Source of the DNA: Nannobrachium achirus
Lineage: Eukaryota > Chordata > Actinopteri > Myctophiformes > Myctophidae
Reading direction: 5' to 3'
Assembly: GCA_963921795.1 (NCBI GenBank)
Contig: OY997644.1
Span: forward strand, 2,720,254 to 2,784,253
DNA length: 64,000 nt
Shown here: one piece after another, positions 1 through 64,000 of the stretch
Numbering within the stretch: position 1 is the stretch's first letter
Layout of the letters: each line of letters starts with the position of its first letter
Notes under the pieces: model-generated
Told to the model about the DNA's origin: nothing
The model's database searches: none
Seen by the model: the letters and a program-made list of their open reading frames with translations, nothing else
Translations under genes and position numbers: made by a program

Positions 1-134
1 ATAGTAGGTTAATCTAAGAAAAGTAAAATAAGTAAAAATAGTAAAAATAAGACATAAAATTGAATTACATGTATTGCCATTGAGGGTGGGCAAGTGCTAC
101 GGTAAGTGCTATGGGCTGTGAGTGCTATGGGCTA

Positions 135-600
135 AGGTGGAGTCTGAAAAGGTGAGTCATCAGACCATGGTGGAAGCTAGGGCGTGAGTCTGCAGTTCTA
201 AGTGTAACAGGGAGTTTATTCCACAGTTTGGGGGCCAGGAGGGCGAAGAGTCTTGGACGAGTGGATTGTTGTCCTGGGGTTTTTAGCAAGGGTTATGTCA
301 GCTTCCCTGTGTTAGCTGCTGTTCTGAGTGAACGGGAGGTGTTGTAGGGTTCAATCAGCCTTTGAAGGTATGGAGGTGCCATACCTTTGGCGGATTTGAA
401 GGCCAGTGTTTTGTATTCTGTGCAGGCAGCAACCGGGAGCCAGTGGAGGGGGCGGAGAAGAGGAGAGACATGTGAAAACTGTGGCTGGTTTAAGACCAAT
501 CGTGCTGCAGCATTCTGAATCAATTGGAGAGGCTTAAGTGTACATGCTTTGAGGCCAGTGATGGGAGAGTTACAGTAGTCGAGTTTTGATATGACTGATG
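135..600 (-). pseudogene. LINE reverse transcriptase 3'-end remnant (CR1/L2-like)
   Basis: On the minus strand, 600 to 293 reads LDYCNS...LIQNAAARLV then HVSPLLRPLHWLPVA and MAPPYLQRLI, the conserved C-terminal end of CR1/L2-type LINE ORF2. After a stop near 293 the homology continues in a shifted frame (LWNKLPVTLRTADSR, then LMTHLFRLHL) to about 135. It is a dead 5'-truncated copy. Confidence 0.8.
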
Positions 601-843
601 TCTGGGTGTGTGTGTGTGTACTCTAGAGAGAACAAACAACTATGTGTGATTGTAAAGAAAATCTAAACTATCTCAACACAGCACAGAGCACACCCATCAT
701 AATTGCATGTTTCATTGCTACAGTATCTATGCTTGCTATGTACAGTAGGCCTATGTGTATGTATGTTCCCCTGCCTTCTTAGAAAGACTGCATTCCTACT
801 GTTTGTTTCTGAGAATGGGGAGTGTGTTATTGGTTAGTTGTGT

Positions 844-931
<88 letters not shown>
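600..931. repeat. M1 repeat unit carrying a (CA)n microsatellite
   Basis: The unit runs from about 628 (AGAACAAACAACTATGTGTG) through a block ending GAGAATGGGGAGTGTGTTA and then into (CA)n at 845-931. The same unit with an adjoining CA/GT array recurs at about 23030-23190 and 25668-25937, so microsatellite and flank travelled together. Confidence 0.75.
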
Positions 932-933
<2 letters not shown>

Positions 934-1377
934 ACACCAGTGGCGTCAGTTCAGAAAAAGCTAAGGTATGGCAACATGACTGCGTGTGCAAGACACCAGT
1001 CATGTTGCCATACCTTAAGAAGTACAATCTAAATGGTTGTTCAAGTGCAGCTAAACTTGGCATGTTAAACGTGCCACAATACCTTGTTAAAGTGACCATT
1101 TTGTTAAATGTTGTAGTTATTTTACTGTAATTTAACAACATAATACAGATAGACAAAGAGACATTAATGGATTTATATTTAAAGGTAACTTTTTTTTCCC
1201 CCTGGACCCAGGGTATGGCTCACACACAGGTTGGTGCAGGTGCGTGAATGACTCCTCCTGGGACCAGAGAGCCCTGCAGAGGGTGCTGAGCTTGGCTGAG
1301 TGCACCATGGGGACTTCACTGCTAGCTAGAGCTAAAAGGATGTTAAAGCACCCATATCTCCCCAGCAGGGTGGTCGG
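932..1377. other. Intergenic DNA, no gene seen
   Basis: Contains a 24-bp inverted repeat, CTAAGGTATGGCAACATGAC (961-980) against GTCATGTTGCCATACCTTAA (999-1018). Otherwise unremarkable. Confidence 0.4.
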
Positions 1378-1923
1378 CAGGGACGTGCTGGGCCCCTGAT
1401 TCAGCCCGGGAAAAAGAGTTGGAGAGGCCCTCATTGCGCGCTATAGAGAGAGATCTCTCTCTATAGCGCTGCTGCTACTCAAAGATTTGTGACAAAGTGG
1501 CAAGCCAGTGGGCCATTTACTGTACATGAGTTATATTTCGTCGTTGTCGGGTGGAAACCTTGTATGTCCAAAATCATTTTAGAAATGATTTAAACTAGTG
1601 AAAACAGCCAATCTACAAGCACACAACGCCTCGCGGTGCGAGGCGTTGTGTGCTTGTAGATCGGCTGTTTTCACTACTTTTGTGCAACGGCCTTGTATGA
1701 TGAAGCAGGGCTTTGCTTTGCGAAAAAAATTATAAATTTGAAACTTGGAGATACAAGGTTTCTGCAGGACAGTGACGATTTACTTTGTTGGCCGCCCAGC
1801 CCCCAAAATGGAACGAAGGCTGACATTTTTTTTTTCTTTTTTCTAATGGCCGGCCTGGACCGACAGGAATGAACCAGCCGTTCGGGAGTTGTCCCGCTTT
1901 TGCCAATGGCCAGCACGTCCCTG
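1378..1923. mobile_element. H1 hAT-like MITE (CAGGGACGTGCTGG termini) with nested family A
   Basis: Terminal inverted repeats CAGGGACGTGCTGG and CCAGCACGTCCCTG. The left half includes a CTATAGAGAGAGATCTCTCT palindrome. A family A element with its 81-bp hairpin occupies 1537-1780. No target duplication is visible here, but the two sister copies (7833 and 17560) have perfect 8-bp ones. Confidence 0.8.
1537..1780. mobile_element. Family A hairpin MITE, copy 1
   Basis: Ends resemble CGTCGTTGTCGGGTGGAAAC and its inverted partner (CAGTGACGAT). The central hairpin at 1596-1676 is two 39-nt arms around a 3-nt loop, with one mismatch near CCAATC. Confidence 0.8.
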
Positions 1924-1940
1924 AGTCACTACTGAGCATT

Positions 1941-2300
1941 GTTCATTTCCATTGACTTAAAACTATGACAAAAAAATGTTCGTCGACTAGCTTTTTTTCA
2001 CTGGCGAAAAAACAGAAATAAAAACAAAATAAGAACTAAATAAGAGCTATGATGACTAAAACTAAGATTAAATATATTGACAATTTCGTCAACAAATAAC
2101 TAGACTAAAAATAGTGGAGAAGAGATCGAGTAGAACTAAAAGTCATTTTGGTTGCACTCGAGTGTTGCGCTCTGAAAACAACTCAGGTGCGCTGTGAGCT
2201 TGTATTGGCTGTTTTCAGCATGCAACCAAGTGTAATATCAGCCATCAAGGCCCGCCAAAATACATTTGTATCGACTAAATCAACTATAGATTTAGCACTT
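1941..2300. repeat. H5 (TTAGTTTT-rich) element fragment with degraded hairpin
   Basis: AAAACTATGAC, TCGTCGACTAG and GAGCTTGTATTGGCTG (about 2198-2213) match the H5 elements at 26171 and 28647 in inverse orientation. The hairpin has lost most of its left arm. Confidence 0.6.
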
Positions 2301-2889
2301 ATGTTGTCTTAAGCCCCTTTTCGACTGCAGCTTTAGCACCACACCACACCACACCACGCCGCACCACATAAAAATATCTACATTTTCCATTACACAAAAG
2401 TACCCCTATTGGTAAGAAACAAATTGACCCTTTTAACTTTTGATTTATGTGGAAAAGGGGCTTTATTGGAGCCCTCAGTGTGTGAGCACTTATTTATTTT
2501 TCTTTACTTATATTAGTCGTCGCTCAGTCAGCACCTGCCCGACTTTGGTTGGTGATGCGCATGTCTGCTTTCTCTTTTTAAATGTGTGTTTTCAGAAATT
2601 TAACGACATAAGACCTCAATACTTGAACTTGACCTTTGGCTCGGTACTTGGTCTGCTCTTTTTGGTGTGGTTGCCCCTGCAGGCAACTAGACTATAGTAC
2701 TTGTCCGACTTTATTCCATCGATCCATCCAGCTTTCCCTTCCTAGATAAACCCTCGCTACTCCTCCCTCAGTATTGGTGGCACACACTTGGGCCATATCA
2801 AATGTCAAATGGACCGGCCCTCATCGGGAATCAATTCCTTGCATTTTGCTAAGAGATACGCTACATGGTTTCATTTATATAAATGTATT
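2301..2889. other. Intergenic DNA, no gene seen
   Basis: A short ACACC array (about 2340-2365) is the only structure noticed. Open frames here are short and unrecognised. Confidence 0.4.
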
Positions 2890-3530
2890 TGTTAATTGTC
2901 TCCACCAGCCGAAGGCAGGGGGAGAGTATGTTTTCGCCCCTGTCCGTCCGTCCGTCCGTCCGTCCGTGCGTGCGTGCATCTGTGTGTCCATCCGTCCTTC
3001 GAGTTTGTTAACAGCTAATCTCCGGCGCCGTTGGCCCGGTCGCTGCCAAAATGAGCACACACACTCCCTGGAAGCCAATTCAGAACCTCTGCCCCACATT
3101 TTTCAAATGGCCCTGTTCTAGTGCCACCATGAGGCCGATGTTTGCAAAACACATTTCTGTACACTACTCTTAAAGATTTTGTCTAAAAATCCTACAGATC
3201 TGTCTGATTTTCCATATTCCATCCTGATTGGCTAAGATTGGCTTCAAAGTTTGTAGGATTGGGCCGTTTTTAACAAAATGCCTCAAATCACAAACGCAGA
3301 GTGCAATTATCACGAAATCGCGCACACACGTTTCCACTAGGCCGATGAAAGAAATGCCACTTCAATTTTTTTTAAATCAGCCGCATGGTGGCGCTATAAC
3401 AGGCCGATTTGTGGTTTTACCTATAACTCCACCGATCAGTTTCAAACTTTGTAAGCACACTTTATAGCGCAACCAGGAGGCCGACTTATGTAAGACACAT
3501 TTTTAGCTGGTGGAAACCAGCTCTATGTTT
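2890..3530. repeat. Dispersed repeat with (CCGT)n start
   Basis: Begins near TCCACCAGCCGAAGGC, then (CCGT)n at about 2941-2967, then a body with ATGAGGCCGATG, GATTGGCTAAGATTGGC and GGTGGCGCTATAACAGG. Related segments occur at 6225-6530, 41462-42260, 43577-43845 and 63820-64000, so it is an abundant interspersed repeat of unknown class. Confidence 0.65.
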
Positions 3531-3651
3531 CGGTCATTTAGATGAGCTACCTCTTGGCTACCTATTGTTGATAGGCTGTCCATGTCACATGGTAACCAAG
3601 CTAGTGTCAGGATTGGATAATATAAGGGCCAATTGCAGGGCAGTTTACCCC

Positions 3652-3830
3652 AGAAGCGCCCCTCCAGACAATGGGGGAAAGAACTGCATTATGGCCAATG
3701 GCAGGACAGGGAGCACTCCTCCAGACTATGGGGGAAAGAACGGCTAGAAAAGTAAACATTAACAGTTTACCCCAGGAGCTCTTCCAGACTATGGGGGAAA
3801 GAACTGCTAGAAAAGTAAACATTAGCAAAT
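3652..3830. repeat. Minisatellite, about 60-bp unit
   Basis: Three imperfect units around CAGACTATGGGGGAAAGAAC; the last two also share the TAGAAAAGTAAACATTA part. Open frames on either strand here are repeat artefacts. Confidence 0.75.
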
Positions 3831-3889
3831 AGGCAGCTGGCTAGCCTTGTATGATAAATAAAACAGAAGAAAAGAGCGAGGCCTATTAA

Positions 3890-4140
3890 CCAGTGGTGGA
3901 AAAAGTACTCACATTTTATACTTAAGTAAAACTATCAATACTGCACTGTAGATGTACTACGTTACAAGTAAATGTCAAGTAAATGTCCAACGCGGCCAAG
4001 GTATAAAATAGGGCTAAAGTGGTTTATTTATGTTTTATAATATTATAATTTATATCTGCAAAGTAACTAGTAACTAAAGTTTTCAAATAAATGTAGTGGA
4101 GTAAAAGTACAATAATTGGATCCGAGATGTAGTGGAGCAG
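3890..4140. mobile_element. GTGGAAAAAGTACT-type element
   Basis: Starts CAGTGGTGGAAAAAGTACTC. The same family, split by other insertions, is at 31225-32818 and around 40845-44760. Confidence 0.55.
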
Positions 4141-4696
4141 GGCCGTGCAGTCCATACAGGCAAAATAGGCAGCCGCCTGGGGCCCCCTCACAGCCTGGGG
4201 GCCTCATGAGATTATTATTATTATTTTATTTTTTAACCAACATGGCCATCAGGGGGCCCCAGTTGAGCTCTCAACTGTGAGACAGAGAACAGTTGAAGTG
4301 AGGGTGAGGGTTAACATTAGCTCATTAGAATCTGAAAAGAGCGTGGCTCTCAAAGGTGTGACCAGAGAACAATGGTCCTGATTACCCAAGCAGTTCTTTT
4401 GTGTCTGTTCTGTGATGCCACGTACATTACTTTAACTTTAAGAAGGATCGATGCAGGGAATGGATACATTATTTCTAAAGTGTGTGTATATATTTATATT
4501 TTAAAAAGTTTTGAGGGCCCCCATATTTATACATACATATAATATATGTGTATCAATTCCATTTCATTTTGGGGGCCCCAGACAGTTTGAAGTGGGGCCC
4601 GGGATGAGATCAATATAAAAGAAGGGTAAAAAGGGCCTTAACATGACATGTGATGTTTAACTTGAAATACTTTCACAGGGTTTACTGGGGCTTCTT

Positions 4697-5192
4697 AACA
4701 CATCGGATGCCCACGTGGTTTTGACGTTTTAATTTGCTGGTGCCCATGGCAACGCGTCATTTTACCTACCGGCGAGAGTACTGGCGAGAAAAGTAATCCG
4801 AGTAAATGTAATCCGAGTATGTCCTGTTTATTTCGCGAAAATCTTTTCTTTCAGTCAGGACCGTTTTTTATCAATTCTAAGCCACAGTGTTTGTGTTACG
4901 GCAGGTAGAAGAGGCTGCCGTTTTGAAATGAAAGTGATTTAAAAGCTAGATTAGGAGGAAACAGCATTTTTGTGAAGCCGATAAACAGGAAGTCAACGAG
5001 GCAGACAGCACGTCTGGGTGACGTAATTGCGCGCTGCATGTTGGGAAATGGAGTTTGTTTCATCACCGCGGTAGCCAAGTGCAGTAGCTACAGTACAGTA
5101 TAGTTTACTGTACAACGCGTCAAACGCGTCGTGGGCACACGTAAAGATCAAAGAGATTGGCGCGTTGACACCACGTGGGCATCCGATGTGTT
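4697..5192. mobile_element. H7 MITE with AACACATCGGATGCCCACG termini
   Basis: The left end AACACATCGGATGCCCACG is mirrored by CGTGGGCATCCGATGTGTT at the right. It interrupts an older GGGGCC-rich repeat (about 4140-4696 and 5193-5360). The right half of a second copy, split by another transposon, is at about 54750-55268. Confidence 0.8.
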
Positions 5193-5371
5193 AAAGATGG
5201 CACGCATAGTTTGTATACTGTTTATTTATATTTAACATTTTGAGGGGCCCAAATATATCCATTTGGGGCCTCTCAATCTCTCAAACAGAAACACCCAGGG
5301 GGCTCCATGAGTTATCGTCGAATATAAATAAACAGTAAAAAGGCCCTTAACATAGTCATGTAATGTATGTG

Positions 5372-5930
5372 TTTAAAGGGGTATTTCACTTTCAAAAAAA
5401 CTTTTGGTAATCTTATCATCTAATCAGGCTTTTATGAACACCCTGAACAGTTTTTAATTAGCTTGATTGAATATTTAGATATTTTATGTAAATGTTACCA
5501 GGCCCTCCAGGCCCAGGGCCTCTCCCCACGCACACCCATTGTAACTTCAAACTTCATTTTAACCATGATGGATTCATTAAAAACACCCATAACTTTTTCT
5601 GGTGACTCATACTACCCTCCTAATATGTGAGCAGGCCGGGTTTTTTCAATAACTTTTTTCATTTATTTTTAATAATTATTTGTTTGTATTTCATTTTTTC
5701 CATTTTCCCAAATAATTATTACAAATAAATGAAAAAGGTTATTGAAAAAACACGGCCTGCTCACGTATTAGGAAGGTAAAATGAGTCACCAGAAAAAATA
5801 ATGTGTGTTTTTAATGAATCTATCATGGTTAAAATGGAGTTTGAAGTTACAATGGGTGTGTATGGGAAGAGAGGCCCTTCCACTGTTACCACTGCAGTAC
5901 CTGAAAGTGAAAGTGGAATATCCCTTTAAC
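5372..5930. mobile_element. F2 foldback MITE flanked by TTAA
   Basis: Ends TTAAAGGGGTATTTCACTTTC and GAAAGTGGAATATCCCTTTAA. The arms are inverted over most of their length (TCATTTATTTTTAATAATTA region against its complement). A close copy is at 32147-32789. Confidence 0.8.
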
Positions 5931-6224
5931 TTCGAATGGATATGTATAGCCTTAACCCACTGACTGTCCTGTGAGACAAACTTTGTCTTTGAAAACCACT
6001 GCAAAACATGCACTTAAAAGTTATTCTTTACGTTTTTTAAAACACTATAAGTAATAACACTGATTCAATTCATAGGTTTAATAGTGTATGAAACTTGAGC
6101 TGAAGTGTGTTATTTTACATGTGTTATTTTGCATTTGTTCGGCCCTCACTCATTGTACATAGACTGTTCCAAGTCCCGGCCTTTTTAACCCACCATTTCA
6201 CCAGCTTATATATTGACTGTGTCA
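5931..6224. other. Intergenic DNA, no feature seen
   Basis: AT-rich, with no recognised gene or repeat boundary. Confidence 0.4.
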
Positions 6225-6530
6225 ATTCTTGTTGATTTTGATCCTGATTGGCTAAGATTGGCCTCCAAACTTTGCAGGATTGATCCGCTTCGAACAAAAT
6301 GCCTCAAATCATGAACACAGCGTGCAATTGTAATGAAATTCTGCACACACATTCGCAAAAGGCCAAGGAAGAAATTACACTACAAAATGTTCAAATCAGC
6401 ATCATGGTGGCGCCATGAAAGGTCTAAGATTGGTGAAGAACACATGCCACCCTTTTTACATTGGCCTATTATAGCACCACCAGGACGCCTGGCCTGGTGG
6501 AGACCTGTGCTCGGAAGAGCACTGCTTCTA
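6225..6530. repeat. Second copy of the 2890-type dispersed repeat
   Basis: GATTGGCTAAGATTGGC, AACAAAATGCCTCAAATCA and the GGTGGCGCCATGA block parallel 3225-3400. Confidence 0.6.
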
Positions 6531-7190
6531 GTTAATTATCTGCATTGACTTTAATTAGAAATTAAACTTTTACCAAATATGGCACATCATAAACCACATG
6601 AGACTAACACAATATTTGCATTTATGGGCATTCCAAGATATGCGCTTAATATTGATGACATCAGGGATCTCCATAGGCCTATATGGGCATAAAAGGGACA
6701 AGGATGGAATGGGTAGCACTGAACAATAATTAATAGGCTGATACAAAGCATTGAGTTCCCAGCTGCACTTCATCCCAACAACACTTTTCCAAATATAAAC
6801 TAACACTCCCCCTCCAAACACACACTACAGTAGCCAACTGCTGCTAGTGTAAAAGATGCATCATTCTTATTAAGCAAGACGTTGATCACACAAGCAAGAC
6901 GATGCACACACAAACACAAAAAGAAATGTTTATTTAATGAAAGAAAGACAGACATATTTTTTGGCCAAGATTGATGGGTGGGCCAGCTTTCTACATGGGT
7001 GGGCTTGGGTGGGCCTACGGTATCTGGCTGCGCCCCTGGTATCCGGGAGGGGCATGCATCCCCCAACTTGCATTGTTCCCAATTTAAGCCACATTACTCC
7101 GGAACCACTAGTTCTCATGGCTACTTACTTACACTTGTATTCTAAACTTTACTTCTTTCTTGTAATATGTTTTGTTTCGAATATACAATA
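6531..7190. other. Intergenic DNA, no gene seen
   Basis: No recognisable coding sequence. Short open frames on both strands lack similarity to anything I know. No clear inverted-repeat ends. Confidence 0.4.
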
Positions 7191-7452
7191 TCGTCGTTGT
7201 CGGGTGGAAACCTTGTATGTCCAAGACCGTTCGTTTTGTATTTATCATTTTAAAAATGAACTAAACTAGTGAAAACAGCAGATCTACAAGCACACAACGC
7301 CTCGCACCGCGAGGCGTTGTGTGCTTGTAGATCTGCTGTTTTCACTACTTTTGTGCGACAGCCTTGTATGATGAAGCAGGGCTTTACTTGGTGAAAAAAC
7401 ATACAAACTTGAAACTTGGAGATACGAGGTTTCTGCCCGACAGTGACGACAT
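7191..7452. mobile_element. Family A hairpin MITE, copy 2 (solitary)
   Basis: TATCGTCGTTGTCGGGTGG at the left, GCCCGACAGTGACGAC at the right. The hairpin at 7267-7347 has 39-nt arms. Not inside another recognised element, with AT-rich TA-containing flanks on both sides. Confidence 0.8.
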
Positions 7453-7832
7453 ATATCGGATGTGGTTGGATAGCAGTCTGGTGGAGCTAACCTTTCTAAG
7501 CCAGTTCCCCTTGCATTGGAATGTAGGGATTCACTTGTTACTGTATATTAATATCGCCGTCCACAATCACAACCATTGCTTTGTGAATTCGAAAATGTTT
7601 AGGTTGTGCGCTTCTTGCAACTTACTGAAGCCGACTCAAAATAGAGTGGATAATGTCTTCTGCATAATATCTTCATGAATGTGACTTGTTATTTCACTTC
7701 TGAAACTGGCAATAACATCCGACCTTCGAGGAAATGATTGAGGTGCTCGGCTTGACCTTGTTTGTTCCGGGTCTCTTGGCCCATAGCCCTCTGTCTGCAC
7801 TTGAGTTTGTTTATTTATACTCTTGCCACTGC

Positions 7833-8414
7833 CAGGGACATGCTGGGCCATTGATTCAGCCCGGGAAAAAGAGTTGGAGATGCCCTCATTGCGCGCTATA
7901 GAGAGAGATCTCTCTCTATAGCGCTGCTGCTACTCAAAGATTAGATTTGCCATTTCAGATCATGACAAGTGACAAGCCAGTGGGCCAATTACATGAGTTA
8001 TATTTTGTCGTTGTCGGGTGGAAACCTTGTATGTCCAAAACCGTTTGTTTTGTATTTATCATTTAAAAAATGATTTAAACTAGTGAAAACAGCCGATCTA
8101 CAAGCACACAACGCCTCGCGGTGCGAGGCGTTGTGTGCTTGTAGATCGGCTGTTTTCACTAGTTTTGTGCAATGGCCTTGTATGATGAAGCAGGACTTTG
8201 CTTTGCGAAAAAAAAATTACAAATTTGAAACTTGGAGATATGAGGTTTCTGCCCGACAGTGATGATTTACTTAGTTGGCCACCCAGCCCCCAAAATGGAA
8301 CGAAGGCCGACATTTTATTTTATATTTTTTTCCTAATGGCCGGCCTGGCCCGGCCGGGAATGAACCAGCCGTTCGGGAGTTGTCCCGCTTTTCCCAATGG
8401 CCAGCATGTCCCTG
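7833..8414. mobile_element. H1 hAT-like MITE with perfect 8-bp target duplication
   Basis: Ends CAGGGACATGCTGGG and CCAGCATGTCCCTG, flanked on both sides by GCCACTGC (7825-7832 and 8415-8422). Carries family A copy 3 (8005-8267). Confidence 0.88.
8005..8267. mobile_element. Family A hairpin MITE, copy 3
   Basis: Central hairpin 8081-8161 is a perfect 39-bp inverted repeat around a 3-nt loop. The complementarity extends to AAAC...GTTT outside. Confidence 0.85.
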
Positions 8415-8770
8415 GCCACTGCCGTCTGATATGCAGTTTGAAGACTAACATATTAACAAATCCAGACAAGCTATAAACAGACCGAAAGACAAACACCATC
8501 TTCTGCCTGCTGATTTTCTCTCTCAGCTCCATTATTGTGTTGTTCTGGTGATGACTGTGAGGCTTCACCCCCTGAGAAGAGGAAAATGAAGTCCCAAGGT
8601 GAGCTTCATGATCTGGAATATATTTGCTGGCCCAATGCACAGAGCTGTTGTGATCATAATGGCTAACACAAGGAGGTGGGTTTTATACAATTTATGTAAT
8701 GGTTGAGCAGTTGAGTAACATTGGCACTGAGTAAGAAGTATGATTATTGATGAACTTTTTGTTATGATTA

Positions 8771-9097
8771 AAGCCCTTTGCACACAGGACAGTTGCACTT
8801 CTTCCGTTTTCTGTATGAATAAAACGCATTGGATTTGGTGTGCAATGCTGTGCGGAATCGGCGCTGCAGATCCCAAAAGGAGTCATAAAAGGAGTGATGA
8901 GTTTTTTACCGCATGCGACAAGACGCAGGAATCGAACTGGGTTCGATCGAGAAAAAAACGCACGGCCGCAGCCACTCATCGCACGGCTAATTCGTATCCG
9001 GTGTGCATGAGGTCGTAGAGAATCATTGTTTTCTTTTAAAAAAATTCAATTGTCCGTTTTATCCGTGCGGATAAACGCGCCTGTGTGCAAAGGGCTT
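8771..9097. mobile_element. F4 MITE with AAGCCCTTTGCACACAGG termini
   Basis: Inverted ends AAGCCCTTTGCACACAGG and CCTGTGTGCAAAGGGCTT. A second copy in opposite orientation is at 27630-27914, with shared interior such as GGAGTCATAAAAGGAGTG. Confidence 0.8.
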
Positions 9098-9690
9098 ACT
9101 CCTACGACAAAAGAAATCACACATAACCAATAAAATGTAGCGGATGAAGACCAACTTCACCGTATTTTCTGAGAGGGGGAACAATCATTAAATCTTATAT
9201 TTATTTCTAAAACACTGTTTAAATATTGAACCCCATGCATCATCCACATTCTGGGGGGAACATTCGCCAATAACCGAAGAAGGAAAAGCTCACAACTACA
9301 CAAGCTTATAGCTTGTGAGCTTGTAGATTGTCTCTTTTTAGGAGAAGAGATTTGATGTCGATCTTTAACTCCAAGTACAGTTAAACAGAAAGACAGCTCA
9401 CTGTAACTAAAGGAAGTGGAAGAGTTGTGTCTGGATGATTGACCACTTAAACCCTTGACACTTTTTAACTCATTAAAACCCGGGAATGTATCTTTGTCAT
9501 TTTAGATTTTAACTATTGGCTTTAAAAGTAGTAGATGTACAAACTCATAGTGCGGCACAAAAAATTGCTTGTAGGTCAAATCTTTGAATATATTTTATGT
9601 GAAAATGTTTTACTCAAATCTTTTCTTGTTCAGTAATGTGATCCTAATTGTAACAGCTGAAATCAATAATATATTCAGTATTCCAGTATT
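9098..9690. other. Intergenic DNA with a degraded hairpin module
   Basis: About 9285-9340 keeps AGCTCACAACTACACAAGC and GTGAGCTTGTAGATTG, a decayed copy of the shared palindrome. No gene seen. Confidence 0.45.
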
Positions 9691-9754
9691 AACCTGAGGG
9701 CCGCATTAAGTGAAGGTGGGGGCCGCATGTGGGCCCCGGGCCGCCAGTTGCCCA

Positions 9755-9943
9755 TGGATGCCCTAGGGGAAACTCCACACAGAAAGGCCCTTTTGCCAAC
9801 CCCACCGATAGGGTATGGGCACTGATGACACGAGGAGAGAACACGCCCCCAGCACCCACAGTGTCCCCAGCGGGAATCGAACCCAGGACCTTATAGCTGT
9901 GAGTCGACAGCGCTGCCGAGTGCCGACTGAGCCACCGTGCCCT
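9755..9943 (-). mobile_element. tRNA-derived SINE
   Basis: Read on the minus strand from 9943: GGTGGCTCAGTCGGC is an A box, and GGTTCGATTCCCGC about 45 nt on is a B box. A tRNA-unrelated body follows toward 9755. Not a functional tRNA, because the acceptor stem does not close. Confidence 0.75.
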
Positions 9944-10093
9944 GTGTAATACGTTCTTCTTATTCATTTTGTTTTTTAGAACAAGCAGCTTATCTTGGGT
10001 ATTATAGTATACTAAAATCAAAATTAGTACATTTCAGGTGTTGTTAACAATCATTGTGTTACAGGCTATTCAGTCCAGAAGAGAGGGATCACT

Positions 10094-11221
10094 ATATTAA
10101 CCCATTCAGAACGGGTACACATTATTGTGTATCATTATTTTATGCTTTAACTATTGAAAAAATAGCAGATATACAAGCTCACAGCGCGGCACCGAGTGCC
10201 GCGCTGCGAGCTTGTAGATCTGCTATTTTTTTTAAATCGTGAAAATTTGAATTTTGACCCGATTCTAGTGTCATTTGAATCCTTCTAAGGTTTTTTTTTT
10301 AAACCTATGTTTCTATGTCAGCAATCTGGCCAGCCATCGTCAAAGAAATGGTCCTTTTCACTTAAAGCTATACTGTGTAAGATGCTCAACTAGTGGTCAG
10401 TAGCCCTATAGCAAACCGCGGTCGCGTTCGCGTCTTTCGCCCGTTTTTCGTACCTTCACACCCCCGCGTCTGCCTCCACAACGCCGAGAGCTATCTTTAG
10501 AGGGGTCCCTGGTTCCTGTGCGTTCAGGCATTCCGGAGAAACGGACTACTTCACCCTGCCTGGTAGGCGAGATTACCTTTTGAGTAAAGAGACACACGGG
10601 CGACTACAAATATGGCGACCCCACTTCAAGATGCGCTGTGATTGGACGGTAGTGTACCATGTGTGCATGATCGGCGATGTGATTGGGCAACGTATACACA
10701 ACGTATACAGATGATGCAGATTACGTCATTTTGGCGCGAAATCCGGTCCACGGCCAGGATCATAGAAAACATATAAAGAGAAGGCTTCAGAAGCTGAAAA
10801 TAACGGAGTGGGTGTTCTAAAACTTTAGCGATTTAACAGTTAGGACAATTTTAAGATTTGTTTTATAAAAAAAGTTACATGGTACAACTTTAACTGGAGC
10901 TCAGTTAGTCTGTTCTTGAGAGACAACAATGTCAGTGGTTCTCAAACCTTTTCATGTGAAGGACCCTCAAAATGATATGTATTTGGCCACGGACCCCCAT
11001 CTCAAAATATTTAGATCCAGGGACCACTCAGAAGCAAAATTTGAGTTACAAACGTTCACTTTGAAAATACATATATCCAAAGATTTGCACACATTTTCAC
11101 GACTTTTTTAAAAATAGCAGATCTACAAGCTCGCAGCGCGGCACTCGGTGCCGCGCTGTGAGCTTGTATATCTGCTATTTTTCACTGGTTAAAGCATTCA
11201 ATAATTCTAGGCCTAAATTTT
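10094..11221. mobile_element. Composite family B element (TTAACCCATTCAG termini) with two hairpins
   Basis: The left end TTAACCCATTCAG and the decayed right end AGGCCTAAATTTTAA parallel the copy at 53165-53824. Hairpins at 10155-10230 and 11108-11183 share arms AAATAGCAGATCTACAAGCT with a GC-rich tip (GCGCGGCACTCGG). A 524-bp TTAA-flanked element sits between them. Confidence 0.7.
10362..10893. mobile_element. TTAA-inserting element proven by an empty site
   Basis: The element (10366-10889, AGCTATACTGTGTAAG ... GGTACAACT) is flanked by TTAA at 10362-10365 and 10890-10893. The paralogous sequence at 53480-53500 reads TTTTCACTTAACTGGAGCTC with a single TTAA and no insert. This shows a piggyBac-type TTAA duplication. 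No transposase is encoded. The interior is CpG-rich (CGGTCGCGTTCGCG). Confidence 0.85.
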
Positions 11222-11400
11222 AAAGCAACATCAGTCATTTGCAAAGTTCTCAGTCCGTTTCTGTAGCACTTGCCCTATAGCTTCAACGACCTTGCAGGCT
11301 TATGCAAAGGCTAAAATGTAATTAGATAGCATGTGATGTTGTGTAGACTGTTGCCAGGTCATTGTTGACCTGGCATCCTATAGTGCACTGTTTCCTAAAC

Positions 11401-11790
11401 CAGTGGTTCTCAACCTTTTCAGGCCGCGACCCCCAAAATAATCATATTTTGACTGGGGACCCCCCTGCACCCTGACGAGCACTAAGAGCTGAGCCATTAC
11501 ATCTTGTATAACACGGCGTTGCGAGGCGTTGTGAGCATGTAAATCTGCTATTTTCACTCTAATATTTGACAGTTTGGCCAAGGTTAAATTTGTCATTTAA
11601 GAGGTATTCAAATTGTGCTCAAATTGTCTTTTTAGGATCTATGCACTTAAACTTCATGTTGGTTTGTTTACTGTTAAGTGAGAAAACAATGTTGCACATT
11701 AAGCTAATCATCTGGGGACCCCCCAAAATAATTTGGCGACCTCCCCTGTCAGGACGGGACCCATTAGTGGGTCACAAGCCAGTTTTTATG
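11401..11790. mobile_element. H2 hAT-like MITE (CAGTGGTTCTCAACC), degraded right end
   Basis: Left end CAGTGGTTCTCAACCTTTTC. Interior GGCGTTGCGAGGCGTTGTGAG is a right-arm remnant of the shared hairpin. Right end diverged. Confidence 0.7.
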
Positions 11791-11937
11791 GGTCACGACT
11801 TGAGTAAAAATCCTATTTTCTTTTCCTACATAAAAAAATAAATATTTCAATAGACTTTCCTCTCCCCACCTGTTGCATACATTTTAAAACAAGCAAACAC
11901 ACACATTAAGAAAATGATAATAATTAATAAGTAGTGT

Positions 11938-12165
11938 AGAGAAGATATCTACAAGCTGTGAGCTTGTACATCTGCTATTTTCACTAGTTTAGTTTCAATG
12001 TACATATTAACTGTTTTGGTTATTCTACTGTTGTTTACCTACAATCCTAGATTCCTATTGCTTGCTATGCATTTGATGTATTACCTTGCGCTGTCCTTGC
12101 TCATTGTAAATCGCTCAAGATTAAGAGCATCTGCCTAAATTGTAAATTGTAATTGTAAAATGTTT
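11938..12165. repeat. Hairpin remnant plus LINE/SINE 3' tail
   Basis: 11940-11992 keeps ATCTACAAGCTGTGAGCTTG and CTGCTATTTTCACTAG. 12090-12140 (CTGTCCTTGCTCATTGTAAA ... AGAGCATCTGCCTAAA) is the common fish LINE/SINE tail, also at 52720. Confidence 0.5.
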
Positions 12166-12219
12166 CTCCTCGCTGGCAAAGTCCATGGAAGGTTGCCAAC
12201 AGGTTTCGGCCTCGGGTCT

Positions 12220-12744
12220 TAACCCTCTAAGGCCCACGGTTGTAATATTACAACGTTTGTATTTTATCCAAAAAAAGGTTTAAATCATTTTATTTTAGCT
12301 CCCCCTACCACCTAAACACCACCATTGGATTCTATTGTTTAGTATTACAATGCCATTGGCCACAATATTTGCATATAAATACCCCCCACAGGGGCTGACA
12401 TTCACACCCGCCACACCCGCTGAAATTCCAGAGTTTTGACGAACAACATCTCACTTTTTCATGGAAGCTATACCTCACAAAAACATAAGTAAAATGCCTG
12501 TACTATTTTTTTTGGTGATCATTAGAATGTCTAGAACATGTACATATGTTATTATTGTGAAAATATCCCCCATATGTAAATTAGAGCATGATTTATGATT
12601 TTTGATTTATGGCTATAAAATCTTACAAAAACATTTTTTTGAAAAAAACATTACATTTTCCTCTGATTAAGACTCCTACAACACCATCTGATTTTTTTAA
12701 ATTTTTTATTTCAAGTATTTCTTAATGCGGGCCTTAGAGGGTTA
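12220..12744. mobile_element. MITE with TAACCCTCTAAGGCCC termini
   Basis: TTAACCCTCTAAGGCCCACG at the left is mirrored by CGGGCCTTAGAGGGTTAA at the right. Its right TTAA is shared with the next element, so one inserted at the edge of the other. Confidence 0.75.
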
Positions 12745-13203
12745 AAGGACAACTTTAGTTTTTTACAACAAGGGTTCATATTTTTGATTTTAATTAAAGA
12801 ATATAAAAGATGAGTGTTAAAATTATTTCATTTACTTCTTTCTATTCTTATTTCAGTGTTTTGGGGCATGCGTACAAGTAGCTAAATATGTAATTTTACA
12901 CAGAATAAGCCCATTCCCAGGATACAACGCAACCTTTCATGGTTGGATGTGACTTATGGGGGCTAGAAGTGTTACTGTAAATAGCAATAAAAAAAACTGC
13001 TGGCTTATTGTGTCTAAAAAGACATATTTAGCCACTTGTACGCATGCCCCCATGCGTACGCATGCCCCACATTTTAGCACGGTAAACGCGATAAAACGAT
13101 AGAACAAAGCAAATGAAAACATTTTAACACTCACTTTTTCTTTTCTCTAATTACATTCTAAAATATGAACCCTTGTTGTAAAAAAACAAAGTTGTCCTTT
13201 AAT
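12742..13203. mobile_element. F1 foldback MITE flanked by TTAA, copy 1
   Basis: TTAAAGGACAACTTTAG at the left and AGTTGTCCTTTAATTA at the right, with most of the length inverted (GGGTTCATATTT against AAATATGAACCC). Copies at 29359 and 31253. Confidence 0.82.
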
Positions 13204-13535
13204 TAGTCAAAGCACAATAACGTGCCAAAGAAGAAGTCCCCCGGCTTGCCTTGGCCATCTCCCTCTACGTGACAGCAAACCATCACTCCCATGCAGGTGA
13301 CTTGTCACATGCAGTGAAACATGCATGGAATGAGAAAGAAGAGGCATGAAAGAGATTCTGTTTACATTTCTGCCAGCCAGGGAAACTAGCTCACACCCTT
13401 TCTCCTGCACGGCACCCGTCCATCAGATTGACATCAGCCTTTATCTAAAGAACACTGGCTGAAATTCAGACAGACAGAACTTGTAGTTCAAGTCTAGGAA
13501 GTTGTACGTGCTGCATGTGACTCTGTTTTCTAGAC
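13204..13535. other. Intergenic DNA, nothing recognised
   Basis: No inverted-repeat ends and no recognisable coding sequence. Confidence 0.4.
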
Positions 13536-13893
13536 CAGTGGTTCTCAACCTTCTCAGGCCGCGACCCCCAAAATAATCATATTTTAACTGGGGACCCCCA
13601 CCCTGACGCGTTGCGAGGCGTTGTGAGCATGTAGATCGTCTATTTTCACAATATCCGCCTCTAATATTTGACAATTTGGCCATTGTTTAATTTATCATTT
13701 TAGAGGTATTAAAAAGTCCCTAAATTGTCACTTTAGAAATGTGCAGATACCCTCTATACACTTAAACCTTATGTTGGTTTGTTTACTGTTGAGTGAGAAA
13801 ACAATGTTTCACAATAAGTTAATCATCCGGGGACCCCCCAAAATAGTTTGGGGACCCCCTTGTGGGTCCCGACCCACAGGTTGAGAACCACTG
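13536..13893. mobile_element. H2 hAT-like MITE with 8-bp target duplication (7/8)
   Basis: CAGTGGTTCTCAACC at the left and GGTTGAGAACCACTG at the right. Flanks TTCTAGAC (13528-13535) and CTCTAGAC (13894-13901). The hairpin is reduced to its right arm (about 13606-13650). Confidence 0.85.
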
Positions 13894-13960
13894 CTCTAGA
13901 CTGGCGTGACTTTCTGGGAGGAAAATGGCGTCCACAGAAGAACAATGCATCGGCCATGCA

Positions 13961-14415
13961 TAGGGATGGGTATCGTCTGCGATACTTTTAATGGTATCGA
14001 TCGCATGACGTCGATACTATCGGGTATCGGTTAACGTAAAAACGAACGATACCTCGTTTAGATACTCTGGAACGCACCCCTGGCCGGTCACATCTGTAAC
14101 AGTTGGGCTACTGAGAGTTTAACGACTGCTTTAGTAGGCTACACTTGTTACTGTGGAAAATAGCCGACAATAGCCTATAATGTTTATTATTATGATGATT
14201 ATCCAACGTCTATACTCTCCGCTCCGCCACACTGTGTGATCATCATCATCACCTCTGCCCGCAGCAGCGAGTCACCACTCTTTCTGTGTTGAAGTTACTT
14301 AAATAGTAACTTAAATAAAAAGTATCGAAAATGGTATCGAAAAGGGTATCGTATCGATTCCCAGGTATCAAAAAAGGTATCGTATCGATTCAAAGGTGAA
14401 CGATACCCATCCCTA
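13961..14415. mobile_element. H4 hAT-like MITE (TAGGGATGGGTATCG) with perfect target duplication
   Basis: Ends TAGGGATGGGTATCG and CGATACCCATCCCTA, flanked by GCCATGCA at 13953-13960 and 14416-14423. No shared hairpin inside. Confidence 0.9.
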
Positions 14416-14788
14416 GCCATGCATGCACGGCTCCTCCAGTCAGATCATTTAATGTCAATCACTTGTGTTGGCCTGGCGTTGTTGTCGTTGCCCTGAAAAG
14501 AGATTTCTGCCTGAAACCTGCTTGACCGGCTGTCCTCCAGAGTCTCCAGAGACAGAGGAGAATGGAGTCATTCATTTGAAAAGGGCCTTTCATTCATAGG
14601 ACTGATTTGGGTTTCATCTCACAACAATTGCCTTTCATAGTGAAATCTTTAGCAATAATGAATACTGGGATAATGGGATGAGAGTGTGTGCATGCAGGGG
14701 TGTTGCACCAAGTTCTGGGCCCTGCATGGGTACAAGGATTCCCTGCAGGCCCCCCCCCCATGAATGTTCTTCATAAGGGGAGGGGGGT

Positions 14789-15348
14789 TAACCCATTTAG
14801 ACTGGGAACGCAATATGTTGTGCTTTAACTATTGAAAAATAGCAGATCTACGCTCAATCTTGTAGATCTGCTATTTAAAAAAAATCGTGAAGATTTGTGC
14901 AAGTCTTTTACTATTTTTGACTCGATTCTATCCACAACTTTCCAACATCCCATGGTGCATTGCGCAGAATGTGCAGGCAGCTTCCGGCGCCGCAGCCGAG
15001 AGTGATCTACAAGCTCACAACGGTTGCATCTGCGACGCGACGTGAGCTTGTATGTCTGCTGTTAACCGGAAGTGACCCGCAAATAATGCTACAGTAAATT
15101 CTCGTGGAAACAGGTGGATAAATGTCTTCTAAATCCTTCTAAATATTTAGTTCCAGTGACCCTCAGAAGCAAAATATTTGTTACAAATGTTTGCTTAAAA
15201 AAAATCATTTTTTAAAGTAGATTTGCACACATTTTCACAACTTTTCAAAAATAGCAGATCTACAAGCTCGCAGCACGGCACTCGGTGCCGCGCTGTGAGC
15301 TTGTATATCTGCTATTTTTCAATAGCTAAAGTATAAAATAATTAAGGC
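14789..15348. mobile_element. Family B composite with three hairpin remnants
   Basis: GTTAACCCATTTAGACTGGG at the left parallels 10094. Hairpins at 14833-14876, 15003-15063 and 15247-15320. The last is a nearly exact copy of 11108-11183. Confidence 0.6.
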
Positions 15349-15410
15349 CCCTCCACCTTGGGCCCTAGTAACTCAGTCCCACTTTTCCCCCTCTTGTGAC
15401 GGCCCTGTGT

Positions 15411-15650
15411 GTGTGTGTGCACAATTATGCACGTGTGTGCGGGTGCGCGTGTGTGTGTGTGTCTTTCTTTGTGCCTTGAAATACACTGGTGTGTACACAC
15501 CATAATCGACACTGTAAATTTAGTCCTGGGACTTTAACTCTTGAATTATTTAAAAGTGAGGGTTTGTCGTGTAATAGCAGAGAGGATGACCACGAGAAAT
15601 TGTTAGAGAGCGAAAGAAATAATGTGAGGGAGGGAGGGAGGGAGGGAGGT
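15411..15650. repeat. GT/GC microsatellites and (GGGA)n
   Basis: GT-rich tract 15405-15463 and GGGA array about 15629-15648, just upstream of the paqr5 promoter. Confidence 0.75.
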
Positions 15651-15725
15651 GTGGCCGGGAGGGGGTGTGTCCCAGGTACATACTGGATATTCACGTTGGT
15701 TGAGGATAGGTGAGATGTAAGAAGA

Positions 15726-15795
15726 GGGGGCGGGACCGTCTGAGCGGCATGGCAACAACACGCTTATAAAGGCAGAGGTCGTCCCAGCAGGTGAC
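15726..15795 (+). promoter_or_regulatory. paqr5: paqr5 core promoter: GC box and TATA box
   Basis: A GC box (GGGGGCGGGA, 15726-15735) is followed by TATAAA (15765-15770), about 100 bp before the paqr5 ATG. The expected transcription start is around 15795-15800. The sequence from there to 15867 would be the 5' UTR and has no upstream ATG that I noticed. Inference from motif and position. Confidence 0.6.
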
Positions 15796-15867
15796 AGTCC
15801 AGTTCAGCTCACTTGTTATACTTCAGTGAATCAAGGCACCGTCAGGCTGCACCCTCACATAATAACA

Positions 15868-18800
15868 ATGCTCAGCCTCATCAGATTACCACGTGTTTTC
15901 ACCATCAACCAAGTGCCCAAAGTAAGTTCTCTTCTTCTTCTTCGCTACATCTGTATGCTGACATTTAAACATGCTGACTCTGAGAGGTGAATCGATAGCG
16001 AAATATGGATAGATAGCGGCTAGATAATGGAAAGAAATGTTCTCAAAGCACGTTGATATGGCTATAATAATGTTGTTGATAATATAGTATTTGGGATATT
16101 TATTTCATAGAGAGTAATATGGGTAAGAATAAATAATAGAGAGAAATACAAAAATAAATCAAATCTGGAGGGAATAAGAAGAAGGGGAGGTCGAGGGCAA
16201 GGGGGGGAAAGGTGATCCATCAAAGAAAACAAATGATCTACATATTTACACTTAGTACCTGAGATAAGATGTAAAGCAGCAGATGTATACTGACTGTACT
16301 TGAGGACGTTAGTTAAGGCAGTGGTTCTCAACCTGTGGGTCGGGACCCCCCAGGGTGGTCCCCATTATTTTGGGGGATACCCAGAGGATTAACTTAATGT
16401 GCAACATTGTTTTCTCACTGAACAGTAAACAAACCAACTCAAGGTTTAAGTGTAGAGAGGGTATCTGCACATTTCTGAAGTGACAATTTAAGGACTTTTT
16501 AACACCTCCAAAATGACAGAAATTGTGAAAATAGCCGATCTACATGCATGTAGATTTGCTATTTTCACAATAGAACCGTGTTACACAAAATGTAATGCCT
16601 CAACAGTTACTCTTAGTGCTCGTCAGGGTGGGGGGTCCCCAGTTAAAATATGATTATTTTGGGGGTCGCTGCCTGAAAAGGTTGAGAACCACTGAGTTCA
16701 GGTGCTAGAAAAGAAAAGAAAAACAAAAAGTCCAAAATCAGTGCGTTGACTGTTGTGAGAACCTAACGGCGTGTTTTCTCGGGCCAGGTGTTCCATGAGG
16801 ACAGCATCATCTCTGGCTACCGCCACCCCTGCAGCTCAGCCACAGACTGCATCCTCAGCCTCTTCCAGATGACCAACGAGACGCTCAACATCTGGACTCA
16901 CTTCCTGCCTACCTGGTCAGTCAGTCTGTCACAAAGTTAAATGTCTTATCATTAGGGATGGGTATCGTCTGCGATACTTTTAATGGTATCGATTGCATGA
17001 CGTCGATACTATCGGGTATCGGTTCACGTAAAAACGAACAATACCTCGTTTCGATACTCTGGAACGCACCCCTGGCCGGTCGCATCTGTAACAGTTGGGC
17101 TACTGAGAGTTTAATTACTGCTTTAGTAGGCTACACTCGTTACTGTGGAAAATAGCCGACAATAGCCTATAATGTTTATTATGACGATTATCCAACGTCT
17201 ATACTCTCCGCTCCGCCACACTGTGATCATCATCATCACCTATGCTCTACCGCAGCAGCGGTAGAGAAGTTAAACTTAAATAAAAAGTATCGAAAAGGGT
17301 ATCGTATCGATTCCCAGGTATCAAAAAAGGTATCGTATCGATTCAAAGGTGAACGATACCCATCCCTACTTATCATCAGTCTGTTACAAAGTTAGCCTAA
17401 ATGTTTCATAATTACCGTTGCCGACGAGTGGAAGCCTTGTATGTCCAAAACGATTAGCCTACTTTTCAGAAAATGGAGGAGAAAAAGAACATGTGTTCCA
17501 ATGGATATTTAGGCACAAGCTCTTGTTGGTACTGTTCAATGGTTCAATATATACATCATCAGGGACGTGCTGGGCCCCTGATTCAGCCCGGGAAAAAGAG
17601 TTGGAGAGGCCCTCATTTATTTTATTTTTTTGTTATATTTCGTCGTTGTCGGGTGGAAACCTTGTACGTCCAAAACCGTTTGTTTTGTATTTATCATTTA
17701 AAAATGATTTAAACTAGTGAAAACAGCCGGTCTACAAGCACACAGCCGGTCTACAAGCACACAACGCCTCGCGGTGCGAGGCGTTGTGTGCTTGTAGATC
17801 TGCTGTTTTCACTACTTTTGTGCAACGGCCGTGTATGATGAAGCAGGGCTTTACTTTGCGATAGAACGTACAAATTTGAAACTTGGAGATACAAGGTTTC
17901 TGCCCGACAGTGACGATTTACTTTGTTGGCCGCACAGCCCCCAAAATGGAACGGAAAAATGAAGTCCGACATTTTTTTTCCCCTAATGGCCGGCCTGGAC
18001 TGGCCGTGAATGAACCGGCCGTGCGGGAGTTGTCCCGCTTTTCCCAATGGCCAGCACGTCCCTGTACATCATGTACAGTATACAGCAGGGGTCGGCAACC
18101 TTTTTGACATGAAGTGCCACGTTTTCATTTTCTTGATAGTCAGTGTGCCACAACACATCAAAATGTCATATTTCCAATTGATTTGGACAGGCTACAAAAT
18201 ACAACCTTTATTTTTGTCATTCCTCTTTAGAAATACTGTATATTATTTTACATTAGGATGTAGGCTTAATGATCATTAGACTCAAGCAATAACCCACTCT
18301 CCCAGACTGTCTCCCAGACTAGTCAGTCTCTCCCCAATCAAAGCTATAAGCTTGAATGAATGTAGAATGATATGCAGGCAGTAAGTTCCATATACCGGTA
18401 GATGTGTGGGCTCTCTCACACTTCTGCCAGTGTGCCAGTGATCACCTTCCATTGTGCCAATGTTGACACCCGTGCCTAAGGTTGCCTACCCCTGGTATAC
18501 AGTATGTGTTTTTCCTTTTCCCCCCAAAGAATAGCAGAGGTGTTGCGTAACGATGCAAGCTTGTAGATCATCTATTTTTGCTACTTTTGTGGTAGCTGGT
18601 ATGAGAAAGTAGGACATTAAAGGAGTAGTTCACCCCCAAAATGACTTTTTTTCAATTGATTACTCATGCCATGGAGAGTAGAGTTCAATAATATTTTTTG
18701 TTTTTTGTTGGTTTCATTGATTCCAGATGGTGACCCGTTTTGAAACGGGTCACCATCCGGAATCAATGGGGGTAAATTTACTCGAATCAAATTTTTGTCT

Positions 18801-21800
18801 TAGGAATGTGACAAAAACCAAAAAATATTATTGAACTCTACTCTCCATGGCATGAGTAATCAATAGAAAAAAAGTCATGTTGGGGGTGAACTACTCCTTT
18901 AATGGACATGAAACATAAAAAAGTTGAAATGTGGAGATGCAAGGCTTCTTCTGCATGTTTCTCAGTGTTTCCGTGATTGTTTGAGCATGGAGAATGAATG
19001 ATACCTAGACTTCTGCAGTCCATCATCCACGTGACATTGTGAGTCCCCTGCCTTCGTTTGTTAACGCAAGAGGAATTGGCTTTCAGTGTTGATGTGATCG
19101 CCTCATCTCAGTGCCTTAACTTTTTAAAGAAGTTGTTAGAATGATATTTGCTAGATGAGCTGCTGATGCGATACATTGCAATGCGAGTGTGGTCGGTCTA
19201 GACCAGTGGTTCTCAAAGTGGATACCAGGGACTTTGTGGGTTCCTTTAGGGCAAGGTTCCCCAATTAGTTTTCCCCAAGGGCCGAATTATGTCTAGGGTA
19301 CCAAGCCAAGGGCCACAGCATTGCAGGGGGCGACGGTGGCGTTCCCGCTACTCCAGCGACAGTTCAGATATCGTCGTTGTCGGGTGAAAATCTTGTATGT
19401 CCAAAACCGTTCGTTTTGAATTCATAATTTTTTTAATTATTTAAACTAGTGAAAACAGCCGACCTACAAGCACACAACGCCTCGCAACGCGAGGCGTTGT
19501 GTGCTTGTAGATCTACTGTTTTCACTACTTTTGTGAGACGGCCTTGTATGATTTGCAAAAGAACGTACACATTTGGAGATACAAGATTTCCACCCGACGA
19601 CGACGACGACGACGACGATATACTAGTGTTGTTGCTGCTCTTATACCACCATTATTACTGGGGGGTTGGTGTGGGCCAGACAGTAGCCCCCCGTGGGCCG
19701 CAAATGGCCCGCGGGCCGCCTATTGGGGAACCCTGCTTTAGGGGGTCTAAATTGACCCATGCAAGTCTGTACTTAAGAGCAGACCTTGAACTGTAAAAGT
19801 TTGAGAAACACTAGTCTAGCCAACACCAGCTCAGGACCCTCCACACCCTCCTGTCTGGCATCAGGGTCTTGGGCTCTGCAGTGTTGTTACTGTAGCTCCG
19901 CTGTCACACCGCAGTGCATCTGATTAGGTGGTGTACTTCTTGCCTTCCCTGGGCTTTGCCCTGGGTTGGCTCCCACAGTGTCAGTTTGCTTGCCACTAGT
20001 CCGACGCAGTGTCCTGCCAGCCTCATCCTTCTCTCTCTGACCTTGTCTGTGACCCATGGTTGGTCCCAGTGGAGGACCACATTTCTGATGAGTCCGTCCA
20101 TATGTGACACCTAGTGCCATTCGTAGCATTCTTGTGTAGATTCCATCCAGGGCCCTTTCCTGTTGTGCTGTGAGCTGATGAATTGGATTCTCACGTTATC
20201 TGTTGTGATTCAAGAAGGCCATAGGGGCTGTTAAGTCTGACATCATTTTGTAGGCAGAGGAGAACTTTTGGGGCCAAAAGGCCCCAGCGCCCGTGAATCT
20301 TTTTACTATTTTTACTATTTACTAATTCTTCTTCTCTTTGTCGTTGAAAGGAAAGTGGTAGAATTATACTTTAGTCGTTATTTTTGTCTCGGATCTGTTG
20401 AAATAGCGAGGGACAGATATTGATAATAAATCTGCTTGGAGGTCTGACTACAAAATGATGTCACGGCTTAAAAGCCCCATAGTTCTCAGTAGCAGGGGTC
20501 ATCAATATGTCCTTACATGGACATATGTGTCCGTGGCAAAGACTTGGCCTTGGGAAAATTTTGATTTTCTTTTTTACACACTGTTGATAATGATACTGAA
20601 TGTCAAGTCTCCAGGTTTTCTTCAGAATATGTATGACAATGACACTGATTTATTATGACACTATGGGCCCTATTTTATCCATGCCTTACCACTTATCGCT
20701 AAACTTCTTCGCCTTTTTTTTACTATTTTGAGAATCATTTTTAAATAGTTCATATAGCTGATCTACAAGCTCACAACATGTCGATGTAGATCAGCTAATT
20801 GAAATATTTTAGAGGTTTTTTCAAAATAGTAAAAAACGCATTCAAACACTTTATTTGTAAGGACCCCATAACTCTGCGAGTGTACAAATGGAACCAAATG
20901 GACCCATAAAGTCGCATTACAAGTGTGTGGGGGGCTGGGGGAGAGGGTAGGTAACAACAACAACTTTATTAGGAAAAAGAAGATTGGAAAGTGCGATAAC
21001 AGATAAAAGCAATAAAACACTAAAAACAAGAGTTCACACAAAGTCAACTGGGAAAGGCAATTGCGAACAGGTGGGTTTTCAGGGTGGTTTTGAAGGTAGG
21101 GAGGGGCGGCGTCTCTGATGCGTTTGGTTCCATTTGAACACTCTCAGAGTTACAGACCTGTTATGGGCATTCAGGGCTAGCTCTTTGTGTTTCTGGTAAT
21201 ATCATTGTCTGCATTTTGTATGCCCTGGCAAATCTATTTTATAAAAATGAAATCAAGTTTCTCCAACATGACGCATCATGTGGGAGAAACTTGAAAAGTT
21301 TGCATAATTAGGGTTCAGCGTCTGATCATGCTATACTCCAGCGATTCCTCTGCACTTGCGTAAGTTCTTTATACTGGCATTTCTCTGGCATGTAAATAAA
21401 CCAGTTTCTCATGTCCAAGCCACCTTGCATAATAATAACTCACCCCTGCGAAACAATGAAACACGTGCAGACCGGTCTGCACGTGTCATTATTATTATAA
21501 TGACCAAAAAAAGCAGTTACTGTATAGGACATCAAACAATCTTGGGCTAATATACTTCAACCTGCAGTTATATTAATGCAAGAAAAGTTAGACCAAGGCA
21601 CTCTTGAGGGACAGTTAAAAAGCCTTTATTTTAGGGCTAATGCATGGCAAGAATAAAAAATACATAATGCCTTCTTCAGGGTGACTAAACAAAAACTGAA
21701 CAAACTTGGCTTTTATAGGAAACAGGATGACATTACAAGCTCATAATGCAGGTTGACTGGGGAGGCCAAAACCACACCAAGACAAAATGTAAACTTTCAA

Positions 21801-22848
21801 TTTTGAGTGATCAATTTTGTCACCTGGCTACCAAAGAGCACCTTTCGTGGGAGATTTTTACTCTACAGCCAAACTGTTTTCTGCAGTTATATAACTTTGC
21901 GTCAACAAATCTGTTGGCTTGTCTACTTAGCCACTTAAACCCTAATTTATAGTTGATTGTCCCATGTTTTTGCACAAAAATGGCATTGTATTATTATAGT
22001 TTGACCAACCTTTAGCACACTTTCATTGTTTGTTTGGAACGACAGCACAACAACACCCAGGGTGACTGATTCTTTAGATCTCCTAGATTCTCCTTGTTCT
22101 CACTGGCCTCCTGTGTGCAGCTAAGCCCTCAGGCATAATAGCTCTCTAGTATTACATTTAACCGTTGGTTACGGGTCAGTACCTCTGCCCGGGGTCAGGG
22201 ATCCTAGAGCAGGGGTTTTCAAAGTGGGTGACGGGGCACCCTGGGGTGCCGCGACATAATTTGATAATATTTGGAATTTATTTGGACACTTGAAAAAATA
22301 TTTAGTATCATTTTAAACTTGAAGTACAAAGTTATTTTCAGTCAGTTCTAACCAAAATGGCTATTATCTCAACGTTTTCCTCGCAGCATAACCACTAAAA
22401 TATCATCACTGTCAGGCAGAAGCCTCTGTCGATCTACAAGCACACAACGCCTCGCATCGCGAGGCGTTGTGTGCTTGTAGATCTGCTGTTTTCACTAGTT
22501 TAGTACATTTTATAGATGATAAATACAAAACGAACGGTTTTGGACATACAAGGTTTCCACCCGACAACGATGCTATGCTATAAATATAAGGTGCTGGGAG
22601 TGAAAATTTAAATGTAAGGGTGCCTCGGATTAAAACAAATATTTATGGGGTGCCCTGAGACAAAAAGGTTTGGGAACCCCTGGGTTACGGGTCAGTATCT
22701 CGGCCCGGGGTCAGGGATCCTAGAGGAACTTGGCTAAAACAATACATAGTTACAGACAAAACAATAAAAGCATTTCAACCAGTTTACGTTTACGTAAGGT
22801 GGCGATCATTGTCATCAGACTTAGAGACCATAGACAGTGATTGAGACA

Positions 22849-22895
<47 letters not shown>

Positions 22896-22975
22896 GATGT
22901 GGTGATGTGTGTGTGTGCGTGCGTGCATACGTGCGTGTGCGTGTAAGTGTGCATGCGTGCGTGCGTGTGTGTGTG

Positions 22976-23019
<44 letters not shown>

Positions 23020-26000
23020 TGTGTGTGTGTCTAGAGAGAACAAACAATTAGAATACACCCATCATAGCATGAATTCCATGCAATGTCTGCTGCCGTAGAC
23101 ATGTACTGTATGTACAGTACCTTCTTTAAGAAAGACTGCATTCTTACTGTTTGTTTCTGAGAATGGGGAGTGTGTGTGTTAGTGGTTAGTTAGTGGTCCC
23201 ACCAGTCCTCCCTACTGAGATGATACTTGTTTTGACTGTATGGTCCAGGGAGGGTGAGTATCGTGTGTGTGCGTGTGTGTGTGTGTGTGTGCGTGTGCGT
23301 GTGCGTGTGTGCGTGTGTGTGTGTCCTGGGACCTGGTGTGGAATTGTATGCCTGCAGTCAGACGCTAATGAGCTGGTCTCTGCTTAACGCTCTCCAATGT
23401 GTTGCCTCAATTAGTCAACTCAGTGCTATGATGGGGAAACTCACACATCGGGTTGATTTGTTAATGAAGCGCACTGAGATATGGAAACGGTGTCCAAATA
23501 GGCCTTCAGCACACACCCGACAGTCCTGATATGAGCTACCTGATAAGAACTGATAGATAGGTATATGAACAAAATGCAAAACATTACATCCTACAACCCT
23601 GGTGATGATTTAACTCTTAACTCGTATCCTTACAGCCACTTTTACACTCTAATAAGACTTAAACTACGGCAGGGTTCCCCAATTAGTTTTCCCCAAGGGC
23701 CAAATTATGTCTAGGGTACCAAGCCGAGGGCCACAACATTGCAGGGGGCGACGGTGGTGTTTATCATTTTAAAAATGACTTAAACTAGTGAAAACAGCCG
23801 ATCTACAAGCACACAACGCCTCGCACCGCGAGGCGTTGTGTGCTTGTAGATCTGCTGTTTTCACTACTTTTGTGCGACTGCCTTGTTTGATGAAGCAGAG
23901 CTTTACTTTGCGAAAGAACGTACACATTGTGAGATACGGGTTTTCCACCCGACAATGACGATATACTAGTGTTGTTGCTCGTCTTATACCACCATTATTA
24001 CTGGGGTTGGTGGGGGCCAGACAGTAGCCCCCCGCGGGGGGCTATTGGGGAACCCTGAACTACGGTAATAACCAGCATTACGTACAGTACGTACTGTTTT
24101 GCTTGTGCATCGTGTTCTCTCTTCCTGATTCTTCCTGTGACTGCAACGTCGAGAGCTTGCACAAAAATCACCCACTCTTACACCTGTAATCGTTTGATGC
24201 GACACTTACGTTAATTCTGATTATGCTTGTGTTATACATACTTGCACCTGTTGTGAGCATTGCATTCAACTGCATGTGTAACTAAAATGTGATCAGTAGT
24301 ACACCGTACAGAGTCGAGACCTCTGCCACGGTGCTGATTTAACTTAATGGTGCATGTAACCACTTAGTTCTTCCCATGGGTCCATGATACAAATGTTATA
24401 GACCTTAAAATGGCAAGCATCTCGGCTCTCTAAATAAAGAAAAAGCTCTATGAAATGTTTCAATTTCATAATATAATGGGAATTTTGCTTAGTTATTGTT
24501 CCTTAGTAGCAAATCGTCGCTGTCGAGCGGAAACCTCGTATCTCCAAGTTTCAAATGTGTAAGTTCTTTCGTAAAGTAAAGCCCTGCTTTCATCATACAA
24601 GGCCGTCGCACAAAAGTAGTGAAAACAGCCGATCTACAAGCACACAACGCCTCGCGGTGCGAGGCGTTGTGTGCTTGTAGATCGGCTGTTTTCACTAGTT
24701 TAAATCATTTTTAAAATGATAAATGCTAAACGACGGTTTGTAGATCGGCTGTTTTCACTAGTTTAAATAATTTTTAAAATGATAAATGCTAAACGAACGG
24801 TTTTGGACATACAAGGTTTTCACCTGACAACGACGAAATGTTACATGATCAAATAGCCAAACCAAAAGCTCGCAAAGCGTCCCAATGCAGCGCATTGTGA
24901 GTTTGTCGATCTGTTATCTTTTTGCCATGTGATGTACAACAAATGATACATTTCTGATTGATGGATTGATATTTTCTTCCAGGTACTTCTTATGGAAGCT
25001 GGCGACAGTGGTACTGATGCAAGCGGCATGGCAGGACTCCTTCACCTGGCCCTTCCTGGTCTTCCTCCTGGCCTGTTGTACGTACCCGCTGGCCTCTAGC
25101 TGTGCCCACACCTTCAGCACCATGTCGCCACGTGCACGCCACATTTGCTTCTTCTTCGATTATGGTGCCCTCAGCTTCTACAGCCTGGGTAAGTTACAGT
25201 ACCGGATGTGCATGGGTTCAGCTCAGCCTGCTATGTTTGTCAAACAGAAAAACCAAACCTATGACAGGGAGCTACAGACTTACTGTATACCGTATGTATG
25301 TACCGTACACACACCTAGACTAAGTAAGCCTTGTCGAGCCATGTGCAGCCCAAACTCTAAATGTGTGGGCCGTGTAGTGGCCGTGTATGGGCATAGAAGG
25401 GACACAAACATTCAGATACACACAGACAGAAAGTGTCCCTTTCATGCCCATACAGTATATGGAGATCTCTGTATCTGTCTGTCTGTCTGTCTGTCTGCTT
25501 GTATCCCTTTTATGCCCATATGAGGAGCTCTCTATCTGTCTGTCATTTTGATTAAATGATTGAAGAATTTATTAGAAGTTTGCACAGGAAAAGGTACAGT
25601 TTCATGACAGTACAGTTCACTGGTACAAGGTCAACTAAAAGGATACGCCCAAGGGTGGGCAGGCGGACGGACGAAAGCAAACAACTATGTGTGATTGTAA
25701 AGACAATCGACAATGTCTCAGCAGAGTACACCCATCATAATAACATGTTTCATTGTGATCTGCTGCCATAGAAACAATATGTACTGTATGTGTATGCATG
25801 TTCCCTTAGTTTCTTATAAAGACTGCATTCCTATTGTTTGTTGTTTCTGAGAATGGGGAGTGTATTAGTGGTTAACTGTGTACACACACACGCACGCACG
25901 CACGCACACACACACACACACACACACGCACACACACCTATTTGAAACGCCATAACTCTTACACATTCTAAAAATGTCTTAATTCTTTCTCATTCGCAGG

Positions 26001-29000
26001 GTCAGCAGTCGTCTACTCAGCTTATGTTTTCCCTGACAGGTGGCTCAACAGCACCTTCCACCAGCTCTACGTCCCCATAGCTGTTCTCAACACTCTGGTC
26101 TGCACTGCGCTGGCCTGCTACTCAAGGTACGGATACTAAGTCCCTGTGTGAAATAAGTTCATTTCACACACAGTGTTGTTTTTGACAGCAAATTTTTATT
26201 TAGTTTTAGTCATAGTCTTTTGAATATAAAATAAATATCATACGATTTTAGTTGACTAAATCTACAGTTGATTTAGTTAACTGAAATGTATTTTGGCAGG
26301 CCTTGATGGCATCGTAATGACTGGTTTTACACTTGGTTGCTGCGACGCGTTGTGAGCTTGTAGATCTGCTATTTTCAGCACGCAACACCGGAGAGCAACC
26401 AAACATAAAATTACTCTCTTCTCCACTTGTCCCTCCCTAACGTTTTAGTCTAGTTTTTATTTTGTTGACGAAATTCTCAATATATTTAGTCTTAGTTTTA
26501 GTCATCACAGCTTAGTTTTTATTTAGTTTTTATTTAGTTTTTGTCAGTGAAAAAAACTCAGTCGACAAACTGTTTTCGTCATAGTTTTAGTCGACGAAAT
26601 CAACACTGGCAGGGACACAATAGTGCGTCATCTCTTGCATGATGTACAAACATGGTGCCGTTGTTATTGTCTTGGTCATGCTCGATGTGATGCTTTAATA
26701 ACTTTTCCTCCTGTCTCTGTTAAGGCTTGGCTTACCGTTCTTACAATACAACCAGTACATTGTGAAAAGGTAAAGGCAACATCATTTACTGTTCTGTTCT
26801 TTTCAATTTGCCACGTTCCAACATTGCTTCTCAAGTTTGCTTGAAATTAGTTGTATTACTACGAAAAGGATACTATATATTCTCACAATTTTCACTGAGC
26901 AACACAAAATAATGCAAAAAATAATGAACCCATTATCTTCAGAAAGTGATATGTGATTGCACATAAAACATATCTTGTATTTCATAAAAGAAAGATTTAC
27001 TCTTTGTGCCGTACAATTGAGCAACTTGCTTTTCTGTGTAATGGGTGTTACCCAACCTTGAACAAAGAGACCCACCCTAAAACATAACTTTAAGGTGGTT
27101 TCAGCTGGGTCATACATAGTATAAGGACTGAGACAGAGAACTCTATATTATTTAATATACAGTAGCATATCGTCGTTGTCGGGTGGAAACCTTGTATGTC
27201 CAAAACCGTTCGTTTTGCATTTATCATTTTAAAAATGATTTAAACTAGCCGATCTACAAGCTAGCTGATCTACAAGCACACAATGCCTCGCTGTGTTGAG
27301 GCGTTGTGTGCTTGTAGATCTGCTGTTTTCACCACCTTTGTGCGAAGGCCTTGTATGACGAAGCAGGGCTTTGCTTTGCGAAAAAACATACACATTTGAA
27401 ACTTGGAGATACGAGGTTTCTGCCCGACAGTGACGATATGAACTATCAGTTGGAAATCAAATGAACTCTAAATCATGTTTCATTAAAATCTGGTTTAGCT
27501 AATCTGTTGACAATGATAATACAAGTGTCTGTGTTTGAAAAGGTTGTGCGTCAGAGAGATTCCTAGAGCTGGTTGTTTGATAATTCCATCTTGTTATGAG
27601 AATGATAAGAATGAGACAGATTTAGGCTTAAGCCCTTTGCACACAGGCGCGTTTATCCACACGGATAAAACGGACAATTTGATGTTTTTAAAAGAAAACA
27701 ATGATTCTCACCACACCAGATCCGAAATAGCCGTGCGAACCCAGTTCGATTCGTGCGTCTTGTCGCATGCGGTAAAAAACTCAGCACTCCTTTTATGACT
27801 CCTTTTGGGATCCGCAGCGCCGATTCCGCACATGCAGTATTGCACACCAAATCCAATGCGTTTTATTCATGCAGCAAACGAAAAAAACGCAACTGTCCTG
27901 TGTGCAAAGGGCTTTAGTCTGTCACATTGAAGATGTGAGACAATTGGCCGCACATTTATAATAGATCCATATTTCTGCATTTTCCCAGAGTATGATGCTG
28001 AACAAATAATAAACTATAAAATAACTTTACCATGTTTAACAAAAACTATTTTGAAAGTACTTTTTTAAATGTGACAAAAAAAAGGTGCACCCAACCTTTC
28101 ACTACAGTGCAGTCTTGCCATTCCTAAATCAGTTGTTTAACAACTCAAAACTAAAATGCTAGCATTACAAAATGATTTTGTGTCACTGGTGATGCCAGAT
28201 ACTCAATTATTAACCAGTATTGTTTTTTGTTTGTTTTGGTTGTGTCTTGTTTCTTTTATTACATTCTACGATAAGATGCTTTTACAAGCAGAAATTACAC
28301 ATTTGTATCTCATCTGTTTTTGTTCTATTTGAACAGAACCCCAGAGTCCCGTCCAAAGTTTGGAAAGGCTCTCCGTGTTGTGGCCTTTGCTTACCCCTAC
28401 CTGTTTGACAGCATTCCTCTATTCTATAGGGTAAGAAAGACCACCACTACCATACACTTCACACACCTAAACCGTCTCTCTGCCGGCTTGTGGTGGACAT
28501 TTTTGAGCAGGCAATAATATTACCAGTAACACATAAAGATATAGCCCTGAATGACCATAACAAGTATGTAACTCTTTAGTTATGGAGGTTCTTGCAAATA
28601 AAAAGTTTGAGAACCACTAGTACTAGCAGACTCATAATGTGCCATACAGTGTTGTTTTTGACAGCAAATTTTGATTTAGTTTTAGTCATAGTCTTTTGAA
28701 TAAAATGGCATTTAGTTTTAGTCATAAAGTCAACTGAAAAGTTTTAGTTTTAGTCTAATTTTAGTCGACTAAATATCATTACGTTTTTAGGCGACTAAAT
28801 CTACTGTTGATTTAGTCAACTAAAATGTATTTTGGCAGGCCTTGATGGCATCGTAATGACACTTGGTTACGTGCTGAAAATAGCGGATCTACAAGCTCAC
28901 AACGCATCGCAGCGCGACGCGTTGTGAGCTTGTAGATCCACTATTTTCAGCACGCAACACCTGAGAGCAACCAAACATAAAATGACTCTCTTCTCCACTA

Positions 29001-32000
29001 GTCCCACCCTAATGTTTTAGTCTAGTTTTTATTTTGTTGACGAAATTGTCAATATATTTAGTCTTAGTCACCACAGCTTAGTTTTTGTTTAGTTTTTATT
29101 TAGTTTTCGCCAGTGAAAAAAACGCAGTCGACAAACATTTTTCGTCATAGTTTTAGTCGACGAAATCAACACTGGTGCCATAGAGACGTAGTAAATCAGT
29201 GTCATCATACGTCTTCCGAAGAAAACCTGCAGACTGACATTCTGTAATTTGGTATGATGGTCAAAATAAGAACATTATAATGGTGTGTAAAACAGAAAAT
29301 AAAAGAATTGCCACAGACAAGGCCTAGTCTTTGATACATGTGTCAGTGTACAGACATATTAAAGGACAACTTTAGTTTTTTACAACAAGGGTTCATATTT
29401 TAGATTCTAATTAAAGAATATAAAAGATGAGTGTTAAAATGATTTCATTTACTTCTTTCTATTGTTTTAGAGATTCTTATTTCAGTGTTTGCGGGCATGC
29501 GTACAAGTGGCTAAATATGTCATTTTACACAGAATAAGCCCATTCCCAAGATACAACGCAACCTTTTATGGTTGGATGTGAGTTATGGGGGCTAGAAGTG
29601 TTACTGTAAATAGCAATAAAGAAACTGCTGGCTTATTGTGTCTAAAAAGACATATTTAGCCACTTGTATGCATGCCCCATGCATACGCATGCCCCACATT
29701 TTAGCACGGTAAACGCAATAAAACAATAGAACGAAGCAAATGAAAACATTTTAACACTCACTTTTTCTTTTCTCTAATTACAATCTAAAATATGAACCCT
29801 TGTTGTAAAAAACCAAAGTTGTCCTTTAATGACCCCTTGCACATTTTAACTAGAAACGAGTGCTCAGTGGAGACCCAAATCTCTGCCAGGAAACAAGCCC
29901 CTACCTCCCCCTACACATTGTTGTGTCTGAGCATTCCGATTACATTATTTTGGCGTTATATGTGTAACGGAGGTGATCCGAACCTCCCCACCCGGCCTCG
30001 AACCTGGGTCTCCAGCGTGAAAGTCCAATATCTTAACCATCACTCCAAAGGGACATCCCTATGGAACAAGAGCAGATACTAGACTTTTAAGGCTTCAGGC
30101 TGGGGCTGCGACTCTCTCCGCCACACTCACCCCCCTTTGACCTCCTATACGGGGAAGCCCGAATCCGTGTCACAGCACCAAAGTAATGGAGGTGATACGA
30201 ACCTCCCCACCCGGCTTCGAACCCGGGTCAACCGCGTGAAAGGCCAATATCTTAACCATCACTCCAAAGGGACATCCCTATGGAACGAGAGCAGATACTA
30301 GACTTTTGAGGCTTCAGGCTGGGGCTGCGACTCTCTCCGCCACATATGCACCTGTGTATGAAAAGGCACAGGGCAAGGGTGGGTGGGCTATGATACTATA
30401 CAGCAGGATTCCCCAATAGGCGGCCCGCGGGCCACTTGTGGCCCGCAGGGGTCTACTGTCTGGCCCCCACCAACCCCAGTAATAATGGTGGTATAAGAGC
30501 AGCAACAACACCAGTATATCGTCGTTGTCGGGTGGAAACCTCGTATCTCCAAATTTGTATGTTCTTTCGCAAAGTAAAGCCCTGCTTCATCATACATGGC
30601 CGTCGCACAAAAGTAGTGAAAACAGCAGATCTACAAGCACACAATGCCTCGTGGTGCGAGGCGTTGTGTGCTTGTAGATCGGCTGTTTTCACTAGTTTAA
30701 ATAATGTAATAAATGATAATGCAAAATGAACGGTTTTGGACATACAAGATTTTCACCCGACAACGACGATATCTGAACTGTCGCTGGAGTAGCGGGAACG
30801 CTGGCGTCGCCCCCTGCAATGGTGTGGCCCTCGGCTTGGTACCCTAGACATAATTCGGCCCTTGGGGAAAACTAATTGGGGAACCATGTTCTACGGAGAA
30901 CAAAGAATATCACTTACACACCTTTAAAATACTAACATTCTCATGATATACATAAACATAACACATCACTGGTGTTGATGGTGAATTGGTGATGCAACCG
31001 TTTCATAACATGTCTCTGTTGTGGTTGTTTCGACAGGTCTTCCTGTGTGTGGGTGAGGGCTGCACAGATAATGATAGTAACATGCAGCATTACTACCACA
31101 TCTCCCTGGCTTTCCTCACAAGCTTTCTGTTTGCCACACACCTCCCCGAGCGGCTGGCCCCTGGTAGCTTTGACTACATAGGTAAGGGACAACTATTATT
31201 ACACAATTGCAATGGTAAAGTAACTATAAGTACATTTACTCAAGTACGGTACTTAAAGTACAACTTTGTTTTTTTACAACAAGGGTTCATATTTTAGATT
31301 GTAATTAGAGAAAAGAAAAAGTGAGTGTGAAAATGTTTTCATTTGCTTCGTTCTATTGTTTTATCACGTTTACCGTGCTAAAATGTGGGGCATGCGTACG
31401 CATGGGGGCATGTGTACACGTGGCTAAATATGTTTTTTTAGACACAATAAGCCAGCAGTTTCTTTATTGCTATTTACAGTAACACTTCTAGCCCCCATAA
31501 GTCACATCACATCCAACCATGAAAGATTGCGTTGTATCTTGGGAATGGGCTTATTCTGTGTAAAATGGCATACCGGTATTTAGCCACTTGTACGCATGCC
31601 CCCAACCACTGAAATAAAAATATCTAAAACAATAGAAAGAAATAAATGAAATCAATTTAACACTCATCTTTTATATTCTTTAATTACAATCTAAAATATG
31701 AACCCTTGTTGTGAAAAACTAAAGTTGTCCTTTGAGTACAATTTTGAGGTATTTTTTACTTTTTACTTTACTATTTCCAATTTTCAGTACTTTTACTCCA
31801 CTACAGCTCAGAGGCAAATATTGTATGTTTTACTCCTCTACAATTATTTGAAAACATTAGCTATAGTTACTTTCTAGGTTTCGATTATTATCAACAAATA
31901 TACATTAACCCCTTCAGCCCTATATACATTTCGGCCATTGGAAAATAGCCGATCTACAAGCTATATTTCTATACATGAAATCTTGTGAAATGGGACATTC

Positions 32001-34304
32001 GGCATAATGAGTAGTAGGCTATTTTGTCTTTCTACTTTTTGTACGTTAAGTACATTTTGATGCCAATACTTTTGTAAATGTTTAATTCCTGACTTTTACT
32101 TGTAACAGAGTAGGCTATTTTTACACTGTAGTATTGACACTTTTACTTAAAGGGATATTCCACTTTCAAAAAAACTTTTTGTCATTGTATGGTCTAATCA
32201 GGCTTGTATGAACACCCTGAACAGTTTTTAATTTTCTTCATTCAGTATTTAGATATTTGATGTAAATGTTACCAGGCCCTCCAGGCTCAGGGCCTCTCCC
32301 CACACACACTCATTGTAACTTCAAACTCCATTTTAACCATGATAGATTCATTAAAAACACCCATTATTTTTTCTGCTGACTCATACTACCCTCCTAATAC
32401 GTGAGCAGGCCATGTTTTTTCCATAACGTTTTTCATGTATTTTTTATATATTTTTATTGCATTTAATTGTTTCCATTTTCCCAAAGAATTATTAAAAATA
32501 CACGAAAAACGTTATGGAAAAAACACGGCCTGCTCACGTATTAGGAGGGTAGTATGAGTCACCAGAAAAAATAATGGGTGTTTTTAATGAATCTATCATG
32601 GTTAAAATGGAGTTTGAAGTTACAATGAGTGTGTGTGGGGAGAGGCCCTGGGGCCTGGGCCTGGTAACATTTACATCAAATATCTAAATATTGAATGAAG
32701 AAAATTAAAAACTGTTCAGGATGTTTATACAAGCCTGATTAGACCATACAATGACAAAAAGTTTTTTTGAAAGTGGAATATCCCTTTAAGTACATTTGAG
32801 TACTTTTTCCACCACTGCAAAATAGTATAGGTCTACAGTTTTATTTTATTTTATAAACTTAAATTAGTATTAAGTTAGAGGCTATATATTATGGAAGGAT
32901 AATACAAATGAACTGATTCCTTTCATGAGTAAAGATTTACTATATTGTGAAGACGCATTCAGCGATCATTTACTCTTACATTACTTATTGCAGGTCACAG
33001 TTCACCCACTTTCTATCTAATTTATGACAATACTTTCTTCATCCTAACCAGTGTTAACTATAAACCAACAGTAAATTAAACCTTAACAGGGACACTTCTT
33101 GGTCTTCCCTTCCACTGTGTATTATGTTGAGTAAGGATACAGGTAAGGTGGGCAATAGGGACATCTGGGCACCTCAATGTAAAATTAGCATTATAGAATG
33201 TGAACATGCATGGTACATCATTATCATGATGTACCATTATCACGATGGGGCATGAACAACTTATGGTTCATGACCCAAAATGACTTGGTTAGGTTTTGTA
33301 GCAATTTGTAGCAATTGTAGAAAATATTAGACATTAATTGTCAATTTTTTAAGCATGTAATGATCATGTAAACTTTCTGGTAGGAGACACAAAGGAGAAT
33401 CGCCGCGTCTCCTACCAGATACATGAGGGTCTTTATTATTGTCACATTATTGCAGGTTTCCACAATTAGTTTTCCCCAAGGGCCGAATTATGTCTAGGGT
33501 ACCAAGCTGAGGGCCACAACATTGCAGGGGGCGTTCCCACTACTCCGTCGTTGTTGGGTGAAAATCTTGTTTGTCCAAAACCGTTCGTTTTGAATTTATC
33601 ATTTTAAAAATGATTTAAACTAGTGAAACAGCCGATCTACAAGCACACAACGCCTCGCACCGCGAGGCGTTGTGTGCTTGTAGATCTGCTGTTTTCACTA
33701 CTTTCGTGCGACAGCCTTGTATGATTTGCAAAAGAACGTACACATTTGGAGATACGAGATTTCCACCCAACAACAACGATATACTAGTGTTGTTGCTGCT
33801 CTTATACCACCATTATTACTGGGGTTGGTGTGGGCCAGACAGTAGCCCTATTGGGGAACCCTGGCCTGCATTATTGTCTTAGAATGTATTTATTTTTTAC
33901 ATCGAGGTGCCCAAATGGTTTTGGTACCTACCTGTCCTGACCTGTTACTTGAGAACAGTCAGTCAGTGCCCTTTACACTCAACTGCATTGTTCTTCTGCC
34001 CCCTGCAGGCCACAGCCACCAACTGTTCCATGTCTGTGGCATCATGGGCACCCATTTCCAGATGAACGCCATCGAGCAGGACATGGACCTGCGACGCACG
34101 TGGCTCCTCACACACTCACTGCCCATAAGCTTTGCCAACACGCTGGTGGTGATATTGGTGTCATTGTTGCTGAATCTGATCATCATCATGTTGTTCTCCC
34201 TGCCTCTCCTCTGGTCACCGTCCAGTCAGGAAACAACAAGTCACAGTAAAGGACAGAAAGAGACATCCATAATAGCCAAGGGCTGTGCCTGTGCCTGCTA
34301 CTAA
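15868..34304 (+). CDS. paqr5: Membrane progestin receptor gamma (PAQR family), 7 coding exons
   Basis: Coding exons: 15868-15921, 16788-16915, 24983-25188, 26000-26126, 28337-28430, 31037-31181, 34009-34304 (stop TAA 34302-34304). All junctions are GT/AG and phases agree, giving 349 aa (human PAQR5 is about 330). The product should be a seven-transmembrane plasma-membrane progestin receptor of the PAQR family. Seen: the N-terminal motif NETLNIWTHF (residues 48-57); S99-x3-H103, D120 and the H255-x3-H259 pair, matching the zinc-site residues of PAQR/adiponectin receptors; and several hydrophobic segments, the last at about 288-320. The polar tail ends in a cysteine-rich CACACY. The start is the first ATG of exon 1, with a TATA box about 100 bp upstream. 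Assignment to paqr5 rather than paqr6/7/8 rests on sequence resemblance from memory and on kif23 being next door. Which duplicate (paqr5a or paqr5b) cannot be decided. Additional non-coding 5' exons are possible. Confidence 0.93.
16319..16694. mobile_element. H2 hAT-like MITE in paqr5 intron 2
   Basis: CAGTGGTTCTCAACC ... GGTTGAGAACCACTG, flanks AGTTAAGG and AGTTCAGG (7/8). Internal hairpin shortened to 16521-16570 (AAAATAGCCGATCTACATGC and its complement). Ends 93 bp before exon 2. Confidence 0.85.
16953..17368. mobile_element. H4 hAT-like MITE, copy 2
   Basis: Same ends as 13961, flanked by CTTATCAT at 16945-16952 and 17369-17376, a perfect 8-bp duplication. Begins 38 bp after paqr5 exon 2. 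Confidence 0.9.
17560..18064. mobile_element. H1 hAT-like MITE with family A inside
   Basis: CAGGGACGTGCTGGG ... CCAGCACGTCCCTG, flanked by TACATCAT at 17552-17559 and 18065-18072. Family A copy 4 lies at 17639-17918. Its hairpin has a 20-nt duplication in the left arm (GCCGGTCTACAAGCACACA twice). Confidence 0.9.
18086..18494. mobile_element. hAT-like MITE (CAGGGGTCGGCAACC) with perfect target duplication
   Basis: Ends CAGGGGTCGGCAACC and GGTTGCCTACCCCTG, flanked by GTATACAG at 18078-18085 and 18495-18502. No shared hairpin inside. Confidence 0.88.
18617..18902. mobile_element. F3 foldback MITE flanked by TTAA
   Basis: TTAAAGGAGTAGTTCACCCC ... GGGGTGAACTACTCCTTTAA. The arms are about 130 bp and largely complementary, meeting at a second palindrome (GGTGACCCGTTTTGAAACGG). 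Confidence 0.88.
19252..19735. mobile_element. H8 hAT-like element carrying family A
   Basis: CAAGGTTCCCCAATTAG at the left, ATTGGGGAACCCTG at the right, flanked by CTTTAGGG at 19244-19251 and 19736-19743. Family A copy 5 at 19371-19618 ends in a GAC repeat. Confidence 0.88.
19805..20190 (-). pseudogene. RTE-like LINE reverse transcriptase 3' remnant
   Basis: On the minus strand, LDGIYTRMLRMAL then RRMRLAGHC and LTLWEPTQGK follow the C-terminal pattern of RTE-type ORF2 (the family often misannotated as craniofacial development protein 2-like). The pieces lie in two frames, so the copy is frameshifted. Confidence 0.7.
20191..20939. other. paqr5 intron DNA with one degraded hairpin element
   Basis: 20662-20840 begins GGGCCCTATTTTATCCATGC and carries the hairpin AGCTGATCTACAAGCTCACA (about 20757-20804). 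The same family, split by another element, is at 37174-37979. Nothing coding. Confidence 0.5.
20940..21125 (-). pseudogene. L2-like LINE 3' tail
   Basis: On the minus strand from about 21125, LPSKPP and the segment AAAACCCACCTGTTCGCAAT (typical L2 ending KTHLF) lead into an AT-rich tail. Strongly truncated. Confidence 0.5.
21126..22166. other. paqr5 intron DNA with short palindromes
   Basis: A 26-bp perfect palindrome ACACGTGCAGACCGGTCTGC... at 21461-21486 lies between ATAATAATAA and TTATTATTAT. 21585-21700 (CTTTATTTTAGGGCTAATGC ... GCCTTCTTCAGGGTGA) resembles a common vertebrate retroelement tail. No gene. Confidence 0.45.
22167..22725. mobile_element. H9 hAT-like element (22210-22682) between 43-bp direct repeats
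   Basis: Element ends CAGGGGTTTTCAAAG and TTTGGGAACCCCTG. Immediately adjacent on each side is the same 43-bp segment (22167-22209 and 22683-22725; starts GGTTACGGGTCAGTA, ends GGGATCCTAGAG) with two mismatches. Inside is a partial family A copy (22401-22573) whose left TIR is shortened. Confidence 0.85.
22846..23037. repeat. (GAAA)n, GT/GC and (CA)n microsatellites
   Basis: (GAAA)n about 22846-22894, then GTGC-rich tract, then (CA)n about 22980-23016 and (GT)n to 23030. Open frames through it are repeat artefacts. Confidence 0.9.
23030..23330. repeat. M1 repeat, copy 2, and second GT array
   Basis: AGAACAAACAATTAG through GAGAATGGGGAGTGTGTG repeats 628-840. A (GT/GC)n array follows at 23262-23325. 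Confidence 0.7.
23670..24057. mobile_element. H8 hAT-like element with truncated family A
   Basis: CAGGGTTCCCCAATTAG ... ATTGGGGAACCCTG, flanked by AACTACGG at 23662-23669 and 24058-24065. Family A (23759-23952) has lost its left TIR but keeps the full 39-bp-arm hairpin. Confidence 0.9.
24058..24512. other. paqr5 intron DNA, nothing recognised
   Basis: No inverted-repeat element boundary or coding sequence noticed. Confidence 0.4.
24513..24838. mobile_element. Family A hairpin MITE with partial right-arm duplication
   Basis: Reverse orientation, hairpin at about 24619-24702. A segment of about 62 bp (TTGTAGATCGGCTGTTTTCA ... ATGATAAATGCTAAACGA) is present twice in tandem (about 24677-24738 and 24739-24800). 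Ends 144 bp before paqr5 exon 3. A further decayed hairpin lies between (24868-24921). Confidence 0.8.
25189..25667. other. paqr5 intron 4 proximal part
   Basis: Contains an inverted repeat (TATGGGCATAGAAGGGACAC 25386-25405 against GTGTCCCTTTCATGCCCATA 25433-25452) and a CTGT array at about 25475-25497. No gene. Confidence 0.5.
25668..25937. repeat. M1 repeat, copy 3, with CA/CGCA array
   Basis: AGCAAACAACTATGTGTGAT through GAGAATGGGGAGTGTATTAG as in copy 1, followed by a CACGCA/CA array (25883-25937). Lies 62 bp upstream of exon 4. Confidence 0.75.
26171..26608. mobile_element. H5 hAT-like MITE in paqr5 intron
   Basis: CAGTGTTGTTTTTGACAGC at the left, GTCGACGAAATCAACACTG at the right. The centre keeps the right hairpin arm (GACGCGTTGTGAGCTTGTAG, 26345-26364). 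Confidence 0.8.
27169..27438. mobile_element. Family A hairpin MITE, solitary copy
   Basis: TATCGTCGTTGTCGGGTGG ... CCCGACAGTGACGATA. The left arm is partly duplicated (CTAGCCGATCTACAAG and CTAGCTGATCTACAAG), hairpin about 27246-27333. Confidence 0.8.
27630..27914. mobile_element. F4 MITE, copy 2
   Basis: AAGCCCTTTGCACACAGG ... CTGTGTGCAAAGGGCTT, inverted relative to 8771-9097. Confidence 0.8.
28647..29174. mobile_element. H5 hAT-like MITE with perfect target duplication and complete hairpin
   Basis: Ends as at 26171, flanked by GTGCCATA at 28639-28646 and 29175-29182. Hairpin 28872-28953: arms GTGCTGAAAATAGCGGATCT ... with 26+ complementary bases continuing to GCAGCGCGACGCG. Confidence 0.9.
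29359..29829. mobile_element. F1 foldback MITE, copy 2
   Basis: TTAAAGGACAACTTTAG ... CAAAGTTGTCCTTTAA with near-complete inversion of the two halves. Confidence 0.85.
29968..30345 (-). mobile_element. Tandem pair of tRNA-like SINE units
   Basis: On the minus strand each unit has TGGTTAAGATATTGG (A-box-like) and GGTTCGAAGCCGGG or GGTTCGAGGCCGGG (B-box-like), separated by CTTTCACGC as in tRNA-Glu. The two units (about 29968-30175 and 30185-30345) are about 87-90% alike over 150 bp. The stems do not close as a real tRNA. Confidence 0.6.
30403..30888. mobile_element. H8 hAT-like element, inverted, with family A
   Basis: CAGGATTCCCCAATAGGCGG ... ACTAATTGGGGAACCATG. Family A at 30518-30770, hairpin about 30618-30696 with two arm mismatches. 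Confidence 0.85.
31253..31733. mobile_element. F1 foldback MITE, copy 3
   Basis: TTAAAGTACAACTTTG at the left, AAAGTTGTCCTTTGA at the right. Begins 72 bp after paqr5 exon 6. Confidence 0.8.
32147..32789. mobile_element. F2 foldback MITE, copy 2
   Basis: TTAAAGGGATATTCCACTTTC mirrored by GAAAGTGGAATATCCCTTTAA. The roughly 300-bp arms are highly complementary. Confidence 0.9.
32819..33452. other. paqr5 intron DNA with small palindromes
   Basis: CATCATTATCATGATG (33218-33233) and a 12-bp stem CTGGTAGGAGAC/GTCTCCTACCAG (33377-33418) with an 18-nt loop. No gene. Confidence 0.45.
33453..33863. mobile_element. H8 hAT-like element with family A, copy 4
   Basis: CAGGTTTCCACAATTAG ... TATTGGGGAACCCTG. 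Family A at 33545-33781, hairpin about 33619-33699. Right end 146 bp before paqr5 exon 7. Confidence 0.85.
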
Positions 34305-34313
34305 ACTATAAAT

Positions 34314-34613
34314 CAGTGGTTCTCAACCTTTTCAGGCCGCGACCCCCAAAATAATCATATTTTAACTGGGGACCCCTCCACCCTGACAAGCATTACATTT
34401 TGTATAACAGGTGAAAATAGCAGATCTACATGCTCACAATGCAGGCATTGTGAGCATGTACATGTAGCATACAGCATATACTTAGACTTTATGTTGGTTT
34501 GTTTACTGTCGAGTGAGAAAACAATGTTGTACATTAAGTTAATCTTCTGGGGACCCCACAAAATAATTTGGGGACCCTACTGGGGGTCCCAACCCACAAG
34601 TTGAGAACCACTG
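34314..34613. mobile_element. H2 hAT-like MITE in the paqr5 3' UTR
   Basis: CAGTGGTTCTCAACC ... GTTGAGAACCACTG. Starts 10 bp after the paqr5 stop codon, so it should be part of the mRNA. Internal hairpin about 34413-34462 (CTACATGCTCACAATGC and complement). Confidence 0.85.
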
Positions 34614-34848
34614 CATAGATCAGGGGTCATCACCATGCTGGCTCGTGGTGGACTTTTTTGACAAAAATCTATTTTTGCCATGGACATAGGTTACAAACAA
34701 GCGGACAATATTGTTACCAGAAACACAAAAGAGCTAGCCCTAATATTATACATTATATAGCCCTACTGTAGTACAGCGTTCAAGGGACCTTGAGGGTTCC
34801 TTGAGGGTGGTCTGCAACTCTGAGAGTTATGGGGGTCCTTGAAAAGTC
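34614..34848. other. paqr5 3' UTR/downstream, repeat-like
   Basis: CAGGGGTCATCACCATGCTG resembles another hAT-like end, and a related block is at 28560-28620. No coding sequence. Confidence 0.35.
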
Positions 34849-35095
34849 TAGCTCAGTCGGTAGAGCTCTCGCCTCTGTACCGCAAGGTCATGGGTTCAAT
34901 TCCGGGCACCGCCAACTCAGCGTATGAGTAGCACGGCTTGTCGACTCGTGCGGCAAGTACTGGGAGCTGATGGTAGGTGTGGCGCTCCACCTCAGCAGTC
35001 CATCTCCCAGGGGTCTAGCGCATTGTAACGGGGACAGACTCCCGCGTGTTACAGGCTGTTACCGACAATAAGCCACTCCCGACCTACTTGTCTGT
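34849..35095 (+). mobile_element. tRNA-derived SINE
   Basis: TAGCTCAGTCGGTAGAGC (A box, about 34853) and GGGTTCAATTCCGGGC (B box, about 34891) head a body ending near CTTGTCTGTACC. Lies in the probable paqr5 3' UTR in sense orientation. Confidence 0.8.
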
Positions 35096-37173
35096 ACCAG
35101 TGGACTCCTAATGTTCCACAGTGTCATAGTAAATCAGTGTCATACATATTCTGAAGAAACCCTGGAGACTGACATTCAGTAATTGGTCTTATGATCAAAA
35201 TAGGAACACTGTAATGTTCAAAATCAAATTCTAGCATTGCACCAACAAGGACAAGTCTTTGCCACAGACACATTTGTCTGTGTACAGACATATTGAGTAT
35301 GGCTGCTATAGATAACTACAAGAATGCAGATTTGAGGAATTATGAGTGCATGGGAAATTGAGGCATTATAGGGATGTGATTACATTATTATAAAGTCACG
35401 TTCAATGGAACTACACAACAGAACCTTGACAGATACCTCTTAAGGATAACGGCTGAGACTTTCTTATATTCACTTCAGGATATACTATGTGTTGATAATA
35501 TTGTAGGCCTACATATTATTCATCCTCATATCCACTGTTGATATAGTCTGAATATATATTCACTGGTGATAGATGTACACTATATTCTATTGACTACTAT
35601 TGAATACTTATTTTCATATATTTATTCGTCAACTCTATAACACCTACATTTCCTCCCAGGGATATTATCATTGTATGCTCAGATGAGTCATAAACAGAAG
35701 TAATATTTTATTAAGTAGATGTGTTGCATGGCATTGTAAATTATTGTACATACACTTTTCTATGTCAAAGTTGCTGCATTCTGGGACTTATAATGTATGT
35801 ATAAATAATGTTTTTTTAGAGAGGAAAATGCCCTTCCCTTTTTCTAATGCCCAGATGTGTTATATGCTCCTCCATTTTTCTAATGCTAAAATTTGTTAAT
35901 ACTCCTCATTTTTTTTAAATGCCCAGAATCTTTCCCCTTTTGCTATTTTGGGGCTAATGCTCCCCCCAGAGTAAGGATGCTGGGGTTACCACTTGAGGTT
36001 AATGTCAACATCTTCAACAAACCATAAATATGATCTGGGTCACTATGGACGAGTTTACATGTTGTACTGAATTAAAAACACATGGGTATAAGTTTTGAAG
36101 GGACCTACAATGAAGTTCTGGGGTAATTCGATGATGAGTGAGTGACACATTGTTTCTTAGGAAACGTATGACTTAAAACGGCTACAACTGTAGCATGTTA
36201 CTTATATGTGATGTAATGTCTATGAATGTTTTTGTTTTGTTTTATAGTTTTTGATCTGTTGTTGTTGACCGGTTCATATTTCTCTGATTCCCTTACTTGT
36301 GGAGTATGAAGACTAGATATTGTTGCCTGGAATGTTACAGAAACTTAGTGAAATACATGATAATGTAAACTACAGTATGAGTTTGATTCATTGCAAGCGA
36401 AAATGTGCGTTTCACTAATTGTACTATCAGTTAACTCGAAGTTAAGTGTTACTTCGCGTGTTAACTGGAGTTTTATGTAACATATATGTGCTCAGTATAG
36501 TTTGCTTAGCAGTTACTGTATGCCAACATTATCTGGTGGCTTTGGTGTTGGTGCATTCCAAAAAGCCAGTAATTCCACAATCCAATGCCATGAAACATTT
36601 GTCCTGTCAAACAACTGTCATTTGCCTCTGGTGAACCGTGAACTGTAGAACAGCCTCATCAGAGCTGCCTCTGGTTCGTACAGTATAGGTGGAAGTCATG
36701 GTCGGTGCACTTAAGAGATATCAGACATCAGGTCGGTAACTCTAGCTAAAAGTCTAATGAATGTAATAAAAGTTCTCATTTCATAAAATAAAGGATTGTA
36801 TCAAACAAAGACTGCCAGAGTTATTTGCATTTTAGATGTGTATGCATTTGTTACATTATGCCTGACTGTCATGACCTCATTCAGACCTCCCAAAACAAAC
36901 TGATATAATGGCTACTTCTCGGCCTTAAGCCCATCGTGACCCAACTAATTCCAACACACTTTGCTATAGTTTGGGATGGCTCAGGGTAGAAGACGGGGTT
37001 AAGCAAATAACTGGGATTGATAATCAAAGAGACAGTGCCCTCAATATAGTGTCATACGATACCTGTCTAGCTACTTCTCCAAAGTATGTGAAACTCACAG
37101 CAACATTGGTTTCTTTCTAAATTGCCAGGAGACCAAAAGGGGAGGTAAATGTAAATGTCCCATCTCTTTTGTA
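35096..37173. other. paqr5: Probable paqr5 3' UTR and intergenic DNA
   Basis: No coding sequence or complete transposon recognised. AT-rich. Polyadenylation signals near 36765-36792 probably end the paqr5 transcript. Confidence 0.45.
36765..36792 (+). terminator. paqr5: Candidate paqr5 polyadenylation signals
   Basis: AATAAA occurs at 36765-36770 and again at 36787-36792, the first I noticed on the + strand after the stop codon. Use of these would give a 3' UTR of about 2.5 kb that includes a MITE and a SINE. Positional inference only. Confidence 0.4.
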
Positions 37174-37979
37174 ATGGCCCTATTTTCTCCATGCCTTGAT
37201 CCCTAAACTCTTTTGCCATTTTTTACTTACAAAAGAAAAAAAAATGCTGATCTACAAGCTCACGTGTCGATGTAGAATGTATTTTTGACGTTTTTTTTTT
37301 AATGTTTTTCAAAACAGTAAAAAAGTAGTGCTGTCCAACGATTAAATATTTTAATTGCAATTAATCGCATGATTTATCTAGTTAATCGTGCGATTAATCG
37401 CACATAAGTCATACGTTTTTATCTGTTCACAATGTACCTTAGAGGGATATTTCTCAAGTCTTGTATACCCCTATTGACATGGGAGTGGAAAAATATGCTG
37501 GCTTTATGCAAAATTATGTTAATCCTTTATTGGAAATCAATTAAAACCCCAAATAAATCATAGTGGTACTGCATTAAACTGGCGGCAGCAGATGGGTATA
37601 AGGATCTGCTTAATTTACTTAATCTAAATGTACTTAGTAATATGAGTACTGTAGTAGTTTGTTGATTAGTTTTGTCACAATGAAAAAACATTTTAGAGGT
37701 ATTAATAAAATAATTAAAATTCAATAAATTGTCACTTTAGAAATGTGCAGATCATTTGGGGACCTCCCAAAAATAACTGTTGTAATGTTGAAAACCACTG
37801 TCCTAAACCACGGTTAGGCCAAATGGCTAAAATAAATAAATATGCGATTAATTGCGATTAAAATAATTAATCGCGATTAACATAGCGGCGAGTTAACTGC
37901 GATTAAATGAGTTAACTTGGACAGCCCTATAAAAAAGACAAAGAAGTTTGTATGGCATGGATAAAAATATAGCTCATAG
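37174..37979. mobile_element. Nested element: GGCCCTATTTT host with a GCTGTCCAACG insert
   Basis: Host ends TGGCCCTATTTTCTCCATGC and GCATGGATAAAAATA. Inside it, 37326-37929 (AGTGCTGTCCAACGATTAAA ... AACTTGGACAGCCCT) is a separate hAT-like element, itself containing a remnant of H2 (to about 37803). Hairpin remnant at about 37247-37276. Confidence 0.65.
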
Positions 37980-38097
37980 TGTTTGTAGGTCTATGATAGC
38001 CTATGTTAGGCCTATAATGTGTTAATTTTGTATGCTATGTTGTTGATGACCCCGATGGAAAGTCCCCAAGGACTTTTTTGTGTTATCCTTTTAGCTT

Positions 38098-38140
38098 TCT
38101 AGACTACGTTCTAATCTAGAATTCTAGAACGTAGTCTAGA
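38098..38140. repeat. Palindrome TCTAGACTACGTTCTA / TAGAACGTAGTCTAGA
   Basis: Two 16-nt complementary arms around an 11-nt spacer in intergenic DNA. No flanking element recognised. Confidence 0.7.
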
Positions 38141-38818
38141 CTCTAGACTAGGCCCTACTATTAAAGTATTCAATCAATCAATGAAGAATGTATGAATATT
38201 GCAGCTTCTGTGTGCATTGGACTTCCAAGCCTCTGGACATCCACATGTTTATTGTTCTGATATTTGTGTTATTTAGTTGTTGTTTGAATGGCCTCAAGGA
38301 ACAAAATGAGTGTTACATAATGTGTTAAACTAGAATGTATAAGAGTAAATTCTAGTTGTCTGATTTTCCTCACATCTGTCAAAAACCTTTCCTCTCCAAT
38401 ACTGGCAATTCTCTTTTCCACCGCTAGATGGTGGTGTAGAATATACTATTACCAAAGACGTATTTCTCTCAAAGTTAAAAGCATAGATAGGGTTATACTA
38501 AATAGGTTAAAAGCCCTAAATTCCTCTGTTTCTCGCCGGGTGATGGAGACAACAGATGCCATTTGGTTGGGTTAGAGTGCTGTAATAAAGCTTCTGTTTC
38601 ACACTTCAACAATGTTCAAGGTTCAGAGTTTGTCTTTATTGTTATAGGCCTATCCTGTGTTACATTTTGTGTACACTTTTTTCTTAAATGTATGTTTAAG
38701 CCTTTTTTATAATATATAATCGCGTTAAATAAAGTTAACCCTTTAAAATGCCTAATCGTTTTATTGATATAAATATTTTCGTATTGTCTATGGGGGAAAT
38801 GAATGGGATATTCGTTTA

Positions 38819-39117
38819 GGGAGAGTGTTTTCTGCTGGTGTTTCAGTCCGAGTGTATCAAAAAAAGGGTGCGTTCGGAAATGCGCACCGGCTCTGGTTAT
38901 AGGGTTAGGGTTTTGGGATTAGTTTTAGGAATAGTTTTACTGAGGTTAGGGTTAGGGTTAGGGTTTGGTTTAGGCATAGTTTTACTGAGTTTAGGGTTAG
39001 CATTAGGGTTAGGTTTAGGCACTCACTACACTGAGCACACACCCGGTGCGCATTTCCGAACGCACCCTTTGATACACTCGGACTGAACAACCTGCAGAAA
39101 ACACTCTCCCAGTAAAC
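38819..39117. mobile_element. Inverted-repeat element with TTAGGG-rich interior
   Basis: Left arm (GGGAGAGTGTTTTCTGC ... GTGCGTTCGGAAATGCGCAC, to about 38890) is mirrored by the right arm (about 39043-39117). Between them GGGTTAGGGTT-type repeats, mostly TTAGGG with TTAGGC/TTAGCA variants, fill about 150 bp. Ends about 33 bp before the first kif23 CCAAT box. Confidence 0.8.
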
Positions 39118-39149
39118 CACGCCCACTGCTATGCCCTATCTACTCTGTG

Positions 39150-39225
39150 ATTGGTTCAAACTCCACATAAAAAAAACCCCAACCAATCACGTTCCACAAG
39201 AGGGACTGAGGAGGTTATTTTCAAA
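39150..39225 (+). promoter_or_regulatory. kif23: kif23 promoter: two CCAAT boxes and CHR-like elements
   Basis: An inverted CCAAT box (ATTGG, 39150-39154) and a direct one (CCAAT, 39183-39187) are about 33 bp apart, the usual NF-Y spacing in cell-cycle promoters. TTCAAA, the reverse complement of the CHR TTTGAA, is at 39220-39225, about 33 bp downstream, and another is at 39155-39160. There is no TATA box. Mammalian KIF23 is known to be repressed and activated through a CHR by DREAM/MMB, so the same G2/M control is likely here. The transcription start is probably around 39240-39260. Confidence 0.6.
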
Positions 39226-39340
39226 TCCAGCCGCTCCAGTCCAGTCCGTTGTTGTTATCAGTAGTAGTGTGTCTGTGTGAAGCAGTCTGTGTGCAGTTTG
39301 TTTGGATAAGCGACGCTACGGCGGAAGGAGAGCAACAACA

Positions 39341-42300
39341 ATGCAAAGACCAGGGTAACTTTTATCTTTTCAACTAAACTCCCGTATAACGTATCAAGTA
39401 AATTATAAATATATGTATTTACGTGTGTGAACAGTTGGGAGCTAGCTGTTGCTATCTGCTAACGTACACTGACTGTCGAACTAGGTTAGGTTAGCCGTTA
39501 GCTCGCTGGCTATCAAGGGCAGGCTAGTGATAACAAACTAGTGGCTGTTTGTGGTTAAAGGACAGTACGATAGTCGTTGGAAATGATATCACGAAAATGA
39601 AGAACTGAACTTTTAAGCTTTGTTTTCAAAACCCGTGGCCAAAGACCGAAACAAAAGGCAGCCGATGTGTCTTCTATTCCGGTTGTTCCGGTTAACCGTT
39701 AACATTGGCTGGCTACTGTACTGGCAGACACTGGCCTTGGGTCAGGAGTCAAGACTGACGACTATCATTAAGGCCCTGTCCAGACGACAACGTATTTTTA
39801 ATCCCCGGGGAGGTAAAGCCACGAACGCCCATGGGTGTCCACATGCAGACGCATGCAAACGGAGGACTAGACGAATAGTTTCCAAAACTCCGGCTGCAGT
39901 GCATTTTTGTTACCCGGGCGTATTTATTTTGCCTTGTGGACACCGTAAACGGAGAAGTTCTTTGCTTGCATGCTTACGTCACCTTGTGCTTCTCGCCTCC
40001 TCCTCCTTGCTATGAGAAAAACCCATGGTTGTCTCTGTAGAATATCCATATTTATGAGCGCATTCACGACATGTGATCATTAGAGCTCAGCTGTCTTGTT
40101 TAGGGATGGAGCCCTATTTAGCCTAATGAATGATTTTAATTATATTTGTTACTCTTGTCAAATGTCATCTTCATAAATGGTGGTCAGCCACGATCTCACA
40201 GTCTCAAAAGATACCAGTTATGTTCTGAATTTGTAGCTTTCCACCGGCTCAATAAGCCGGATCGATAAGGTGCTCATTATCAATAACGAGATACAGCCCT
40301 AGTCTTGTTAACGGAGCATATCTGACGCGACGCGCTTGCCTCTTCTCTTTGTCAAAGTTTGGATATCAAATGCCAATATCAAATGATTTCAAGCATAATG
40401 GAGACATACGAGTCAAGACTGACGACTATCATTAATATTATGTATTTTATTGAGTCTGACTGTCTTACCCATGTCATAGATATGCATTTTTGTATCAAAT
40501 CGATACAATGCATTATGATTGTCTTGATCCAAGGCTAGGCAGACACCTTCTCCGCGGTGGAATGTCTGGTAGGACATTCCACCTGGTTTGCATCACCATT
40601 GTTGATGCAAGGTTAGGTTACACACCGTCCAAGATCCATGGTGTGTGTCTCTAAACTAAAGCCTGTGTCTTTTACTCTTTACAGAAAGGGTAAAACTCCC
40701 CGGAGACATGGGCAAAAGAAAACGTCCAACACAGAGAAAGATCCAGTTGGAGTAAGTTACAAGACCGCTGCTCTTGTCTTTCTTGGCTGTCTGGTCAAAT
40801 GAAAAATAAGGGGTCTGGAATTGTATTCAAAATGCAGTGGTGTAAAGTAACTAGTACATTTAGTAAAGTACTGTATTTAAGTTCCATTTTGTTATTTACC
40901 ATTTTCAGTACTTTTACTTCGGGTCCATGCTCAAGCTCCCTCAGCCCTATGTTCCCTCAGCCCTATGTTCCCTCAGCCTTATGTTCCCTCAGCCCTATGT
41001 TCCCTCAGCCCAAAATAGGACCCTATGTTCCCTCAGCCCTATGTTCCCTCAGACCAAAAATCTCAGTCCCCCATGGCATTGTTTCTGACGTCTCATTGTT
41101 CTGACGCCCCATTCGTCCGATGCTGGTGAATGCTAACCTGGTGAATGCTAACCTGCCGACGCTGTTGAATGCTAACCTGGCGAATACTAACCTGGTGAAT
41201 GCTGACCTGCCAATGCTGGTGAATGCTAACCCGTGAATGCTGACCTGCCGACACTGGTGAATGCTAACCTTTTGAATGCTAACCTTGTGAATGCTGACCT
41301 GCCGATGCTGGTGAATGCTAACCTGGTGAATGTTAACCTGAAGAATGCTAACCTGATGACACTGGTGAATGCTAACCTGGTTAATGTTAACCTGGTGAAT
41401 GATAACCCTAACGAAAGAAGGCTAATAGCGACCGTCAGGTCGCAGTTACTATCAAAACCTCCACTGGCTATCTGTTAGTCCGTCAGTCAGTCAGTCTGTC
41501 CGTCACACGTCACGTCACACTTTTGCCCTACTCATATCTCCGCCATCGTTGCCCCTATCCATGCCAAACTTTGCACACACACTCCTTGGCAGCCAAACCA
41601 CAACCTCCACCCCTGAGCTCCAGGGACCCCCAGGGACCCCCTGCCGCCGCCTGCCAAAAAGTAAAAAAAATGACCAAATAACCACCCCAACGGGGCTGCT
41701 CACGGGGAATTCCCGGGGACCACCAACTCCTTGTGCTACAGAACGGATGCAAAAGTGGTTGCAAAAGTGGTTCCTAGTGGAGGACCCCCGCCACTGCAGC
41801 GCACATAAAATGCCGTAACACGGCCTACGAGCGACCGGGACCCGCGTGTCTGCACACTCCTTGACTGCCAAACCACTACCTCCACCCCTCAATTCTCACA
41901 TGGCCCTCTTCTAGCGCCACCATGAGGCCGATTCTTGCAAAACACATTTTTGGACACTGCTCCTACAATTTTTTTCCCAAAATCACACAAATCGGTACAC
42001 AGTATGTCTACACTCATGTCATCAACATGGATCTGTCCCATATAGCGCCTCCATCAGGCCAATTTCTTTTTAAATACATTTTTGGACACTGCTCCTACAA
42101 ATTTTGCCCTAAAAATCACACAAATCGGTACACACTTGCTCTACGCTCATGTCATCAACATGGATCTGTCCCATTTAGCGTCACCTTCAGGCCGATTTTT
42201 AATAACACATTTTTGGACACTACTCCCACAGATTTTGCCCTAAAATCAGGCAAATCGGTACACAGTGGCCCTCATTTATCAACGTGGTGCAGATCAAAAT

Positions 42301-45300
42301 TTGGGTGTACACCGAAATTTAGGCAAGTCTCGGCATTTATCATTTCAACTTGACTTTGACTTTGGTCTAGGGTAGGATCAAATCTCACGTCAAGTCCTGA
42401 GGTGGTGTAGGAATCATCCTACACCACTTTGTTCCATTTTAGACGTGCGGAGCAGCATTGTCTAATTATCTGACAGGCAATGGACACATGTATCCACTCG
42501 AAAATGTATATCCAACACAATAAATAATCCTGTGAAAATATAACATTTTATAAAAGCATATAGCCTATAGCTGGCTACATCATGGACATTCATGCCGATT
42601 TTATTTCCAAGTTACAATGAAAAGCATTAAGCAATTTAATTTAATTGAATATGGAAGAAATCTACTGTTAATTGCTTTAACAGTCTAAATCTTAAGGTTG
42701 GAGATCTGGCTCAGAACAAGCACATATACGAATGCCATGCGAGAGCATTTTCGGGACCAGCGCAGCGCCGCTGTGAGTCGTGAGTCCTTTTAAATATGGA
42801 TAAAATAAACCCACCGGGGAGAAGACCAGCCCGCGCAGGAACGGTACATGATCGCTAGTTCAAGCACTCAAACGCGCATTGCGCTCGTCGCCGAAATTGG
42901 GTTAAATTAATATCCAAAACGTAACCGCGGGGTCTCTCAATTTATACAGTAGCTACTGTACACTATGCTGGAGTTAATGATGAAACCCGACGTGGCGAGC
43001 CGTGAGATCATGGCCATGGGGAATTATGATTGCTTGTAACCAAATGAACGCGCTCTGTCTGCGCACGCACGGCACGGGTAGGCTATCGTTTAAATTAATA
43101 TCCAAAAGTATTCATGGCAGTGACTTGTGTCATTCATGTCGGCTGCAGTGCTATAGCCTCCTTGTCAAAGATTGTACCGTTGGTTAATCCCACGTTTCCA
43201 CTGTCAAAGACTGCTGTGTAAACCAAAATGCTGCTGTTCCAAGTAGCCTAGTTGCGTGTGTAGGTGTGTGCGTGCGTGCGTGCATGTGTGCGTGGTCTGT
43301 GTGGGACGCGGACATGGGAGTAAACACTCTTCTATTGGCTTTCCTTTCGTTGTTAGGTCGTATTCGGGTTGTTCTGGTCGTAAAATCGGGGCGTTTCGAG
43401 AATAATTAAGGGCGTGTTATTTAAATTTCAGCCTGCGCATTTATCAACGCTGGGATCAAATGTACGCCAGGTGTGTCTGTTTAGGAAGCATTGATAAATG
43501 CCGTGCACACGTTGCCCTACGCAAAATTTGGTGAAAAAAATAGACCATTTTTTACACTCCATTGATAAATGAGGGCCAGTATGTCTACACTCATGTCATC
43601 GACATGGATCTGTCCCATATAGTGCCACCATCAGGCCGATTTTTTCAAACACAGTTTTGGACACTGCTCCTACAGATTTTGCCCTCAAATCACGCAAATC
43701 GGTACACACTATGTCTACACTCATCTCATCAACATGCATCTGTCCCATATAGCGCCACCATCAGGCCGATTTTTTCAAACACATTTTTGGACACTGCTCC
43801 TACACATTTTGGCCTAAAATCACGCTGCGACCTGACTGTCGCTTATCTCCCGATTAGAGAGTCTTACTGGTTATTAAGGCCATATCTGTGAATGCATGGG
43901 TAACAGAGATCTCCATATATGGGTAACTGGTCCGATATATATTAATAAAGGATAACATAAATTAAAAGTTCACATATGGGTATTCCCAGATGATGCCCTG
44001 TTAGGGGAACCACACCAACAGAATCCATATATGGCCAAGACTGGTGGCCAAGACAGATGGCGCGACCTTGCCCAGTAAGACGCCCTTAATGGGACATCGG
44101 AACAATGAGATGTCGGACCAATGCCATGGCACCGTCTATTTTGGGCTGAGGGAACATAGGGTCTATTTTTGGGTTGAGGGAACATAGGGCTGAGGGAACA
44201 TAGGGTCTATTTTTGGGTTGAGGGAACATAGGGCTGAGGGAACATAGGGTCTATTTTGGAATTGAGGGAACATAGGGCTGGGGGAAACATAGGGTTGAGG
44301 GAACATAAGGTATAATAAATTGTTGGGGAGTGAGGGAACATAGGGCTGAGGGAACATAGGGCTGAGGGAGCTTGAGCATGACCCCTTTACTTCTACTCCA
44401 CTATATCTTGGTGGCAAATATTGTACATTTTTCCTGCTCTATTATTTGAGAACTTTTGTTACTTTAGATTTTGATTATTATTACAAAACATACAGTAACC
44501 ACTACATCCCTATAAGCCTATACATTCAGCCATTTGAAAATGACCACTCTACAAGCTCACCACAATGTGTCGCACTATGCACTTATAGATCTGCTTTTTT
44601 AAATTTTAAAACTTGTGAAATGGGACATTCTGCCTATTGAGTAGTCTACTTTCTACTTGTGATATTTTAAGTACATTTCGATACCAATACTTTAACACAC
44701 AAATTTTACATTGCAGTATTGATACTTTTACTTATGTAAAAAAAGTCCTTTTCTGCCAGTGTCAAAATAATAATGTTTTCTCTGTGTGTAGGTGTACTGC
44801 CGTATCCGTCCTCTGGGCGCAGAAGATGTGGAGTGTTGTATTGAAATGATCAGCAGCAGCACAATTCAGCTGCATCCTCCTGATGGCGTCAAATCAAACA
44901 GGAACGGGGAATTTAAAGAAGTAAGAAGGCCGTATATAGCAATACTTTGTTTTTAAATTTTTGATTGAAAGATAATAAGAATGATAAAATCGAAACATTT
45001 TAAAAACATGTAATACAGGTAACATGATCTAGTGTCCGTGCATATTTGGCAACAGCTTTCACGTGCATGTTCTTCCCTTTCTGTTTGTCAGACGCAGTAC
45101 TCATTCAAAAAAGTATTTGGCATCAAAACGACTCAAATGGAGTTGTTTGAAGATGTATCCATGCCACTGGTTGAGGATCTCATCCGTGGTAAAAATGGTA
45201 AGTGAGCAAAAAGGATAACTGCCGTGTGTTGTGTTCATAAGCATTTTGAAGATATTACTTCTGATGAGTTTCCAGGATCACAATACTGAATTGGGATATT

Positions 45301-48300
45301 GCTTGTTGCTACGCACAGGTCTGCTGTTCACTTATGGCGTGACGGGCAGCGGGAAGACCTTCACTATGACCGGGTACCCTGGGGAAGGTGGACTACTCCC
45401 TCGTGTCCTAGACATGCTGTTCAACAGCATTGGTACCTTGCAGGCCAAGAGATTTGTAAGGATTCAATTGTACTTTCTGTTGCTCTCAACTACTAGTAGT
45501 GAAGAAGAGATGACACTGGAGCAGGTTGGACAGTTGAAGCCTTTTTTTATTTGGGTGCATGTACAAAAAAGTGACCGCTTGGTCATTCTTTTTGTGCCAG
45601 CACCTAAATAGGCTGAGCTGTCCGTGCTGCTCCAGTCAGGGTTCCCACGGTCATGAAATTCCTGGAAATATTTTGAAATTAGAAAAATATTTTTCCAGTA
45701 CTGGAAAAGTTTTGGAATTGATCAAGGGTCCTGTCCTGGAAAAAATAACTATACATTGTCTTTCGTTATTGATTTTGTTAATACTGAAATGACAAATTAA
45801 ACTTTGGCCAAATTGTCAAATATTAGAGGCAGAAATTGTGAAAATAGCAGATCTACATGCTCACAACGCCTCGCAACGCGAGGCGTTGTGAGCATGTAGA
45901 TCGGCTATTTTCACAATAAAACCGTGTTATACAAAATTCCTCAACTTCAAATATGATTATTTCGGGGGTCACGGCCTGAAAAGGTTGAGAACCACTGGCA
46001 TACCCTACCTGTCTTTGGGCATTGCGCATAGGAGTAAGCGACTCATTATTGAGCTGAATTATTGTTATATAGTCCTGGAAATCGGGTTAAATATTCTGGA
46101 AAAGTTTTGGAAATTAATTGGTAAAGATGTGTGGGAACCCTGTCCAGTGTCAATCTCTTCTGCAACCGGACTAGCTGTATTAGGCTGAGGTGCGCCGGTA
46201 GAATCCCTTTGTGCACTTAGTGACGTTGATTGATTGTCCCCTCCCCTGTCAGGTGTTCAAGCCCGACGACAAAAACGGGATGGAGATCCAGAATCACGTC
46301 GATGCCCTCCTGGACAGGCAAAAGAGGGAGAGTCAACCACTGCCGCCCAAAACGCCAGCCTCAAGGTAAGCTACAGTTCAGCTTTAGACAGGATAGCGTA
46401 AGGAGAGAAGTCGCTGAGGGCAGAGAGGCGGAAAGACATGCAGCACCAATCAAACCGGGCCTCATTCATCAAGCTTGCCCAGACCATAAAGACGGTCGTA
46501 CGCAGAGACAACTGCAGTTTTCTGCATTTTTATGGCGTCACTCTGAATTGAGCATACAGCACTCTCAAATCTCTCACGTCAGTTCTCCAGGATGTGTGGT
46601 GTAGGCAAATCTTTTTCATCTTAGACATGAGTCGTATGCCTAAAAATATTTACAAGCAATTAAAATCGAGCGACAACAGCATAGAGTAATTTCAATTTTA
46701 TAAGGTGCTTAAGCATTCGCCCATTTAAAACGAGTGCTGTAACAGTCATTCAGATCTGGACAATTGCAGACCTGGCATGTAGCTGTATGTGTGACGTATA
46801 TATATTTGGTTCTGTGTTTCAGACAAAAGGCTGACCCAGAGTTTGCAGACATGATAAGCCCAGACGATGCGTGCAAATCCTCAAATGTGGACGAGGATAG
46901 CTGTTATGGCGTGTTCGTGTCGTACATTGAGATCTACAACAACTACATCTATGACCTCCTGGAAGAAACACCATATGACCCCATCAGACCAAAGTAAGCA
47001 CTGTTGTTTGGCATGTGTTGTGTTTTTCAAACACAAATTATGGCTTATAATTGTTCATTATTGCAGATACGCAAGAGTCCTAAGTTCAGCTCTTGTGCAC
47101 ATAATATAAGCTGACATACTTCATTGTGATGAATCCATATACCAGGGGTTCCCAAACTATTTTGTCTCAGGGCACCCCATAAATATATTTTTTTATCCGA
47201 GGCACCCCTACATTATATTTTTTAATCCGAGGCACCCCTATATTATAATTTTCACCCCCAGCACCTTGTATTTATAGCATATCATCATTGTCGGGTGGAA
47301 ACCTTATGTCCAAAACCGTCACACAACGCCTCGCGATGCGAGGCATTGTGTGCTTGTAGATCGGCTGTTTTCACTAGTTTTGTGTGACAGTCTTGTATGA
47401 TGAAGCAGGGCTTTACTTTACCAAAAGACGTACACATTTGAAACTTGGAGATACGAGGTTTCTGTCCGACAGTGATGATATTTTAGTGATTATGTTGCGA
47501 GGAAAACGTTGAGATAATAGACATTTTGGTTAGAAGTGACTGAAAATAACTTTACTAAAAATGATACTAAATATTTTTTCAAGTGTCGGCACCCTTGGAC
47601 TGCCGTCACGGCACCCCACCCACTTTGAAAACCCCTACGACGATCTTTCACACGAAAGCCTCACACAAGGGGTAGATGGATGTTTTGCTGTACATTCCTG
47701 GCATCATGGCACGCGGTTTAGCTAAATTCTGACATAATATTGCCCAGTGGCTGAATGTACAAATCCTGTTTTCAAACGGTTCTCAAATATTAAAGATTTC
47801 ACCCGATTGCTCAATTTCCCACCCCTTTTGAGAGTTGGTTTAAAGTTCTTTTCAATAGCATTTTTGTGTTGAAAAATCCTATTTTTACTAGGAGGCTCTG
47901 TGGAGGGACACCTGTAAGGAACCCTGAGTTCACGTATGTCACCAGTGAATACATTATGTATCCTAAACTCGCCACAAAAAGTTCGGAAATCTAACTTTGG
48001 TCGATTATATCTCCCCTTTAATAAACACAAATGGTATTGTGTTTTATATCATTTTTATCGTTGATTTGTCACCTTTACAACAAAGTACAGCTTGTAAGCA
48101 TCGGGCATTCGAGGCATGAGCTACACAGCCAAACGTGTGGGTAGCGCCGACCAGAACTTTGCCAAAATGGCTTGCAATATACTGTTCTGCTGGCATTTAC
48201 TCTCGTTTTGGGCTTCCCTGACACTGGGCTTAACATTAACAAAGTGTAAAAATGGCCAATATGTGTTGTTTTTTCTTTTCATTATTACTGTTGGAGAGTG

Positions 48301-51300
48301 CAATCATTCAATGCCCCAAGTAACACAGGTGAACACCAAAAGAACAGTATTGCAGGCCTGCCAGGCCATTTTGACCATTTTTGGAGGGGCGCTACCCACA
48401 CGTTTGGCTGTGTTGCTCATTCCATGAATGCCCGATCCTTACAAGCCATACCTCGTTGTAAAGGTGACAAATCAACGATAACAATGATATCAAAGACAAT
48501 ACCATTTGGCATACTTAAAGGGGGGATATAATGGACCGAATGTTGGCAAATTTTTTGGTCGGTGCTACCCACACGCTTGGCTGTGTAGCTCATGCCTCGA
48601 ATGCCTGATGCTTACAAGCTGTACCTCGTTGTAAAGGTGACAAATCAACGATAAAAATGTTATAAAACACAATACCATTTGGGTTTATTAAAGGGGAGAT
48701 ATAATCGACCAAAGTTAGATTTCCGAACTTTTTGTGGCGAGTGTAGTTGTAACTTGACTGTAGCTGACATCTCACTACTTGCTCTAATCGACTGTCTTCC
48801 ACGCTCCCCTATTCCTTTCATCCAACATCCTGTATGTGTTGCATAAATGAAGTAGCTTGATTAGCCCTTTGCTTATACTCTTCATAGATTAGACAAGCTA
48901 TTGTTCATGGCTGTTTGGATTGGAGACATGTATAGGCTTCCTTGAATGGCTCAAGTTTATGTGCAGTATCGGTGGAGGTTTTCAGTATGCATGTGTCTAT
49001 ACCAAATTGCTGACTGTTACTACAGCTATTCCTTTTTGTAACTTTGAGATTAGCTAACTTTAACCCATTAAAACCAGGAAAACGATAGTCATTTTGGCAT
49101 GGACTATTCAAAATGGCAGATATTCAAAATAGCAGATATACAAGCTTGAACATTTACAAATAAAAAAAAACGGTTGAGGACTACTGAATTATAAGGCATT
49201 TGTAGAATCGGCCTCATGTCTTAACTCATTGAGTGCCAATCCCGAACTAGTTCGGCTTTATTATCGCATCCCAGAGTGCCGATCCCGAACTAGTTCGGCT
49301 TTTTAATTAAAAAAAAATATATATATATATATATTTTTTTTTTTTCAAAGAATTTTTTTTTGTCCTCTGTTTACAGAGGACGATATTTGCAGATATTTGC
49401 TGATATTTACCATCCACTCCAATGCAATCCAGGATCTTTAGAGCTCATTTTCTCTGTTTCTTCTCCCATTCATTAGGTGTGCAATAGGGCTGTAATCTAG
49501 CCCTGTTTTAGGGATTCGAACTAAGGGGGGATTTTCCGAACGGACCATCAAACCTTCGATGGTTCGTTTGGTTCACCGAACCATCGAACGTACTGTACCT
49601 TTAACCAGCTAAAACAGTGTAGGAAATGTGTTAAATGCGCTGTTTTAACCATTGAAAACGTGTGGATGCGTGGCCGCATTAACACGTAGGCTAACACTTG
49701 GAAAATCCAACCCAATCGGAGAAAATGTTGCGCAGTTTGTTGACGAACAGGCTCAATGTATAGCGGAGTTGCACGGATGATGATTAGACTTGGTGATTGC
49801 GTCGGAGCGCGTTGCTTTCGGGCTGAACTGGTCACGATGTAACAACCCCAGAAATCGCATTATAGATCCTTTTGGGGGTTGCAATTAAATCCATCTTTGC
49901 TCATGCTTAGGAGAAAGGCTGTTTAATATTTGGGTGCGTGGGTGGGTGTTCGCTGTTCAGAGCACACACAAGTCTCTCTCTGCCCAGCTCAGAGTGCTGC
50001 CTCTCTCACTCTACTGTCTGTCATCAAGCGTGTGTCAGCGAGGCTGGTTCGCAGGAGCGGAATTGGAATTGGAGCGGAGGACGGTCCTTGATCGCTCCAA
50101 GCTGTTCTGGTGCATTTTATAACTACGGTCACCATTAACTGTTAGTGTTTACCGGTAGGCCGCCTAACTTATTTAGTATTTGGCTATCTCTACTACTGTG
50201 ATATTCTGAATAGGCCTATCACATTCTGATAATTATTTTTCGTGTAAAAAAAAAAGAAGAAAAAAAAAGAAAAAAACCTGAACCCATTAATTTCGAACTT
50301 CGAACGAACGTTCGAATCCCCAAAGGTTCGCTTGCAGCCCTAGTGTGCAAGGTTTAATCATGGCTAAGTTGACGAAAATCTAAAATGCTTGGTAGCCAAT
50401 AGCTAACTTCAAGCTAACTTCATCCTCTTTCTGTACATGCACAAAGGAAAGTGTTCTGGCAAGTCATGGCTCCAGGGCTTGGGCATGCATTACCAGCATA
50501 TCTCCATTATTCTCTGGTCACTGGGCACCCTCTAGTGGTGATAGGCTGGCATTAAATGAGTTTTAATGGGTTAAACATTATCATGACGTGTGAAATTTCT
50601 CTCAGCAAAGACACATTGTTGTCTACTGTTGTGTGCCTGTTCTAAAGCATATTAATAACGGTTTTCAGAGTGCCCCAGTCCAAAATTCTGCGTGAAGATC
50701 AGAGTCACAACATGTATGTGGCCGGCTGCACAGAGGTTGAGGTGAAGTCCACAGAAGAGGCTTTTGAAGTCTTCTGGAAGGGTGAGTCTCTATAACTAGT
50801 TGGCTAAATGTCGGGCAGAAACCTTGTTATCTCCAAGTTTCAAATGTGTACGTTTTTCACAAGGTAAAGCCCTGCTTCATCATACAAGGCCGTCGCACAA
50901 AGGTAGTGAAAACAGCAGATCTACAAGCACACAACGCCTCGCACCGCGAGGCGTTGTGTGCTTGTAGATCGGCTGTTTTCACTAGTTTAAATCATTTTTA
51001 AAATGATAAATGCAAAACGAACAGTTTTGGACATACAAGGTTTTCACCCGACAACGACGATATGTTAGTCATACAGGGCCATTACACTAAAAAATGCTCA
51101 CGGCATATTGTTTTCCCAGGTCAAAAGAAAAGAAGAATAGCCAATACTCAGCTGAACCGTGAGTCCAGTCGCTCCCACAGTGTCTTCACAGTGAAACTGG
51201 CACAGGCTCCGCTTGATGCTGACGGGGATCACATTCTCCAGGTGAACACACTTAGTAGGCAATCCCATTTAGCAACACGTTGAACAACACTTTGTTGCAC

Positions 51301-54300
51301 ATAAAATCTGGTTTTAATTGCGTTTGAGTATCTGGCACTCGTAATTCTAACTTGTTGCTGTTTTGTATTGCAGGATAAGAACCAGGTGAACGTGAGTCAG
51401 CTGTGTCTGGTGGACCTGGCTGGCAGTGAGCGCACCAGCAGGACCAGAGCCGAGGGCAATCGCCTCCGTGAAGCCGGTCAGTTCACTGTGTGCTACTGTG
51501 CTTTCTCTTGTGCAGACTTACCATGTATACAGTCAGGGTTCCCACGGTCATGAAATTCCTGGAAATATTTTGAAATTAGAAAAATATTTTTCCAGTACTG
51601 GAAAAGTTTTGGAATTTATCAAAGGTCCTGGACAAATTAAACATTGGCCAAATTGTCAAATATTAGAGGCAGAAATTGTGAAAATAGCAGATCTACATGC
51701 TCACAATGCCTCGCAGCACGAGGCATTGTGAGCATGTAGATCGGCTATTTTCACAATAGAACCGTGTTATACAAAATTCCTCAACTCGTAGTGCTCGTCA
51801 GGGTGAGGGGTCCCCAGTTCAAATATGCTTATTTCGGGGGTCACAGGCATGGCCTGAAAAGGTTGAGAACCACTGGCATACACTACCTGTCTTTGGGCAT
51901 TGCGCATAGGTGTAAGCGACCTGTTATTAAGCTGAATTATTGTTATATAGTCCTGGAAATTGGGTTAAATATTCTGGAAAAGTGTTGGAAAAGTTTTGGA
52001 AATTAATTTTTAAAAATGTGTGGGAACCCTGGAAGCTGAGTACCCCCTTCCCCTGACTATAGCGTTTCTGCTGTAATCAAAAGTCCAGTTCCAATGCCAA
52101 TATGTTCAAAAATAAAACGGCGTAATGCCAAATATACATTGATTTCTATTCAATAATAGTTGTACTAGTCGAGTTATTGATGTAATTTGATTTAACAATT
52201 TACAGATGAGCAGGTTCACGGCTGGGCTACACCAAAAAATGTGCGCATATGCGCGTACTGTCCGTGAAGACGCTCGCGTATGCGTAAACGCTCCAGGCTA
52301 CACCAAGGAGGGAGTATATGTGAGGAAGACCAGATAGTCTGTGTACAAAGCGCATACACATGCTTAAAAAATAGAACCGATCCTATTCTTAGGGAATGCG
52401 TATCCGTGGTTCGCGCTATCCGTACGCCTGGTGTAGCCGGCTGAATTGATAAACATTGGATCTATCCAAAACGCGCATACGCGTGCACAACCCGTATATG
52501 CACGCATACGCACTGACGCGCGCAAAACGGCTTGGTGTAGCCCGGCCGTCACAAAGTCTGTTAATGTTTTATCATTAACCATAACAGTAAAATACATATT
52601 CCCATTTTCTATTTTTTTTCTCCTGTACCCCTAGGGGTACACAATCTACACATACCCCCATTTGAGAGCTATACCCCCATTAGACTATAAAATAACAATG
52701 GATTTGCTGCATTACCTTGGGCTGTCCTTGCTTACTGTAAGTCGCTCTGGGTTGAGAGCGTCTGCTTAAATGCCTAAATTGTGATGTCCAAAACACAGGC
52801 AACATCAACCAGTCTCTGATGACCCTGCGCACGTGTATAGAGGTTCTGCGAGAGAACCAGATGTATGGGACAAATAAGGTCGGTGTTTGTATATTTTATA
52901 CTTATATATTACGCTCTCTTGGGTTTTTTCTCAGTAACGGTGGTTGGTTCTCACTGACTGATCCTCCTCTTTTGAGCAGATGGTGCCGTACAGAGACTCA
53001 AAAGTCACACATCTGTTCAAGAACTACTTTGACGGTGAAGGAAAGGTCCGGATGGTAGTGTGCGTGAACCCCAAAGCTGATGATTATGAAGAAACTATGG
53101 TAAGACTGGTTCACTTGCAGTGTAAAATACGGGTACACATTATTGTGTATCATTATTTTATGCTTTAACCCATTCAGGCCGGGAACACATTTTGCTGTTT
53201 GGGAGGGGCTTTACAGTACATGTACAGTATGTAGCAACATATTTGTTTTGTAGGCTAATTTCTGATTTAGCCCTATTCTATAGGTTAGGCCTAAATGGGT
53301 TAACTATTGAAAAAAATAGCAGATATTACAAGCTCACTGCGAGCTTGTAGATCTGCTATTTTTGAAAAATCGTGAAATTTAGAATTCTTTAAGTGTCTTT
53401 TGAATCCTTCTAAGGTTTTTTTGAAAAACCTATGTTTCCATGTCAGCAATCTGGCGAGCCATCATCAAAGAAAAGGTCCTTTTCACTTAACTGGAGCTCA
53501 GTTAGTCTGTTCTTGAGAGACTACTGTGTCATTGGTTCTCAAACCTTTTCATGTGAAGGACCCCCAAACTGATATTTATTTGGCCACGGACCCGCATCTC
53601 AAAATATCTAGTTCCAGGGACCACCCCGAAGCAAAATCTGAGTTACAAACGGTCGCTTTAAAAATACATATATTCAAAGATTTGCACACATTTTCACGAT
53701 TTTTTCAAAAAATAGCAGATCTACAAGCTCGCAGCGCGGCACTCGGTGCCGCGCTGTGAGCTTGTAGATCTGCTATTTTTCAATAGTTAAAGCATTCAAT
53801 AATCCCAGGCCTAAAATGGGTTAAAATCAACAAAAAGTTGTATATTCCTAAGAATGATTTGTCCGACAATTTGTTTGTCAGCAGTAATAAACATTGCCGT
53901 GGTTGTTTTGTGTGTTGCAGCTGGTCATGCGATTCGCAGAGATGACCCAGGAAGTGGAAGTGGCCCGGCCGGTAGACCGGCCAATCTGTGTCCTGGCGTC
54001 TGGACGCAGACACAGGAACCAGGCCTTCAGGGAAGAGCTGTCGCGCAACCTGGAGGAGCGTGGGGGACCCTGCAACCCTGGTAATGTTGCTTTTACAGAC
54101 TGTACAGGGTTCCCACGGTCATGAAATTCCTGGAAATATTTTGAAATTTGAAAAAAATATTTTTCCAGTACTGGAAATGTTTTGTAATTGATCAAGGGTC
54201 CTGGAAGGTCCTGGAAAAAATAGCTATGCATTGTCTTTGGTTATTGATTTTGTTAATACCTCTGAAATGACAAATTTAACATTGGCCATTGGGTGTTGCG

Positions 54301-57300
54301 CTCTGAAAATGGCAGAGCTACAAGCTCACAACACGTGGCGTTGAGACTTGAGAGCTTGTAGATCGGCTATTTTCAGCATGCAACCAAGTGTAAAATGAGG
54401 CATTACGATGCAATCAAGGCCCACCAAAACACATTTGTTGACATCAACTGTAGATTTAGTCGACTAAATATAATTTAGATTTTGGTCTGACTAAAACTAA
54501 ATGAAATTTGATTCAAAAGACTGACTAAAACTAAAATCTAAATTTGCTGAACATTCACTGTTAACAGATGACCCATCATTGCTGAGTCGGCTCTTTGAGA
54601 GCCTTCCTCCCATGCCTCCTTGTGAGCTGATGGACCCTACAGATGACCAGACTCTGCCCCGCCTCATAGAGGTCCTGGAGAAAAGGATTCGCATCCGACA
54701 AATGACGATGGAGCAATTAAACAACACCGGTAAGGATCAAGAGTGTTTTTCGTCACCGCGGTAGCCTGGTACCGTAGCTACAGTATAGTTTACTGTACAA
54801 CGCGTCAAACGCATCGATGGGCACACGTAGACATCAAAGAGATTGACGCGTTGACATAGGGCTGTCACAATTATTACATAATCGTCTAATCGTGATTATT
54901 TGACATTATCGCAATTATTTTGTCATAATCGTCATAATCGTGAATGTTGAAATGTCAGAAATAGTGGAAATAGCAGATCTACAAGCTTGCAACGCGTTGT
55001 GAGCTTGTAGATCGGCTATTTCCACTATCAATGTTATTTTTTAAGTAGTAAGTTGTCAAATATGTCAGTAATGTATTTGTATATTTAGGTTATGTGTCAT
55101 ATCTACCATATGCAACTTCAAAGCCTAAAAGCCAAACAGAAATGTAATTATCAACGACAAATACACAATTAAATCGTTAATCGCCAATTATTTGAGTGAC
55201 AATTAATCGTCATGTGAAATTTCATATGGTGACAGCCCTACGTTGACACCTCGTGGGCATCCGATGAGTTGATAAATAAAACAAAACTAAGATTCCTTAA
55301 ATTGGAAAACAAATGAAGTAGTGACAATAGCAGACAAATGGCGCAACGAGTTGTCAGTTTGTAGATCTGCTATTTTCACTAGTTTAGGTCCCAGGCGAAT
55401 GTCTAATTTCTCATTTGGGTCAGAGGCGAAAAGGTTTGCGAGCCACTCTAATATACATTCTAATAGTTTAAACGATTGCCTATGTGTTCACTTCATAGCC
55501 ATTCTAATAGTTTAAACGATTGCCTATGTGTTCACTTCATAGCAAACATGTTGAGGAACAGGCAGAACGACTTTGACAGCCTTGCTTCGACCAAGGATAA
55601 CCTCATCCACGACCAGAGGACCAAGCTGGAAGAGAAAGACAAAATCGTGTCAAATCAGAAGGCAGAGATGGAACGATTGGAGAAGAAATCCAAAATGCTG
55701 GAATACAAGGTTTGGCCTGCCATTACTACCTTTTCATAGTATGCCTTTTCTAAAAAGAAAATGGAGCGCAACATGTAGTGAACACTTTGAATGCCATACG
55801 TTTGCCATAACTATTTGCTGCCAAGGCTTTTTCCTATTGTATTTACCTGTTTCTCGGCGGCTCCGTGTACCCGTCCCGGCGCATGCACATTGTGTGCGCG
55901 AAGGTTTCCGATTCACGGCCACCGAAAGTCCTTTCTTTCACACAGAGAAGAAAAAAATGCAACCACGAAGATCCGTGTGTAAGTTATGGTCTGTAGAAAA
56001 TGGGCCCTTTTAACCAAACGTGTGATATGGGAAAAGAAGGCGAGATATATGCATTTCTCTGCAGCCAAAATGAACACAACTCAATGGGCGCCGGAAGTCA
56101 CCGGATGTAGTATTCCGCGAGGCATCATGGGAAATTGAGTCCCCTCACTCACTGCTGCCAGCGCAGTGGCTACCAGTTAACCATGGTAACCAGTTAATGC
56201 ATCAGCTAACGTGTTAACGGGGCGGCAGCACATAGATATAAAAAGCTAGATGCCTCATTGGCCACTGCAGTTCATTGGAGCGACGAGCAACAACTGGAGA
56301 GCGGACGTTCACAATTGCCGGAGACCACGCGGTCAGTCATGTGACTACTAGCCAATCACAGCGTGTATTTTTCGTGACTTATTAATCCATCCATTTCCTG
56401 ATGTTGCGCGGCTGCGCAGCTCAGCTGTTCTTACAGGCTGTGTACGTAAAGGCCCGCCCCACCTGCCTCTGATTGGCCAACAACTTCTGGTGTCTGTGAC
56501 GCACGTGGAAGTGGGAAACCACCGGTCGCCGAGTCCCACGATCTCACGCGTCAGAGCCAAAGGGGGCGTCTACCTTTCTATGTCTATGCGGCAGCACTTC
56601 ACGCGGGGGAATTGTTAACACATGTGGGAACGTGTGGCACTCCAGGTGTTAAAACATTTTTGATATATTTTTGTTCTTGTTTAAAACTTTGTAACGCTCC
56701 TCGTTCTTCAGATCGACATCCTGCAGAAGACCACCAACATCTACGAGGAGGACAAGCGCACGCTGACGCAGGAGTTGGAGACGCGCGAGCACAGGCTGCA
56801 GTCAGAGTTTGCGGAGAGGCGGCGCTTGGAGCAGCGCATGCAGGGCGTGGTCGTTGACACCAAGATGAAGTGGGAGAAGGAGTGTGTAAGTTGACAGACA
56901 TGGTGTATTTTTAACACCACATGGTTTGAATTAAAATATTTATCATAATTTGAGTTTTGGGGATGGGTGGCTCAAAATATTTCCTTATATTAAGGGTCTC
57001 AAACCTGTTTAGTTTGTAGGTTTCTATTCAGTTAACTTTGTTTTTTGCAACGCTTTGTGAGCTTGTAGATCTGCTATTTTCAGAGCGCAACCAAACAAAA
57101 TGAATTGTTCTCCACTAGTCCCTCCCTAACATTTTTAGCTTTTATTTGAACGGTCATCTCGGTTTTAGTCATCATAACGTTTTTTATTTAGTGAGAAAAG
57201 GTAGTCGACCAACATTTTTCGTCATGTTTGTAATCGAAATGAACACCGTTTGCGCGTTCCTCCCGTCTCACAGGACAGGAGAGTGAACGCCAAGCAGGTG

Positions 57301-60300
57301 GAGATGCAGAACAAACTGTGGGTCAAGGATGAGAAGTTGAAGCAGTTGAAGGCCATCGTGACGGAGGGCAGCGGCAGTTCAACCACCGATCAACTAGAAA
57401 CACCCAAGCGACCCGCCAGAGAGAGGGACCGCAGCGCCGCCCCACCACAGAAGAGGTCCGCCTCGCCATCAGCCACGCCCGTAAGTCATTTGTTGTCGTT
57501 TACACCGGTTCTATTGTCGTTGATGTTGAACGGTGTCTGTGCGTTAAGTAAATGTTGTAGGGTACAGGGATGTTGAACCGCCTTCAGCGTAGTGAGTACC
57601 TGGGACCATGGGTGATTGTTCAAGTGGGTCCCGACTCCCAGGGTAATTGAGTAGGTTTCTTCTTATCAACACTAGGGGTGGCAAGAATCTTGCGATGCAA
57701 TACATGATACTTGGGTCACGATGCAATAGTATCACGATATATTGCAAATCTTTGCGATACGATACTATTGCGATATATCAGCTTTAAAAGCCGAAGGCGC
57801 TGCTCTAATGGTGTTGCTTTCGTTGTTCGCAGCCATTTTCTCGAGAGACCTCACTCACTGAACGTGGGAAGGGGAAGTAGCTACTAAAGTACAGTGACAT
57901 CTAGAGGCAGCGGAGTGTCAGGACCGGACTTCTACCATTGGTTCCTATGCATGGGAACATATTTTATTTTCCTCCAAGTATCGCGATACTATGGCCTGAA
58001 GTATTGATACAGTATTGGCCAATAAACTATTGCGATGTATTGCCAATTGCCATATCGATTATATTGCCCACCCCTAATCGACACACAGCAATCTATCGAG
58101 TCAGGGTTTGTCTGTCACCGGTTAGCAAGGGAGAGCTTGTAATCTGCAAACGGCTGGCTTTTAAATCTTCAAATCTTGCAGGGCCAGTGACTGTTTAAGG
58201 TTAGAAAAGCCCAGACCCTCCTTAAATTAAAACCTTTAATTATTGCCACTTCCTTCCATTTGTATTCAATTCATTGATATCCCTATTCCTGTATCATGTC
58301 AGATCATCACGTTTCAGCCTGGTGTTAAAAGTTTTCTTTTGATTTCAGCACACACGTGTTATCACGGGAAAACGGTGTCACGTGTTATCACGGGAAAACG
58401 GTGTATGTCCCATGGACACATCCATACTGAGTCTTGTATTTTGTGTCAGATGCAGGATGTGTACCGTTCAACATCACTGAAGATATCTTTCATCTTTATT
58501 TGTGATTTGTCATTTGCATGAACCTCAGCGTCTTCTGCTTAATTCCATTTCACGTTTGTACTCTTTGAGGAAAACCCATGTATCTTCAATACTCGCCTAG
58601 GGCTGTCACGATTATGACATTTTACATGACGATTAATTTTCTCTCAAATAATTGCGATTAACGATTTAATTGTGTTTTTGTCGTTGACAATTACATTTCT
58701 GTTTGGCTTGTAGGCTTTGAAGTTGCACATGGCAGATATGACACATAACCTTAAATATACAATGAAATTACTGACATATTTGACAACTTTATACTTAAAA
58801 AAGAACATTGATAGTGGAAATAGCTCGCGATGCGACGCGTTGTGAGCTTGTAGATCTGCTATTTCCACTATCTTTGACTTTCTTAAAAATATATGAACAT
58901 TTTTCAACATGGAAACGATTATGACGATTATGAAAAATAATCACGATTAGACGATTATGTAATAATTGTGACAGCCCTATACTCGCCCCCCTCCCCTTCC
59001 TTCACTCACTTTTTAGGACATGCGCCAAACTCCTTTCTGCCAAAACCCAGCCAACCTTAGAGCAGGTCAGGAGCCCTACCCCACCTCCTGCTCCATCACC
59101 AGCAGCACCACCACCACCTCTACAAGTAGTCTCTCAGTAGCCTCTTGCATCTCTGACTGGGAGCAGAGGCTCCCTGTAGACCCCAGACAGGGTAGGCAGC
59201 CTGGAACGGTTACCCCCCAGTACGGAAGCAGCAGTGTTGGGCGCAGGAGAGGCCAGCGCTGGGCCACAGACGCTGAGACCCCTGGCGGCAGGCCCTATGG
59301 GTCAAACCTAGAGTCAGGCCCCAGGGTTAGTGAGTTTCAACTATTCCTGTAGAATGTCCACGTTAAGGCGTGTTCATGTAGTCTGCCGTCTGTAAAATGC
59401 ATCCGTAGTACACAAAGTAGATGCCTGTGCTCGTTCTGATTATGTTGGTGACATGTTGCATTCTGTCCACCATAGTTGCTTTTACAGGGTTCCCACGGTT
59501 ATGAAATTCCTGGAAATATTTTGAAATTAGACAAATATTTTTCCAGTACTGGAAAAGTTTCTGAATTGATCAAGGGTCCTGGAAGGTCCTGGAAAAAATA
59601 GCTATGCATTGTCTTAGGTTATTGATTTTGTTAATACCTCTGAAATGACAAATTAAACATTGGTCAAATTGTCAAATATTAGAGTCAGAAATTGTGAAAA
59701 TTATTTTCACAATAGAACCGTGTTATACAAAATTCCTCAACTCTTAGTGCTCGTCAGCGTGCCGGGTCCCCAGTTAAAACATGATTATTTCGGGGGTCAC
59801 GGCCTGAAAAGATTGAGAACCACTGGCATACACTACCTGTCTTTGGGCATTGCGCATAGGAGTAAGCGACTTGTTATTGAGCTGAATTATTGTTATATAG
59901 TCCTGGAAATTGGGTTAAATATTCTGGAAAAGTTTTGGAAATGAATTTGTAAAAATGTGTGGGAACCCTGTTGTAGTCTGCCGTCTGTAAAATGCATCCG
60001 TAGTACACAAAGTAGATGCCTGTGCTCGTTCTGATTATGTTGGTGACATGTTGCATTCTGTGACTGTCCACCATACACCAACACGGAGCTTTGTCATCAG
60101 CGCGTCATAGCTGGGGGCGGAGTCAAGCGTGGGGGAAATATTTAACAACCCCCATTAGTAGAATGGGGTTTTCTGTGTTTTCAAATCCGATTTTTTTTTT
60201 TATAGTATAGCGATGTTTTAATTAATTGCAATGTCTTACATTGATTCCTTGGTTGCCAATGGACAAAAAATGATGCATTTAAAATTAAACGGCTTTGGGA

Positions 60301-63109
60301 TTAAATATTGTCTGATATTATTAAGGACAGGTCGCATCATCAAAGACCATGGGTTATCTAGACTATCCGTCTGGTATTAGACACTGTTACATTTTTTTTT
60401 ATGATAAATTAAACTTATCGTATCAAAAAACGAAAAGCATTAATTAATCAATGATGGTTATAGAGCACATTAAATGAATTCCAGTTGTCTACAGCCATTA
60501 ACAGCTTGTTATCATGCAAGGATTTACACACTGACACAACGCAACACAACACAATCCTATCCTAAATAGTTTCAAACCTGCAGAAAATACTTTTAAACTG
60601 GCGTCGATCCTGCCATATATTCAAAGATCAGGTCTCTATCCTACTTGAACTCACTACGATGTGTTCTATAAACAACATTGACGACTTAACGACTGTTGTT
60701 TTTTGATATTAGAGTAAGTTTAATTGATCATATATTGTAATTGTGTCTCTACCAGGTGAAAGACATAATGTAAACAGGTTTTGTAGCATAGAGGGAAGAG
60801 GGGGACCACGGGTGCTTATATTGTGCAACTCTGACACATGCACGGGGGATAATCTGAGTCTGATTATAAACCACTTAATTACATTGATTCCTTACTGCAA
60901 ATGCCTGGACAAAAAACTATCTGCAATAGCATCGGGATTAATTGTTGTCCTTATAGGACTGGTCGGATCAATGCCCTGGTTATCTGACTGATTTAATCAC
61001 CTGGTAAGAGACACACTTTCACATTTTCATGAACATGATCAATTACACTAATCACGATATCAAAAAACAAAGGCCATTAATTCAGCAATGATGTTCATGG
61101 AACACGTACGGGAAGGACACAGGAGGAGGATGCCATTGTAAGTGTATTAGGCAATGGGAATGGATTTAGACCATATTCACGTTTCAAATCTATTGACGAC
61201 TAATGGGCCTGGCTGTTGGATTTATATTGTGGCACGTTTAATTGATCATATCTCATATTAATATTAGTGTCTCTACCAGGATTGAAATGAACACTGCATG
61301 TGCAAACATGTTTTTTTTGTAACACAGGGAGTAGAGTAGATGGAGAGAAAAACAGATCTCCGATCTCATCTCATGGTTGTGTAACTTGGATAGCCTACAG
61401 AAACGACAGATCTCCATCTCAGTCAGTGCTTGTGTAATTTGCGGGGAATATATTAATCTGACTCTGATTACAAACCACTTGAACTCCGACTTCTATATCC
61501 TATATGCCAGGGAGAAGATAACCGGGGTCCAACCTATGTGCGAGCTTGTTGATTTTTGGCACGGCATAGATTGGCAAAAATAGATTTGGTGTAGTAGACT
61601 GAATATGTGGTCAACGTATAAAGAGTAAAATTGGGTCCCGTTTTATTCCAGAGGTTTTGATGAGGCAGGAGTAGTAGTTTAGACGAGGTGGCGAGGTACA
61701 GTAGCTCCGTGCTGCACAGCGGTGCGTTCAATCAATCAATCAGTCATCCATAATAGGCTTGTTATCTTAATAATAAGTGAACTTTACGACGGCGAGTGAA
61801 CGATTGCGTTCCAGAAGTCCTTCTGATGGATTTTTCTTGGCTGTCGAGTGTTTTATCGTCCAAAAAAATCGCTCTGAACGTGATTAAAACGATAGTGTAC
61901 TGTTTACGCTGTATTAACTCAATGGGGAAAGGCGGTTTGTTTTCCCCCACGCTCAAAGCGGATGTGACGTTTATGGGCGTTCCTTTCTAGCTCCGTGTTG
62001 GTGTATAGTTGCTTTTAGGTAGGGCAGATTGCACTGCCATGCTTGTACTGTAGAACTTCTAGACCTGCATCTATAGCCGCCGTACATGTGTCCGTCCGTA
62101 TAGTACATAACTTCTTGATTCAAACTTGAAAACTGGGTGCTCAATCCTTTAAAGTAGATAATAATGATGGAAAAGATTTACTTTTTTTTTTGTGCCACGT
62201 GTATGTTTGGGGAAAAAAAACTACCTTCCTCAACGTGTGAAATTGTGTGCATTGGCAATTTCACAAACCATAGACCCCGGTGGGTCAAGAACTCGCTGAA
62301 CGGATCTATTCCATCAAAGGAAGCTATGAATGCATACTATGTTAGTGAATGCTCCCCATTTCCCAAAATGCTATTTGATCTATCTGGGAAAGGATCTTTT
62401 TAAACATGCATTCAAAGGGACCCTTTCATGCCTTTTGAAATGTAATGGTTTATGCCAGTGGCTTTACTATTGGTATAAACTTAATTTCATATGTCTTTAT
62501 ATAAAATGATTTAAGCTGCATGCACCCACTTTCACCTTTCAGAATCACGCTTTCTTTTAATCCAAGAATGATATGAAAATAAATGCGTTGCTGGAGGATT
62601 AAAGCTATTCTCTCTTTGAACAGTTTTCTTGATTTGACTAAACAAAGTATAAGTACTCCAATTTGGAATCCAAAATGGTTTCATATTAATTCCGTTTATA
62701 CTGTAGATCTTCCGGTAACGCTGATTTTCAAATCGCCAGCACTAACACTAGCTAAACAACACCGGCAGTAGCTACTAACTCCACTAAACCCTTTTGTGGC
62801 CCTAATTGCCTAATCATGTGAAATTAATATCCTGGTTTTTCTCTCTCACTTTGGGATTTGGTATCACCTCACCAGACGGCCCCGCCAGTCCGTCCGCGGC
62901 ACAGACGCTCTCACTCGGCGGGCGGGGAGAAATGGGTAGACCACAAGCCACTGTCTAATTTGGACCTAGACACGGTCTTGCAGCCAAACTTGCCCAATGC
63001 AATCAGGGTGTCGGCCGCCAGTGAGAAAGCGCTGTCTAAATGCCACAAATATGTGCTCACACACCAGGAGCTTGCCTCCGATGGGGAGATTGAGACCAGG
63101 TTGATAAAG
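39341..63109 (+). CDS. kif23: Kinesin-like protein KIF23 (MKLP1/CHO1), 19 exons, 3' end outside window
   Basis: Exons: 39341-39354, 40685-40751, 44792-44920, 45092-45197, 45319-45455, 46253-46365, 46823-46993, 50669-50781, 51120-51241, 51374-51476, 52799-52878, 52980-53099, 53921-54080, 54568-54729, 55543-55709, 56712-56885, 57274-57480, 59017-59325, 62876-63109. Phases agree throughout, giving 896 codons. Human KIF23 has 960 aa and about 80 more after this point, so one or more exons lie beyond position 64000. Kif23 is the plus-end motor of centralspindlin (with the RhoGAP CYK4/RACGAP1), which bundles the central spindle and drives cytokinesis. Seen: motor domain about 25-435 with P-loop GVTGSGKT (112-119), switch I NRESSRSH (296-303) and switch II DLAGSE (338-343); the MKLP1-type insert after residue 151; the long neck (about 436-540, CYK4-binding in the family); the coiled coil about 540-680; the CHO1 exon (716-818); and RRSHSAG (828-834). 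Confidence 0.97.
39355..40684. other. kif23: kif23 intron 1
   Basis: Contains a 25-bp exact direct repeat (GAGTCAAGACTGACGACTAT..., 39746-39770 and 40410-40434) around 639 bp that begin AGGCCCTGTCCAGACGAC, a typical MITE-like start, without a matching right end. The open frame across 39620-40015 is not supported as a gene. Confidence 0.55.
41116..41410. repeat. Minisatellite GAATGCTAACCTGGT
   Basis: About 18 imperfect units of 15-21 bp (GTGAATGCTAACCTG with GCTGACCTGCCGATG variants). Open frames reading Asn-Ala-Asn-Leu are by-products. Confidence 0.85.
41905..43845. repeat. Tandem repeat of about 130 bp interrupted by a Harbinger-like MITE
   Basis: Units with CAGGCCGATTTTT, TTTTGGACACTGCTCCTAC and AACATGGATCTGTCCC start near 41915, 42045 and 42170, then resume at 43577 and 43745. 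The insertion 42269-43576 splits the array. Confidence 0.8.
42269..43576. mobile_element. Harbinger-like non-autonomous element (about 1.3 kb), 3-bp duplication
   Basis: GGCCCTCATTTATCAA at the left, TTGATAAATGAGGGCC at the right, flanked by AGT on both sides, matching the 3-bp duplication of PIF/Harbinger elements. Interior has no recognisable transposase. Confidence 0.75.
45319..45455 (+). CDS. kif23: kif23 exon 5: ATP-binding P-loop
   Basis: This exon encodes [18 protein letters not shown] and the following GEGGLLPR segment. It contains the Walker A loop of the kinesin motor. It starts in phase 1 (the G of a split glycine codon is at 45197) and ends in phase 0 before GTAAGG. The downstream intron carries an H3-type MITE (45637-46142). 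Confidence 0.95.
45637..46142. mobile_element. H3 hAT-like MITE with nested H2 core, kif23 intron 5
   Basis: CAGGGTTCCCACGGTCATG ... GTGGGAACCCTG, flanked by TCCAGT on both sides. The interior is an H2-like core with an 80-bp hairpin (45838-45917; arms GTGAAAATAGCAGATCTACA...). Confidence 0.88.
46366..46822. other. kif23: kif23 intron 6
   Basis: Contains GGGCCTCATTCATCAAGC, resembling a Harbinger-like end, near 46459. No gene. Confidence 0.4.
47143..47634. mobile_element. H9 hAT-like element with family A missing its left arm
   Basis: CAGGGGTTCCCAAACTATTT ... CTTTGAAAACCCCT. Family A (47279-47481) lacks the outer left hairpin arm (starts GTCACACAACGCCTCGCG) but keeps the right one. Confidence 0.82.
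47969..48741. mobile_element. Large inverted-repeat element, arms about 183 bp
   Basis: Left arm 47969-48151 (CTCGCCACAAAAAGTTCGG ... GGTAGCGCCGACC) against right arm 48558-48741 (GGTCGGTGCTACC ... CTTTTTGTGGCGAG). A third, diverged copy of the arm sits inside at about 48390-48540. No coding capacity. Confidence 0.85.
49058..50574. mobile_element. TTTAACCCATTAAAACC element split by a hAT-like element
   Basis: TTTAACCCATTAAAACC at the left, TTTTAATGGGTTAAAC at the right. Keeps a lone left hairpin arm (AATAGCAGATATACAAGC, about 49128). Split by 49485-50342. Confidence 0.7.
49485..50342. mobile_element. hAT-like element (TAGGGCTG...CAGCCCTA), perfect 8-bp duplication
   Basis: Flanked by GTGTGCAA at 49477-49484 and 50343-50350. 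Interior rich in TTCGAA/GAACG motifs (ACCATCGAACG, AACGTTCGAATC). Open frames inside (95 aa and less) are unrecognised. Confidence 0.88.
50807..51062. mobile_element. Family A hairpin MITE in kif23 intron 8
   Basis: AATGTCGGGCAGAAACC ... ACCCGACAACGACGATA. Hairpin about 50908-50986. Lies 25 bp after exon 8 and 57 bp before exon 9, so it makes up most of that intron. Confidence 0.85.
51534..52031. mobile_element. H3 hAT-like MITE with nested H2 core, kif23 intron 10
   Basis: Same arrangement as 45637, hairpin 51678-51757. Starts 57 bp after exon 10. Confidence 0.85.
52218..52549. mobile_element. MITE with CGGCTGGGCTACACC termini
   Basis: ACGGCTGGGCTACACC ... GGTGTAGCCCGGCCGT. Interior made of alternating GCGCATA/TATGCGC repeats able to fold extensively. 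Confidence 0.75.
52690..52779. repeat. LINE/SINE 3' tail abutting kif23 exon 11
   Basis: GCTGTCCTTGCTTACTGTAA and TTGAGAGCGTCTGCTTAAAT are the common fish retroelement tail (also at 12090). It ends about 20 bp before the exon-11 start (52799). Confidence 0.65.
53165..53824. mobile_element. Family B composite in kif23 intron 12
   Basis: TTTAACCCATTCAGGCCGGG ... AGGCCTAAAATGGGTTAAA. Hairpins at 53312-53363 and 53707-53780. Contains the empty TTAA site (53487-53490) that corresponds to the insertion at 10362-10893. Confidence 0.8.
54105..54560. mobile_element. Truncated H3 joined to truncated H5, kif23 intron 13
   Basis: H3 starts 24 bp after exon 13 and is cut at about 54289. An inverted H5 fragment follows, with hairpin 54303-54375, and ends AAATTTGCTG...CACTG at 54560, only 7 bp before exon 14. 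Confidence 0.8.
54750..55268. mobile_element. H7 half-element split by a hAT-like MITE (54857-55240)
   Basis: H7 sequence (TCACCGCGGTAGCC ... GGGCATCCGATG) is interrupted by TAGGGCTGTCACAATTATT ... GTGACAGCCCTA, flanked by CGTTGACA at 54849-54856 and 55241-55248. The insert has a hairpin at 54963-55026 (arms GTGGAAATAGCAGATCTACA). Confidence 0.9.
55457..55544. repeat. kif23: 44-bp tandem duplication of the exon-15 acceptor
   Basis: ATTCTAATAGTTTAAACGAT...CTTCATAGC occurs at 55457-55499 and again at 55501-55543 (period 44). Both copies end in the same CTTCATAG acceptor. Confidence 0.9.
55543..55709 (+). CDS. kif23: kif23 exon 15: start of the coiled coil
   Basis: Encodes a charged helical segment beginning [13 protein letters not shown] and ending [10 protein letters not shown], matching the human stalk. 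Its acceptor (cttcatag|CA) is preceded by a 44-bp tandem copy of the same acceptor region, so two near-identical AGs lie 44 bp apart. Only the downstream one keeps the frame. The donor GTTTGG is weak. Confidence 0.93.
55710..56711. other. kif23: kif23 intron 15
   Basis: About 1 kb with no recognised element boundary. GC-rich patches (GGGCGCCGGAAGTCACC near 56088, GGCCCGCCCCACC near 56451) give long open frames on both strands that I do not support as genes. Possibly an unclassified repeat. Confidence 0.4.
57040..57248. mobile_element. H5 right-end fragment ending 25 bp before exon 17
   Basis: GCAACGCTTTGTGAGCTTGT (57048) is the right hairpin arm. The following TTTAGTCATCATAACG and TCGAAATGAACACCG are a decayed H5 right end. 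Confidence 0.7.
57673..58076. mobile_element. hAT-like MITE (TAGGGGTGGCAAGAATC), kif23 intron 17
   Basis: TAGGGGTGGCAAGAATC ... ATATTGCCCACCCCTA with many CGATAC/GTATCG repeats. Flanks ATCAACAC and ATCGACAC (7/8). Confidence 0.82.
58077..58597. other. kif23: kif23 intron 17, middle part
   Basis: Contains a 23-bp tandem duplication (CACGTGTTATCACGGGAAAACGG..., about 58353-58400). Nothing else seen. Confidence 0.5.
58598..58979. mobile_element. hAT-like MITE (TAGGGCTGTCACGATTATG) 37 bp before the CHO1 exon
   Basis: Same family as 54857. Ends TAGGGCTGTCACGATTATG and TGTGACAGCCCTA, flanked by TACTCGCC at 58590-58597 and 58980-58987. Hairpin right arm at 58822-58866 (left arm mostly lost). Confidence 0.9.
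59017..59325 (+). CDS. kif23: kif23 exon 18: alternative CHO1-specific exon
   Basis: This 309-nt, phase 0-0 exon encodes 103 aa, including [14 protein letters not shown]. It corresponds to the human exon that is included in CHO1 and skipped in the MKLP1 isoform. The family literature assigns the CHO1 insert an actin-binding role. Because it is symmetric, skipping keeps the reading frame. Most of the exon is poorly conserved and rich in Ser, Thr and Gly, apart from the SVASCIS...WEQ core. A hAT-like element ends 37 bp upstream of the acceptor, and the donor is GTTAGT. Alternative splicing in this species is inferred from exon symmetry and orthology, not seen. Confidence 0.88.
59485..59970. mobile_element. 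H3 hAT-like MITE lacking the hairpin module
   Basis: CAGGGTTCCCACGGTTATG ... GTGGGAACCCTG. At 59692-59711 the centre reads ATTGTGAAAATTATTTTCAC, where sister copies have an 80-bp hairpin between GTGAAAATA and TATTTTCAC. Confidence 0.88.
60076..62004. mobile_element. 1.93-kb element with CACCAACACGGAGCT termini
   Basis: CACCAACACGGAGCTTT at the left and AGCTCCGTGTTGGTG at the right. The empty site is present in the window (CCACCATAGTTGC at 59467-59479), showing an ATA (or AT) duplication. Interior contains degenerate internal repeats (TAATTGATCATAT... about 60721 and 61230, each followed by GTGTCTCTACCAGG). No transposase recognised; the longest open frame is about 80 aa. Confidence 0.8.
62018..62875. 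other. kif23: kif23 intron 18, distal part
   Basis: No recognised repeat ends or coding sequence. Short open frames only. Confidence 0.4.
62876..63109 (+). CDS. kif23: kif23 exon 19: 14-3-3/Aurora B site region
   Basis: Encodes 78 aa with [11 protein letters not shown] and the conserved block [20 protein letters not shown], ending in phase 0 before GTAAAA. In human MKLP1 the equivalent serines (about S708/S710) are an Aurora B site and a 14-3-3 site that regulate centralspindlin clustering. Both serines are present here (830 and 832 of the deduced protein). The next coding block expected (starting GDIYK in human) was not found before 64000. Confidence 0.93.
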
Positions 63110-63146
63110 GTAAAATGGCATGACTCTTCACTCTTCTGGGGACTTA

Positions 63147-63535
63147 GGCCATGGCTACACGGAGCTGGATATTTCATATATCCAGGTTTTTCAGATATCC
63201 ATTCCACATAGAAAAATATCTAGGTCCACACGGAGCTGGATATTTCATATATCCAGTTTTTTCAGATATCCACATAGAAAAATATCTCAGTCCACACGAC
63301 AAAGATATCTAGGTCTAACAAGCACACACACGGTAAAGTCTTCAGAGATATCCGGGTTCCCTGTCTACACGGATCCAGTGAATCGGATATTTTTCAATGT
63401 CTTCACTTATTTATCCGGTTTAAAAAATATCCAGCTTTGCGGCCGAAATATCCAGCTTCATCATGTGGCTGCAAGCCCCAACAGCACAAAAAAATGTCTA
63501 GCTTCAGAAATATCCAGCTCTGTGTAGCTATGGCC
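63147..63535. mobile_element. Harbinger-like MITE (GGCCATGGCTACAC) with TTA duplication
   Basis: GGCCATGGCTACACGGAGC at the left, GCTCTGTGTAGCTATGGCC at the right, flanked by TTA. Interior has repeated GATATTTCATATATCCAG motifs. The open frame through it is a repeat artefact. Confidence 0.75.
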
Positions 63536-63819
63536 TTAATCATTGTTTTAATTGTAATTTTGGCATATTTCATTTTAATTCTTGATTGAAATGATTTGTC
63601 TATTTCTAAGGGCTTTGTTGAGAATTGTCATTGTAGCAAGGCGGCTTAAAAAATGTTGTGACATTGGACTGTAATGTGCTTTCACTAAGGAGGACTTCAT
63701 TTGCCACTTCAACCCATCTTCATATAATCGGTCCTCAACATATCGGACTGAATAGGAAAAGTGCTATTTTTTATTGTGACCATTATTGTCTCTTAGGAGG
63801 GCTGTGGAAAGTTCAGAAA

Positions 63820-64000
63820 CTCATCTACCAGTGACATCGTCAGGCAGATTCTTTTTTAAAACAAGATTTCTGGGATAACTGCTCCTACATCTAATTTTGT
63901 CCAGCGCGAGTGTCGGTCTGTACGCACAGGGTCACATTGGCAAAGCTTTGTGGGATGCTTAAATAAATTAACTCCTAAATGGCTCACAGTCTTTTTTGCT
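63820..64000. repeat. Copy of the AGGCCGATT dispersed repeat, running off the window
   Basis: CGTCAGGCAGATTCTTTTTT and AACTGCTCCTACATCTAATT parallel the units at 41915-42260. Confidence 0.5.

Follow-up and report, generated by a model that had tools for sequence, protein, structure and literature searches.

A palindromic module in the window and across the genome

The window, by which we mean the whole 64-kb stretch of DNA analysed, contains many copies of a nearly perfect DNA hairpin, some 80 bases long and here called the module, which lies inside many otherwise different short mobile elements. Its core reads AAAATAGC-N-GATCTACAAGCTCACAACGC-(5 nt), followed by a 3-nt loop and the reverse complement, and is longer than the original prediction had given. 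Outward of the GATC, conservation spans N-GCTATTTT, where every position except N and one A/G site is kept at 80-87%, and then drops abruptly (216 arms, window plus 200 kb). Some six further palindromic bases beyond the core vary by host. The outer stems, proposed to be specific to each host family, can therefore be read as shared core plus host-specific bases, because N-GCTATTTT is common to most hosts and host specificity holds for the next six or so nucleotides only. Family Y at 15004 is an exception, being one of a few copies in which the AAAATAGC part is missing. When four copies were folded as single-stranded DNA, all four formed a strong hairpin (-35 to -53 kcal/mol, z -10 to -17). The elements and modules of the window are listed below (strand "." throughout), with the kind of evidence in brackets for most of them.

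7266..7348, module in family A, loop ACC (arm and pattern matches)
7833..8414, hAT-like element G with CAGGGACATGCTGG ends and 8-bp TSD GCCACTGC, enclosing family A and module (TIR/TSD)
8080..8162, module in family A inside G, loop GGT (40-bp arms; single-strand DNA fold -53.1 kcal/mol, z -17.1)
10153..10235, module in family B (arm matches)
11105..11187, module in family B, surroundings in opposite orientation (arm matches)
13536..13893, H2 element with CAGTGGTTCTCAACC ends and TSD TTCTAGAC/CTCTAGAC, half of the module deleted (TIR/TSD)
15242..15324, module in family B (arm matches)
16319..16694, H2b element with TSD AGTTAAGG/AGTTCAGG, collapsed module near 16528-16565 (TIR/TSD)
17560..18064, second G element with TSD TACATCAT on either side, holding family A and module (TIR/TSD)
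19446..19528, module in family A, loop AAC (arm matches)
23785..23867, module in truncated family A, within a CAGGGTTCCCCAAT element with TSD AACTACGG (TIR/TSD)
24616..24698, module in family A, host on minus strand (arm matches)
28647..29174, H5 element with CAGTGTTG ends and 8-bp TSD GTGCCATA, module at 28871-28953 (TIR/TSD)
33619..33701, module in family A, loop ACC (arm matches)
45637..46142, F element with CAGGGTTCCCACGG ends and H2-type sequence, module at 45835-45917, no 8-bp TSD match seen
50903..50985, module in family A, host on minus strand (arm matches)
51534..52031, second F element with H2-type sequence, module at 51675-51757
53703..53785, module in family B (arm matches)
54300..54379, decayed module in a mosaic, left flank F/H2-like and right flank H5-like (by eye)
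54857..55240, TAGGGCTGTCAC element with 8-bp TSD CGTTGACA, shortened module at 54961-55028 (TIR/TSD)
58598..58979, TAGGGCTGTCAC element with 8-bp TSD TACTCGCC, module near 58837 with a single full arm (TIR/TSD)
59485..59970, F/H2 element, module deleted (residual GTGAAAATTATTTTCAC)

The hairpin series is a real and unusual repeat structure. With up to three mismatches the arm GATCTACAWGCWCACAACGC matches the window at 54 sites, where 100 shuffles predict 0.01, and looser patterns give 41 copies as a raw count, in agreement with the more than 40 copies that had been claimed for the 64 kb; all 18 loci named at that time were recovered, each within 16 nt of its position. At most two mismatches were allowed genome-wide, and 490,333 arm sites (245,704 + 244,629) lie in the 1.66-Gb genome, while a reversed-pattern control matched 4 (3 + 1). 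As one hairpin has two arms, this amounts to about 245,000 to 490,000 copies with at least one such arm. A sample of 25 arbitrary 10-kb stretches (250 kb, 4,370 bases of it N) holds 129 copies by the looser patterns, again a raw count, and arms stand on both strands, one each, in 71 of the 170 copies of window and sample together. By copies the window is slightly richer than the sample (0.64 versus 0.52 per kb), and its density of good arms (49 of the 54 sites at two mismatches or fewer) is about 2.6 times the genome mean.

Several tandem arrays were also observed. At locus L021, one-armed modules follow each other at 2343-3735 in a GGGGACCCC-rich unit, about 160-270 bp apart, so that the module lies inside a satellite-like array, and at 6544-6704 of the same locus four units of about 47 bp stand head-to-tail with a module arm at the start of each. 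The window itself has two tandem arrays, whose units of 133 and 130 bp are related to each other (41912-42264 and 43580-43825), a minisatellite of 15-bp and higher-order units (CTGGTGAATGCTAAC) at 41123-41407 and, just ahead of an F/H2 element, a stretch resembling by eye a kinesin motor exon (51380-51480).

Host elements, their ends and their flanks

MITEs of the hAT superfamily are short, gene-free elements whose TIRs start with CAGNG or TAGNG and which are flanked by 8-bp TSDs. Module-bearing elements with inverted ends and 8-bp TSDs fall into eight hAT-like terminus types. The module is held by the types H2 (ends CAGTGGTTCTCAACC), T (TAGGGCTGTCAC), H5 (CAGTGTTG), K (CAGGGGTCTTCAAC) and B (CAGGGGCGTCACA), all with 8-bp TSDs, and by three types that enclose family A, namely G (CAGGGACGTGCTGG), CAGGGTTCCCCAAT and CAGGGGTTCCCAAACT, the latter two in one copy each. 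The inverted ends of H2, T, H5, K, B and G are of the CAGNG/TAGNG kind, so that ends and TSDs match those of hAT MITEs; the difference is that the segment described here lies outside the termini and recurs in unlike families. TSDs agree at 7 or 8 of the 8 bases, and the H2 case was also aligned. Of 170 module copies, 17 lie inside an element with 16-nt TIRs of at least 13 matches and a TSD of at least 7 of 8, compared with 11 of 400 random points. Family A has CGTCGTTGTCGGG ends, and in the 23 rows inspected by eye it stands beside AT-rich direct repeats of about 4 bp (ATTT, AAAT, ATAT) with no 8-bp TSD. Since TSDs measure 8 bp in the hAT-like hosts and about 4 bp in A, at least two kinds of transposition seem to be involved.

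The notion of one module in hosts with different termini is upheld: ends and target duplications differ between hosts, and most flanks are unrelated. The CAGGGGTCGGC element, which had been listed as lacking the module, indeed contains no arm of it and is flanked by an 8-bp TSD (18086-18494). The central position ascribed to the module does not hold throughout: the nearer end of the 8-bp-TSD elements lies 82-262 bp away in elements of 229-582 bp, and the module is often off-centre.

Could all hosts descend from one palindromic MITE, whose flanks and termini diverged or were replaced while the hairpin alone was kept? We regard this as somewhat unlikely. Among 210 pairs of flanks, which are partly by-eye composites, 187 scored below 5 and have no similarity, and both the termini and the TSD lengths (8 bp versus about 4 bp) differ between hosts. 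The 23 pairs scoring at least 5 were tested, and six of them reached the floor of p = 0.0033, where about 0.7 would be expected: K/K2, J/S21, B/S21, J/B, A/X and T/H2b. These likenesses speak for a degree of kinship. J, B and S21 are alike over 35-45 nt beyond the stem, on one side; A resembles X over an AT-rich stretch and K resembles K2; T and H2b match over about 12 nt, which is suggestive only. By eye, the left flanks of A, H2b and T are similar over about 20 nt. A common ancestor would also suit the shared variation within A, which amounts to 5-7% in the arms and to 11-12% in the flanks, badly aligned rows included. The supposition that hosts have no homology outside the hairpin thus stands for most pairs and fails for J/B/S21 and perhaps for T/H2b, and because these flanks are partly common, the independent acquisitions are probably fewer than the hosts.

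Spread and loss of the module

A module of this abundance, with many unlike hosts and a sharp edge of conservation at AAAATAGC, invites the idea of a free, gene-less palindrome able to enter other elements or the centres of hairpins. We consider it very unlikely, and the proposal that a mobile palindrome targets the centres of MITEs is not sustained. Among 37 copies deduplicated by flank cluster, no direct-repeat signal rises above the rest when both module edges are scanned at the same offset (z at most 3.0 over 270 combinations of offset and length), the identity just outside the module is inverted rather than direct, and the module is often away from the centre of its host. Copies with little between the host halves could represent empty sites. 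Genome-wide, the gap between the halves of family A is module-sized in 6,810 cases and short in 182, and 167 H2 copies have a short gap. Inspection by eye of about 100 listed places for each family points to heterogeneous internal deletions: junctions are many and unlike, the commonest (5 of about 100 in A, 9 of about 100 in H2) lie at ACTA and CTATT microhomology, and no clear pre-insertion class appears among the places listed. Alternatively, this commonest A junction could be a clean empty site, which would favour insertion.

A candidate for an empty host, a module-free H2 relative with a perfect 8-bp TSD at locus L026, was rejected as an ancestor. Of six of its relatives examined, those at L034, L035, L036, L038 and L039 keep one arm and L037 keeps none, the TSD letters of the latter being those of L026. 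As five of the six retain an arm, loss by deletion explains the pattern more simply, and the H2 relatives without the module that were examined are probably deletion derivatives and not ancestors. On the question whether otherwise intact hosts ever lack the module, these relatives count as likely products of deletion. The five one-armed relatives are without matching 8-bp TSDs and have partly common flanks, and possibly belong to a larger amplified unit. A TTAA-ended ancestral element, suggested by TTAACCACTTNAACC outside K, J and B, was likewise discarded, given that by eye the copies again share sequence past the TTAA.

To the reading that we prefer we give an even chance of being correct: the module would be a passenger palindrome of non-autonomous DNA transposons, spread by nesting and by the joining of modules and kept palindromic by template switching. 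It would not move alone; it is copied when a carrier MITE transposes, as the 8-bp TSDs around module-bearing elements show. New hosts could be reached by two routes. A module-bearing MITE may insert into another MITE and the composite may then amplify; alternatively, two nearby modules may fuse and join ends that were previously separate. Any two modules could do so, because, whichever way two copies are oriented, each palindrome is a direct repeat of the other and an inverted one as well. Were the inner carrier to erode later, the hairpin would be the sole recognisable part left in common. Copies also lose the hairpin, through the heterogeneous internal deletion seen genome-wide.

Nesting is clearest for the hAT-like element G, within which the family A copies at 8095 and 17729 sit. 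G encloses family A in all five copies found in the window and the loci scanned; three of these have perfect TSDs of 8 bp that differ from each other, one matches at 7 of 8 and one has no match. A MITE-in-MITE composite carrying the module has thus transposed as a unit, since G holds A in every copy and the perfect TSDs differ. Nesting is less evident where H2-type sequence lies in F. F ends surround such sequence in four of four copies found. Module arms are present in two of them and missing from the other two; a single H2 end can be recognised, and no 8-bp TSD match was seen. We set an exchange of ends below nesting as an explanation of the F/H2 copies. The assignment of the copies at 45850 and 51690 to H2 consequently holds for the H2-type sequence around them, whereas their position between CAGGGTTCCCACGG ends, with one H2 end recognisable, places them in F.

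Module-to-module fusion is illustrated by family B, whose elements can carry two modules (e.g., L013 6982-7544). The L009 element (6817-7045; 229 bp, own TSD CATGAGGT) corresponds to the two-module element at L016 (4807-5223) minus the segment between the modules, with about 95% identity on either side of its single module. From this alignment L009 appears to be a fusion product; it is one element, and the one-module form could be the older. The repeated capture of the hairpin that had been envisaged is thus supported as transfer within nested carriers and in one module fusion, and not for the first entry into A, H2, H5, T and K, around whose modules no old carrier ends are visible.

Maintenance of the palindrome and its significance

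How the arms stay matched can be approached through covariation. Across 16 copies chosen for this purpose, changes on both sides were counted in 54 cells; shuffling gave 22.5 +/- 3.8 (0 of 500 shuffles) and a control with slid partners 4-15, and both the covariation score and the number of paired cells exceeded every one of the 500 shuffles. Two of the five measures are weak (changed pairs 15 versus 10.8, reached in 10 of 500; further pair types 33 versus 31.7, reached in 190 of 500). Host families contribute several of the 16 copies each, and the shuffle control is inflated by related copies. Within copies the picture is different at the -1 site, which is unpaired in 9 of the 16 and varies independently between arms (A/A 30, mixed A/C 21, C/C 8, other 11; n = 70). 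Because of this independence, the arms seem to have been matched at the founding of each family and not since, with no continuing arm-to-arm correction.

The loop gives a further hint. Of 9,557 copies of family A in host orientation, the first 100 have the loop ACC 64 times and GGT 15 times, followed by GCC (6), ATC (4), GAT (4), ACT (3), ATG (2), GGC (1) and TGT (1). The two commonest loops are reverse complements that differ at all three bases, and in this set 20 loops lie three substitutions from ACC, more than lie at a distance of one (13) or two (3). The finding of a loop in both orientations comes from family A genome-wide. In one study, template switching in yeast leads to arm homogenisation and spacer inversion at inverted repeats (PMC8604942), and another attributes matched stems in RNA genes to template switching (PMC8794818). 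Covariation between families and loop inversion in family A fit an inverted repeat maintained in this manner, in which the polymerase switches template at the hairpin during replication, keeping the arms matched and flipping the loop, as judged from the footprint. The likeness lies in arm homogenisation and spacer inversion; the cases in these sources are yeast genes and RNA genes, whereas here a dispersed repeat with hundreds of thousands of arms is concerned.

Whether the hairpin helps its carriers is a separate matter. It might be kept as an amplification aid, for instance by providing a binding site or, once folded, by uncovering transposon ends, which we think unlikely. Mean copy depth within 150 nt of a module is 3.67 versus 0.73 elsewhere (modules masked; the zone covers 15% of 314 kb), among the 15 repeat clusters of four or more segments nine mostly carry the module, including the five largest (two of the nine being the halves of family A), and the strong folding of all four copies would agree with such a role. 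This is correlation only, however, and a module hitch-hiking in successful MITEs would look alike. Private changes in family A are not rarer in the arms (4.5-5.9%) than in the flanks (2.8-5.5%), among copies chosen by flank in which three badly aligned rows were kept, raising the arm figures. Stronger conservation of the arms after insertion, suggested by copies chosen by arm, was not borne out by those chosen by flank.

At its gathering scores Rfam had no match in the window, a tRNA search gave no known match, and two arm words had 0 matches in papers, and a search of open-licence papers found no description of a palindrome shared among MITEs. Angel and other fish foldback elements are short repeats that fold into hairpins; set beside them by description only, the palindrome here is an internal part and not the whole element. 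The CORE, V and Deu domains are central domains shared among SINE families. The likeness to such domains (PMC3272025) is one internal segment common to otherwise different non-autonomous elements. SINE families are retroelements, while here DNA-transposon MITEs and a palindrome are concerned.

Altogether, these DNA transposons, with a common palindrome whose arms number in the hundreds of thousands, can be placed beside the SINE precedent of shared internal segments. They offer a natural record of template switching at a single hairpin, and whether hairpins aid the amplification or recombination of MITEs can be tested on them; repeat libraries that group families by similarity could be misled by the shared module. 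We speculate, as an improbable extension, that the hairpin serves as a portable, orientation-independent joint through which unrelated MITEs exchange halves, favouring its carriers. If this were true, one palindrome would shape much of the repeat landscape in a vertebrate-sized genome.
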